64,000 bases of DNA, from NCBI RefSeq assembly GCF_964340395.1, contig NC_135557.1, positions 4,556,216 to 4,620,215 on the forward strand. The letters run 5' to 3'. The stretch comes from Glandiceps talaboti. Lineage: Eukaryota > Hemichordata > Enteropneusta > Spengelidae. The notes beneath the pieces were generated by a model that was given only the letters and a program-made list of their open reading frames with translations, was not told the DNA's origin and searched no databases. This document shows positions 1 to 64,000 of this stretch, piece by piece. Every line of letters starts with the position of its first letter. Position 1 is the stretch's first letter. The position numbers were made by a program, and so were the translations under genes.

Positions 1-262
1 CTACACAGACAAAAGCGTTGAACATTCTAAATTACTTTATCATGTCAGTTTAACATTATGATGGTTGTATTTCTGCTTGGCTTAGTTCTATCTCTGTCAC
101 CGAGTCATTTGCCACATTTAGAAACATGCATTTCTCAGTCTTTTAGGAATTTCTCTGCCTCAAAAATCAAAAAAAAATGTTATAAAGGGGAATGCTACTC
201 CAGGAAATGCAGTTTTTTCATAATATATGGGTTCTGAAGAACCATTTCATGATTCTCCATCG

Positions 263-323
263 CAAACAATTATTTGTAATTTCATGTTTCTCTGAAATTA
301 CAAATAATTGTTTGAAACATGAA
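263..323. repeat. 22-bp perfect hairpin overlapped by a second palindrome
   Basis: CAAACAATTATTTGTAATTT plus CA at 263-284 pairs with 293-314 across an 8-base loop. TTCATGTTTC (281-290) alternatively pairs with GAAACATGAA (314-323). Confidence 0.75.
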
Positions 324-909
324 GTTGATCTTGTGCCTTTATAGGGTAGCATTGCTGGGGAACATTGCATCATGGGAGTCAGTAGAAATAACTGAATTAT
401 TAAATATTCATGACAGATGTTTTACACTGAAGACGTAGATTATGCAGTCGACAAGGAGAAAAGCTGGTTGGGGTCTGAAGGGCATAGGCACTCAGTACTT
501 GTGAATATTCCGTGTTCAACCACTGAATATATTACATGGATTGGCATTCCCCGTAACAGTTATGCAGATTATGAATGGGTATTGAATTGTAATATTTAAT
601 CACTAAAGCAACTTCACAATGTTTTAAAGATAAAAAAGTGCCAATAGCCTTGTAGCACAACTGTTGAGAGTAAACTTCAATTTTATATTATAATTATGTG
701 TTCTTGTTGCTAGGCATATTCACATTCCAATGCCTATCCTGCAATGTACGACAATCATTGTGTTATATTGGCATTATATGTCATCGTTTACCTTTTGCTA
801 TGGATATTTGCTTATTTCTTTTTAATGTTATTTTTCAATTGCCACCCATCACAGTAGTTATATTTGTAAGAAACCCAATTAGTTGACTGTTGCTATGGGC
901 GTGGTCCTG

Positions 910-923
910 GTTGCTATGGCAAC
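910..923. promoter_or_regulatory. X-box-like palindrome (RFX site)
   Basis: GTTGCTATGGCAAC, a match to the RFX X-box. Identical 14-mers occur at 6590-6603 and 7420-7433, all in repetitive sequence, so a repeat-borne origin is more likely than a dedicated site. Confidence 0.35.
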
Positions 924-1439
924 TTACTTAATTATGACACACCCACTATTTATAGACTAACCTTCTTAGAATCATTACCAAACGTTTAACAAACCTGTGG
1001 TTCTGTGAAATTAGTGAGAGAATGTTTCAAAGCAACCTCAAGGAGACATTAAATCAACTGACATTTACATGCACTTGTTGATTTAATGAGATCAATAAAA
1101 CTATAAAGCTCATATACAATAGTAGTACAGTATAATCTGCCTGTTTTGAAAAATCATGGTTTTAGCCTTAATTTGCAAGTCATTATCACTCATGGAACCA
1201 TCATGTAATTAATATCTCTTGATCTGTAAATTGAACAAAACATCTGTGCGAAATTATAGCCCAATCATCCACTGGTTTTGAGTTTTGGGTTGTTATTTTT
1301 ACCAAAATCACATTTTTTGATTCAAAATGCAGACCTATGATGCAATCATTTTCCTTTGAACAATTTCCGAACTCGACACCTCAAGTAATGTCCCTCAACA
1401 AATATCAAGGCAATCAGTCCAGTGTTCTTTAGGTTTAAG

Positions 1440-1440
<1 letters not shown>

Positions 1441-1473
<33 letters not shown>

Positions 1474-1511
1474 TAGACAGACAGACGGATGGATAGATGG
1501 ACGGACAGACA
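1441..1511 (+). repeat. (CA)n compound microsatellite
   Basis: CA repeat followed by GATAGACAGACAGACGGATG-type tetranucleotides. Confidence 0.95.
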
Positions 1512-1749
1512 CTGCACCATGCCTATAGCACTATTGAACCTTATCAGATCATCTGTGCTGACAATGTGAAAGAATATAGACAAAATCCATGTATATAATG
1601 CAATAATTGCAAAAGAAATAAAAAAAATATGAAAAAAGTTTGTTTCCATAAATCATTTACTGTACCCATACAATTACACATCTTCTTTTTTGTGTAGATT
1701 TGTTTACTATTAATATATTGTAATGACAGACTTGGGAAGTGTACGTTAC

Positions 1750-2577
1750 CTGTATCATGTTCATGAAACAAAACTGCACAAGACTCTTGTCTAAAAAACT
1801 TCCATCAAAGTACCCATCTTCTTTTATCTGTTCAAAGAGATTCATCCAGAACTGGGCATTCTCTTTCCAGACAATGCCCCATAGAAATTCAATCCTTTGA
1901 TTACTTGTACTTGCACCATACAGAAAAGGAAACTATGGAGGACTTCTATCATTTCGTCTGAGAAAATGGTGTATTTGTTCTACATGACCATTTTCAGTAC
2001 CCATATCTCCACGAACTACCCTTGGACAGCCTCCATTATTAGCTACTGCATTGATGTAGTACCCTGCAATTACTCTGGGGTCATTATTTGTAGTGTATGC
2101 CTCCATCCACATGATATGCCAAGAAAAGCCGTCAACAGCTCTATTTATGGCAATACCAAAAGGTTTCAATTTATCATAGGAATCTATATGCCAAACAAAA
2201 TTTGGCCCCCAAGCTCGGTATTGTCAATACTGTAAATGTCTCTTACGGTGTAATCTCACTCCCTCTGGATGTAATATAAGAAGAAGTAGTCTTATAGTTT
2301 CTCTGTCCACAACAAGTCCATGTTGTATACACTTCTGGTGCATCCACCGATATCCATGGAGTTATCCATAGCCATTCAACTCTTCCTTCACAAAGGCAGC
2401 AACATCATTTACATCAGTTTTAAATTTGCATCTGTACAGTCCAATTCTGTTCATACAGTGTCATAAATGTCGCACACTAAGTTCAATGTTGTGGTGATAT
2501 TTAAAAATGGTTTGTATTTCAATATTGCTCATCCCAAGCAAGAAATAATATTTAAGTAGTTGGTCTCTGTCATCCAT
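1750..2577 (-). pseudogene. Integrase-core (rve) transposase-like pseudogene
   Basis: A single minus-strand frame about 276 codons long, interrupted by four stop codons (TGA near 2464, TAA near 2365, TGA near 2223, TAG at 1933-1935) but no frameshift. The start region reads MDDRDQLLKYYFLLGMSNIE, a helix-turn-helix front end, then GLYRCKFKTD and GYRWMHQKC. The catalytic core shows GPNFVWHIDSYDKL (first Asp), DGFSWHIMWMEAY, RGDMGTENG (second Asp) and NQRIEFLWG (Glu), the DDE triad of retroviral-type integrase cores. It ends FLDKSLVQFCFMNMIQ before GTAACG, a possible donor. It belongs to the large family of integrase-core proteins common in invertebrate and fish genomes, related to Ginger/Gypsy integrases. 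Dead as coding sequence. Confidence 0.8.
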
Positions 2578-3775
2578 ATCTGGAATCATAAAGTAATCAT
2601 AAGTTGTCAATAGTGAAAGCAATATTTGTACACCATAAAATAGTTTTCTATTCTATCATTTCCAAAGAGAAATATCATACACAAACCATTGGTACCAGAC
2701 ATTCTCCATAAGCTATACATTTACATAATATATAATAACATAAGTATGTAATCTATTAAAGTTACACTAACTGTAACTTGAGTATTGTGTTTTCAATCAG
2801 ACAACCAACAATACATCTACTGAAATACCAATGATTTGCATATGTTAATTAGGGGGACGATTGTATATATACTGGTAGGTTGCAATTGTAACCATGATGG
2901 GGCACTAATTTGGGGTTTTTTAACATTTTTGTTGATTTGCTTTGATTTATCATGCATACAACAAACTAAAATTATGCTTACCCAAGGTGATGCAATACTG
3001 ATGGTGTACAATATTACGAGCAAGTTATTGTAAAAAAAAAATTCTAAAACGTTCAAGTTGCAGCTAGTGCAGCCTTAAAGGTTGTCTTCTTAACACATTA
3101 ATTGTTCAGCACATATCCACATACATACATCTGTATACATGTTGAACTCCCTATAATCAAGCAAACACATACATGCATGCATGCACCCCTTTCCTCTCCA
3201 AGAAAACAAAAACACATTCTGTGACAACCATCCTCAATAGACTAGTTCTAGAACACATTGACTCACATGGCCTTAAATTCTAAACAGGGTGATGGAAAGG
3301 AGGGGGAGGGGGGGGGGGGGGGTACAGGCACTCATGAATGTGCTACATCATAGAGAACTACGAATGTGAACGATGCAACTGTTCAGCCTGATACCGAGTG
3401 ACGGCCTCACTCTAGTACGTAGTTCTGTATATTATAGCAACTTTATGAGCACCTGTGAGTGGACCGAGCAGAGGGTGCTGGGGAACAAATCCGATGTATG
3501 GAGGCTGTCTGCCTGCATAATAGCCATTGATCTATGCCTGGTTCATACCCAGCCAAATACATATCTATACAAATAAACAAATATATACTAACCTTCTCAA
3601 TTTCTAGCGAACAAGATCTTCATCACTTGTTTGAAAGTCCAGCAACTCTCCATCAATTCAACTTTCTCGGTATTCATTTTTGTTGAGGCCTGAGGGTGAT
3701 TTTGACATGCTCGGAACACCCAGGCGACCAGCCTGCCCTCTAGTGGTAGGTTCAAAGGTCACGAAACTTAAAAAA
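2578..3775. other. No gene seen
   Basis: Intergenic. A G tract at 3301-3322 and GCATGCATGCA at 3174-3184. The open frame at 3373-3576 has no recognisable content. Confidence 0.5.
3733..3746 (-). promoter_or_regulatory. CTCF-like site 1
   Basis: Minus-strand CCACTAGAGGGCAG fits every position of the bilaterian CTCF core consensus CCASYAGRKGGCRS. Binding is not shown. It lies 1.9 kb beyond the 3' end of the kinase-NHL gene. Confidence 0.45.
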
Positions 3776-4090
3776 AAAACTACTGTCAGTATCACTGTTA
3801 AAAGAAAACTACTGCCACTGTAAAAAAAAAAAAGAAGTACTGACAATGTAAAATAAATTACTGCCGCTGTAAAAAAAGTTACTGCCATTGTAAAAAAAAA
3901 AAAAAAACTACTACCACTGTAAAAAATATACTGCCATTATAAAAAAAACTACTACCACTGTAAAAAAAATTACTGCCACTGTAAAAAAAACTACTGCCAC
4001 TGTAAAAAAAACCTACTGCCATGGTAATAAAAAAACTACTGTTATTGTAAAAAAAATCTAAAAAAACTATTAAAAAAAAAAAAACTACTC
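3776..4090. repeat. Degenerate 20-22 bp repeat, CTACTGCCACTGTAAAAAAA
   Basis: About fifteen irregular units of CTACTGCCACTGT plus an A run of variable length. Confidence 0.9.
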
Positions 4091-4353
4091 CTGTATCCTC
4101 CGTAGTTAAAGGTGCTTCAGGAAATATGACGAATTGGTTACTCTATTAGAACGTAAGATATTAAAATGCTTGTATATAATGTTCTTAACTGTAGTGGAAA
4201 AGCGATGGTATGTTAGAGCCAATATGGGACGATCGTTGTTACTCTTCTTATCATGTGATTTGATACAAGCTTCCCTAGACAAAGATGACACCTTTAAGTA
4301 AAGCCATATTGGTAACCGACTCTGAATAACCACGTTGATGGAAGTACGTGCAA

Positions 4354-4407
4354 AATTCACACATACATACATACATACATACATACATACATACATACAT
4401 ACATACA

Positions 4408-4438
<31 letters not shown>
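4354..4438 (+). repeat. (ACAT)n microsatellite
   Basis: About twenty uninterrupted tetranucleotide units. Confidence 0.97.
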
Positions 4439-4439
<1 letters not shown>

Positions 4440-5625
4440 CAGCCAGACACAAACACACACAGGTTTGATATACTGATATATAATGTTTTATATCATTGTA
4501 AAATGTATTCAGAACTGAAAGCTAAAATTACCATGACAACGTAAACGTGGCGTCATAAGTTGTGTCAAAATAACAAATATACAAAGTGAATTAAAACATT
4601 ACATTTTGAGTAAAAATCATTAAATTTACAGATCAAAGAAATTTAATGACAACCATGAAATATATATAAACAAACTAATTCTAAATATATGTAAATATAT
4701 ATGATGTTAATATTCTCCAGGAGATATATTCTAACAATAGTTTATTTTCACTTTTAATCTTCGGATAATGTTATCAAATTGTCTACAAAATTTTGTTGTG
4801 AAAATAGAAATAAAATGCCGCTTACAGCATTGGTAATAAAACAACAACTAACTTTCACTACCCACTAATCGAGTGTCAACATAACGAGATACGGTGAGCA
4901 GTGTCGAAATATTGAGGTCTGTATACATCGCACTGTGTGGGAAGTGGTTATAGCGCCACCTAGAGTTTAGTTTCTCCAAACTCGTCAATGATAAACCCGT
5001 TGTTTTTAGTGAGTATTTAGGGGTGACCAGTATTAAAATTCGAGTTAATTAAATCATCAAAATAAACTACTAATTTAGATTCATCACAAGTTAAACTTAA
5101 AAAACCCCGTTTTGTCTGTGAACTATTTCATTCCTGCCCTGCGGATTGATTAAGCCGCATTACATCTTATAAAGTGTGAAGTGTCTGGCGTAGTGTTTTC
5201 AGTTATAAAGATGGCAGCGTCCAGTTCACATTTCCTTTATTGATATGAATTTTGATTTTAAATTGTTAAAAATATTTAATCACTAAATTTACATCAAATA
5301 CTTACATGGGATAATTCTACATAAATTACAGAATGTACAGGTAAGATTTTATAAATATTTTACACACACAAATGTCATTTTCTGGTGGGTAAATTGTCAT
5401 CACAGAGTTGTCATTGTACAAAACAATCACTGACAAGGGACAATTTCACAAATATTGTCAAAATTTTGACAATAAATTTCTGAATTTTATCTCAATTTTG
5501 GTTTAATGTTGTCTAAAATACCTAGCGACTGCCATAGAGGTGCATGGTTATGGAAAATAAATTGTCAAAATAAGAAAAAAATGTGAAATTGTGTCAAGAT
5601 ATATGGTGGGTTGATGGTTGTATGT
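4439..5625. other. 3' flank of the NHL exon
   Basis: AT-rich; contains the second CTCF-like site and an isolated AAAGATGGCAGCG start-like context near 5210 followed by a stop after ten codons. On the minus strand, a TTTATT (AATAAA) near 5470 could serve as a poly-A signal of the NHL gene. Confidence 0.35.
4953..4966 (-). promoter_or_regulatory. CTCF-like site 2
   Basis: Minus-strand ACTCTAGGTGGCGC fits 12 of 14 CTCF consensus positions, in the same orientation as the site at 3733. Confidence 0.3.
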
Positions 5626-6422
5626 TTACAAGGTTAACACTGTGATGTAGTCAAAGACATAGTCATAGACATTCTGTGTAATAAAAATCTTGGTTGTCTT
5701 TTCGTCACTGATTTCTATGAACCAAGGTTCCACTATGTGAGAGAGTACAACTACAAACTCTCCCTTCTCTGTTACCATAACAACTCTATCATTGCCATAA
5801 TCACAAATATAAATATTATTTCTTTTATCAACACACAGTCCAGTGGCATAAAAGCTGTGATCATATGAAGATATAAACTTTAGATTTGAATCATAAAAAT
5901 TTATCCCTTTGTAATGTGACATAACAACCTTCTGGTCACTTGTTACAGCCACTGACCGAGGGTGTCTAAACTGACCTTTACTCTGAACTTGACCTTTAAC
6001 CTCTGTAACCTTGTCTCCCATTGTTGTGAACTTAATCAGTCTATCTCCACCCCAGTCAGTAGCTAATACAAAGTTACCCATGACAGTTATACCTTCTAGA
6101 TTTTCATTTTGACAAATAATTCTGATTATTTTCTTATTTTGATTTGTCACAATAATTTGTTTATTACCTCTATCATATATGAAATATTGGTTGTCATGGG
6201 ATACTGCTATGTCCCATGGTTTGAAGGGTTGTGGAAATTCATCTGTAAATGTAATACAATCAAGACATTGAAATTCTTTGTTTAAAATCTGAATTCGTTG
6301 ATTGTCCTTGTCACAGACCAGTAGTAAATCAGTTGGAGTCATGGCCATACCACAGGGACCGTTGAACTCTGCAGGACCTTCACCACTCCGGCCAATTCTT
6401 CCTTCTGACCATTGTGAAGAAC
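5626..6422 (-). CDS. NHL-repeat beta-propeller, terminal exon
   Basis: One exon of 264 codons plus stop, entered in phase 1 from an acceptor TTTGTAG at 6423-6424. It opens SSQWSEGRIGRSGEG, then six NHL blades can be counted: blade 1 with FNGPCGMAM and LLLVCDKDNQRIQIL; blade 2 with PWDIAV; blade 3 with TDWGGDRLIKF; blade 4 with FRHPRSVAV; blade 5 with ATGLCV and IYICDYGNDRVV; blade 6 with PWFIEI. A full six-bladed ring fits about 44 residues per blade. NHL propellers of TRIM2/3/71 type bind RNA or protein. An internal ATG at 6348 is present but would cut off the first strands, so I start at the acceptor. If not joined to the kinase, it is the tail of a TRIM-NHL-like gene whose front I cannot find. 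Confidence 0.85.
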
Positions 6423-6499
6423 CTACAAAGAGGTCAAAGGTTAAATAAAGGTAAGATATAAAAATACATTCTGAAATAATTCAGTTTTCAGAATAGAAA

Positions 6500-8130
6500 A
6501 AAAATTTCAGACATGGAATTTCATCACCATAGAAACTGAAATATATGTGGTTAGTTTTACACTTGCACTTTTTACCATCAAAATAACTTGTTGCTATGGC
6601 AACCATTGAATGTAAATATCTGATACTAGCATCTTAGCCTGTGTACATATAATACCTCTATTCACCTTTCTGTGATTAACCCCCTCAACCATGCACATGA
6701 TTTGATATTTTCATGACATTATTTTAATTATGTGTATAAACAATCAAGGAACTGTTGCCATGGAAACACATTTTCCAAGAATGGTTCAAAAATTAGTTTT
6801 TCCCTATTGTACTCATTAGGTATTAGAAAAAAAAAATTTCTAAAATATTAAATGATCCAAGATTTTTTTCACACTATGAAAGTTAGTTCAGAATTTTTAA
6901 TGTAAATTTATAATTTCCATGGCAACACAAAAATGTGTATTTTTTTGTTTTTTATTATTTATTTAGAAGCATGAAGCTACATAAGACACTTTTGGTTTAT
7001 TATTAGTTATGAAAAATTTGAATTCATACTATTTCTTTATTTTATAAGGAAAAAATGTGAATATGTTGATTGATATGTTACCATAGCAACCATAAATATC
7101 TTGGGGGGTGATATTAAGAAAAACCATGCTAGTGATTCTAAATTAGAAAATATTCAATCTTGTTTTTGAAGTAAATTACATTTTAATATAATTTCATGTA
7201 ACAGCACAAATTAGAAATATTTAAATATAATTTGTAACCATGGTAATATATTTCAAGAATTGGTGAAAAATAATCTTTGTAGAAGTAAATTTGAGGATAT
7301 TAAACTAAATACTGGGAGCTTGTTAGTTATAGGTGTTGTAATTTTAAACATGGAATTTCATCACCCTGGAATGTATATTTTTAATTTTCAATGTAAACTC
7401 TTTACAATCAAAATTACCTGTTGCTATGGCAACCAATGGCTTTAAAAACTAGTACTATTATGGTTTGTATTTATCCACTATTGCCATTTCTGTTATCAAC
7501 TATTAATATGATTTGATGTCTCTTTAAGACTTAATATGAATTGTGCGTTATTAAAGGTCTAGGAATGGTTGCTATGGAAACACATTTTCTGGAAATGGTT
7601 CAGAAATGAGTTTTTAAAAGTTTTGATTAATAAGTTTCTGTTATACCATTTATTTTCACCAGAGTCTCAAAATGAATTCAAGTTCTCTTCATACTACATG
7701 ACAATGAATTATTTATATCAGTACGTTTGTGGTTTCCATGACAACTTGAAATTTCTAATTAATGAAACTTACGCTTCTTATTTCCTTCCTTTTATCCAAA
7801 AAGACATAAAATACTATGCAATACTAATCACCATAGCAACCATACAGGTTTATCTTTCAGTTTTTAGTCAGATAAACTACTTATTCTGTTTTTTAAATTG
7901 GGTATTTATAAAACATTTCACATCACAACACATTTGAAATATTGTTTAGAATTTGTGTCCATGGTAACATATTACAAGAAATGGTAAAAAGTAATGTTTT
8001 TCATTAATTTTGTTTGATATTGTTGGATAATAGAAATACACATTATTTTGATAATATTGTAGAATGACAAGTCACAGTGTAGAGTTATAAAAAATGTTTG
8101 ATAAAAAAATGATCATTTCCATGGCAACAA
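6500..8130. repeat. Two tandem diverged copies of a 0.8 kb repeat
   Basis: Matching blocks in the same order about 720-840 bases apart: ACATGGAATTTCATCACC (6512 and 7347), GTTGCTATGGCAACC (6590 and 7420), GGAAACACATTTT (6762 and 7575), CCATAGCAACCATA (7081 and 7830), CCATGGTAA followed by ATATTTCAAGAA or ATATTACAAGAA (7236 and 7958). No gene. Related to 25395-25760. Confidence 0.65.
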
Positions 8131-10736
8131 GGAAAATAATAATTTGCAAATGTGACTTCAGTCTTCTGTGTGGAACACATTACAATTCTGCCGATGCTAA
8201 AAGTAACACCTTTTAGCACCTTCTTACACCTGTACCCATATGGTGAATAACGCCACCAGCCTATGCTTTGGGGCTATGTGTAAATAAAACTTGTTTGTCT
8301 AAACTAAGCATCTTGCTGGAACTCGTTGACACCTCTCAATCCGATAATGGTCAGTAGTTGTACCTCACATCACAGACAAGAAACTGTGTTCCTTGTCTGT
8401 GCTCAGATGTTGTACCATGGCTCACAGTCCTGCTTGCAGACGGTGCACGCGTTTCGCTCAACACCGTCCTACGAAAAGTAACCGTCCTATAGCGAGTGCG
8501 AAAACAAAATACTTTCGCACCAATAACAAAATAATTACATATAATTTTTTTTATAAAGCTATCAAATATTAGCAATCGGTCGAATATGTACTCATTTTAC
8601 ATCTTTTTGACGATAGTAGTCGCTGGTACGATCACAAAAGGTGTCAAAATCGGAACTTTTCCAGTTCCGACTGATTTCAAAGTCCCGCCTTACAAACTCC
8701 GCCACATTTGATCAAGCGTCCGCTTGGGCATAAATTTTACGATTGAACTTGTGATTTCGGGATTTCTGGTCCTCCGGACTGGGACTAGTACTTTTGTAGC
8801 CAAGGCGAGGTAAAATTACTAAATAGTCGATTTATTGCTGATATTTGAACACAGATGCGTTAAATCTTTAGTTACTACTATACTAGCATTTCAGGTAAGC
8901 CCAGGTTTCACAACTGTCTCTTTGTAGGCGACTTACTCCGTATGCAAGCAGGGCGACATGGACCCTCAGACCACTAGTGGTCAACCGGTCTGAGATGGAT
9001 CATAGACCCTACGAAATGGATGTAGCCTAGTAGAAATGTCTGTATTTGTGAACAGTAAGGAATGTCTCTCAGATAGACTGTGTCCATGACTGTACAATGT
9101 TGTGTCAATCAAGGCCTCTTCGCAGGTTTGTGAAAATGATGCTGGGGACTAATCTCCATTTCAAAAAGGGAAGTTTTTCTAACTGAAAAAGGTGTTTGTC
9201 CTGAATGTTCGATAACTTGCATTTCCGTCATTTTCTCGTCTCTGTTAATTTTAGCGACGAAGGGATATGATATTCCATAGAACGCCTTTTGTTTTATCAA
9301 TTACAAACAATAGCATGTGAAGGGCGATATAATGTTGCCTTGTCCGAGAAACGGGAAGTACACTAGCTGTTTTCACTTCACTGCTCACACTTACATTGAA
9401 GAGCTATGTAGTCAGTAATCTTGGCTAGTCTATTCTATTGTCAAACAGAATTTTCCCTCAAATTCAACATCACTGTCAGAATATATTCGAGAAAGGTTTA
9501 CAACGTTTAAACTTTATTCATCCTGGATCCAATAGCAAGTGTACATTCTTTGATCACGGATTTGCGAGTGCAAAACATTATAAAACTTAAAAGCACGGGA
9601 CTGCAATTTTGTGTTCCTTGTCTGTGTAACCTCAGATCACTGAAAATATTCATTAGTGGTCTGAGTCTGAGTTGGAACACATCTCCGTTTATAGTGCTAG
9701 TTGTGTGTATTCACTAAGCCGTTTCAATATAATAATCATATGGATGTTTTATTTTCAACATCACGCAAACCATTGGCGTCTTTTCATGGTAGCGATTAGT
9801 CTATCTGCTAGACCTCGGATGTTCTTCCGATACAATACGACACACGACCGAACATCGCTATCGAGGATGGAACATCCAAGGCAAGCCCTCACTGCGAACT
9901 TCGTTCGCTTATAGTAATTAGTATCGAAAGAAAGCACGAACATCTAGCAGCAAGATTAGGTAGCGATTTGACAGACTCCAACAAAATCGAATTTTAGACT
10001 CGAATATTACTCTTCGCACGTACAGAGTACTTTTTATAGGATAATATCATAAAAAGTGAATCAGAGCAAGCATCTAACCTAGAGTCTAAAATCAGATTTT
10101 ATCCGATAATGGATATTTGTGTAATGTCGCGTCTTCATGGGGTCAGGTGTAAAAAAGACGGGTCAAAGTTTGGAAATGTGCACTCAGAGAACTGCGACAC
10201 AACTGCTGACAGAGAGTTCTCAAATCATATTTCAGAGCTAAGGTGGCTATTGTCCTGCGTGTTCATTATAAAGCGGCCAAGTTCGCGTCACAATTTGTAA
10301 AATAACGCTACGACATTATACTAAACAATAAAGAATAAATAAGCCTTTGAAGTTTCTGTGCTCCTACTATAAATACTTCCTATGAATCTGGCCACAGCTA
10401 CTCATGTCCTAGTCTAGCTGCTAGACCTCAGGTGTTATTCCGAAGATTATGCAAATACCCGACACTTCTTTATTTCTGTTGATATAGATGATGAGGCCAA
10501 TTAACACATTTCTAACAGCTTAGCATATTAACTAACCTCGGATTTTCGAGGTTGGGAAGTTCTCAATTGGTCATACTTTAGCATCGGAGAGAATTATAAT
10601 GATTTAGTGTTTGAATTATGAAATAACTTCTTATTTTATGTTAACATTATGTGAACAAATTGTTTTGTTCCGATTACCAGACCCTGCATAGTTTTTTACT
10701 GCCCACCCTAACATTTTTTATGTATTTGAAACATTA
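8131..10736. other. Intron sequence without a supported gene
   Basis: Somewhat less AT-rich. A 14-base palindrome GACCACTAGTGGTC (8969-8982) sits inside outer arms CTCAGACC/GGTCTGAG (8965-8994). A direct repeat, GCTAGACCTCGGATGTT and GCTAGACCTCAGGTGTT, lies near 9807 and 10420. Short open frames at 8351, 9109, 9672 and 10109 match nothing known. Confidence 0.45.
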
Positions 10737-10744
10737 CCCTTACA

Positions 10745-11140
10745 AAACTGAACTGCTAAGTTAACAGTTTGCAGGCCTGTGAACTGTTAGTACTAACAGT
10801 CGAACTGCTAATCTTAACAGTTGTTGGAATATCTTAGCAGTTAGAGAAATTTCTAAAAATTTGAACTGCTAGTATATTGCTCTTAGCATGTAAAGCACAA
10901 GTTTAAACTGCTAATATGAATGGCCCTTAGCAGTAGCAAATTCTGCATGCTAAGCCCAACTGCTACTATGACTAGGCCTTAGCAGTTGAAAACTGTGCAT
11001 GCTAAGTGCAACTGCCAAAACTGGTTTTATGACTTGGCCTTAGCAGTTGCAGATTCTGCATGCTAAGCTCAACTGCTACTATGACTAGGCCTTAGCTGTT
11101 GAAAATTGTGCATGCTAAGTGTAACTGGTGTAGTAGCAAA
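10745..11140. repeat. Subterminal AGCAGTT / GCATGCTAAG array, left
   Basis: Imperfect short repeats in both orientations: ACTGCTAAG, CTTAGCAGTT, GCATGCTAAG and ACTATGACTAGGCCTTAGC recur every 60-80 bases. The same vocabulary reappears at 15465-15770 on the other side of the BEN gene. Confidence 0.75.
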
Positions 11141-12008
11141 AAAATAACAGTTCGAAGTACTAGAACAGAGATCTCTGAATATTTATACTGTGTTTTGTTT
11201 AAATCTGGCCTGTGGTTGCTGTAACAGTGTAACATTTGAAATCTAAGTCATTTATTAACTTATGTAAAAATTCCACATTGATGTTAGACAACGTTTTACA
11301 ATAACCAGTTTGCAGTTTAATACATATTGGTTTATTAATATCATATCATATTATCATATCAAGTACAGCTAAAGAGCATGAGCTGATCAAGAGTCAAATA
11401 CTAAAGGTACAACAGTCTAGAGTTCACTATATTTATCGTGTATCCAGTTACTACTACAGTTTTGCAACTATAAATACAAGTACAAAAAAGAAATACTTAT
11501 ATTCCATACAATATTTTCACGAGCTTTCTTTTGTTTAATTGGGAGTTCGTTAATCATCAAATAGGCTGACCACATGCTCACTCTCGAACACAGCAACTCC
11601 ATCGCGATCGGTGCAATTGCCTCCCTTTTTACAGTGTATCCTAGCTCTGGATGGAACGACGTGTCGAACATCGTAGCGCATACACCCAGAGCTGTGTACC
11701 CCAACAACTTAAATGGGTGAGAATACGTAACGTAAATGGGTGAAGTATGACATCATAAAATGTTACCAGTCGTGGTCCACACGGAAGCCCATGGTATTTG
11801 ATTGATACACTATTGAAAAAGAGTTACACTCGTGCATCATTGCTACTATGCAGACGATATAAATACGTGAAATAGGGTTGGCAATTTAGCAGTGGATTTT
11901 GCTACATGAGATATACGAATATTTGACCTATGACCCAGTTGAAACTGGCCAATCACTTTGCTTGCCGCGTCTTTTCTTCCAACGGACAGTGTACGTATGT
12001 GATTCAAC

Positions 12009-12216
12009 ATGGCAGCCTCGCACATTTTCGTCCAACTGTATTTCCCTTTTGACAGTACATTGATCATAAAAAGGGCCGATGAATTAGACGACGATACAAA
12101 TGTCGAAGTAGGAGTGAGGGTTACATGTAACTTCGAAACAGAGGAAATAACTGAAAGTGGCGAAGCGGTAGTTCACCCACAAGAATACGAGGGAGTGGTG
12201 GTATACCATTCGGCGG
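12009..12216 (+). CDS. BEN gene exon 1 (N-terminal acidic segment)
   Basis: Start ATG in good context (CAACATGG), 69 codons and one base, ending at a consensus donor GG/GTAAGT in phase 1. The peptide begins MAASHIFVQLYFPFDSTL, continues IIKRADELDDDTNVEVGVRV and ends EYEGVVVYHSAG. It is acidic. N-terminal segments of this kind precede BEN domains in many invertebrate proteins. The upstream 300 bases are relatively CpG-rich, as in promoters. Exon 2 begins in phase 0, so another small exon or alternative site is needed between them. Confidence 0.6.
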
Positions 12217-13301
12217 GTAAGTTATCTTATTTCAACCCACATTTGATTTCCAATGTCTGTTGTATTACCTGACATATATGGTTATGATAAATTCTGTGAC
12301 AATTTTAACATCTTACAGTTAATAATAATAAGGCTTTTTGATCAAAGATTCATACACATGGGTTGCGTTATTCAACGTTCGGGACGCAATGCATTTGCCG
12401 TTGACTTGTCACCTGTGAGTCAGTCCTTGGAACCATCAGTGTTCAATGTCATCAATGACTGTTACAGTGTACTACTTTGAAGAGAGATTGGAAACATGAT
12501 TTTGAAGAAAGAACAATATTAAAACAATGAAAAATAAGTGACCATGTACAAAGACAAAGTATGACATGGCCACAGTGCATTGTCACTGATACGTGTCACA
12601 GTAACGAGCTCGAGAGAATTTGGTAAATTAGTGCAGACTTGCATAACGTCATCAAAGTAATGCCGTTATTATATCAGATCTTTAGTTATCTGTTCAAATT
12701 TAATCCGAAAACCTGCTAGCTGTAGTTTAACATCGTAAATTGTATGATGCTGAATTACCTTCAAAAATTGCGGGAAATGATGCCACAAACTATTTCACAG
12801 TTTTGGAGTGCTCAGCAGTGCTATGGCAAGTCTCATGCACCACAGGTTTCATCAAGACGATATTCCTATGTTTAGTTTGCACATTTCTGTTTGTTTTGAA
12901 ATTGTTCATGCCCTTGATATTTATTTTCAAAGCATTGCAAATTTTCTGTGAAAACTATCAAAGACTGACTAGAAAAAAAGTCTGAGACTGAGAAAGAACA
13001 TTAGTTTTTCGTTCAATTATAATCTGAAAACATCCTTTCTAAACATAGTGTGTATGTGTGCTTGGATTTATTATGAAAGAATGTGTTTTTTTTTAAAATG
13101 TATGGATATGAGTGATAATACATGTAGAGTGTGTTCACATTGAATTACAGTTATTATTACAGAAACGAAGGTTCTAATTTTTTTTTAAAGAAGAGGAAAA
13201 GAAATTCCCTTACACATAAACTTAGCTTGTGTTGCTTTAAAAAGTAACAATCCTTCAAGTTAAGGAAGTTTATACTTAATCATATGTTGTTACTTTTGCA
13301 G

Positions 13302-13416
13302 GAAAGGATTCTTGTTAAGATTAAAAACAGCCCTAATCTATATGGTGATGTCAAAGTCTCATCTTTAAAGCTGTTCAAGGCAGAGAAGAAGGCTTCATAG
13401 TCGAAAGATTATTTTG
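13302..13416 (+). CDS. BEN gene exon 2, with an in-frame TAG
   Basis: Acceptor TTTTGCAG, then ERILVKIKNSPNLYGDV and SSLKLFKAEKKAS in the frame that runs on into the BEN exons through donor TTTG/GTGAGT (phase 1). In this frame a TAG stop at 13398-13400 precedes SKDYFG. The phase match to exon 3 argues that this is the right frame, so the allele here is probably broken, or the stop ends a shorter isoform. Confidence 0.5.
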
Positions 13417-13877
13417 GTGAGTAAAATATATATGACACTAGAAGAAATATTGGCTTATCAACAATTTGTTTTATAACTCACACAGGCCGACTATTCTTTA
13501 CACTTGAGAACAGCGAGTTACAACTGTCACAATTATGATGTTTATTTTTAGTCCCAATCAGATGAAGTCCAGGATGAGGACTTATACAATAGGGTCCATC
13601 CGGAGTCATTTCTCAGACATGACTGAAGTGATTTCTCTCAAACTTTGCACAAGGACAACATACTATGGAATACATATGCACTTGGTGCAATGTTTCTAAA
13701 AGTGTTCTTTTCCTAAAAGAATCAGCAAAATTTGCTCTAGCAACCATGACGCACCCTTAGCAACAACCAAATGTCAGTATTTTATTTTTGTCAACACATA
13801 CTAATTTTATTTTTGAGTAATGATAAATATGTTTTGTTTAGTTTTTTGACATTTTTTTTTGTTATCAATATCTGTAG

Positions 13878-14012
13878 GTGTTCTATTGAATGAACTGATT
13901 GACATCGTCTTCACCTTTGAAGAGCTTGCAAATAGTTGTGGCATTGGGAAGCGGTTAAAGAGAAGTGGTGTGGAATCTAAAGTACCCTTCGACAGCCATC
14001 GAATCGAGGCAA
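13878..14012 (+). CDS. BEN domain, first half
   Basis: Exon of 135 bases after acceptor TCTGTAG. It encodes VLLNELIDIVFTFEELANS, CGIGKRLKRSGVESKVPFD and SHRIEA. This fits the BEN-domain pattern: a leading helix, F-T-x-E-E-L-A, a glycine and basic stretch, then LDP-like residues and a helix. BEN domains bind DNA and chromatin in BANP, NAC1, BEND proteins and some DNA viruses. The donor region AAGTAAGTAAGTAAG offers three GTs four bases apart; only the first keeps the frame into the next exon. Confidence 0.7.
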
Positions 14013-14922
14013 GTAAGTAAGTAAGACAATTAAAAGGAGCAATGTATATTGATAATTATTTATCTTGTATTACAGTGAACCAAGATATTAACATGCAATG
14101 TTATATTCGTGCTATAGGAAATCAAGTTGATTATTCACATTTAATTTTAGAGCCAACAAGGTATTCAGTGTTGTTTGTGCACATAAACAATGTGTTGAGA
14201 ACAATGAAATTTGACATTGGGCTACTGTAAAGTACACATACAGTGCATTAAATAAAAATTTGTTTCTCCTTGTGCCATGATAGTGATGGCAGTCGATAGT
14301 AACACTGTATGAAAATGTTATCCTGAGTCTGACTTGCATCTAAAATAATTTACATCTACGGTCACACAGTTTTATTTTCATGTTCATGATTGGGCATAAA
14401 ATTAAAACTGCCTAAAAATAATTTCCAGTTTCATAGTATTACCTGAAATAGAGTTACACACCCAAATAGAGGCGTAATTGTCATAAAATCAAGCAACCGC
14501 AAACTTAAAGAAAAAAGAAACCGTCTGATTTTGTGCAGCACAAATATGCCAACTCCACTAATTGCCGGATCCCATGGTTCCATGCATAGCAACAAATATA
14601 CTTGTTCCACTCTGACCTCAAGTGTGGCATGAAATATGGCATAGCAGCTATTTGGATTGCTTGAATTTACATTATTTACTAGACTACAGATGCAAATGGA
14701 TGTCTAATGAGCAATGGTTGTTTCTTTGGATTTACTATGCATGTAATAACCCATTTGTCAGCTTTTTGTGTGTAAGATATAATATGCATTATGAGTTTAA
14801 TAAGTTGATTTTTAACAAGTCACTATAACTTTAAAATGCAAATGCTTGAGCTTGGTGTTCCTATGAAAATGCATCCGTGACTTCAATCAGATACTAATGT
14901 ACACGTTTTGTTTTATCTATAG

Positions 14923-15074
14923 AGTACCTGTTAGCGAGAGAACAGGATTCCGGAATGAAATATGACATCACAGAGACAGCTTTCAATAAAAAAGTTACCA
15001 ATAAAATAAGCAACGCAAGATGTAAGCATGACCTGGCAAGACTGATATCTTGTAATACCGGTAGTTCCCATTGA
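14923..15074 (+). CDS. BEN domain, second half and C-terminus
   Basis: Acceptor ATCTATAG. Joined in phase to the previous exon it gives AKYLLAREQDSGMKYDITE, then TAFNKKVTNKISNARCKHDL, matching the last helices of a BEN domain, and stops at TGA 15072-15074. A possible donor (AGAT/GTAAGC near 15020) lies exactly at the usual end of the domain, so the last codons may instead be intron. As a DNA-binding protein encoded inside an element it could bind the AGCAGTT arrays, but that is speculation. Confidence 0.65.
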
Positions 15075-15464
15075 ATGTTTTAGAACAAAAATTCTTGTTT
15101 TTCTGTAAGTTTTGAGCCTGTATCAAAGTGATTTTTAGATATATCACTTCCAATTGTACTTTATCATCTATATTTAGTTCAACAGTATAGTAACAAGAAG
15201 TAAATAAATGAAGATTTCTTAGTATATTTTGATTCCGTGCAGGTTTATTGTGTATGCAAGTTCTGTAGTGAAGTCTAATCTGGTGAGTAGTGGACATCCT
15301 TTTAAATATGTATTCAAAGAGGTAAAAAAAAAACAATTGCACTTCTACATCACATTCATGAAGTGGACTCACTGGCATATATTTTGTGCATTTGCAAGCT
15401 GTCAAATTCAAGTGTACTGCTGAATAACAAACTGTATACAGGCTAATATCTTAACCTTTACATG

Positions 15465-15770
15465 CAGGCCTTGCTAGCAGTTGAACTGCTAAGCTCATTT
15501 AAATATTTCGGCCTATACGCATGCTAAGGAACTGCTAGTGAACTGTGAAGGCTTAACTAGCAGTTGAACTGCTAATCTTGAAGGTTAAGGAGCAGGCCTT
15601 GCTAGCAGTTGAACTGCTTAGCTCATTTAAATATTTCGGCCTATACACATGCTAAGGAACTGCTAGTGAACTGCTAAGGCCCTATGTACTGCTTATGGGC
15701 AAAAATAACAGTTTGAAGGTTAATATCTTAGCCTTTACATGCTAATATGAAGGTTAAGCGCAGGCCTGCA
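15465..15770. repeat. Subterminal AGCAGTT array, right
   Basis: Contains two near-identical 130-base blocks with CTAGCAGTTGAACTGCT, ATTTCGGCCTATAC and GCATGCTAAGGAACTGCTAG, then the right inverted end of the element. Partner of the array at 10745-11140. Confidence 0.75.
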
Positions 15771-15831
15771 AGTTTTGTAAGGGAAACTATTAGTTAAAAA
15801 TAAAAAGAATTGTGAAGTCTCATGAAAAGTA

Positions 15832-16219
15832 GTGGATAGAGAAACTGACATCAACTTAAAAACGACAATATACAAAATGTATACAACTGTTCTTCTAATC
15901 TGTAATGGCTGTAGATCAGAAACTGACATCAACTTAAAAAAGACAATATATACAACTATTCTTCTAATCTGTAATGGCTGTAGATCAGAAACTGACATCA
16001 ACTTTAAAAAGACAATATATACAACTGTTCTTCTAATCTGTAATGGCTATAGATCAGAAACTGACATCAACTTAAAAAAGACAATAAATACAACTGTTCT
16101 TCTAATCTGTAATGGCTGTAGATCAGAAACTGACATCAACTTAAAAAAGACAATAAATACAACTGTTCTTCTAATCTGTAATGGCTGTAGATCAGAAACT
16201 GACATCAACTTAAACAAGC
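15832..16219. repeat. 69-bp satellite, left block
   Basis: About five copies of a 69-base unit (starts at 15919, 15988, 16057, 16126, 16195) containing TTCTTCTAATCTGTAATGG and CTGTAGATCAGAAACTGAC. Because 69 is divisible by three, both strands stay open for 23-residue repeats. This is a by-product and not evidence of coding. The array resumes at 19801. Confidence 0.92.
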
Positions 16220-19200
16220 GACCTATCGGTCAGAATACCGTAGCTCCGCTGTTTTTTTTATTTTATTTTTTATTTTGGTGACATGTAGAAGTGGTTCAGT
16301 TCTTCAGCTCTTTACTATGCAGTTTTGTTTTAGCGATGCAATAAAGTGGTTAGTGGTTTCATATGATGTCTCACTATAAAACACATTTTACACAGAAGTT
16401 GGTAATGTATTGTACTTTTATACCATAGTCACCATTTTATAACAAAAATCTACTGTTATGAAAAATTGCACAAAATCTCAGGGAAAAAATGACTGGGAAA
16501 TGCACACAAGAAAAAAAAGAAAAAAAGAGGATTTGGAGGTTGGCTATAAATAATTCCAGTGTCTTACAGCTTTAACCCTGGAAAATTTTAATGATGAATG
16601 AAATAAACTAGGGATCTAAAATAATTTTGAGGCAATTTGAATTTCAATTTTCTAACAAATTTACCAAGTCAACAACATTCAACTTGTACTAGTTGTAGTA
16701 GATATATATATATAGGGAAGAAATGTATTAATCGCCATCTTAGTTTCCGTACGGCGACAATCCCCAAGTACCCGAAAGAGAGTCATTCTCAGCCAACAGG
16801 GTTCGACACTGGAGTAAAAGTCACTATCCCACAGGACTAGTAAAATTGATAACGTAGTAGTCCTGCAAAAAATTTGGTGGTCCTATCTTTAAGTGCTTTC
16901 GCTTGTTCACTTAGGCTCTTCATCTCTCTTCGTTTTTGCTCTACTTCTAATTCACTTTTCCAAACCCCATATTTATTTCAAACACTGTTGTAATTGAACT
17001 GTCTATTTTGTTGTAGTTGTTTGTGCATCATCAACTCCTTACTGTAATTTTATTCTCTTTTTTATGTTTTGGAGCTTCTTCTCTTTTTTTTGTTGCTTTC
17101 TGTGAGTAGTTTGTCTTAAATGGGGGGGGGGGGAGTAATAAGATGTTATGTGGTCTTATTTCTAGCTTAAATACTACATAACATTTCTGGTACACATTGA
17201 TCTAACTATTGCATTTTTAAAAGACAAAAAATTACCTTCCCATAGAGCAAGTCTTTATAGTGTTGTCCTTAGTGCATATTAGAATGTATTTACAACATAA
17301 AAATAAATAAATTTGAAGGTTACCAGCAGTTACAGCAAAATTTTGTTACTAATTACATGTACAAGTCACTTCGTCTATTTTCGTGTCTATGTACTTCCGG
17401 GTTGACATAAACGTTAAACGTGATACAGTCGGCCCTATAATTACTAAGAAATGACAAAACCGTTCGCAAAATAAAGTTCAGGATTTTAATTTTTCAAACT
17501 GAATACCAAAACATGAACACGGAACACGGAACACGGAATCGTGTTACTAAGTAAGTTAGCAGTTTCATTGTAGGCTGTAAGTTGTACCGGTAAAAAAAAA
17601 ACGATCATCACATGTAGGAAGTACAAAAACATAGAACACGTTGTTTTCTTGCTGAATAAACTCACTGAAATAACAACACGGTCAAATTGCGTCTTCGATT
17701 TTGACAGCCACCATTGTTATGATTGAGCTTCACTAGTTCCGTTGAACGTGGCCGGGCGAACGCCGACATCCAATTTGTACAGCGTTTTTACAAAGGGAGC
17801 TCGTCAATAACCTACCGAATAATTAACTCAGAAACGTAGTTTAAATACTAACTGATCTAAGAATTACTGTTCAGAAAGACTACGCATCCGTACATAAATA
17901 CGAATTCATGCAACAAAGATTTCAACTTTACTATTTACTTGTTACAGTGTAGAGGACTTATTATACACATATCATCGTACAACTAATTTTATTGGCTATA
18001 ATATTAGCTACATTTGAAATGTCTCACTTGATTGGCTCATCGTTCGCTATTCCCGTTTTCAAGGGACATTCCGCCAGAATAAAGTGCCACGTAGTACAGC
18101 AATGGCGCGAGATCGTCTGTTGGGCGACTTTCCCACCGGGTGTGCTTTTCGAAAACTACACAACACATGCTTTTATGACACGGAATCATAGAAAATCTAC
18201 CCCGTTTCCAAACTAATCGTAATTTTATCGCGAATAGACAACCGGAGTTGGTCAAAATAGCAAATTAAAAATCAAATGAATTTTACTATGACCGTGAATT
18301 CATCATATAGCCGGTGGTTTGAATTCTGAGCTCCCTGATATACCTATCGAAAAGTCACTATCCGGTCGGACTACCTACAATGGGCATTTTATTTAGTAAC
18401 CTTTACTGGTACATGGTCCTTACAGAAAGTTACTAGACTCGCGGGATAGCGGACCAGCGTGTATGTCGAACCCTTGCCATACGTTACAGCATAGACCCTC
18501 CTGGTTACAGTGGTAACACTCATTCATGTTCGATTACCTTTCATAAAGAAAACACAACGAAATGGTTGAAGTGATCTTTTTTTTAATTTCTTTTCATCAC
18601 AACAACAAAATCTGCGCGATCAAAAGTGTTGTAAACTAAACCAGAAAGAATTATCGGGCTGGCTAAACTTCCCGATGAACTGGAGTAAGGTCCAAGTCCA
18701 AGTAAGCCCCGATAGTACGTGAGAAAATCGTCTCAAACTAGCGATACAACTTTCAAAATATAACTTGACATGTCTTCATTTGTTAGAGTTATACAATTCA
18801 AGACGGGGTTTCACTCGAAAACAACAATTCTGTGAATAATGACACTGAACGCAGCGATTTCTCGGACGATGTTACCACTGCACTGTAACATATGGCTGAC
18901 AACGACTTGCTTCTGGGTTAGTCCCTCGTGCATCCGGGTACTTGGGATTGTCGTGCATTATTACCACATCGGCAAGTTTGACGCTGTAATTTTGCCACCA
19001 ATATTGATCGTACAAAAACAAAACTCCATAAATGAACTACAAAGTACTTTCCCTTTCAAAATGTGGTAATTTTAGAAAGAGTATTATCGTTTTTATTGAC
19101 GACTGACTCTGTCAAAAACACTTCAGTTCAGGCATGGAAGACTTCTCACAATGATCATATACTAGAATGAACCATTCTGTAGGAGGGGTGGTGTGTGAAT

Positions 19201-19801
19201 TGGATTTGAAGTTTACAAACCTTTTTCGAACAAATATTTGTCATTTGGGCGCACAATGCATAGAATTAAGACTATAGCACATATTACATTGCTTGTTTGA
19301 CGTCAATAGTGTCTTTTGAAAAGTTGCACTTTACCTAAAGTCTCGCGGACTGATTTCCAATATGGCGTCGGTCATTATGCTCATTAACATATTCATTTTT
19401 TTTTCAAATTTCAAAAAAAAAAATCATAAAAAATAGAAGAGAAGACGTGCTGACTTGAAATTAACAAATCTAAGTAAGCTACCCCCTGTGCATCAACACA
19501 CCAGATATCAAAGCAATCTGACTTAAAGTTTATGAGGAGTTGATGAAAATGTCATTTTTGGAAAAAAAATCATAAAAAATTGAAAATGGCACAGATCAAC
19601 TTGGCATGAACAAATCTGAATAGCCTCCCCCCCCCCAGGGAACATGCACACCAAATATCGAAGTATTCTGGCTGTTACTTTCAGAGAAAATAGTGAAAAT
19701 ATAAAAGTTTGACGGACACCTATGATTCACTCTACTCTCTATACCTCAATACCCACCTATACCTAAAGCTACGCTTTCAGCTTTCGCTGACAGCGGAGCT
19801 A
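16220..19801. mobile_element. 3.6 kb insertion in the 69-bp satellite, 12-bp inverted ends
   Basis: The satellite breaks off near 16219 and resumes at 19801. A 12-base perfect inverted repeat, TAGCTCCGCTGT at 16241-16252 and its complement at 19790-19801, lies near the borders. A second inverted pair (CGACAATCCCCAAGTACCCG near 16755 and its near-complement near 18937) lies inside. A possible 7-9 base target duplication (TTAAACAAG / TAAAAAG) is degenerate. I find no convincing gene in it. Short open frames near 16637, 17992 and 18839 match nothing I know. Class unassigned. Confidence 0.5.
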
Positions 19802-20285
19802 AAAAGACAATATATACAACTGTTCTTCTAATCTGTAATGGCTGTAGATCAGAAACTGACATCAACTTTAAAAAGGCAATATATACAACTGTTCTTCTAA
19901 TCTGTAATGGCTGTAGATCAGAAACTGATATCAACTTAAAAAAGACAATATATACAACTATTCTTCTAATCTGTAATGGCTGTAGATCAGAAACAGATAT
20001 CAACTTAAAAAAGACAATATATACAACTATTCTTCTAATCTGTAATGGCTGTAGATCAGAAACTGATATCAACGTAAAAAAGACAATATATACAACTATT
20101 CTTCTAATCTGTAATGGCTGTAGATCAGAAACTGACATCAACTTAAAAAAGACAATATATATACAACTATTCTTCTAATCTGTAATGGCAGTAGATCAGA
20201 AACTGATATCAACTTAAAAAAGACAATATATACAACTGTTCTTCTAATCTGTAATGGCTGTAGATCAGAAACTAACATCAACTTA
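19801..20285. repeat. 69-bp satellite, middle block
   Basis: About seven copies of the same 69-base unit as at 15832-16219, ending in ACATCAACTTA at the next insertion. Confidence 0.92.
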
Positions 20286-20488
20286 GGCTGCTTTCACAAA
20301 AACTTGTTAGGGGGGGTCGGGAGATTTTAGGGGGGGGGGGGGCTTGAAAATATATGGATAGTGTGTGTGGGGAGGGGGGGGTACCTGAAAAAATGTTATG
20401 GGTTGTAGGGGGGTACCTGTAAATAAATTGACATCATGACTTTTCAAACATGGGAAAATAAGCTTTTAAAATGTTGGTCTTCCTTTTT

Positions 20489-20489
20489 C

Positions 20490-20532
<43 letters not shown>
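20489..20532 (+). repeat. (CAA)n microsatellite
   Basis: About fourteen uninterrupted CAA units inside the transposon at 20286-22776. Confidence 0.95.
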
Positions 20533-21224
20533 GCTACAAACAACAGTTGCTCACAAGTTAGTAAAATGAAAAACAAAAACAGCCAAATTTTGATTTTCTT
20601 TTAATAAACTGTTAGTTAATGTAATGATAAATTGAAATGGGCGAATTGAGTGGTACAGATTGTTTTTTGTCTGAAAATACCAGTGTCATTCATGTACACT
20701 ACTATCTACTGAAATTTGGTTCATTTAATGTGTGAAATTACCTTTACACTGTACTGAAAATATTCTTTGTGACATAACTGTGTTTTGGTTTGTGGTTTTC
20801 ACAATGATATGTAACTTTTTCATGTAAATTCTTACTAGTATTAAATGACAGACAACATTTTACATTTGTAGCTCTTGGAAGTTAAAAAAAAAAGAGTTGG
20901 AAAAGGTTCATCTGCCATCAAAATGTAAAAGATGCACCTGCACTAAAACATACTTGACAAGTATCAAAAACTTCTGTGAAAGGTATTTTTTCATCCTATA
21001 GATATGACTATAATTTTCAACACAAACTTTTAATAACACATTCTAAATATTTCCTAAAATTAGCATATTGGCAACGTCTGCTACATGTGAAACAGAAGAC
21101 AATATCTCACAAGCTGAGTTAACAGATAAAAAGTAAAATAACTTTTTTGCACATACTTTTCAACTTTGCATGAATATACTATTACTTGTAAATATAAAGA
21201 TAAATAAATAAACTTTGACACTAT

Positions 21225-21832
21225 ATGGATGTATTCTCAACACCATTAACAAGAGATGATGGTAGTGAAAGACCACCAGATGACTTCCAACCCCGTGCAC
21301 AACTAAAACACCTGTATAGTAAAGGGTTAGTGTCAAGTAAAAATGTTGAGAAACTTGACGAATTGAGCAAGAAACTGTGTGTCAAGAAAGAGATATTAAA
21401 GGGAGCAATCCTTCATTTAGAACAACAGAGAACACTTGCCTCTATGAGGGAAAGAAAAAGAATGAAAGAAAGGGAGCAACGTGCTGAAAAAAAATTGATG
21501 AATATGACTGGGATGCGCTTGTCAAAAACAGTGACATTTCCAGATTGAAAGTTAAAGACCTTGATAAGTACCTTACCAACTATGAAATTCCAGCTGTGGC
21601 AGGAATGCACAAAATAGACAAAGTTGAGGCTGTAAGATGCCACTATTATCAATCTAAAGAAAGTGAGAGTGATTTGTCATCTGATGACAGTGACAGTGAG
21701 AATGATGATACAGCTAGTTCCAACTCTGATGAAGTTGAAGGAGAAATTGGGTTTGATGATGATGATGACAATGCCATGTTTATATACACAAGATCTGGAT
21801 GGAGAGCTACCACTTGGAAATCAAAAATTTAA
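21225..21832 (+). pseudogene. C-terminal part of a transposon-associated SAP-like protein, one frameshift
   Basis: The first frame from 21225 encodes LTRDDGSERPPDDFQPRAQ, LKHLYSKGLVSSKNVEKL and a basic coiled stretch. Near 21490, in a run of eight A bases, the reading shifts to a frame giving YDWDALVKNSDISRLKVKDL and DKYLTNYEIPAVAGMHKIDK, then an acidic Ser/Asp tract and a TRSGWRATTW tail. The second part has the form of a SAP-type DNA-binding motif. The order DDGSERPPDDF, basic region, YDW, SAP-like motif, acidic tract, TRSG tail recurs in uncharacterised proteins of corals, fish and molluscs as I recall them. I do not know a function. An AATAAA overlaps the stop. One frameshift makes this copy defective unless the A-run is a sequencing error. 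Confidence 0.6.
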
Positions 21833-22776
21833 ATAAACACATTCTGAGACTTTGTTTAAAATCCTGCATTCACCTTTGTAATCTAACGTCAAAACCAGTC
21901 CAATAATCAGGCTCTTACAAGGTAAATGTATTACCAGGTTCATTAAGATATACAATTACTATGATAACAGGGCCATCTTAATTATCATTACCACTAATAT
22001 ATATCACTTGATTCCTATTCTGTTAGATGAAATGTGGCTGGCATTTTTGAGTCAGACATTTATTTTCTTTTGACATTTTATTGAACTAATTTACATCAAA
22101 CAAGAACAGGATACATGGCAATGCATTTTATTAAGAGTGTTTTCAGTGTTTAATATTTAGACCAATTTGATTTCTTTTAGCACACATTTAGGAAACTGAA
22201 CTGGAACAATACAGTATAAAACTCTCTTTCATGCATCACAATATTTGCAAATACAACTAAAATGACATTCAACTGTAACACTACTAGTATAATGTACTAA
22301 TACAATATTGAACAGAAAACAAAGACTCAGTTGGTCTGCTGATCATTTTACAATAGTTATTCAAATTGTAATTCATTTGCAAGTATATGTTGTTTTTTTG
22401 GAAAGGCAATGCACTGGTTAACATAACATTTTGTTTTAACTGGTGTTTGTGTATATATATACACACAATATACAAATTGATTATATATATAATGGACAAA
22501 GTTGGTATGTACAGTTTTGTACTTGGTATGGAATGTTACAGCACAGGAAGAGTATTCCAAAAAAAATTTATTCAGGTGGGGGGTACTTGAAAATTTATTC
22601 AGGTGGGGGGGGGGGGGGGGGGTACTTGAAATATTTGGGGCTTTGGCAGGGAGGGGGGGGGTACTTGAAAAATTTTGGAATATGGCAGGGGGGAACTTGA
22701 AAAAAAAATTAGGGTTTTACAAAAAATCTCCCGACCCCCCCCCCCCCCCCCCCAACAAGTTTTTGTGAAAGCAGCC

Positions 22777-22814
22777 TTAAAAAAGACAATATATACAACT
22801 GTTCTTCTAATCTG
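22777..22814. repeat. 69-bp satellite fragment
   Basis: Thirty-eight bases of the satellite, from TTAAAAAAGACAATATA to TTCTTCTAATCTG, between the two transposons. Confidence 0.85.
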
Positions 22815-23816
22815 CAGGGCTTGAAATTAGCGATAGTCAATTGACTACCAGTTTTTCAAAAATGACTACCAAGTTCGAAAACTGGTAGTCATCCTTGACT
22901 CCCACAAAAATCCTGGGGACACAAACCCACCGTATGCATGGAAGGCCTGCTGACTAGTTGGTGATGAAGCGTGAGCGCTGGACTCTAAAGCTACATGTGA
23001 TTAGATGCGGCTGGCATGTTTGGTATTGCTTACTTTGTAGTCAATAACAGTGGCTTGGTAAAATAAACAAAATACATGTAGCTTATATGTGATGTTACAA
23101 ACACCATAACGTCTACTCAAACGCAACACTCTATTGATTTCATGACTGTTTCATTGTCTTTTCCATGTCACACAGTTGCGATCAAAATGATACAAAACTT
23201 GGGATATGGAATAATATCATTCTCCCACCACTAATCGTGAATGTAATAGTATTTTACAACTAGTCATTCAATACTATATATGATACCTCAATTTAGTGGA
23301 AGGATGAAAAATCGAAGCCCCTAGCCAAGGAGACAAATCCTAGACATAATCAGAATGACTTTCTATGTTTATAGATAGTAACAGATAAGATTTGATGGGG
23401 ACATGCCTTGGCGCTTACTATTTCTCTCTAGGGTTGGGTCATAGCATGTTATTTTTTAATTTTAAGCGAAAATGAAATGGATGGTGACCGTGTGTATTTT
23501 TTATCATATGACGTTTTATATAATAATAAATTTAATTAATAATAAATAGCATAAATGCTTAGATTTGACAGCATTTGTGTTATAAGTTTGACAAGCAACC
23601 CACACACCCGAAATGGTGTGAGCCACTAATCATAACGTGTAACTCTACACTTCACACCGTTATTGATTCAGTGAAATAAACTACAACATGGTAATGACGT
23701 AATTTTGCTGTGTGACTAGTGATTTAGTTTAAGTGTTTTGAAGTTTATTTCTGTCAATCTCTCAGTCACGTCCTGTATATACATGTATATGTATGAAGCC
23801 AGTAACTGTTTGGTGT

Positions 23817-23853
<37 letters not shown>

Positions 23854-24224
23854 GGGGGGGGGGAGGGGTTGTACATGTATACATGTGTGTCTGAATGAAT
23901 GAATGAATGTAAAATATGTGTATATTTATTGTGTACGTGTTGTGCCAAAATTTGTGTCAGTTTGAGGTTTCCAAGTGGACATTGCAAAATAAGAGCTTGG
24001 TACACACAATAATCATTTATATGATATTTACTTACTATGATACTAGTATGATATTACATGTAGTATTTTAGGACAGGTCAAATGTTTGCATAATATGAAT
24101 GTCACTAATTTAAAAAAAACTCAAGTGTTATCAGAACGTTTATTACTTAATGTTTTGTTGACTACCAGTTTTAAAAAGTGGTAGTCAAAGTGACTACCAA
24201 CTAAAAAAGTTAATGCAAGCCCTG
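22815..24224. mobile_element. 1.41 kb hAT-like non-autonomous element
   Basis: Starts CAGGGCTTG at 22815 and ends with its complement CAAGCCCTG at 24224. CAGGG ends are typical of hAT elements. Both ends hold several GACTACC/GGTAGTC motifs. The flanks, TAATCTG on the left and AGTTCTG on the right, can be read as a diverged 7-8 base duplication of the satellite. No transposase is visible. It carries a (GT)n tract at 23813-23850 and a G tract. Confidence 0.7.
23813..23872 (+). repeat. (GT)n and G-tract microsatellite
   Basis: GT repeat followed by a G run, inside the hAT-like element. Confidence 0.9.
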
Positions 24225-24250
24225 AGTTCTGTAATGGCTGTAGATCAGAT
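24225..24250. repeat. 69-bp satellite, last fragment
   Basis: TTCTGTAATGGCTGTAGATC: the array's right-hand remnant after the hAT-like insertion. Confidence 0.8.
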
Positions 24251-24614
24251 TAATAACACAGAGACCATATGGAAAACAACAGTAACTATCTGAACTTGAC
24301 ACTTACACATTAAAATAAAATAAAAATAAATAAAAATAACAATTTACTGATCTCACCTATTCTAAAATTAAACGTAATCAAAACCACACAATTGTAAAAT
24401 AATCTGAAGCATCTGTAGACAATTCCTGCAAGGATTGTACCAGGGTTTTGTTGTTGTAAATTTGTAAAACAAAAACTGTGAAGAAAATAGAATTGAGATG
24501 AAAATAGAAATGACTGCATATTTTAAAAGTGACAAATGCCAAATAATTTCTCTTTGCAAAATTTGTGACCATAATAATATTTTTATGATACTTGGTGTAA
24601 TTCTTCAGTCAGTT

Positions 24615-25352
24615 ATTTTGTTTTATTCATACCTGGTAAATCGGTAAGGTAGTCAACCAGAAACCACAGTTTTCACTGTAGTGATTCCCTTACGAGAGGC
24701 ATTCAGGTTTTGTTTTATTCATACCTGGTAAGGTAGTCAACCAGAAACCACAGTTTTCACTGTAGTGATTCCCTTACGAGAGGCATTCAGGTTTTGTTTT
24801 ATTCATACCTGGTTAGGTAGTCAACCAGAAACCACAGTTTTCACTGTAGTGATTCCCTTACGGGAGGCATTCAGGTTTTGTTTTATTCATACCTGGTAAG
24901 GTAGTCAACCAGAAACCACAGTTTTCACTGTAGTGATTCCCTTACGGGAGGCATTCAGGTTTTGTTTTATTCATACCTGGTAAGGTAGTCAACCAGAAAC
25001 CACAGTTTTCACTGTAGTGATTCCCTTACGGGAGGCATTCAGGTTTTGTTTTATTCATACCTGGTAAGGTAGCCAACCAGAAACCACAGTTTTCACTATA
25101 GTGATTCCCTTACGAGAGGCATTCAGGTTTTGTTTTATTCATGCCTGGTAAGGTAGTCAACCAGAAACCACAGTTTTCACTATAGTGATTCCCTTACGGG
25201 AGGCATTCAGGTTTTGTTTTATTCATACCTGGTAAGGTAGTCAACCAGAAACCACAGTTTTCACTGTAGTGATTCCCTTACGGGAGGCATTCAGGTTTTG
25301 TTTTATTCATACCTGGTAAGGTAGTCAACCAGAAACCACAGTTTTCACTGGT
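24615..25352. repeat. 84-bp minisatellite, about 8-9 copies
   Basis: Units of 84 bases (for example starts at 24696, 24780, 24864), each with TTTTATTCATACCTGG, GTCAACCAGAAACCACAG and GTGATTCCCTTACG. Copies differ at one to three positions. Read on the minus strand each unit has CCAGGTATGAATAAAAC, joining a donor-like CAG/GTATGA to an AATAAA hexamer. Confidence 0.95.
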
Positions 25353-25394
25353 CAATAAGTCTGTTTGGGTAACCTCAGAATACAAACTTTGATT

Positions 25395-25760
25395 TTATGT
25401 ATTGAAATACATAAATTTGTAACCGTGGTAACATTCCTACAATTTATCACAGTTTCTTTCATTTGTCACAAGATATTGGATATATGTTATTTTTTCTTTT
25501 TAAACAGAAAACATCTCTAGTATGATATTATTTCCATGGAAACATATAAGTTGATAACTTAAAAATTTACATATTTAGTTGATATTTTAGTTTGTGACAT
25601 TCCTCTTAGATTAGTTTTAAGGATAAAATTACTCATTGGTTGTTGATCTTGTCACCATGATAATCAGAATACTACTGAGGTATTGCAATTTAAAGCTAAC
25701 ATAACAATATATTCATAATCACAATGTAATCAGCATTACTTGTTGCTATGGTTACAAATG
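25395..25760. repeat. Partial third copy of the 6.5-8.1 kb repeat
   Basis: The order AACCGTGGTAACATTCCTAC, TTTCCATGGAAACATATAAG, CACCATGATAATC and GTTGCTATGGTTAC parallels the blocks at 6500-8130. Confidence 0.5.
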
Positions 25761-25815
25761 TCTGTCAAACATCTAAAAAGTGATAATATTGCTCCAATAA
25801 TTTGAAGGTAGTTTT

Positions 25816-25862
25816 TAGCACAACTGAACTGAGGTTCAGTAGTGCTATAGGGATCGCCCGGC

Positions 25863-25896
<34 letters not shown>

Positions 25897-26316
25897 GTGT
25901 GTGTGTGTGTGTGTGTATGTGTGTAAACAACTTAAAGTCAAAAACTGCTGAACCGATTGCCATGATATTTGGTAGGTCCATTACCTTGGGTGTCTAGTTG
26001 GGAAATTGTTCAAATCAAAATGATCGCATCACAGGTGTGTGATTTGGGTCAAAAAATGTGATTTTCCTTCAAAATCTTCTTTGTTCTCAGTGAACACCAT
26101 GAGGGGATGTGTTAGGTAACGTTATACAATCACTGGGCAAAGTTCATATGCACATTCTAAATCCAGTTATTACAATAGGTTATGTAAATAAGACTGGTAA
26201 ATATGCCCTTTCTTTCTTGGTGGAAATTTTACTAAGTTTGAAATGAAAATGATTGCAGCATGAGGGTGATCATTGATTTGGGTAAAAAACATGATTTTTA
26301 GCACAACTGAACTGTC

Positions 26317-26378
<62 letters not shown>

Positions 26379-27551
26379 TAAACAACTTAAAGTCAAAAAC
26401 TGCTGAACCGATTGCCATGATATTTGGTGGGTCCATTACCTTGGGTGTCTAGTTGGGAAATTGTTCAAATCAAAATGATCGCATCACAGGTGTGTGATTT
26501 GGGTCAAAAAATGTGATTTTTGGTCAAAAAACTTAAACTCAGAAACTACTGGGCAGATTGGTGCAAAATTTGGTGGGAAGATTCTTTAGGGGGTGTAAAG
26601 TAAGATTTGTTCATGACATGATGATTCCATCAGTGATATGCAAATTAGGGCTAAAAATGTGTCTTTTTGGTTAAAAATCTATAATTCCAAAACTACTGAG
26701 CAGATTGGGCTGAAATTTGATGGGGATGCATCTAGGGATGTATGGACGAAGATATATTAAGCATACAATGATTCCATGAGTGATATGCAAATTAGGTGTA
26801 AGAATTTTCATTTTTGGTCAAAAACTTATATCTCAAAAAGTACTTGGTCAATGAGTCTGAAACTTGGCGAGATGTTTCTGAAACTGTTATTCTGCAGATT
26901 TTCTTCAAAATATTTTGACAAAATTGGCCCTAGCGACCATGACCACGCCCTTTAGCAACAACCAAATGGCAGTATATTTTGGTCAAATAACAACATCATC
27001 TGATAGGCAAGTGAGTAAACATTCAAAAAATGTGTGCAAATACCCTAGTAACCATGACCACGCCCATGTCAACAGCCAAACGGTGGTGTATTTCACAAAG
27101 ATAACAATGGGGTTTAATAGACAAATGAATAAACATTCAAAAAATGTATGCAAATACCCTAGTAACCATGACCACGCCCATAGCAACAGCCAAACGGTGG
27201 TGTATTTCACAAAGGTAACAATGGGGTTTAATAGACAATTGAATAAACATTCAACAAATGTATTTAAATTTGCCTAGCAACAAGACCATTCCCATAGCAA
27301 CAGCCAAATGATCACGTGTATTGCAAAGACAATATCAGGAATTCATACACAAGTGAACAAAAACATACATAAATGTATGCAAATATATCTAACAACATGA
27401 CCACGCCCATAGCAACAGCCAAATGATAGCATTTATCGTAAAGATAGCAACATGGTTGGATAGGCAACTGGATAGTTATTCAGCAAATGAACACCTATTG
27501 TTAGCATGGACTAGCATATGGATAAACATTTAAAACTGTACAGTTGTGCTA
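25816..27551. mobile_element. 1.74 kb repeat element with TAGCACAACTG inverted ends, copy 1
   Basis: Begins TAGCACAACTGAACTG and ends CAGTTGTGCTA, an 11-base inverted repeat. After a TCTG/GT microsatellite (25862-25918) come AACAACTTAAAGTC, CTGCTGAACCGATTGCCATG and several diverged blocks with CTGAAAC/TTTGGTGRGA. A second, internal copy of the start lies at 26297. The right third (26930-27480) is a tandem of about 118-base units with GACCACGCCCATAGCAACAG. No real coding sequence. Abundant short-consensus repeats of this type occur in marine invertebrates, but I cannot name the family. Confidence 0.65.
26313..26372 (+). repeat. (TG)n microsatellite
   Basis: Near-perfect TG repeat following TCTG units within the repeat element. 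Confidence 0.95.
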
Positions 27552-27679
27552 CAACGCCATTGGCGGTATTTTTAATTTCTATCCTTGATTAACATTTATG
27601 ATTTTGATAAAACTACATGAAAATTATATTCTTTATATAAAAACTAATTTGCTAGAATTTGTACAAAATTCATCGTACC

Positions 27680-29164
27680 ATTTTAGTATTTATTGACAAC
27701 TGACCAGCTAGATGCAACCTAAGTGGTCATTTCACTTTATTTTAGTATTTATTGACAACTAATCAGCTAGATGCAACCTAAGTGGTCATTTCACTTTATT
27801 TTAGTATTTATTGACAACTAATCAGCTAGATGCCACCTAAGTAGTCATTTCACTTTATTTTAGTATTTATTGACAACTAATCACCTAGATGCAACCTAAG
27901 TGGTCATTTCACTTTATTTTAGTATTTATTGACAACTAATCAGCTAGATGCAACCTAAGTAGTCATTTCACTTTATTTTAGTATTTATTGACAACTGACC
28001 AGCTACTAGTAGATGCCACCTAAGTGGTCATTTCACTTTATTTTAGTATTTATTGACAACTAATCAGCTAGATGCAACCTAAGTGGTCATTTCACTTTAT
28101 TTTAGTATTTATTGACAACTAATCAGCTAGATGCAACCTAAGTGGTCATTTCACTTTATTTTAGTATTTATTAACAACTAATCAGCTAGATGCAACCTAA
28201 GTGGTCATTTCACTTTATTTTAGTATTTATTGACAACTAATCAGCTAGATGCAACCTAAGTAGTCATTTCACTTTATTTTAGTATTTATTGACAACTGAC
28301 CAGCTAGATGCAACCTAAGTGGTCATTTCACTTTATTTTAGTATTTATTGACAACTAATCACCTAGATGCAACCTAAGTGGTCATTTCACTTTATTTTAG
28401 TATTTATTGACAACTGACCAGCTAGATGCAACCTAAGTAGTCATTTCACTTTATTTTAGTATTTATTGACAACTAATCAGCTAGATGCAACCTAAGTGGT
28501 CATTTCACTTTATTTTAGTATTTATTAACAACTAATCAGCTAGATGCAACCTAAGTAGTCATTTCACTTTATTTTAGTATTTATTGACAACTAATCAGCT
28601 AGATGCAACCTAAGTGGTCATTTCACTTTATTTTAGTATTTATTGACAACTAATCAGCTAGATGCAACCTAAGTGGTCATTTCACTTTATTTTAGTATTT
28701 ATTAACAACTAATCAGCTAGATGCAACCTAAGTAGTCATTTCACTTTATTTTAGTATTTATTGACAACTAATCAGCTAGATGCAACCTAAGTGGTCATTT
28801 CACTTTATTTTAGTATTTATTAACAACTAATCAGCTAGATGCAACCTAAGTGGTCATTTCACTTTATTTTAGTATTTATTAACAACTAATCAGCTAGATG
28901 CAACCTAAGTGGTCATTTCACTTTATTTTAGTATTTATTGACAACTGACCAGCTAGATGCAACCTAAGCAGTCATTTCACTTTATTTTAGTATTTATTGA
29001 CAACTAATCAGCTAGATGCAACCTAAGTGGTCATTTCACTTTATTTTAGTATTTATTGACAACTAATCAGCTAGATGCAACCTAAGCAGTCATTTCACTT
29101 TATTTTAGTATTTACTGACAACTGACCAGCTAGATGCAACCTAAGTGGTCATTTCACTTTCACC
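27680..29164. repeat. 59-bp minisatellite, about 25 copies
   Basis: Unit of 59 bases (27711, 27770 and so on) with TTTTAGTATTTATTGACAAC, TAATCAGCTAGATGCAACC and TAAGTGGTCATTTCAC. Variants: TGACCAGC for TAATCAGC, GTAGTC or GCAGTC for GTGGTC, TTAACAAC for TTGACAAC. On the minus strand each standard unit has two AATAAA hexamers. Confidence 0.95.
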
Positions 29165-29339
29165 GTGATCACCTTACAGACTCAGCTATAAAGTTAGATA
29201 CGTTTAGCTTTGTTTTTGTTGCATTATCATTTACTTGGACAAATTTGTTATAGTCTGTTGTATGTTTTCCAGCATTTCTTCCACAATCTGAGGTTTTCAT
29301 GCTTCACAAGTTATTATTAAACTTTTTTATTTGTTTTTC

Positions 29340-29650
29340 TGTTTCAGAATGAGTGGTTAAATTGAAAGTGTTACATGGATGTCATGATGAGTAGTATTGA
29401 CTATGATAGATGTAGAGTAACAATTAACGAACAAGAACAGTCTACAATTAGTACTAAAACAGTAGGACAAGATATTGGAGGTAGTTAGTGTTTGTTATTT
29501 ATTAACTCTGTTTTTTTGTACACAAATCAATAGAGTAACAATTAATGAACAAGAACAGTCTACAACTAGTACTAAAACTATAGGACAAGATATTAGAGGT
29601 ATAGTTAGTGTTCACTGTTTGTTATTTACTTTCTGTTTTCTGTACACAAA
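29340..29650 (+). repeat. Tandem pair of about 120-bp exon-like blocks
   Basis: An acceptor-like TTTCTGTTTCAG is followed by an open stretch from ATG 29383 encoding RVTINEQEQSTISTKTVGQD, and about 115 bases later by a second copy encoding RVTINEQEQSTTSTKTIGQD. Each copy is followed by GTTAGTGTT and a TTTT-rich tract. A diverged relative (TTTCTGTTTCAGAAAGTGG onward) lies at 41040-41210. It may be a duplicated exon of an unknown gene or transposon. No family is recognised. Confidence 0.4.
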
Positions 29651-30090
29651 TCACTACCTATCTACAGAACAAACGTGCAAAAAATGGGCATGTCTGGTAC
29701 CATTCTAGACTGTAAGGTACATTGTGTTGCAGACAACCCTATCCCGCTTCTAAACCACGTCTGTACTAAACTGCCCAATATCCTTCATAGTGCAAACAGA
29801 TTTGATTGCAAACAATTGAATATAGCTATGATGTCTAAATAACGATGATGCCATTTCGGAGACCAACCATTTAATATTTTCTATAGTAAACATAAGTTTC
29901 CAGCCAAAGTCTGTGATAATTTATTAAGGACAAACTATTGACAAGTATCACCAAAACAACAACCGTTCTTATCATCAGAAGTAGAAACTATTCAGCCTGT
30001 AGTATTTCAATCTACAAAAATAGCCTTTGATTGAACTTGTAATCAACTTCAAAGCAAGGCCTTTTGATCTTGCAGGCACACCGGTAGACA
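29651..30090. other. No gene seen
   Basis: Unique-looking intron sequence before the 59-bp array; nothing recognised. Confidence 0.4.
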
Positions 30091-30535
30091 CACATAGTAG
30101 TACAGACTTGAGAGGTAGTTGATAGTGTGACACAGATCTCACAGACTAGTAGTACAGACTTGAGAGGTAGTTGATAGTGTGGTACAGATGTTGTATCTTA
30201 CAGACTAGTAGTACAGACTTGAGAGGTAGTTGATAGTGTACAGATGTTGTATCTCACAGACTAGTAGTACAGACTTGAGAGGTAGTTGATAGTGTGACAC
30301 AGATGTTGTATCTCACAGACTAGTAGCTAGTACAGACTTGAGAGGTAGTTGATATTGTGACACAGATGTTGTATCTCACAGACTAGTAGTACAGACTTGA
30401 GAGGTAGTTAATAGTGTGACACAGATGTTGTATCTTACAGACTAGTAGTACAGACTTGAGAGGTAGTTGATAGTGTGGTACAGATGTTGTATCTTACAGA
30501 CTAGTAGTACAGACTTGAGAGGTAGTTGATAGTGT
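30091..30535. repeat. 59-bp minisatellite, block 1
   Basis: About seven units with ACTAGTAGTACAGACTTGAG, AGGTAGTTGATAGTGTG and ACAGATGTTGTATCT. Same unit as at 35163-35582 and 40280-40730. Confidence 0.93.
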
Positions 30536-31503
30536 CCCTTACCAAACTGAAAGCTCAGTACCAAGCTGTCAAAGAGCTTTTTCAGGGCTTTTCAGCTCTG
30601 TGGCACACTACCAACAGTTCTATTGCAGACATTCAAAAATGTGTTGAGCTGCTGAATGTCTGCAACAGACTTCTAGGGTTTATGTCTGTTAGGAAAAAAA
30701 TTCTTAAGCTTACTGACAGCTGTCTGCATCTCACTGACAGCTGTCTTCAGCTCACCAACAGCTACTTGCAGTTTACTGGCAGCTGTCTTCAGCCACAGGA
30801 GTTAATTTCTAAATAATGTCTGTCAGGAGTGTTTACACTTTGCTCTGTCATGGGCAAAACGACAAGCAGCAGACTTTTAGCAGCTCTTGTTGTAGTTTCC
30901 AGAATATTTTAAAGTTACCTGGACAGTGGCAATGTGGAAGGACATACCAATCCAAGGGTTTTCTGTTAATATGCTTCTGTGTCATAATAAATATTGCTTG
31001 GAATTATACTTGCCTAAATACTTATTCACTAAAACATACATCAAACGTATGCAGGTGAATGTAGGTAATATTTATAAGAATGCCTGCAACACCATCAAAT
31101 GTCCAATAACTACAGTACATTTACATGTTAAAATATATTTATTAAGTTTCATTGTTAAGTATAAACACTGGAATCTGTTCTTGTTAAAATGTAAACCAGC
31201 TGCATGAACAACAAAATCAATCCTTACAGAATACCTCTAATATAAAATGTACATGTATACATTTATTATTTGCATCGTTCACACTCACAACTTACCGAGA
31301 TTTAATGTAACTGTTTTCTCAAATTATTTGTAATATGTCACCTACATAACAAACATCCATTTTAAAATCATTTGCCAGATTTAGTATTCTGGGTTTGTGA
31401 TAGCCATGCACGTATATTAGTGTGAAATTTGTTTACTATACTTCAACTTGGGACTAGCAATTAGTGGTTACATATGCAGAAACACGGCCCATTTTCAAGG
31501 CTA

Positions 31504-31761
31504 CTACAGGAAATGTCCCCTGCATTTCTTGACTTGGGCCGGTCGTGTAGCGTATAGGCATTGAAAAGAGTGGTTCATTTTGGGCCGCATATGATCGGCC
31601 TCGCCAATATCTGAGTTTTCATTTTCACTATAGTCGGTCATATTCAGGGTTGTCATACCCTCTTCATTGTCAAATAACTCACAGTTGTCTTCATTTTCCT
31701 CCGTTATGTTATAACATGAATAAATAAATATGACGCTCGCCATCTCCTTCCTGTCGATCAT
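31504..31761 (-). CDS. Unrecognised short frame in element copy A
   Basis: Eighty-five codons starting MIDRKEMASVIFIY, acidic in the middle (ENEDNCELFDNEEG, DYSENENSDIGEAD), then HMRPKMNHSFQCLY. It is divergent to the plus-strand exon at 32346 and shares the CpG-rich region between them, including an ETS-like CCCGGAAGTGA at 31849-31859. In copy B the same region (36506 onward) contains small indels that shift part of the frame, so a functional protein is doubtful. Confidence 0.3.
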   Translation of the reverse strand: MIDRKEMASVIFIYSCYNITEENEDNCELFDNEEGMTTLNMTDYSENENSDIGEADHMRPKMNHSFQCLYATRPAQVKKCRGHFL

Positions 31762-32249
31762 CTCATTAGTCTACCAAACTCGCTTGAAACGGTATCGGTA
31801 TTGTCTGTGTACGTGTTCGTGTGTTGTTGATGTCGAGGGACATCACCCGGAAGTGATGGGAGTTCATCGTGTGTAGGCCAATGATCGCAAAGTTGTCCTC
31901 AGAACTGGAATGGCCACTTTTCGCTTCCATCTCTCATAGATTGCCATTTTGCTTCAACTTTTGGAGATTACAAGTATACTGCTCTGTTTTGAGTCGATAC
32001 GTAACGTGAACGTACGGTGTAAACAAACCCCTAGCCCTGAGATCGCTGGCTTAGGTTACATCCACAATATAGCGTCACAGGCTCTTTCAAAGCTTGTGGA
32101 AAAACTGCGAGGAACAAACATTTTGTTTATGGCTAATAACAGCGCAAACATGGATAATATGAAAGAAACAAAATAATAAACAAAAATATATTTTTTCAAA
32201 ATTGAATCAACGACTGTTGTAAAGTTTACAACGCATTGCAGTTTTGAAA

Positions 32250-32345
32250 TTATTGTGAACGAGGCTATGACGTATCAGCCAATCAAATCAACGGGCGCAA
32301 TCTCACCAGCACTTCAAATCAGAAAATGTTGGAATGAAACGGAAG
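32250..32345 (+). promoter_or_regulatory. Promoter-like block in element copy A
   Basis: Contains CTATGACGTATC (CRE-like), CAGCCAATCAAAT (CCAAT box), CGGGCGC and, over the start codon, AAGATGGCGGCC, a perfect YY1-type site. The same block stands at 37365-37440 in copy B, where one base change alters the YY1 site and the ATG. Confidence 0.5.
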
Positions 32346-32441
32346 ATGGCGGCCGTGATTCACAAAGGCAAAGAAAATCGTCTTCGACAACTGATCATGA
32401 GAAGAGGTATACATCAAGACCTACTCATTTTGGTGATGAAG
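32346..32441 (+). CDS. First-exon-like frame in element copy A
   Basis: ATG followed by 32 codons: MAAVIHKGKENRLRQLIM, then RRGIHQDLLILVMK, ending at a donor AAG/GTATGT in phase 0. In copy B the ATG is ACG but the fourth codon has become ATG, keeping the frame. The next visible acceptor (33516) does not continue this frame for more than five codons, so the gene structure is incomplete. No family recognised. Confidence 0.4.
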
Positions 32442-33516
32442 GTATGTTAATTTAACTGACGCTTTCATAGCATATTATAGGCTCTGGTGTTTTTTTAAAC
32501 GATAGAATCCTGGTCGTCTATGTGTAGACGTTATATCTTATTTACTTAGTAATAGTACAGTACTCGTGGCCGTACGATCGGAGGCTTTTCAGACATAGAC
32601 CTAGACCTCGGTTGCATACATAGACTTCTACAACTGTTTGAAACTTCCGAAAGTTGTTTTTAAAGTACATCTGATATACATGTAATATTCAAGTTGGAGT
32701 GTCCACTTTGTCGATTGAAAGTAGGAAAGAATGCACTGCTTGCCTGGTGCCGTGTGTAAACTGGATTACACCCCCCCCCCCCCACGATTTATCGTGTAAC
32801 AATTATTAGTTTCTCGTCGAAAGAGTTCCTATGTACCGCACTGAGTCTTGTTAGAAAAAGTGACAAATTAATTTATTCAATTAAGATATGGAATGGAACA
32901 ATGTTGGAGTGTTTTGTAGAAACCAGTGTGTCACAAATCATTTAGTAGTAGTACTAACCCTATGATCACAGCCACATTTACACAGTGCTCTGTCATACAT
33001 TGTACATGCAGAACACTTTTCACCAACTTGATGTATGTCATTGAGGTCTGTCCGTATGTGTGTATGTGTATACATACGTATGTATTTATTTAATAAGGGT
33101 ATGAACTTTCATTTTAATCAAAGATTGTCATGTTTAAAATGCTTCATATTGATGTATTTGTGTATTCATTACGTTATAGTGCAAATTATAGAACACAACA
33201 CATATTTAGTTGTAAGGAGAGAGTAAGAATATGGAACTCTTGTTAAGGCATTGTGGCCATCAGACAAGCAATATTAATTATCCTTGTCTTATTCTAAGTA
33301 GAAATGTTAAGTGTGACAATGTGGGAAGACTGCGAGTTATAAAAATGTTGTTCCTTAATTATGGCTGCTCTGATGTACTTTTGTATTACCTAGGGTGTAC
33401 CACTGTTAACACACTACAAGAATATACATTTTGTAGATTCTATTTACCAGTTGATAATTTTTGTTTTGCCAAAATTAGTGTTACTTACATGCATGTTTTT
33501 ATTTGTTGCATCTTAG

Positions 33517-33753
33517 AGTAGAAACTCAAGATGACTTTAGAAAAAGCAGTGTCAACATAAAAGTACAAAAAACAGAAAGTGGACAAAGAAAGCAAACTCC
33601 AGCAGGACAAAAAATGGAACACATGCAGCACAGCAAAGCAATAAAGCAAAGACTGACAAAAATAGAGAAATTGCTGAAGAGAAGCAAGCCAAACGCCTAG
33701 CAAAGTTGTATGGCAACTTTAAAAAGGATGAAGGAACAGGCCTACTTTCAAAG
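33517..33753 (+). CDS. Second-exon-like block in element copy A
   Basis: Between acceptor GCATCTTAG and donor AAG/GTACTAG. The frame open from the acceptor gives VETQDDFRKSSVNIKVQKT and is rich in Lys and Gln up to a TAG at 33698-33700. A second frame is open for the last two thirds and ends QAKRLAKLYGNFKKDEGTG. The length is kept in copy B (38656 onward) with only a few substitutions. Function unknown. Confidence 0.35.
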
Positions 33754-35162
33754 GTACTAGTAACTTTTTTAATCTGTTAGTGTATAAAAACAAAACAGAG
33801 CAATATAATTCCCCGAGAGGAGCAAATAGTAAAAAGACACAGGACAGTTGGCATTTCTATAGATTCTTTGTTTGTAGCATGTAACTGTTTATTAGAAACA
33901 AAAGATAAAATGAACTGTGTACCTCTCCCTTCACATTCATAACAAATATTTCTTTTGTTAATTGATTGCTCTTGTTTCTTTCTTTGCAGTGACTTTCAGG
34001 AACCAATGGATATTGATTGATCTGATTCTGATCCTGATTCTGCCAAACTGATGATGTAAACTACCGAAGTGATGATGTAAACTGCCAATGTGATGATGTA
34101 AACTGCCGAAGTGATGATGCCAATGATGAACACAATGGCTTTAGCTTATATAATGACTGAAAGTGAAATAATGTCAGACTCTGAAACTCCAGCAACTGTT
34201 GAAAGCCAAACTCAAATTGCCAGAGCTCTTTCACATGTATGATGTAGGTAATTCTTTAGATTTGATTTGAAGAACCCCATCATTAAGGGACATATATTTT
34301 TTGTCTTCTAATCACGGGATGAATACAGGTACTATTGTTAAACTCAGGTATGTTGGTACTGTCATTTCACTACAGACATGTCTCAAGCCTTTTAGTTATT
34401 TTGAAAAAAAGCAATAAAGTTGCTTCTTGTTTTCATTTAATTCTTCTTCTGCATGATTTACTGGTTGCAAAAGTATGTGCCTGTGTGTGTAGTATGTACA
34501 TACATACATATATGTGTATCCCCTAAAACATGTAAGTGAACAAACTTTGTGAGTTTGTGAAACTGACATTTTTGAAATATGTTTCAGTGGGAACAAGCAT
34601 TCAAATCAAATATGGTCAGTCCTGATATACATTTGTATATCAAATATATTTCCCCAACGTGTATAAGCATGTTTTAAGTGTCAAAATTAATATGGTTTAA
34701 AACATGTTTAAAAGTAGTTTCAAATGAGTTGACTAAGGACTTCTGACATGTTTAAAACACGAATGAAACACTCAAAACTGATCAGACTTGTTTTGAACTA
34801 GTATAGAACACTTTTTAAACTAGTGGATTTTTGGTAAGGAATTCCCCTTTTGCAGTGTGCCAATGACACCTGTCAGAAGTCTGCTTATAGTCTTTCAGCA
34901 GTCTGTCACAATGCTGTCAGAAGGCTGTTGTTAGTCTGTCAGGTCTGTTAGTGGTCTTTCAGATGTCTGAGGATAGTCTTACATAAGTCTGTTATAAAGC
35001 AGTTGAATGTCTGTCAGGTATTTACCTGAGCTGTTGAGAGTTGTTCTCTGCAGCTCAAATCTAATTACGTATGCACAAAAATCAGCCTTCCGGCAGCTAA
35101 CTGTCAGAAGTCTTTTTGAGAGCTGCTGCAGCTCAAAAACAGCTGTCTTATTTCGGTAAGGG

Positions 35163-35582
35163 GTGACACAGATGTTGTATCTTACAGACTAGTAGTACAG
35201 ATTTGAGAGGTAGTTGCATAGTGTGACACAGATGTTGTATCTTACAGACTAGTAGTACAGATTTGAGAGGTAGTTGATAGTGTGGTACAGATGTTGTATC
35301 TTACAGACTAGTAGTACAGACTTGAGAGGTAGTTGATAGTGTACGTGGTACAGATGTTGTATCTTACAGACTAGTAGTACAGACTTGAGAGGTAGTTGAT
35401 AGTGTGGTACAGATATTGTATCTTACATACTAGTAGTACAGACTTGAGAGGTAGTTGATAGTGTACGTGGTACAGATGTTGTATCTCACAGACTAGTAGT
35501 ACAGACTTGAGAGGTAGTTGATAGTGTGGTACAGATGTTGTATCTTACATACTAGTAGTACAGACTTGAGAGGTAGTTGATA
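35163..35582. repeat. 59-bp minisatellite, block 2
   Basis: About seven units between the two element copies. Confidence 0.93.
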
Positions 35583-37166
35583 CCCTTACCAAACTGAAAG
35601 CTCAGTACCAAGCTGTCAAAGAGCTTTTTCAGAGCTTTTCAGCTCTGTGGCACACTACCAACAGTTATATTGCAGACATTCAAAAATGTGTTGAGCTGCT
35701 GAATGTCTGCAACAGACTTCTAGGGTTTATGTCTGTTAGGAAAAAAATTCTTAAGCTTACTGACAGCTGTCTGCATCTCACTGACAGCTGTCTTCAGCTC
35801 ACCAACAGCTACTTGCAGTTTACTGGCAGCTGTCTTCAGCCACAGGAGTTAATTTCTAAATAATGTCTGTCAGGAGTGTTTACACTTTGCTCTGTCATGG
35901 GCAAAACGACTAGCACCAGACTTTTAGCAGCTCTTGTGGTAGTTTCCAGAATATTTTAAAGTTACCTGGACAGTGGCAATGTGGAAGGGCATACCAATCC
36001 AAGGGTTCTCTGTTAATATGCTTCTGTGACATAATAAATATTGCTTGGAATTAAACTTGCCTAAATTACTTATTCACTAAAACATACATCAAATGTATGC
36101 AGGTGAATGTAGGTAATATTTATATGAATGCCTGCAACACCATCAAATGACCAATAACTATGTACATTTACATGTTAAAATATATTTATTAAGTTTCATT
36201 GTTCAGTGTAAACTGGAATCTGTTCTTGTTAAAATGTAAACCAGCTGCATGAACATCAAAATCAATCCTTACAGAATACCTCTAATATAAAATGTACATG
36301 TATTGTTGTATGCATTTATTATTTGCGTCGTTCACCCTCACAACTTACCGAGATTTAATGTAACTGTTTTCTCAAATTATTTGTAATATGTCACAAACAT
36401 CAATTTTTAAATCATTTGCCAAATTTAGTATTCTGGGTTTTGTGATAGCCATGCACGTATATTAGTGTGAAATTTGTTTACTATGCTTCAACTTGGGACT
36501 AGCAATTAGTGGTTACATATGCAGAAACACGGCCCATTTTCAAGGCTACTACAGGAAATGTCCCCTGCAGTATCTTTCTTGACTTGGGCTGGTCGTGTAG
36601 CGTATAGGCATTGAAAAGAGTGGTTCATTTTGGGCCGCATATGATCGGCCTCGCCAATATCTGAGTTTTCAGTTTCACTATAGTCGGTCATGGTCATATT
36701 CAGGGTTGTAATACCCATCATCAACACCGTCTGATAAATCTCGACAGTCGGATGTCAACAAGGGATTTTGACTCCCCTCTTTATTGTCAAATAACTCACA
36801 GTTGTCTTAATTTTCCTCCGTTATGTTATAACATGAATGAATATGATGCTCGCCATCTCCTTCCTGTCGATCATCTCATTAGTCGACCAAACTCGCTTGA
36901 AACGGTATCGGTATTGTCTGTGTACGTGTGTTGCTGATGTCGAGGGACGTCACCCGGAAGTCCGTCGTTTGTGGGCCAATGATCGCAAAGTTGTCCTCAG
37001 AACTGGAATGGCCACTTTTCGCTTCCATCTCTCATAGATTGCCATTTTGCTTCAACTTTTGGAGATTACATGTATACTGCTCTGTTTTGAGTCGATACGT
37101 AACGTGAACGTACGGTGTAAACAAACCCCTAGCCCTGAGATCGCTGGCTTAGGTTATATCCACAAT

Positions 37167-37274
37167 ATGGCGTCACAGGCTCTTTCAAAGCTTGTGGAAA
37201 AACTGCGAGGAACAAACATTTCATTTATGGCTAATAACAGCGCAAACATGGATAATATGAAAGAAAGAACGTAA
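37167..37274 (+). CDS. Short frame in element copy B, start lost in copy A
   Basis: ATGGCGTCACAGG opens 35 codons (MASQALSKLVEKLRGTN, then a Met/Asn-rich tail) to a TAA at 37272-37274. In copy A the ATG is ATA (near 32070) although the rest is nearly the same. Too short and unrecognised. It may be a 5' exon whose donor I cannot place. Confidence 0.25.
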   Translation: MASQALSKLVEKLRGTNISFMANNSANMDNMKERT

Positions 37275-38156
37275 TAAACAAAAATATATATTTTCAAAAT
37301 TGAATCAACGACTGTTGTAAAGTTTACAACGCATTGCAGTTTTGAAATTATTGTGAACGAGGCTATGACGTATCAGCCAATCAAATCAACGGGCGCAATC
37401 TCGCCAGCACTTCAAATGTTGGAATGAAACGGAAGACGGCGGCCATGATTCACAAAGGCAAAGAAAATCGTCTTCGACAACTGATCATGAGAAGAGGTAT
37501 ACATCCAGACCTACTCATTTTGGTGATGAAGGTATGTTAATTTAACTGACGCTTTTACAGCACATTATAGGCCCTGGTGTTTTTTTTAAAACGATAGAAT
37601 CCTGGTCGTCTATGTGTAGACGTTATATCATATTTTACATTATAGTACTTGTGGCCGTACGATCGGAGCCTTTTCAGACATAGACCTAGACCTCGGTCCA
37701 CGGTTGCATACATAGACTTCTACAACTGTTTGAAACTTCCGAAAGTTGTTTTTAAAGTACATCTGATATACATGTAATATTCAAGTTGGAGTGTCCACTT
37801 TGTCGATTGAAAGTAGGGAAGAATGCACTGCTTGCCTGGTGCCGTGTGTAAACTGGAATTAGATTACACCCCCCCCCCCCCCATGATTTATCGTGTAAAA
37901 ATTATTAGTTTCTCGTCGAAAGAGTTCCTATGTACCGCACTGAGTCTTGTTAGAAAACAGTGGCAAATTAATTTATTCAATTAAGATATGGAATGGAACA
38001 ATGTTGGAGTGTTTTGTAGAAACCAGTTTGTCACAAGTCATTTAGTAGTACTAGTACACCCCATGGTCACAGCCACATTTACACAGTGCTCTGTCATGTA
38101 CAATGTACATGCAGACCACTTTTCACCAACTTGATGTATGTCATTGAGGTCTGTCC

Positions 38157-38215
38157 GTCCGTATGTATGTATGTATGTATGTATGTGTGTGTGTGTGTGT
38201 ATACATACATATTTA
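38157..38215 (+). repeat. (TATG)n(TG)n microsatellite
   Basis: Compound microsatellite in copy B. The corresponding site in copy A (33050-33085) is much shorter. Confidence 0.9.
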
Positions 38216-40279
38216 TTTATTTAATAAGGGTTGTCATGTTTAAAATGCTTCATATTGATGTGTTTGTGTATTCATTACGTTATAGTGCAAATTATAGAAC
38301 ACAACACATATTTAGTTGTAAGGAGAGAGTACTCTTGTTGAGGCATTGTGGCCATCAGACAAGCAATATTAATTATCCTTGTCTTATTCTAAGTAGAAAT
38401 GTTAAGTGTTAAGTGACACAATGTGGGAAGACTGCGAGTTCATTATTTTTGTATACAGTTTTTATAAAGTTGTTCCTTAATTATGGCTGCTCTGATGTAC
38501 TTTTGGGAAGTCTGATAAAATGTATTACCTAGGGTGTACCACTATTAACACACTACAAGAATATACATTTTATAGAATCTATTTACCAGTTGATAATTTT
38601 TGTTTTGCCAAAATTAGTGTTACTTACATGCATGTTTTTATTTGTTGCATCTTAGAGTAGAAACTCAAGATGACTTTAGAAAAAGCAGTGTCAACATAAG
38701 AGTACAAAAAACAGAAAGTGGACAAAGAAAGCAAACTCCAGCAGGACAAAAAATGGAACACATGCAGCACAGCAAAGCAATAAAGCAAAGACTGACAAAG
38801 ATAGAGAAATTGCTGAAGAGAAGCAAGCCAAACGCCTAGCAAAGTTGTATGGCAACTTTAAAAAGGATGAAGGAACAGGCCTACTTTCAAAGGTACTAGT
38901 AACTTTTTTGATCTGTTAGTGTATAAAAACAAAACAGAGCAATATAATTGCCCAAGAGGAGCAAATAGTAAATGACACAGGACAGTTGGCATTTCTATAG
39001 GGACAAACAATATATTCTTTGTTTGTAGCATGTAACTGTTTATTAGAAACAAAAGATAAAATGAACTGTGTATCTCTCCCTTCACATTCATAACAAACAT
39101 TTCTTTTGTTAATTGATTGCTCTTGGTTCTTTCTTTGCAGTGACTTTCAGGAACCAATGGATATTGATTGATCTGATTCTGCCAAACTGATGATGTAAAC
39201 TGCCAAAGTGATGATGTAAACTGCCGAAGTGATGATGCTAATGATGAACACAATGGCTTTAGCTTATATAATGACTGAAAGTGAAATAATGTCAGACTCT
39301 GAAACTCCAGCAACTGTTGAAAGCCAAACTCAAATTGCCAGAGCTCTTTCACATGTATGATGTAGGTAATTCTGTAGATTTGATTTGAAGAACCCCATCA
39401 TTAAGGGACATATATTTTTTGTCTTCTATTCAAGGGATGAATACAGGTACTAATGTAAAACTCAGGTATGTTGGTACTGTCATTTCACTACAGACATGTC
39501 TAAAGCCTATTAGTTATTTTGGAAAAAAGCAATAAAGTTGCTTCTTGTTTTCATTTAATTCTTCTTCTGCATGATTTACTGGTTGCAAAAGTATGTGCCT
39601 GTGTGTGTCGTATGTACATACATACATATATGTGTATCCCCTAAAACATGTAAGTGAACAAACTTTGTGAGTTTGTGAAACTGACATTTTTGAAATATGT
39701 TACAGTGGGAAGAAACATTCAAATCAAATATGGTCAGTCCTGATATACATTTGTATATCAATATATTTCCCCAACGTGTATAAGCATGTTTTAAGTGTCA
39801 AAATTGATATGGTTTAAAACATGTTTAAAACTAGTTTCAAATGAGTTGACTAAGGACTAGTGACATGTTTAAAACACAAATGAAACACTCAAAACTGATC
39901 AGACTTGTTTTGAACTAGTATAGAACACTTTTTAAACTAGTGGATTTTTGGTAAGGAATTCCCCTTTTGCAGTGTGCCAATGATACCTGTCAGAAGTCTG
40001 CTTAGGGTCTTTCAGCAGTCTGTCACAATGCTGTCAGAAGACTGTTGTTAGTCTGTCAGGTCTGTTAGTGGTCTTTCAGATGTCTGAAGATAGTCTTACA
40101 TAAGTCTGTTATAAAGCAGTTGAATGTCTGTCAGGTATTTACCTGAGCTGTTGAGAGTTGTTCTCTGCAGCTCAAATCTAATTAAGTATGCACAAAAATC
40201 AGCCTTCCGGCAGCTAACTGTCAGAAGTCTTTTTGAGAGCTGCTGCAGCTCAAAAACAGCTGTCTCATTTCGGTAAGGG

Positions 40280-40730
40280 ATAGTGTGGTACAGATGTTGT
40301 ATCTTACATACTAGTAGTACAGACTTGAGAGGTAGTTGATAGTGTGGTACAGATGTTGTATCTCACAGACTAGTAGTACAGACTTGAGAGGTAGTTGATA
40401 GTGTAGTACAGATGTTGTATCTCACAGACTAGTAGTACAGACTTGAGAGGTAGTTCATAGTGTGTCATAGATGTTGTATCTCACAGACTAGTAGTACAGA
40501 CTTGAGAGGTAGTTGATAGTGTGGTACAGATGTTGTATCTCACAGACTAGTAGTACAGACTTGAGAGGTATAGTTGATAGTGTGGTACAGATGTTGTATC
40601 TCACAGACTTGTAGTACAGACTTGAGAGGTAGTTGATAGTGTGGTACAGATGTTGTATCTCACAGACTAGTAGTACAGACTTGAGAGGTAGTTGATAGTG
40701 TGGTACAGATGTTGTGTCGTACAGACTAAT
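40280..40730. repeat. 59-bp minisatellite, block 3
   Basis: About eight units after element copy B; same unit as blocks 1 and 2. Confidence 0.93.
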
Positions 40731-41726
40731 ACCAATGCTTTCATTGGTCAAAAAAGCTGTTAGTTGCTCTAATATATTTATATGTATGTCCTGACTGGGT
40801 GTTCTACATAATTGTTGTGCAATTCCATACCTGCAGGCTAATTTTACAAATATTTTTACTCTTTGGAATAATGAATTAAGCTAATTTTTGAAAATTTAAA
40901 ATATATTGCTATGAAATTTATATGTTTTTACTTCACTCCATCTGTCAATATTTTGTTCACCTTGTTATTATTCTTTTGGTTTAATTACTATGTAATTCCT
41001 GAGTATTATTACTTATTTTAAAACTTTTTTATTTATCTTCTGTTTCAGAAAGTGGTAAATTGTAAGGGTTAAATGTTGGACAAGTACAACCTATTCTATG
41101 ATCAGTGGTTTTGACTGTGATACTAAATCAAGAAGATTCTACAACTGTAAAAATAGCTATGACAATTAAGATATTGTTATGACTGTTTAGTGTTTACTAT
41201 TTTTCAGCTTTCTCTGGTCACATCAACTCCTTCACATTGAGTTTGATCTCATTCTGGTCTCATAATTTGCAAGGTCAGATTTTGTATTCATAGATTGAAA
41301 TAATTTGAACTGTCATACAGAGAGATGTCTTCATGTTATCAATTATTCTAACTCACACTTTGGCTTTGTTTGTTAACAGATGGAATTATTATTACTACCT
41401 ACAAATGATTGATTGAATTGAAATTTATTGCCATTGTGTGATCTAAAATTTACAAGTTACAAGTCGGGGTATATTTTTAATCTATACTTTAAATATACAA
41501 TATAGTTTAGTTTAATTTCTAAATACCAATTGTCAAGTCTTTCATATGAGTGAGTGTTTTTGTATGGTGCTGGCAACTAGACAAAATCTGATGAAATACT
41601 AAGTTATAAAGTTCTCAAGTAGTTTGATTGCACTGTCAGATTTCCCAGGTAGTTTCATTTTGTTAACTTCTATAAAAAACAAACTGTTCCAAGTTCACCT
41701 TATTTGTTTTGGGGTTTTCCTCAATG
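40731..41726. other. Intron sequence without a gene
   Basis: AT-rich. 41040-41210 is a diverged relative of the exon-like block at 29340-29650, so the 59-bp array and its two elements are bracketed by related sequence. Nothing else is recognised. Confidence 0.5.
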
Positions 41727-44700
41727 ATAATAAAATCTGTTAAAACTTACCCATAGTTTCACTGGGATCACCTCCTTAGTAATGAAATCTGTAAAAACTT
41801 ACCCATAGTTTCACTGGGTTCACCTCCATAATAATGAAATCTATTAAAACTAACCCATAGTTTCACTGGGTTCACCTCCATAGTAATGAAATCTGTTAAA
41901 ACTAACCCATAGTTTCACTGGGTTCACCTCCATAGTAATGAAATCTATTAAAACTAACCCATAGTTTCACTGGGTTCACTTCCATAGTAATGAAATCTGT
42001 TAAAACTTACCCATAGTTTCACTGGGTTCACCTCCATAGTAATGAAATCTGTTAAAACTTACCCATAGTTTCACTGGGTTCACCTCCATAGTAATGAAAT
42101 CTGTTAAAACTTACCCATAGTTTCACTGGGATCACCTCCTTAGTAATGAAATCTGTAAAAACTTACCCATAGTTTCACTGGGTTCACCTCCATAGTAATG
42201 AAATCTGTTAAAACTTACCCATAGTTTCACTGGGTTCACTTCCATAATAATGAAATCTATAAAAACTAACCCATAGTTTCAATGGGTTCACCTCCATAGT
42301 AATGAAATCTGTTAAAACTTACCCATAGTTTCACTGGGTTCACTTCCATAATAATGAAATCTATTAAAACTAACCCATAGTTTCACTGGGTTCACCTCCA
42401 TATGAAATCTATTAAAACTTACCCATAGTTTCACTGGGTTCACCTCCATAGTAATGAAATCTATTAAAACTTACCCATAGTTTCACTGGGTTCACTTCCA
42501 TAGTAATGAAATCTATTAAAACTTACCCATAGTTTCACTGGGTTCACCTCCATAGTAATGAAATCTATTAAAACTTACCCATAGTTTCACTGGGTTCACC
42601 TCCATAGTAATGAAATCTGTTAAAACTTACCCATAGTTTCACTGGGTTCACCTCCATATGAAATCTATTAAAACTTACCCATAGTTTCACTGGGTTCACC
42701 TCCATAGTAATGAAATCTATTAAAACTTACCCATAGTTTCACTGGGTTCACTTCCATAGTAATGAAATCTATTAAAACTTACCCATAGTTTCACTGGGTT
42801 CACCTCCATAGTAATGAAATCTATTAAAACTTACCCATAGTTTCACTGGGTTCACCTCCATAGTAATGAAGTCTATTAAAACTTACCCATAGTTTCACTG
42901 GGTTCACCTCCATAGTAATGAAATCTGTTAAAACTTACCCATAGTTTCACTGGGTTCACCTCCATAGTAATGAAATCTGTTAAAACTTACCCATAGTTTC
43001 ACTGGGTTCACTTCCATAGTAATGAAATCTGTTAAAACTTACCCATAGTTTCACTGGGTTCACTTCCATAGTAATGAAATCTGTTAAAACTTACCCATAG
43101 TTTCACTGGGTTCACCTCCATAGTAATGAAATCTGTTAAAACTTACCCATAGTTTCACTGGGTTCACCTCCATAGTAATGAAGTCTATTAAAACTTACCC
43201 ATAGTTTCACTGGGTTCACCTCCATAGTAATGAAATCTGTTAAAACTTACCCATAGTTTCACTGGGTTCACCTCCATAGTAATGAAATCTGTTAAAACTA
43301 ACCCATAGTTTCACTGGGTTCACCTCCATAGTAATGAAATCTATTAAAACTTACCCATAGTTTCACTGGGTTCACCTCCATAGTAATGAAATCTATTAAA
43401 ACTTACCCATAGTTTCACTGGGTTCACCTCCATAGTAATGAAATCTATTAAAACTTACCCATAGTTTCACTGGGTTCACCTCCATAGTAATGAAATCTGT
43501 TAAAACTAACCCATAGTTTCACTGGGTTCACCTCCATAGTAATGAAATCTGTTAAAACTTACCCATAGTTTCACTGGGTTCACCTCCATAATAATGAAAT
43601 CTATTAAAACTAACCCATAGTTTCACTGGGTTCACCTCCATAGTAATGAAATCTGTTAAAACTTACCCATAGTTTCACTGGGTTCACCTCCATAGTAATG
43701 AAATCTGTTAAAACTAACCCATAGTTTCACTGGGTTCACCTCCATAGTAATGAAGTCTATTAAAACTTACCCATAGTTTCACTGGGTTCACCTCTATAGT
43801 AATGAAATCTGTTAAAACTTACCCATAGTTTCACTGGGTTCACCTCCATAGTAATGAAATCTGTTAAAACTAACCCATAGTTTCACTGGGTTCACCTCCA
43901 TAGTAATGAAATCTATTAAAACTTACCCATAGTTTCACTGGGTTCACCTCCATAGTAATGAAATCTATTAAAACTTACCCATAGTTTCACTGGGTTCACT
44001 TCCATAGTAATGAAATCTATTAAAACTTACCCATAGTTTCACTGGGTTCATCTCCATGGTAATGAAATCTGTTAAAACTTACCCATAGTTTCACTGGGTT
44101 CACCTCCATAGTAATGAAATCTGTTAAAACTAACCCATAGTTTCACTGGGTTCACCTCCATAGTAATGAAATCTGTTAAAACTAACCCATAGTTTCACTG
44201 GGTTCACCTCCATAGTAATGAAATCTATTAAAACTTACCCATAGTTTCACTGGGTTCACCTCCATAGTAATGAAATCTATTAAAACTTACCCATAGTTTC
44301 ACTGGGTTCACCTCCATAGTAATGAAATCTATTAAAACTAACCCATAGTTTCACTGGGTTCACCTCCATAGTAATGAAATCTATTAAAACTAACCCATAG
44401 TTTCACTGGGTTCACCTCCATAGTAATGAAATCTGTTAAAACTAACCCATAGTTTCACTGGGTTCACCTCCATAGTAATGAAATCTATTAAAACTTACCC
44501 ATAGTTTCACTGGGTTCACCTCCATAATAATGAAATATGTTAAAACTTACCCATAGTTTCACTGGGTTCACCTCCATAGTAATGAAATCTGTTAAAACTT
44601 ACCCATATAAGTTTCACTGGGTTCACCTCCATAGTAATGAAATCTATTAAAACTAACCCATAGTTTCACTGGGTTCACCTCCATAGTAATGAAATCTATT

Positions 44701-47700
44701 AAAACTAACCCATAGTTTCACTGGGTTCACCTCCATAGTAATGAAATCTGTTAAAACTTACCCATAGTTTCACTGGGTTCACCTCCATAGTAATGAAATC
44801 TATTAAAACTAACCCATAGTTTCACTGGGTTCACCTCCATAGTAATGAAATCTGTTAAAACTAACCCATAGTTTCACTGGGTTCACCTCCATAGTAATGA
44901 AATCTGTTAAAACTTACCCATAGTTTCACTGGGTTCACCTCCATAGTAATGAAATCTATTAAAACTTACCCATAGTTTCACTGGGTTCACTTCCATAGTA
45001 ATGAAATCTATTAAAACTTACCCATAGTTTCACTGGGTTCACCTCCATAGTAATGAAATCTATTAAAACTTACCCATAGTTTCACTGGGTTCACTTCCAT
45101 AGTAATGAAATCTATTAAAACTTACCCATAGTTTCACTGGGTTCACCTCCATAGTAATGAAATCTATTAAAACTAACCCATAGTTTCACTGGGTTCCCCT
45201 CCATAGTAATGAAATCTATTAAAACTTACCCATAGTTTCACTGGGTTCATCTCCATAGTAATGAAATCTATTAAAACTTACCCATAGTTTCACTGGGTTC
45301 CCCTCCATAGTAATGAAATCTATTAAAACTTACCCATAGTTTCACTGGGTTCATCTCCATAGTAATGAAATCTGTTAAAACTTACCCATATAAGTTTCAC
45401 TGGGTTCACCTCCATAGTAATGAAATCTGTTAAAACTTACCCATAGTTTCACTGGGTTCACTTCCATAGTAATGAAATCTGTTAAAACTTACCCATATAA
45501 GTTTCACTGGGTTCACCTCCATAGTAATGAAATCTGTTAAAACTAACCCATAGTTTCACTGGGTTCACCTCCATAGTAATGAAATCTGTTAAAACTAACC
45601 CATAGTTTCACTGGGTTCACCTCTATAGTAATGAAATCTGTTAAAACTTACCCATAGTTTCACTGGGTTCATCTCCATAGTAATGAAATCTGTTAAAACT
45701 TACCCATAGTTTCACTGGGTTCACCTCCATAGTAATGAAATCTATTAAAACTAACCCATAGTTTCACTGGGTTCACCTCCATAATAATGAAATCTATTAA
45801 AACTAACCCATAGTTTCACTGGGTTCACCTCCATAGTAATGAAATCTGTTAAAACTAACCCATAGTTTCACTGGGTTCACCTCCATAGTAATGAAATCTA
45901 TTAAAACTTACCCATAGTTTCACTGGGTTCACCTCCATAGTAATGAAATCTGTTAAAACTTACCCATAGTTTCACTGGGTTCACCTCCATAGTAATGAAA
46001 TCTATTAAAACTTACCCATAGTTTCACTGGGTTCACCTCCATAGTAATGAAATCTATTAAAACTTACCCATAGTTTCACTGGGTTTACCTCCATAGTAAT
46101 GAAATCTGTTAAAACTAACCCATAGTTTCACTGGGTTCACCTCCATAGTAATGAAATCTGTTAAAACTAACCCATAGTTTCACTGGGTTCACCTCCATAG
46201 TAATGAAATCTGTTAAAACTAACCCATAGTTTCACTGGGTTCACTTCCATAGTAATGAAATCTATTAAAACTTACCCATAGTTTCACTGGGTTCATCTCC
46301 ATAATAATGAAATCTATTAAAACTAACCTATAGTTTCACTGGGTCCACCTCCATAGTAATGAAATCTGTTTAAACTTACCCATAGTTTCACTGGGTTCAC
46401 CTCCATAGTAATGAAATCTGTTAAAACTAACCCATAGTTTCACTGGGTTCACCTCCATAGTAATGAAATCTGTTAAAACTAACCCATAGTTTCACTGGGT
46501 TCACATCCATAGTAATGAAATCTGTTAAAACTAACCCATAGTTTCACTGGGTTCACCTCCATAGTAATGAAATCTGTTAAAACTAACCCGTTTCACTGGG
46601 TTCACCTCCATAGTAATGAAATCTGTTAAAACTAACCCATAGTTTCACTGGGTTCACCTCCATAGTAATGAAATCTGTTAAAACTAACCCATAGTTTCAC
46701 TGGGTTCACCTCCATAGTAATGAAATCTGTTAAAACTAACCCATAGTTTCACTGGGTTCATCTCCATAATAATGAAATCTATTAAAACTTACCCATAGTT
46801 TCACTGGGTTCATCTCCATAGTAATGAAATCTGTTAAAACTTACCCATAGTTTCACTGGGTTCACCTCCATAGTAATGAAATCTGTTAAAACTTACCCAT
46901 AGTTTCACTGGGTTTACCTCCATAGTAATGAAATCTGTTAAAACTTACCCATAGTTTCACTGGGTTCATCTCCATAGTAATGAAATCTGTTAAAACTTAC
47001 CCATAGTTTCACTGGGTTCATCTCCATAGTAATGAAATCTGTTAAAACTTACCCATAGTTTCACTGGGTTCATCTCCATAGTAATGAAATCTGTTAAAAC
47101 TTACCCATAGTTTCACTGGGTCCACCTCCATAGTAATGAAATCTGTTAAAACTTACCCATAGTTTCACTGGGTTCACCTCCATAGTAATGAAACCTGTTA
47201 AAACTAACCCATAGTTTCACTGGGTTCACCTCCATAGTAATGAAATCTGTTAAAACTAACCCATAGTTTCACTGGGTTCACCTCCATAGTAATGAAATCT
47301 GTTAAAACTTACCCATAGTTTCACTGGGTTCACCTCCATAGTAATGAAATCTGTTAAAACTTACCCATAGTTTCACTGGGTTCACCTCCATAGTAATGAA
47401 ACCTGTTAAAACTAACCCATAGTTTCACTGGGTTCACCTCCATAGTAATGAAATCTGTTAAAACTAACCCATAGTTTCACTGGGTTCACCTCCATAGTAA
47501 TGAAACCTGTTAAAACTAACCCATAGTTTCACTGGGTTCACCTCCATAGTAATGAAACCTGTTAAAACTAACCCATAGTTTCACTGGGTTCACCTCCATA
47601 GTAATGAAACCTGTTAAAACTAACCCATAGTTTCACTGGGTTCACCTCCATAGTAATGAAATCTGTTAAAACTAACCCATAGTTTCACTGGGTTCACCTC

Positions 47701-48481
47701 CATAGTAATGAAATCTATTAAAACTTACCCATAGTTTCACTGGGTTCACCTCCATAGTAATGAAATCTGTTAAAACTTACCCATAGTTTCACTGGGTTCA
47801 CCTCCATAATAATGAAATATGTTAAAACTTACCCATAGTTTCACTGGGTTCATCTCCATAGTAATGAAATCTGTTAAAACTTACCCATAGTTTCACTGGG
47901 TTCACCTCCATAGTAATGAAACCTGTTAAAACTAACCCATAGTTTCACTGCGTTCACCTCGATCCATAGTAATGAAATCTGTTAAAACTAACCCATAGTT
48001 TCACTGGGTTCACCTCCATAGTAATGAAACCTGTTAAAACTAACCCATAGTTTCACTGCGTTCACCTCGATCCATAGTAATGAAATCTGTTAAAACTTAC
48101 CCATAGTTTCACTGGGTCCACCTCCATTATAAGTAATGAAATCTGTTAAAACTTACCCATAGTTTCACTGGGTTCACCTCCATAGTAATGAAGTCTATTA
48201 AAACTTACCCATAGTTTCACTGGGTTCACCTCCATAGTAATGAAATCTGTTAAAACTTACCCATAGTTTCACTGGGTTCACCTCCATAGTAATGAAATCT
48301 GTTAAAACTTACCCATAGTTTCACTGGGTTCACTTCCATAGTAATGAAATCTGTTAAAACTTACCCATAGTTTCACTGGGTTCACTTCCATAGTAATGAA
48401 ATCTGTTAAAACTTACCCATAGTTTCACTGGGTTCACTTCCATAGTAATGAAATCTGTTAAAACTTACCCATAGTTTCACA
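41727..48481. repeat. 52-bp minisatellite, about 130 copies (6.7 kb)
   Basis: Unit of 52 bases, for example starts at 41881 and 41933: TAGTAATGAAATCTRTTAAA, ACTWACCCATAGTTTCACTG, GGTTCACCTCCA. Main variants are CTTACCC versus CTAACCC, CTGTT versus CTATT, CACCTCC versus CACTTCC or CATCTCC, and rare insertions (CATATAAGTTTC, CTCGATCCATAG) shared by small groups, showing local duplication of multi-unit blocks. On the minus strand the CTTACCC form reads GGGTAAGTTTT, a consensus splice donor. Decayed units run on to about 48780. Confidence 0.97.
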
Positions 48482-49004
48482 TTGGGTTCCCCTCTAAACA
48501 GTTTTAATATACTTACATTGGCTTCCCCTCCAACAAAGAATGTGTTAGAGTTTCAAAATAGTTTCATTTGGTTCCCTTTTATAACATTGCAATCTGTTAG
48601 GGTGTCACAATAATTTCATTGGGTTCATTCCATAAAAATTAACTCTGTTGGAGTTTCACCACAGTTAGATTGGGTTCCCTCTATAAAAATGTTTCGTGAT
48701 ACATGAATAGCTTCACTGGGCTCCCCTCTGTAACAATGAAACCTGTTAGAGTTTCACCATAGTTTGATTGGGTTCCCTCTACAAAAATGAACTCTAAGTT
48801 TTACTATAATTTCACTCCCCGCCGTAACAATAAAATCAAATGTCAAGTTGGAGGTCAACGTGTGTTTAGATGATAATTTCTTAACTTTCCATAATGTGTT
48901 CTGACAAAGAATAAAAGGTGATGGAATGTTTGCAGGACAAACTTGAGGTAGTGTGAAATGGTCATTAGCTCTAGACAACTAACATATGACAAGTAAGTGA
49001 GAGG
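48482..49004. other. Decayed edge of the 52-bp array and spacer
   Basis: Contains five or more strongly diverged units (GTTAGAGTTTCACCATAG, TTGGGTTCCC) until about 48840, then 160 bases of unassigned sequence. Confidence 0.55.
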
Positions 49005-50450
49005 CAGTGTAACTGGACTCTTTTGAATTGAGAGGCAATGTACCTGGCCATTTTGAATTGACAGGCAGTGTAACTGGCCTTTTTGAATTGAAAGGCTGTG
49101 TAGCTAGACTCTTGAATTGACAGGCAGTGTAACTGGACTCTTTTGAATTGACAGGCAGTGTACCTGGCCATTATGAATTGACAGGCAGTGTAGCTGGCCT
49201 TTTGAATTGACAGGCAGTGTAACTGGACTCTTTTTAATTGATAGGCAGCGTAACTGGACTCTTTTGAATTGACAGGCAGTGTAGCTGGCCTTTTGAATTG
49301 ATAGGCAGTGTAACTGGACTCTTTTGAATTGACAGGCAGTGTAGCTGGCCTTTTGAATTGATAGGCAGTGTAACTGGACCCTTTTTAATTGATAGGCAGT
49401 GTAACTGGACTCTTGAATTAACAGGCAGTGTAGCTGGCCTTTTGAATTGATAGGCAGTGTAACTGGACTCTTTTGAATTGACAGGCAGTGTAACTGGACT
49501 CTTGAATTGACAGGCAGTGTACTGGACTCTTTTGAATTGACAGGCATTGTAGCTGGACTGTTTTGAATTGACAGGCAGTGTAGATGGACTCTTCTGAATT
49601 GACAGGCAGTGTAACGACTCTTGAATTGACAGGCAGTGTAACTGGCCTTTTGAATTGACAGGCAGTGTAGCTGGAGTCTTTTGAATTGACAGGCAGTGTA
49701 GCTGGACTCTTTTGAATTGACAGGCAGTGTAACTGGCCTTTTGAATTGACATGCAGTGTAGCTGGAGTCTTTTGAATTGACAGGCAGTGTAGCTGGACTC
49801 TTTTGAATTGACAGGCACTGTAGCTGGACTCTTTTGAATTGACAGGCAGTGTAGCTGGACTCTTGAATTGACAGGCAGTGTAACTGGATTCTTTTGAATT
49901 GACATGCAGTTTAGCTGGACTCTTTTTAATTGACAGGCAGTGTAGCTGGACTCTTGAGTTGACAGGCATTGTAGCTGGACTCTTTTGAATTGACAGGCAT
50001 TGTAGCTGGACTCTTTTGAATTGACAGGCAGTGTAGCTGGCCTTTTGAAATGACAGGCAGTGTAGCTGGACTCTTTTGAATTGACAGGCAGTGTAGCTGG
50101 ACTCTTGAATTGACAGGCAGTGTAACTTGACTCTTTTGAATTGACAGGCAGTGTAGCTGGACTCTTTTGAATTGACAGGCAGTGTAACTGGACTCTTTTG
50201 AATTGACAGGCAGTGTAACTGGACTCTTTTGAATTGACAGGCAGTGTAACTTGACTCTTTTGAATTGACAGGCAGTGTAGCTGGACTCTTTTGAATTGAC
50301 AGGCAGTGTAACTGGACTCTTTTGAATTGACAGGCAGTGTAACTGGACTCTTTTGAATTGACAGGCAGTGTAACTGGACCCTTTTGAATTGACAGGCAGT
50401 GTAACTGGACTCTTCAATTGACAGGTAGTGTTACTGGACTCTTTTGAATT
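49005..50450. repeat. 31-bp minisatellite, about 47 copies
   Basis: Unit TTTTGAATTGACAGGCAGTG + TARCTGGACTC (31 bases), with 28- and 29-base variants lacking TTT or ending in GGCC. The array is open on the minus strand in all frames for up to 223 codons simply because few stops occur in the unit. Not coding. Confidence 0.96.
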
Positions 50451-50528
50451 GTGCCTTTCTAAAATTTGTGATGATGGCACTCTACTTCCTGTCTGTGTGT
50501 CCCTTAGGGTATACATGTTATAGGTTAC

Positions 50529-50639
50529 TTGGTTAATCACTGCTGCTTTCCTCGATGTCCAAACAATATGAAAAACATCCCTGATTTACACTTCTACAGA
50601 ATACCAAGGGACAAAGTTCTTAAAAACCAGTACTATGAG
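50529..50639 (+). pseudogene. THAP zinc-finger N-terminal exon remnant
   Basis: The frame reads VNHCCFPRCPNN, then PDLHFYRIPRDKVLKNQYYE, ending at a donor-like GAG/GTGATG. The pattern C-C-x-P-x-C, then L-x-F-Y-R-I-P, is the start of a THAP domain, a C2CH zinc-coordinating DNA-binding module often found in P-element-like transposases and transcription factors. A TTG stands at 50529-50531 where the ATG would be expected. The second half of the domain is not next to it. Probably a decayed transposon or retrocopy fragment. Confidence 0.5.
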
Positions 50640-51082
50640 GTGATGATACCCCCAATATGAGTGAGGGCACTGTATTCTCAATTTCCTGTTTGCAGTCTAT
50701 AATGGCCTATTAACATCAGGAGTTTATCAAAGGGAAAACTGCTCATTACAATCATATTCCCACTGTCAATTTCAGACACTAAAACAATAGCAGTATAGAA
50801 CAGAGTAATACCTTTATAAAACTGTATGGGTACTGATGTAAACCCTATACACTGCTGACAAATAATTGTATGAACATTTGATGACCTTAAACTTGTACTT
50901 GATTTTTTGTGCATCTCCTGCTGGAAAGATAAATAAATGACTGATGTTTGCATGTACCTTTAGTATCCAGTGAATCTTTTAGTATTAAAATGTTTATTAT
51001 TTATATAATATATGTGTATGAACTATATAAATATGACAAGAGTTTCATATTCCCCATAAAACAAATGTTATAATCAACTTAC
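50640..51082. other. Intron between THAP remnant and linker exon
   Basis: No gene seen; AT-rich. Confidence 0.4.
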
Positions 51083-51254
51083 CATCCTCTTTCACAGCTA
51101 CTCTTTTCAGGAAATCCTGCGCAAGAGCCTCAACTTCTTTCACTCCTATCTTTGGTTTAACTACATCGGCTTTACTGACTATTTTCTTCTCTACTTGTGG
51201 TATTTTGGGTTTGGTAGCACTTCTATCTTTGCCCTTTTCTCGGCTAGCTTGAGT
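51083..51254 (-). CDS. Linker exon, Lys-rich, between kinase and NHL modules
   Basis: A clean internal exon: acceptor ACATTACAG, 57 codons open without stop, donor GATG/GTAAGT. It starts in phase 0 and ends in phase 1, matching kinase exon 6 upstream and the NHL exon downstream. The peptide begins TQASREKGKDRS and contains KPKIPQVEKK and EALAQDFLKRVAVKED: a basic, probably disordered stretch followed by a predicted amphipathic helix. I recognise no domain. It lies between two large minisatellite arrays, so its conservation as an intact exon is notable. Confidence 0.65.
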
Positions 51255-51456
51255 CTGTAATGTTGACAATAAAGTTCAGATTTTTACTTACCTGTCCTAC
51301 AAAAAATTCTTTCAGCTTTTATCGGTAAATGGTTGATGTTATTATTGACATTTGTCAGAATTGAGAACTGTAATTTTATTGTAGATTCATGATTAATATA
51401 ACCCATAATACTTTATATGTGTTGTTACTTAGATTCTAAAATAATTAGTACACACC

Positions 51457-54400
51457 CAAGATGATTGACAATGCTATTGACCTATCAGTAACCAGTATTA
51501 GCATCCACCCAATTAAAGTTGATTGACAATTCCATTGACCTATCAGTAACCAGTATTAGTATCCATCCAATTAAAGTTGATTGACAATGCCATTGACCTA
51601 TCAGTAACCAGTATTAGCATCCACCCAATTAAAGTTGATTGACAATGCCATTGGCCTATCAGTAACCAGTATTAGTATCCACCCAATTAAAGTTGATTGA
51701 CAATGCCATTGACCTATCAGTAACCAGTATTAGCATCCACCTAATTAAAGTTGATTGACAATGTCATTGACCTATCAGTAACCAGTATTAGCATCCACCC
51801 AAGTTGATTGACAATGCCATTGACCTATCAGTAACCAGTATTAGTATCCACCCAATTAAAGTTGATTGACAATGCCATTGACCTATCAGTAACCAGTATT
51901 AGTATCCACCCAATTAAAGTTGATTGACAATGCCATTGACCTATCAGTAACCAGTATTAGCATCCACCCAATTAAAGTTGATTGACAATGCCATTGACCT
52001 ATCAGTAACCAGTATTAGTATCCACCCAATTAAAGTTGATTGACAATGCCATTGACCTATCAGTAACCAGTATTAGCATCCACCCAATTAAAGTTGATTG
52101 ACAATGCCATTGACCTATCAGTAACCAGTATTAGAATCCACCCAATTAAAGTTGATTGACAATGCCATTGACCTATCAGTAACCAGTATTAGAATCCACC
52201 CAATTAAAGTTGATTGACAATGCCATTGACATATCAGTAACCAGTATTAGCATCCACCCAAGTTGATTGACAATGCCATTGACCTATCAGTAACCAGTAT
52301 TAGCATCCACCCAATTAAAGTTGATTGACAATGCCATTGACCTATCAGTAACCAGTATTAGAATCCACCCAATTAAAGTTGATTGACAATGCCATTGACA
52401 TATCAGTAACCAGTATTAGCATCCATCCAAGTTGATTGACAATGGCATTGACCTATCAGTAACCAGTATTAGCATCCACTGAAGTTGATTGACAATGCCA
52501 TTGACCTATCAGTAACCAGTATTAGCATCCAACCAAGTTGATTGACAATGCCATTGACCTATCAGTAACCAGTATTAGTATCCACCCAATTAAAGTTGAT
52601 TGACAATGCCATTGACCTATCAGTAACTAGTATTAGCATCCAACCAACTTGATTGACAATGCCATTGACCTATCAGTAACCAGTATTAGCATCCAACCAA
52701 GTTGATTGACAATGCCATTGACCTATTAGTAACCAGTATTAGTATCCACCCAATTAAAGTTGATTTACAATGCCATTGACCTATTAGTAACCAGTATTAG
52801 TATCCACCCAATTAAAGTTGATTGACAATGCCATTGACCTATCAGTAACCAGTATTAGCATTCACCCAATTAAAGTTGATTGACAATGCCATTGACTTAT
52901 CAGTAACCAGTATTAGCATCCACCCAATTAAAGTTGATTGACAATGCCATTGACCTATCAGTAACCAGTATTAGTATCCATCCAATTAAAGTTGATTGAC
53001 AATGCCATTGACCTATCAGTAACCAGTATTAGTATCCATCCAATTAAAGTTGATTGACAATGCCATTGACCTATCAGTAACCAGTATTAGCATCCACCCA
53101 ATTAAAGTTAATTGACAATGCCATTGACCTATCAGTAACCAGTATTAGCATCCACCTAATTAAAGTTGATTCACAATGCCATTGACCTATCAGTAACCAG
53201 TATTAGCATCCACCCAATTAAAGTTGATTGACAATGCCATTGACCTATCAGTAACCAGTATTAGCATCCAACCAAGTTCACTGACAATGCCATTGACCTA
53301 TCAGTAACCAGTATTAGCATCCACCCAATTAAAGTTGATTGACAATGCCATTGACCTATCAGTAACCAGTATTAGAATCCACCCAATTAAAATTGATTGA
53401 CAATGCCATTGACCTATCAGTAACCAGTATTAGCATCCACCCAATTAAAGTTGATTGACAATGCCATTGACCTATCAGTAACCAGTATTAGCATCCACCC
53501 AATTAAAGTTTATTGACAATGCCATTGACCTATCAGTAACCAGCATTAGCATCCACCTAATTAAAGTTGATTGACAATGCCATTGACCTATCAGTAACCA
53601 GTATTAGTATCCACCCAATTAAAGTTAATTGACAATGCCATTGACTTATTAGTAACCAGTATTAGTATCCACCCAATTAAAGTTGATTGACAATGCCATT
53701 GACCTATCAGTAACCAGTATTAGCATCCATCCAATTAAAGTTGATTGACAATGCCATTGACCTATTAGTAACCAGTATTAGTATCCATCCAATTAAAGTT
53801 GATTGACAATGCCATTGACCTATCAGTAACCAGTATTAGCATCCACCCAATTAAAGTTGATTGACAATGCCATTGACCTATCAGTAACCAGTATTAGCAT
53901 CCACCCAATTAAAGTTGATTGACAATGTCATTGACCTATCAGTAACCAGTATTAGCATCCACCCAAGTTGATTGACAATGCCATTGACCTATCAGTAACC
54001 AGTATTAGTATCCATCCAATTAAAGTTGGTTTACAATGCCATTGACCTATCAGTAACCAGTATTAGTATCCATCCAATTAAAGTTGATTGACAATGCCAT
54101 TGACCTATCAGTAATCAGTATTAGCATCCACCCAATTAAAGTTGATTGACAATGCCATTGACCTATCAGTAACCAGTATTAGTATCCATCCAATTAAAGT
54201 TGATTGACAATGCCATTGACCTATCAGTAACCAGTATTAGTATCCATCCAATTACAGTTGATTGACAATGCCATTGACCTATCAGTAACCAGTATTAGTA
54301 TCCACCCAATTAAAGTTGATTGACAATGCCATTGACCTATCAGTAACCAGTATTAGCATCCACCCAAGTTGATTGACAATGCCATTGACCTATCAGTAAC

Positions 54401-56187
54401 CAGTATTAGCATCCACCCAATTAAAGTTGATTGACAATGCCATTGACCTATCAGTAACCAGTATTAGAATCCACCCAATTAAAGTTGATTGACAATGCCA
54501 TTGACATATCAGTAACCAGTATTAGAATCCACCCAATTAAAGTTGATTGACAATGCCATTGACCTATCAGTAACCAGTATTAGCATCCACCCAAGTTGAT
54601 TGACAATGCCATTGACCTATCAGTAACCAGTATTAGCATCCAACCAAGTTGATTGACAATGCCATTGACCTATCAGTAACCAGTATTAGTATCCACCCAA
54701 TTAAAGTTGATTGACAATGCCATTGACCTATCAGTAACCAGTATTAGCATCCACCCAATTAAAGTTAATTGACAATGCCATTGACCTATCAGTAACCAGT
54801 ATTAGCATCCACCTAATTAAAGTTGATTGACAATGCCATTGACCTATCAGTAACCAGTATTAGCATCCACCCAATTAAAGTTGATTGACAATGCCATTGA
54901 CCTATCAGTAACCAGTATTAGCATCCACCCAATTAAAGTTGATTGACAATGCCATTGACCTATCAGTAACCAGTATTAGAATCCACCCAATTAAAGTTGA
55001 TTCTAATGCCATTGACCTATCAGTAACCAGTATTAGCATCCACCCAATTAAAGTTGATTGACAATGCCATTGACCTATCAGTAACCAGTATTAGCATCCA
55101 CCCAATTAAAGTTGATTGACAATGCCATTGACCTATCAGTAACCAGCATTAGCATCCACCTAATTAAAGTTGATTGACAATGCCATTGACCTATCAGTAA
55201 TCAGTATTAGCATCCATCCAATTAAAGTTGATTGACAATGCCATTGACCTATCAGTAACCAGTATTAGCATCCAACCAAGTTGATTGACAATGCCATTGA
55301 CCTATTAGTAACCAGTATTAGTATCCACCCAATTAAAGTTGATTGACAATGCCATTGACCTATCAGTAACCAGTATTAGTATCCACCTAATTAAAGTTGA
55401 TTGACAATGCCATTGACCTATCAGTAACCAGTATTAGCATCCACCCAATTAAAGTTGATTGACAATGCCATTGACCTATCAGTAACCAGTATTAGCATCC
55501 ACCCAATTAAAGTTGATTGACAATGCCATTGACCTATCAGTAACCAGTATTAGAATCCACCCAATTAAAGTTAATTGACAATGCCATTGACCTATCAGTA
55601 ATCAGTATTAGCATCCATCCAATTAAAGTTGATTGACAATGCCATTGACCTATCAGTAATCAGTATTAGCATCCATCCAATTAAAGTTGATTGACAATGC
55701 CATTGACCTATCAGTAACCAGTATTAGTATCCATCCAATTAAAGTTGGTTTACAATGCCATTGACCTATCAGTAACCAGTATTAGCATCCATCCAATTAA
55801 AGTTGATTGACAATGCCATTGACCTATCAGTAATCAGTATTAGCATCCACCCAATTAAAGTTGATTGACAATGCCATTGACCTATCAGTAACCAGTATTA
55901 GTATCCATCCAATTAAAGTTGATTGACAATGCCATTGACCTATCAGTAACCAGTATTAGTATCCATCCAATTACAGTTGATTGACAATGCCATTGACCTA
56001 TCAGTAACCAGTATTAGCATCCACCCAATTAAAGTTGATTGACAATGCCATTGACCTATCAGTAACCAGTATTAGCATCCAACCAAGTTCACTGACAATG
56101 CCATTGACCTATCAGTAACCAGTATTAGCATCCACCCAATTAAAGTTGATTGACAATGCCATTGACCTATCAGTAACCAGTATTTTG
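51457..56187. repeat. 58-bp minisatellite, about 82 copies (4.7 kb)
   Basis: Unit of 58 bases: AATTAAAGTTGATTGACAAT, GCCATTGACCTATCAGTAAC, CAGTATTAGCATCCACCC. A recurring short form lacks six bases at the AATTAA. Variants TTAGYATCC and TTAGAATCC are interspersed. It lies between the linker exon and kinase exon 6 of the host gene. Confidence 0.97.
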
Positions 56188-56279
56188 TAGAGAAAGAAAA
56201 TAAGAGGTTTGAGAGATCAGGTGGTTGTCAGAATTAATGGCGGTTGGGGGGGGGGGGGGTTTGGAGAAAATACATTTTA

Positions 56280-57010
56280 ATCAACATTTTTCGGAGACCT
56301 GTGTGTGTCTGAAGCCATATCTTGGATTTCTTTGAAACTTTGTAAATGGATAATGAACTATGACTTACATATGTATGCCAATTGGTTTTGGGATATGATT
56401 CAATTTAGCCAACTTAGAGCCATTTTTGGGTCACAAAATGTGATTTTTGGTCAGAAAACTTAAACTCTAAAACTACTGGGTAGTATGGCCTGAAATTTGG
56501 TGGATATGTTCTTAGAAGTGTTATTCAGCAGATTTTCTGTAAAACATTTTGGTCCTAGCAACAATGACCACGCCCATAGAAACAACCAAATGGCAGTGTG
56601 TTTTGGTTAAAACACATTGTCAGGTAGGAAGGCGAGTAAACATTGCAAAAAATGTATGCAAATATCCTTAGCAACCATGACCACTCCCATAGCAACAGCC
56701 AAACGGTGGTGTTTTTTACAAAGATAACATTGATTTTTAGATTTAAAATGTATGCAAATGAACCTAGCAACAAGACAACGCCCATGGCAACAACCAAATG
56801 ATTTGTTATATGGGAAAGATAACTATGTATTAATAGACAATTGAACAAACATTCAAAAAATGTATGTAAATGTGCCTAGCAACAATACCACACCAATAGC
56901 AACAGCCAAATGATCACTTATATCGGAAAGATAACAACATGGATTAGTAGACAAATAAGTATATAATCAAAACATATTCAGTCAATCATACAGTTGTCCT
57001 AGAATGCCAT
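56280..57010. mobile_element. TAGCACAACTG-family repeat, 5'-truncated copy 3
   Basis: Shares GACCACGCCCATAGAAACAA, CCAAATGATCAC and tandem blocks with the elements at 25816 and 58023, and ends ACAGTTGTCCTAGAATGCCA, a diverged form of their right end. The left end is missing; a G tract at 56246-56261 precedes it. Confidence 0.5.
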
Positions 57011-57227
57011 TGCACTATATTTCATTTAACCTAATACATCACACTACCATAACTGTGGCAAGCCCCTGAAAACATCCATTGAGGGGACTGAGTCATCTCT
57101 GATGAATGCCTGTATTTAGTTCTTTAGAGCATGGAAGTATAACCCCACGTTTAGAGCAAGTGTGGGACAGATGTCATTTGCTTGTTCACGCTTGGCTTTG
57201 CTGTTGTCTTCATTGAAGTACGGAGGG

Positions 57228-57266
57228 TTATTTTTGTGCTTCCTCCAGATCTTCAGACTGTATGGG
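57228..57266 (-). CDS. Possible alternative terminal exon giving a kinase-only form
   Basis: A good acceptor (GTTTTTCCAG) is followed in phase 0 by PIQSEDLEEAQK and a TAA stop. Spliced to exon 6 it would end the protein at about residue 321, just after the kinase domain. Another frame stays open from the same acceptor for about 50 codons to a stop at 57116-57118, but that frame does not match the phase of exon 6. No AATAAA was noted just downstream. It is an alternative last exon or a chance acceptor. Confidence 0.35.
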   Translation of the reverse strand, partial: PIQSEDLEEAQK

Positions 57267-57505
57267 CTGGAAAAACGCGTACACAAAAAAGACCAACATG
57301 AGGGTAAAGTGATGAGGGTTTACATTTAAGTTATACTTGCCCTGACCAGAAACAATTTTTTTTTTTTTTTTTTTTGGGGGGGGGGTGGGGTTAAATGGGG
57401 AAGAATTGACAACAATTTAATCACAGTAAAAAAAAATCCCTGTACTAATCATCTATAAAGATCACTTCATCCAGATATACAGAGTCAGTTGTACATAGCA
57501 CTCAC

Positions 57506-57546
57506 CGTCAAGCTTTCTGTGATTTCCTTCAACGTTAGTAAAATAA
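57506..57546 (-). CDS. Kinase gene exon 6: last helix of kinase domain
   Basis: A 41-base exon completing helix I of the kinase: VILLTLKEITESLT follows RPYFR across the junction. Acceptor TTCTAG; donor ACG/GTGAGT is near-consensus. It ends in phase 0, so both the exon at 51254 and the short exon at 57266 can follow it. Confidence 0.75.
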
Positions 57547-58022
57547 CTAGAAGAAAGGAAAAACTTGAATTAGCCACAGAATTACTTACATGTAGTAATT
57601 ATTTTCTTAGTAACATTAATGACGTTGATAACTTAATGATACTATAATCACATCTGTGATTGTAAACGGCATTTACACTGACACACAAAATCAAAAGAAA
57701 TGTCACTGTATAGTGATATCTAGTATTAACATAAAGATAATATTCATTTCAACATGGGAATAGTAATGATGTATGATCTTGACATTGTCACTAAGCTGTT
57801 GAAGATAACATGACTACAAATGAAAGGTGCATTGAATTGTGTTTAATTAGCCCCCTCCCCCCGCCCAAGGGGGTGCAATTACAATAGGTTCTGTCTCTAA
57901 ATGCATGCATGCATCTGTCCGTAATATGTCCTTTCTCAAACATGCACTCTCTAATTTCTTTCAAACCTGACACAATGGTAACATATCATAATTATGGTAC
58001 ATATGCAGGTCAAATTTGTTTT
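57547..58022. other. Kinase intron 5, low-coordinate part
   Basis: No gene seen. CCCCCTCCCCCCGCCC tract near 57850 and an ATGCATGCATGCATC run near 57901. Confidence 0.4.
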
Positions 58023-59153
58023 TAGCACAACTGAACTGATAAGGTTCAGTAGTGCTATAGGCATCACACAGTGTCTGTCTGTGTGTATGTCTGTCTGTCT
58101 GTCTGTCTGTAAACAACTTAAAGTCAAAAAACCATTTGACCGATTGCCATGATATTTTGGGGGTATATTACCTTGGGTAATTGGGAAATTGGTCAAGTCA
58201 TAATTATATTAACCCCACTGGGTAAAAAAATGTGAACTCAAAAACTACTGGGCAGATCGGTCTGAAATTTAGTGAAAATGCTCTTATAGATGTGTGATGA
58301 TTTCATCAGTAATATGCAAACTAGGGCTAAAAATGTGTCTTTTTGGTCAAACATCTTTAATTCCAAAACTGCTGAGTAGATTGGGCTGAAATTTAGTGAG
58401 GATGCATGTGAGGTGTAAGAAATTTCATCAGTGATATGCAAATAAGGTGTACAAATGTGAATTTTAGTCAGAACCTTAAATCTCAGAAAGTACTTGGACA
58501 ATGAGACTGAAACTTGGTGAGATGTTTCTAGAAAGTGTTACTCTTCGATTTTCTTCAAAACAGTTGGACAAAACTGGCCCTAGCAACCTAATGACACTAT
58601 ATTTTGATCAAATAACAACATGATCTAGTAGACAGGTAAACATAAAACAGGTATGCAAAAATCCCTAGCAACAATAACCACATCCATAGCGACAGCCAAC
58701 GGTGATGCATTTAACACAGATAACAGGGATTTTTAGACAAGTGAACAAACATTCAAAAAGTGTATGCAAATGTGCCTAGCAACAAGACATGCCATTAGCA
58801 ACACCCAAATTATCACATATATTACAAAGATTTAACAAAGATAAAAGTGATTAATAGACAAGTGAATAAACATTCAAAAATGTATGTAAATGTGCCTAGC
58901 AACAAGACCATACCCATGTCCAGAGCCAAATGATCGTGAGGAATTCATAGACAAGTGAACAAACATTAAAAATATGTATTCAAATACGTCTAGCAACATG
59001 ACCACAACCATAGCAACAGCCAAATTATCGTGTATATTTCAAAGATAACAACAGGGTTGGATAGGCAACTGGATAATCATTCAGCAAATGAACACCTATA
59101 CTAGCATGGATCAGCATGTGGGTAAACATTTGTAAAACTGTACAGTTGTGCTA
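58023..59153. mobile_element. TAGCACAACTG-family repeat, copy 2
   Basis: Begins TAGCACAACTGAACTG (58023) and ends CAGTTGTGCTA (59143-59153). Same internal order as copy 1, with a TCTG microsatellite, ACCGATTGCCATGATATT, and tandem CCTAGCAACAAGAC blocks. It lies in the intron between kinase exons 6 and 5. Confidence 0.65.
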
Positions 59154-59243
59154 CGATGTACGCCATTGGTGGTATTTGTTGATATATGATCATAGTGGGG
59201 AATGCATTATGCCATAGATGCATACAGTTTTAACAGTAATTAC

Positions 59244-59393
59244 CACGAAAATATGGTCTCTCGTCTGGAGTTTGACTCCAACACTTCTCCATAATTTTCT
59301 TCAATTCTTCAGGTGCATCAGGTGGTATAACACGAATATCTGGTCTCTGACCACCTTGAACTGCATTGTACACCAATGCAGAGTTGACAGCAG
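59244..59393 (-). CDS. Kinase gene exon 5: helices G and H, RP motif
   Basis: A 150-base exon encoding the C-lobe: an ALVYNAVQGGQRPDI segment, then KKIMEKCWSQTPDERPYFR, the conserved helix-H W and the RP arginine that pairs with the APE-equivalent glutamate. Acceptor CTACAG; donor CGTG/GTAATT in phase 1. It matches TKL-kinase C-lobes over its full length. Confidence 0.9.
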
Positions 59394-59645
59394 CTGTAGA
59401 AATAGTATCACATGTAAAGCAACTTGGAAGTGTGTTTGCAATGAAGTGATAACTAGAACAAATATGCAGTGATCTGTAACTGTGTTACCTATCAGCATAT
59501 ATCGTATATTTATGCAGCAATTTCAAATTTTACTTTAAAAAATAACATGGTATTTTGTCTGCAAACAGAAATGAACCCATTCCTGGGCTATAATAAGTCC
59601 CCTTTCGTTACATCTTTTTAAAAACAAAATTTCAAGAAAACATAC

Positions 59646-59695
59646 CTGAATATGGAATTTGTCTTGACAGTACCTCCCAGGTAACTATTCCAAAA
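59646..59695 (-). CDS. Kinase gene exon 4: helix F
   Basis: A 50-base exon coding SFGIVTWEVLSRQIPYS, helix F of the kinase, closely resembling RIPK2 (TWEVLSR). Acceptor GTCAG before TTTTGG; donor CAG/GTATG. It starts in phase 2 and ends in phase 1, agreeing with both neighbours. It is too short to be found except by homology and phase. Confidence 0.88.
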
Positions 59696-59963
59696 CTGAC
59701 ATAAAATAGGAAAGGAAAGACAAAGAGTAAATCTTTGCATCATTTATTAGTCGTATAATTATTGTGTATAAATTATATGAACTGATACATTCTTAGTGCA
59801 TGCAGTATTCATTGAGATAAAACTGTCCATAAATGTCATGGCGTACGGAATACTTATTAGTGATACATTTATATAACATCCAAAATTTAAAGTGTCAGTA
59901 CTGAAATAAAGTTATAATAAATATTTGAAACAGTTATCTCAAAGTTAGCTAGAGTTCATTTAC

Positions 59964-60063
59964 CTGTAGACATCAAACTTCTTTGTAACTGGACAGGTAT
60001 AATCGGCCAAGTGTTCTGGTGGAATATGTGAGATTGTTCCATATTTTCTTGTTGTTTTTGTTT

Positions 60064-60095
<32 letters not shown>

Positions 60096-60145
60096 GGAAT
60101 CGTTTGAGTCACGCTTTTTACTTTAGACAAACCAAAATCTGCAAT
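59964..60145 (-). CDS. Kinase gene exon 3: DFG motif, poly-Thr activation loop, PPE
   Basis: Codes residues 169-228. It opens with IADFGLSK (DFG 171-173), very like RIPK2, then an activation loop holding ten consecutive threonines (186-195) and four more nearby, then the P+1 region GTISHIPPEHL, in which PPE replaces APE. The Thr run is encoded by ACA-type codons seen on the plus strand as a TTG repeat at 60062-60094. The exon ends in KKFDVY plus AG in phase 2 before GTAAAT. Family members carry Ser/Thr-rich loops here, but a microsatellite-encoded homopolymer is unusual. Confidence 0.9.
60062..60094 (-). repeat. Coding trinucleotide repeat (Thr codons) in exon 3
   Basis: TTG repeat on the plus strand, read as ACA codons on the minus strand; it encodes the Thr run in the kinase activation loop. 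Confidence 0.95.
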
Positions 60146-60385
60146 CTGAAACATAATTTCATGACTATATACATCAATGAGAAAATTATGGGTTAAAGAA
60201 AACTGAATTAATCGGACGGAGTTCATTTGACAAACACATTTTGCAATAGTATGCAGAAAGTAAAAATTAAAAGCAAGATTCATAGAGTTATCAAGGAAGG
60301 CTAAATTATTTTTCTATATAGTTCGAACCAGTTGAAAATGATTTTATAAAATATGATTATTACAATGAACTAGTATATGAATGAA

Positions 60386-61570
60386 TGGTACGGCTATCTT
60401 TACAATGTGTCCTATATGACATTCCCAATTCCTGTGGTACGGCTATCTTTACAATGTGTCCTATGTGACATACCCCATTCCTGTGGTACGGCTATCTTTA
60501 CAATGTGTCCTATGTGACATACCCCATTCCTGTGGTACGGCTATATTTACAATGTGTCCTATGTGACATTCCCCATTCCTGTGGTACGGCTATATTTACA
60601 ATGTGTCCTATGTGACATTCCCCATTCTTGTGGTACGGCTATCTTTACAATGTGTCCTATGTGACATTCCCCATTCTTGTGGTACGGCTATCTTTACTAT
60701 GTGTCCTATGTGACATTCCCCATTCCTGTGGTACGGCTATATTTACAATGTGTCCTATGTGACATTCCCCATTCTTGTGGTACGGCTATCTTTACAATGT
60801 GTCCTATGTGACATTCCCCATTCTTGTGGTACGGCTATCTTTACAATGTGTCCTGTGTGACATTCCCCATTCCTGTGGTACGGCTATATTTACAATGTGT
60901 CCTGTGTGACATTCCCCATTCCTGTGGTACGGCTATATTTACAATGTGTCCTATGTGACATTCCCCATTCCTGTGGTACGGCTATCTTTACAATGTGTCC
61001 TGTGTGACATTCCCCATTCTTGTGGTACGGCTATCTTTACAATGTGTCCTATGTGACATTCCCCATTCCTGTGGTACGGCTATCTTTACAATGTGTCCTA
61101 TGTGACATACCCCATTCCTGTGGTACGGCTATCTTTACAATGTGTCCTATGTGACATACCCCATTCTTGTGGTACGGCTATCTTTACAATGTGTCCTATG
61201 TGACATTCCCCATTCTTGTGGTACGGCTATCTTTACAATGTGTCCTATGTGACGTTCCCCATTCCTGTGGTACGGCTATATTTACAATGTGTCCTATGTG
61301 ACATACCCCATTCCTGTGGTACGGCTATCTTTACAATGTGTCCTATGTGACATACCCCATTCTTGTGGTATGGCTATCTTTACAATGTGTCCTATGTGAC
61401 ATTCCCCATTCTTGTGGTACGGCCATCTTTACAATGTGTCCTGTGTGACATTCCCCATTCCTGTGGTACGGCTATCTTTACTATGTGTCCTATGTGACAT
61501 TCCCCATTCCTGTGGTACGGCTATCTTTACAATGTGTCCTATGTGATGTTCGTCATTCTTGTGGTATGGA
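60386..61570. repeat. 49-bp minisatellite, about 24 copies, in kinase intron 2
   Basis: Unit of 49 bases (60434, 60483 and so on): GTGGTACGGCTATCTTTAC, AATGTGTCCTATGTGACAT, TCCCCATTCCT. It fills most of the 1.55 kb intron between exons 2 and 3. Confidence 0.96.
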
Positions 61571-61697
61571 TCTCTTTCAATTCTCATATTGAAATATCAA
61601 AGGTGTTTTGAGGTGTCAATTTGAGATGTATTTCTCTGAAATTCAAAACACTTGGTTGAACATTATAATTTAGTTATTGAATACAATGCATTTATAC

Positions 61698-62004
61698 CTT
61701 TATTGTGCCGTTTTCGTCAATCAGCAAATTTTCCGTCTTCAAATCCATATGATAGATTCGATATGGTCCCAACGTGTGCAGAAAATTCATCCCCTGACTG
61801 GTTTCATAAAGGAATTTACTTCTCTTTGCCCATGAAAGGTGAACATCATCTCGTTTTAAAAGAGAAAACAGAGATCCACGAGCCACAAATTGCATAACAA
61901 TACCATAATACCTTGGTGCCATGCATACACCATAGAATAGTACAATATTGGGGTGATGTACAGAGGCAAGTTTTTTGGCTTCTTCAATGATCGCTGTCTT
62001 TTCC
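61698..62004 (-). CDS. Kinase gene exon 2: helix C, hinge, catalytic loop
   Basis: Codes residues 66-168. The helix-C glutamate lies in AIIEEAKKL (residues 70-78), followed by HHPNIVLFYGVC. The hinge reads YGIVMQFVARGSL with methionine (M103) at the gatekeeper position, where RIPK2 has threonine. The catalytic loop is HMDLKTEN (151-158): the proton-acceptor Asp153, Lys155 and Asn158 are present, while the usual Arg of HRD is Met, as is often variable in RIPKs. Acceptor is CTAG before G-GAA-AAG; donor is AAG/GTATAA in phase 0. All residues needed for activity are present. Confidence 0.9.
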
Positions 62005-63348
62005 CTAGAAAGGTAGACGAAATAGGGATATAAAGTTGACGTTACAAAATCAATATTTCTTTTGGTAAATGTGTCAACACCTTTTGATCTACTACGTCAA
62101 ATACTGCAAAACAATAATTGCTATTCAAAGTTTTTGAAATGTTGTATTTTTATTCACAAAATATCAAATAATAAGTGGAAGAAAATAAAAAAAATCCAAA
62201 TAGACAATTAAGGTGTTAGAACTTAATATTAACATTAATAAAGTCAATGAATGGTTAGCTCTATGTAGTGGATGTACAAGGATATTCAAGTACACTTATG
62301 AAATAAATGTCGGTACATACAAAACAACCTAAATTTTAGCTATGTGAAGCTCCAAGGACTGAGAGAGTGTAATAAAAGTTTAATTAATTTGTTCCGTGTC
62401 AGCAAATGTGATAAATTTAATAATATAATCTTCATAATTTGGTTCTCAAAACGTATATTTGACACGGTAAAATACTGCAAAACAATAATTCTGTTCAAGA
62501 TTTTTGAATATCAAATAATATGTGAAAGAAAATAAGAACCACTAAAAAGACCAGAAGGTGTTAGAACTTAAAGATCTGTCATAACCAATTCTTTCTTTAA
62601 AGTTAACACATGGGTTACTTTATCACAATGTTAATGATTTAGAGAAGGGAAGTACGTACAAACAGCAGCTTAATTAATATGCATACACCGTGTGTGTCAC
62701 CAAATATTAAAATTTTCGTAGTATTGTCCATAAAATACTATGTGAACTTATTGTTAAGAAATACATTCCTCGGATATCAATTGGCAATAACGAACACCCT
62801 ATTTCTTCTATTATACTTGTACTATTACAGCAGCACTAGCTGAACCTGGGATTGTGTTGTCTGAAACGTGTCTTGTCGGATATAAGTTACTTGATAACAA
62901 TGATATATACATGTAGTACACCCTGGAGAGTGTAAAATCACCTGTGCGTAGCTCTACCCGTAATATGGAACAGTAAATTCGAACAAATTGTCCAGGCCTG
63001 CATTCTAAAATCTGCACCCTAACACGATTTTTATCTGTCATAAGAAAGTTTTTTTATGAAATAAATTAAATTAAGTTAAATATATAAATTGGACCTCTAA
63101 TTAAAATATAAACTGTGCATAGATTGTTGACTGACCGAAAGAAATTATACTCCAAGCCCGTTACAACTAGTATTGGGTCAAAACGCGTACAGAATCATTT
63201 AATAACAGAGTCAGGTGAACGAAAACAAACCTTATTATTATGTCAATAATGTATGTAAGAAAATAAAAATATATTTGAAAACGGGAGTTATTAAAACCCA
63301 GCACGGTATTGAATCATAACTACTGTAATACAATAGTGATTGACTTAC
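62005..63348. other. Kinase intron 1
   Basis: No gene supported. It contains an imperfect direct repeat, 62099-62226 and 62471-62571, sharing TACTGCAAAACAATAATT and AAGGTGTTAGAACTTAA. An exon-like stretch at 62943-63036 is out of phase with both neighbouring exons. Confidence 0.6.
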
Positions 63349-63545
63349 TTTTCTGTTATTTTACTATATAAATAACATTTCTTGACAGCTACATCCATCA
63401 CCCAGTCATTATGTTTGGCAAGGTACACTTCTCCAAAACCACCTGATCCTATTGGTTCGTCTGAATCATAGATCAGTTTATCTTCATCAATTATACGAAA
63501 ATTGTGTAATTCTTTTTTGATGTCCCCAGCTGATGCTGTCGCCAT
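63349..63545 (-). CDS. Kinase gene exon 1: start codon, glycine loop, catalytic lysine
   Basis: Codes residues 1-65 plus two bases. The start begins MATASAGDIKKEL. The glycine-rich loop IGSGGFGEV is at residues 32-40 and the VAVK lysine is K55, the ATP-anchoring residue. The exon ends at a strong donor (GTAAGT) in phase 2. The start is the first ATG of the open frame and sits in a CpG-containing palindrome. No in-frame exon was found upstream. The short N-terminal tail before the kinase domain is typical of RIPK proteins. Confidence 0.9.
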
Positions 63546-64000
63546 GGCGATACCCTAGACTATTGAAATAGAGTAAAATCATAATTAGTCTTTGCGTTTA
63601 TTTGAGATATGTTTTGGAGCATGACTTTAATAAGATGTCGTCATTTCTATTATCGAACAAGGCCAGTCTAAAATCTCTCGGAATTCCAATTATTTCCATG
63701 GTTGCCTCATAAAAACAGTTAATTCCTTAGTTTCAGTTATCATTGCAATTGCTACGTAAGTACTCGAATCTGTTCTGTTCTGTTCTGTTCAAAACAGCAA
63801 TAAATACTCCGAACTGCTACATCGGAGTCCTTCTCGGCAGCCACTACGACGACATCGTTCTAAATTCATCGTTCTACGTAACATAGAGGAGCATGCACAG
63901 CATTAGTTAACACATCCGCCAAATTGAAAACTTAGTTGTAATGTTGAGAATATAGTATGATTTCCACTTGAAAATAATACTGAGAAAGCATTAATGTGAT
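63546..64000 (-). promoter_or_regulatory. Upstream region of the kinase gene
   Basis: Sequence before the start codon. It holds a CTGTT repeat (63769-63791), ATTTCCATGGTTGCC at about 63694 (X-box-like half sites) and a mildly CpG-containing stretch at 63810-63890. No TATA box is evident at a sensible distance. Promoter assignment is by position only. Confidence 0.35.

Follow-up and report, generated by a model that had tools for sequence, protein, structure and literature searches.

In a 64,000-nucleotide stretch of the Glandiceps talaboti genome (contig NC_135557.1; hereafter the window), exons for a RIPK-type kinase and for an NHL propeller lie on the same strand, separated by a large intron. 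This raises the question of whether the two modules belong to one protein, as had been originally predicted, and what such a protein might do. Here, we examined the gene model (copy A), its paralogues in the same genome and the divergence among them. All features below are on the minus strand unless stated otherwise.

Gene model and paralogous copies

Copy A comprises eight exons from 63545 to 5626 (197, 307, 182, 50, 150, 41, 172 and 797 nt), which total 1896 nt, i.e. 632 codons including the stop (631 codons plus stop). Exon entry phases are 0, 2, 0, 2, 1, 1, 0 and 1 and match throughout, and all introns are GT-AG. These are the exons of the original prediction, and its statement that they add up without remainder, on one strand and with consensus splice sites, was reproduced. 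Exon 1 (63349..63545), with homologues in copies B and C, contains the start codon, the G-loop and the VAVKK lysine and leaves in phase 2. Exon 2 (61698..62004) extends from the N-lobe to the non-RD catalytic loop HMDLKTEN, as supported by the gene model, Pfam, PDB matches and motifs, and exon 3 (59964..60145) carries DFG, a Thr-rich activation loop derived from an ACA repeat, and PPE. The kinase C-lobe was assigned by the gene model to exons 4 (59646..59695) and 5 (59244..59393); exon 6 (57506..57546), whose DNA matches copy B at 95.5% and which also has 41 nt in copy C, ends the kinase domain in phase 0. The linker exon (51083..51254; phase 0 in, phase 1 out) encodes 57 residues with 94.7% identity to copy B, and exon 8 (5626..6422) contains the propeller and the stop codon, with an AATAAA 3' of the stop (5236..5241) that is kept in copy B.

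Exon 6 ends in phase 0, whereas the NHL exon must be entered in phase 1; without the 172-nt linker the two would be out of frame. The bridging proposed earlier recurs with the same phases in copies B and C. When splice sites must score as well as those of the linker, the interval from exon 6 to the NHL exon contains no other open exon of 100-300 nt on this strand and one, non-bridging, on the plus strand. Looser splice scores yielded eight open exons, three of them bridging (the linker and two 100-nt exons in a duplicated segment). In first-order Markov sequences an equally good bridging exon appeared in 2 of 150 runs for lengths of 150-300 nt and in 9 of 150 for 60-300 nt. The splice thresholds behind these counts were chosen post hoc. 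Codon scores supported the linker moderately: 1 of 188 intronic open windows scored equally high, under a weak codon model that, with the linker kept outside the training set, placed three of the eight exons below zero upon leave-out.

Copy B (618 aa), a tandem paralogue, shares contig (C10) and strand with copy A and lies 18.5 kb below the window; its eight exons have the phases of those in copy A. A second contig (C26) carries copies C and D. Copy C has eight exons with the same phases, GT-AG introns, 575 aa and a linker-NHL spacing of 2213 nt, and in copy D the kinase exons, linker and NHL are collinear. The RIPK-NHL architecture is hence present at four loci, three of which (A, B and C) are complete genes. 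The C-terminal end of the linker is conserved in copies C and D and in a further locus, E, on contig C10; at locus E, no NHL was found in the 12 kb downstream of the linker. Kinase loci on two other contigs (C8 and C18) showed neither linker nor NHL within the 10 kb examined per locus. Copies B, C and D of this genome thus support the fusion that had been proposed from the phases.

Most of the 44,660-nt last intron of copy A (4,586 nt in copy B) is made up of a 33.8 kb indel (7260..41042), where copy B has ~12 bp, and a satellite array (41728..48494; 52-bp unit, ~130 copies) with no copy B match among the matches listed. A giant transposon is one candidate source of the indel, although terminal inverted repeats were not found. 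Given the collinear copies B, C and D and an intron explained by indel and satellite, it is very unlikely, as far as genomic sequence can tell, that the fusion is an assembly artefact or a pair of neighbouring genes. The window contains 0 N. An assembly join, a weak point foreseen in the original prediction, and chance agreement of phases were both rejected on the collinearity of copies B, C and D.

Two further readings of this locus were weighed. According to one, the kinase and propeller belong to two adjacent genes, or only short kinase transcripts are made and the NHL exon is part of another transcript. Three possible short ends could serve such a reading. The exon at 57229..57257, which would end a short kinase in SEDLEEAQK, had no match in the surrounding 204 kb, which takes in copy B; no AATAAA lies between 57228 and 55000, and the overlapping ORF (57119-57319) has no Pfam family and a negative codon score. 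Transcripts ending at 57228, which had been anticipated as evidence against the fusion, are therefore disfavoured. An acceptor near 50920, just past the linker, opens a frame that is broken in copy B by a 5-bp indel and was also rejected, and linker read-through with an AATAAA at 50998, conserved in copy B, is a possible minor isoform. In addition, a six-frame scan of the window with simple patterns turned up no RING or B-box, and the first Met of the NHL frame lies within blade 1, with none ahead of it. Together with the collinearity of copies B, C and D, these observations make separate transcripts highly improbable. The other reading is that copy A is decaying, with damage by the enlarged intron and the poly-Thr expansion, while B is still active. 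The difference in intron length and a long Thr run in the activation loop that is absent from copies B and C are in its favour, but all frames and splice sites of copy A are intact and its poly-A signal is conserved, so we regard decay as improbable.

Kinase, linker and propeller

Exons 1-6 were predicted to give a complete kinase, and GxGGFGEV, AVK, HMDLKTEN, DFG and PPE were all found. The G-loop, VAIK-type Lys, HxDxxxxN and DFG motifs of an active kinase are present, from which activity is predicted. The best solved match is RIPK2 (163 bits), followed by RIPK4 (151 bits) and RIPK1 (144 bits), and the best 26 distinct PDB sequences are all RIPK2, RIPK4 or RIPK1. On these matches, the copy A kinase is classified as a RIPK family member nearest to RIPK1/2/4. 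The label "RIPK2-like" thus holds for the kinase domain, with RIPK4 and RIPK1 close behind, and does not extend beyond it. Pfam detected no CARD, death domain or ankyrin repeats in the 631-aa model. Between 6481 and 57400 the minus strand has 63 ORFs of 60 aa or longer; the 40 that were scanned contained no CARD, although split or shorter CARD exons could escape such a scan. The C-terminal CARD of a RIPK2 orthologue was therefore not found. A search against prokaryote and viral contigs returned one bacterial kinase locus (L001, 28% identity) for the kinase and no match for the NHL exon.

The linker (residues 309-366) is basic, with 15 K+R, 9 D+E and a pI of 9.85, and no hydrophobic stretch was seen in it by eye. 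As proposed, the last exon encodes an NHL propeller with six blades, whose registers were assigned by eye. Pfam reported NHL at 7.8e-16 in the spliced chain, with three NHL stretches; solved matches include Thin, TRIM71, TRIM3 and PknD (1rwi); and a fold search matched the NHL domains of TRIM2, TRIM3 and Thin, using as query a poor, low-confidence model (mean pLDDT 51.6). NCBIfam yielded kinase and NHL models only, far under their cut-offs, and neither Rfam families at gathering scores nor tRNAs were detected.

Loop divergence and possible ligand sensing

Differences between copies cluster in the b-c loops, the presumed ligand face of the propeller. In all six blades, A and B have different residues directly after the conserved blade Asp, and they differ at 12 of the 24 sites that make up the b-c loop zone (3.4 expected; 0 of 20,000 permutations). 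The same zone stands out between C and D (7 of 20 sites, 1.9 expected, p 0.00085, with the register set on A), and the contrast is weaker for A-C (p 0.01) and B-D (p 0.07). When the ring's last 46 codons (16/110 N sites) are excluded, A and B differ at 21 of 97 non-synonymous sites in the b-c and d-a loops of blades 1-5 and at 12 of 422 elsewhere in those blades. Introns beside the linker and NHL exons differ at 45 of 795 sites, and all five intron pieces measured at 111 of 1247, which the loops exceed (p 0.0003). The loop assignment is consistent with the strands of the low-confidence model.

We consider it reasonably probable that copy A encodes a cytosolic RIPK-type kinase with a basic linker and a six-bladed NHL ring, from a tandem family whose propeller is a diversifying ligand sensor. 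The variability of this face between copies suggests that the kinase senses something directly. The face formed by the b-c and d-a loops would bind a ligand differing among copies, binding would cluster or release the kinase, the kinase would autophosphorylate in its activation loop, and signalling might proceed in the style of the RIPK family without a separate adaptor. Such a varied face would suit a ligand that itself changes, for instance a molecule of microbial origin or one used in self-recognition. The ligand, expression and pathway of the proposed sensor kinase are ones that we infer. A more tentative proposal, which we put somewhat below even chances, is that these genes form an animal cytosolic receptor-kinase family: a RIPK-type immune kinase would sense its ligand directly through the attached NHL ring, and the face of that ring would diversify from one tandem copy to the next.

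On the other hand, the fusion may be real and the propeller a scaffold that sets the oligomeric state or docks a partner, its loops being products of gene conversion and relaxed constraint instead of ligand recognition. Such clusters could indeed arise if constraint were relaxed or if diverged copies had donated sequence by gene conversion. Synonymous change in the A-B loops is high too (3 of ~23 sites), for which reason non-synonymous and synonymous change do not contrast significantly there (Fisher p 0.56). Moreover, A-B dN/dS is about 1 for the NHL (1.03; 0.56-2.2), that of the linker being 1.1 on five changes, and the kinase stretch 253-270 (pS 0.46, pN 0.36) resembles a conversion tract. 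Against a scaffold, the same loop zone is prominent in the independent C-D pair and the framework is less divergent than introns (12/422 vs 111/1247), which leaves this account rather unlikely. The original prediction had also allowed RNA as the bound molecule. An RNA-activated kinase, switched on by single-stranded RNA bound to the NHL ring as in Brat, LIN41 and Mei-P26, would agree with the RNA binders among solved NHL relatives and with the positively charged top surface to which RNA binding is attributed in PMC9070667. The propeller of copy A is acidic (pI 5.4; 27 K+R vs 33 D+E) and its variable sites sit on the face that RNA binders presumably use, so ligand binding is the stronger half of that claim and RNA activation has a low probability, comparable to that of decay.

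Comparison with known systems

RIP kinases are known to take their input from receptors that are separate proteins, by way of adaptor domains (CARD, death, RHIM). Like RIPK2, RIPK4 and RIPK1, copy A has an N-terminal kinase with a non-RD catalytic loop, then a linker and another module; unlike them, its C-terminal module is an NHL propeller and not a CARD, death domain or ankyrin repeats. It shares the propeller with TRIM-NHL proteins (Thin, TRIM71/LIN41, TRIM2/3, Brat and Mei-P26), but a kinase takes the place of RING and B-box, and the RING/B-box/coiled coil that precedes the NHL in that class was not found. A RIPK-NHL kinase would extend the use of the NHL ring past TRIM ligases.

RIPK kinases with unusual modules also occur in amphioxus, whose RIP-kinase homologues have new modules including LRR, death, SH3, ZU5 and Zalpha according to PMC9573974; NHL has 0 occurrences in its main text. 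No metazoan kinase with NHL repeats appeared in titles or abstracts among the matches listed, a scope outside which subscription journals and unnamed predicted proteins fall. In the accessible portions of PMC3160408, PMC2575513, PMC3137616 and PMC8195603, PknD (a modelling template) was the only kinase-NHL protein.

Mycobacterial PknD and other bacterial NHL kinases likewise carry NHL repeats after the kinase; PMC1262709 describes six repeats in M. tuberculosis and a membrane span that separates the kinase from the ring. In copy A, by contrast, no such span was seen by eye in the linker. Given the short, basic linker and the RIPK-type kinase, convergence with PknD, as had been suggested, appears likelier than descent. 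An animal RIPK-type kinase with its own duplicated, face-varied propeller would unite sensor and kinase in a single chain, combining detection and signalling with a logic like that of plant receptor-like kinases and an architecture like that of bacterial PknD.

Structure of a kinase-NHL gene and its tandem copy

The original prediction placed a RIPK-type kinase and an NHL propeller in a single minus-strand gene (gene A) of 632 codons. When this gene was rebuilt from the window, both the exon coordinates and the codon count proved correct: kinase exons 1-6 (63545-63349, 62004-61698, 60145-59964, 59695-59646, 59393-59244 and 57546-57506), a linker exon (51254-51083) and the NHL exon (6422-5626) sum to 1896 nt (631 residues plus the stop codon); every intron is GT-AG and the phases fit at each join. 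Pfam searches of the chain gave 1.6e-52 for a protein kinase domain and 7.8e-16 for NHL repeats, the latter in three stretches. Among solved structures, the kinase was nearest to RIPK2 (163 bits), followed by RIPK4 (151) and RIPK1 (144), and the NHL exon alone was nearest to Thin and TRIM71, then to designed propellers, TRIM3 and TRIM2, with PknD lower. A single-sequence model of the NHL exon was poor (mean pLDDT 51.6, pTM 0.52), though beta structure makes up nearly all of it. Its closest matches by fold, the NHL domains of TRIM2, Thin and TRIM3, are weak evidence at this low confidence. The kinase has the full catalytic motif set with a non-RD loop (HMD), a feature typical of innate-immune kinases.

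Because exon 6 ends in phase 0 whereas the NHL exon must be entered in phase 1, a linker exon has to be present. On the minus strand from exon 6 to the NHL exon, the linker was the sole open exon of 100-300 nt at its own splice scores, which were calculated with approximate matrices; looser scores gave eight open exons, three of them bridging. Under a first-order Markov null, an equally good bridging exon appeared in 2/150 runs, or 9/150 with a wider length range. Codon use of the linker exceeded that of 187 of the 188 intronic open windows, which were taken, mostly outside tandem arrays, in ORFs of 57 codons or more. When left out of training, it was also the top-scoring minus-strand segment outside the other exons, under a codon model so weak that exons 2, 6 and NHL score below 0 when left out. 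Taken alone, these tests are only suggestive of a real join, and they were overtaken by a whole second gene copy in the same genome.

The window corresponds to C10:4556216-4620215 in the assembly of this species (590 Mb, 47 contigs). When this assembly was searched, a second match to a kinase exon of gene A was found on the same contig, C10 (81% identical). A tblastn search over 204 kb (the window and 140 kb beside it, a small part masked) revealed a whole second gene (gene B) below the window on the same strand, containing kinase exons, linker (94.7% identical to A) and NHL (85.7%) in the order of A. Gene B has eight exons with the phases of A, GT-AG introns and 618 residues; its introns measure 1397, 758, 291, 2642, 2118, 1617 and 4586 nt, versus 1344, 1552, 268, 252, 1697, 6251 and 44660 nt in A. 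No third copy was detected in the 204 kb or in a further 80 kb (40 kb either side).

Further copies and the variable face of the ring

At least 75 exon matches were found in a genome-wide kinase search, and stretches were fetched for some of them. Two loci on contig C26, C and D, contain kinase exons, then the linker end (55.6% over 27 residues; 58.8% over 17) and then the NHL exon (62.0% and 63.5%), on one strand per locus. C is a complete gene (exons of 170, 307, 146, 50, 150, 41, 64 and 800 nt; GT-AG introns; linker-NHL intron of 2213 nt), whose entry phases, 0,2,0,2,1,1,0,1, are as in A and B and whose 575-residue chain has its sole stop at the end; exons 1 and 2 of D were not recovered from a fetched stretch that is partly N. 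Both B and C have a shorter activation loop without the Thr run of A, which is encoded by an ACA repeat (window 60100-60040). Locus E (C10, plus strand; C10:4064434-4069991 and L028:5726-5842) has kinase matches and a linker that retains its end motif (42% over 45 residues). Across the 18 kb searched, of which about 12 kb lie past the linker, no NHL match had an E-value better than 0.1; the NHL exon of E may lie further on or may have been lost. One locus each on contigs C8 and C18 showed kinase matches, with neither linker nor NHL in the 10 kb retrieved for each. Thus, four of the seven kinase loci examined (A to E, C8 and C18; further kinase matches are left out of this tally) have NHL, one has only the linker so far and two have neither. 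Based on the linker phases and copies B, C and D, the predicted fusion of kinase and NHL in one gene is real at the gene-structure level.

Differences between the A and B rings fall in loops. In 6/6 blades, A and B have different residues at the position that follows the conserved blade Asp (or the residue equivalent to it), and 12/24 sites are changed over the four residues after this Asp (D+1 to D+4), where 3.4 are expected (11/23 versus 3.2 in the four-copy alignment). This zone was set after the A-B alignment had been viewed; in an independent comparison of C with D in the register of A, 7/20 sites were changed (1.9 expected, p 0.00085) and D+1 differed in three of five comparable blades. 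The excess was weaker for A versus C (12/20, 6.6 expected, p 0.01) and B versus D (10/20, 6.5 expected, p 0.07), and a second zone, -24 to -16, was not significant between A and B (11/54, 7.7 expected, p 0.11). In blades 1-5, the strands of the model (pLDDT 51.6) place the D+1 to D+4 residues largely after strand b and before strand c. The b-c and d-a loops make up the top surface of RNA-binding NHL rings.

In these two loop classes of blades 1-5, non-synonymous differences between A and B were found at 21/97 sites, compared with 12/422 in the rest of the blades (p 4e-9), 45/795 in the intron sequence that flanks the linker and NHL exons (p 1e-6; a pool without the more diverged introns 1, 35/457, and 3, 31/252) and 111/1247 in all five intron pieces (p 0.0003). 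Several observations count against reading this as selection: synonymous differences are raised in the loops too, so that the two classes do not differ there (p 0.56); whole-domain dN/dS is 1.03 (0.56-2.2) in NHL and 0.71 (0.44-1.13) in the kinase, with the linker at 1.1 from five changes; and the last 46 ring codons, which lie outside the loop contrast, show elevated differences of both kinds. These comparisons do not fully separate diversifying selection, gene conversion and relaxed constraint from one another.

The long last intron and alternative ends

The A-B alignment runs to window 41043 and resumes at 7259, with about 12 bp there in B. The last intron thus contains a 33.8 kb indel, at which no terminal inverted repeats were found. 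A 52-bp satellite (41728-48494) occupies a further 6.8 kb of this intron in A, with no B match listed in the A-B comparison. Together, the indel and this satellite make up most of the A-B difference in the last intron. Counterparts in B are present for the other arrays in introns of A, of 58 bp (51458-56184), 31 bp (48998-50451) and 49 bp (60386-61581).

Several other features were observed. At 30136-40697 in the last intron, a 5-kb segment occurs in tandem (30136-35582 versus 35179-40697, 91.4% identical), bordered by a 59-bp satellite. Nested in the intron on the plus strand, 21219-21832 has high-scoring ORFs in two overlapping frames with a SAP-domain match below the Pfam cut-off, probably a mobile-element relic. 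Downstream of the NHL exon lies a broken integrase-core fragment (Pfam rva_4; 1660-2223, minus strand). Kinase residues 253-270 (exon 5) show very high synonymous and non-synonymous A-B difference, resembling a conversion tract.

Alternative ends were also considered. For exon 57257-57229, which might provide a short end to the kinase, neither a counterpart in B nor an AATAAA between 57228 and 55000 was found. An alternative frame from an acceptor near 50920, open in A and broken in B by a 5-bp indel, was rejected. Read-through of the linker to a conserved AATAAA (50998) might yield a minor isoform. AATAAA is common in the window (71.9 expected by base composition); B also keeps the one at 5241, past the NHL stop.

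Possible role of the ring and known relatives

In A, a basic linker (pI 9.85) precedes an acidic ring (pI 5.4). RNA-binding NHL proteins hold RNA by a charged top surface, according to PMC9070667. Because of this mode of binding, the charge of the ring and the loop differences, we favour a ring that would act as a sensor and control the attached kinase, and rank RNA low as its ligand. The kinase-NHL genes form a small family whose ring face varies between copies, which makes the fusion more interesting than first described. Gene A would be a RIPK kinase with a new module, as predicted from gene structure.

The kinase is common to gene A and the RIPK members, whereas the extra parts beside the latter are CARD, death, RHIM or ankyrin (PMC11507063). 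Amphioxus RIP-kinase homologues have many unusual domain mixtures, and NHL is absent from those named in the main text of PMC9573974. Among the matches listed in a literature search on NHL with kinase, RIPK or PknD, no title or abstract describes a metazoan case, and the RIPK-type kinase-NHL fusion is new as far as checked. The same order, a kinase and then NHL repeats, is described for PknD and a Deinococcus kinase in PMC1262709.
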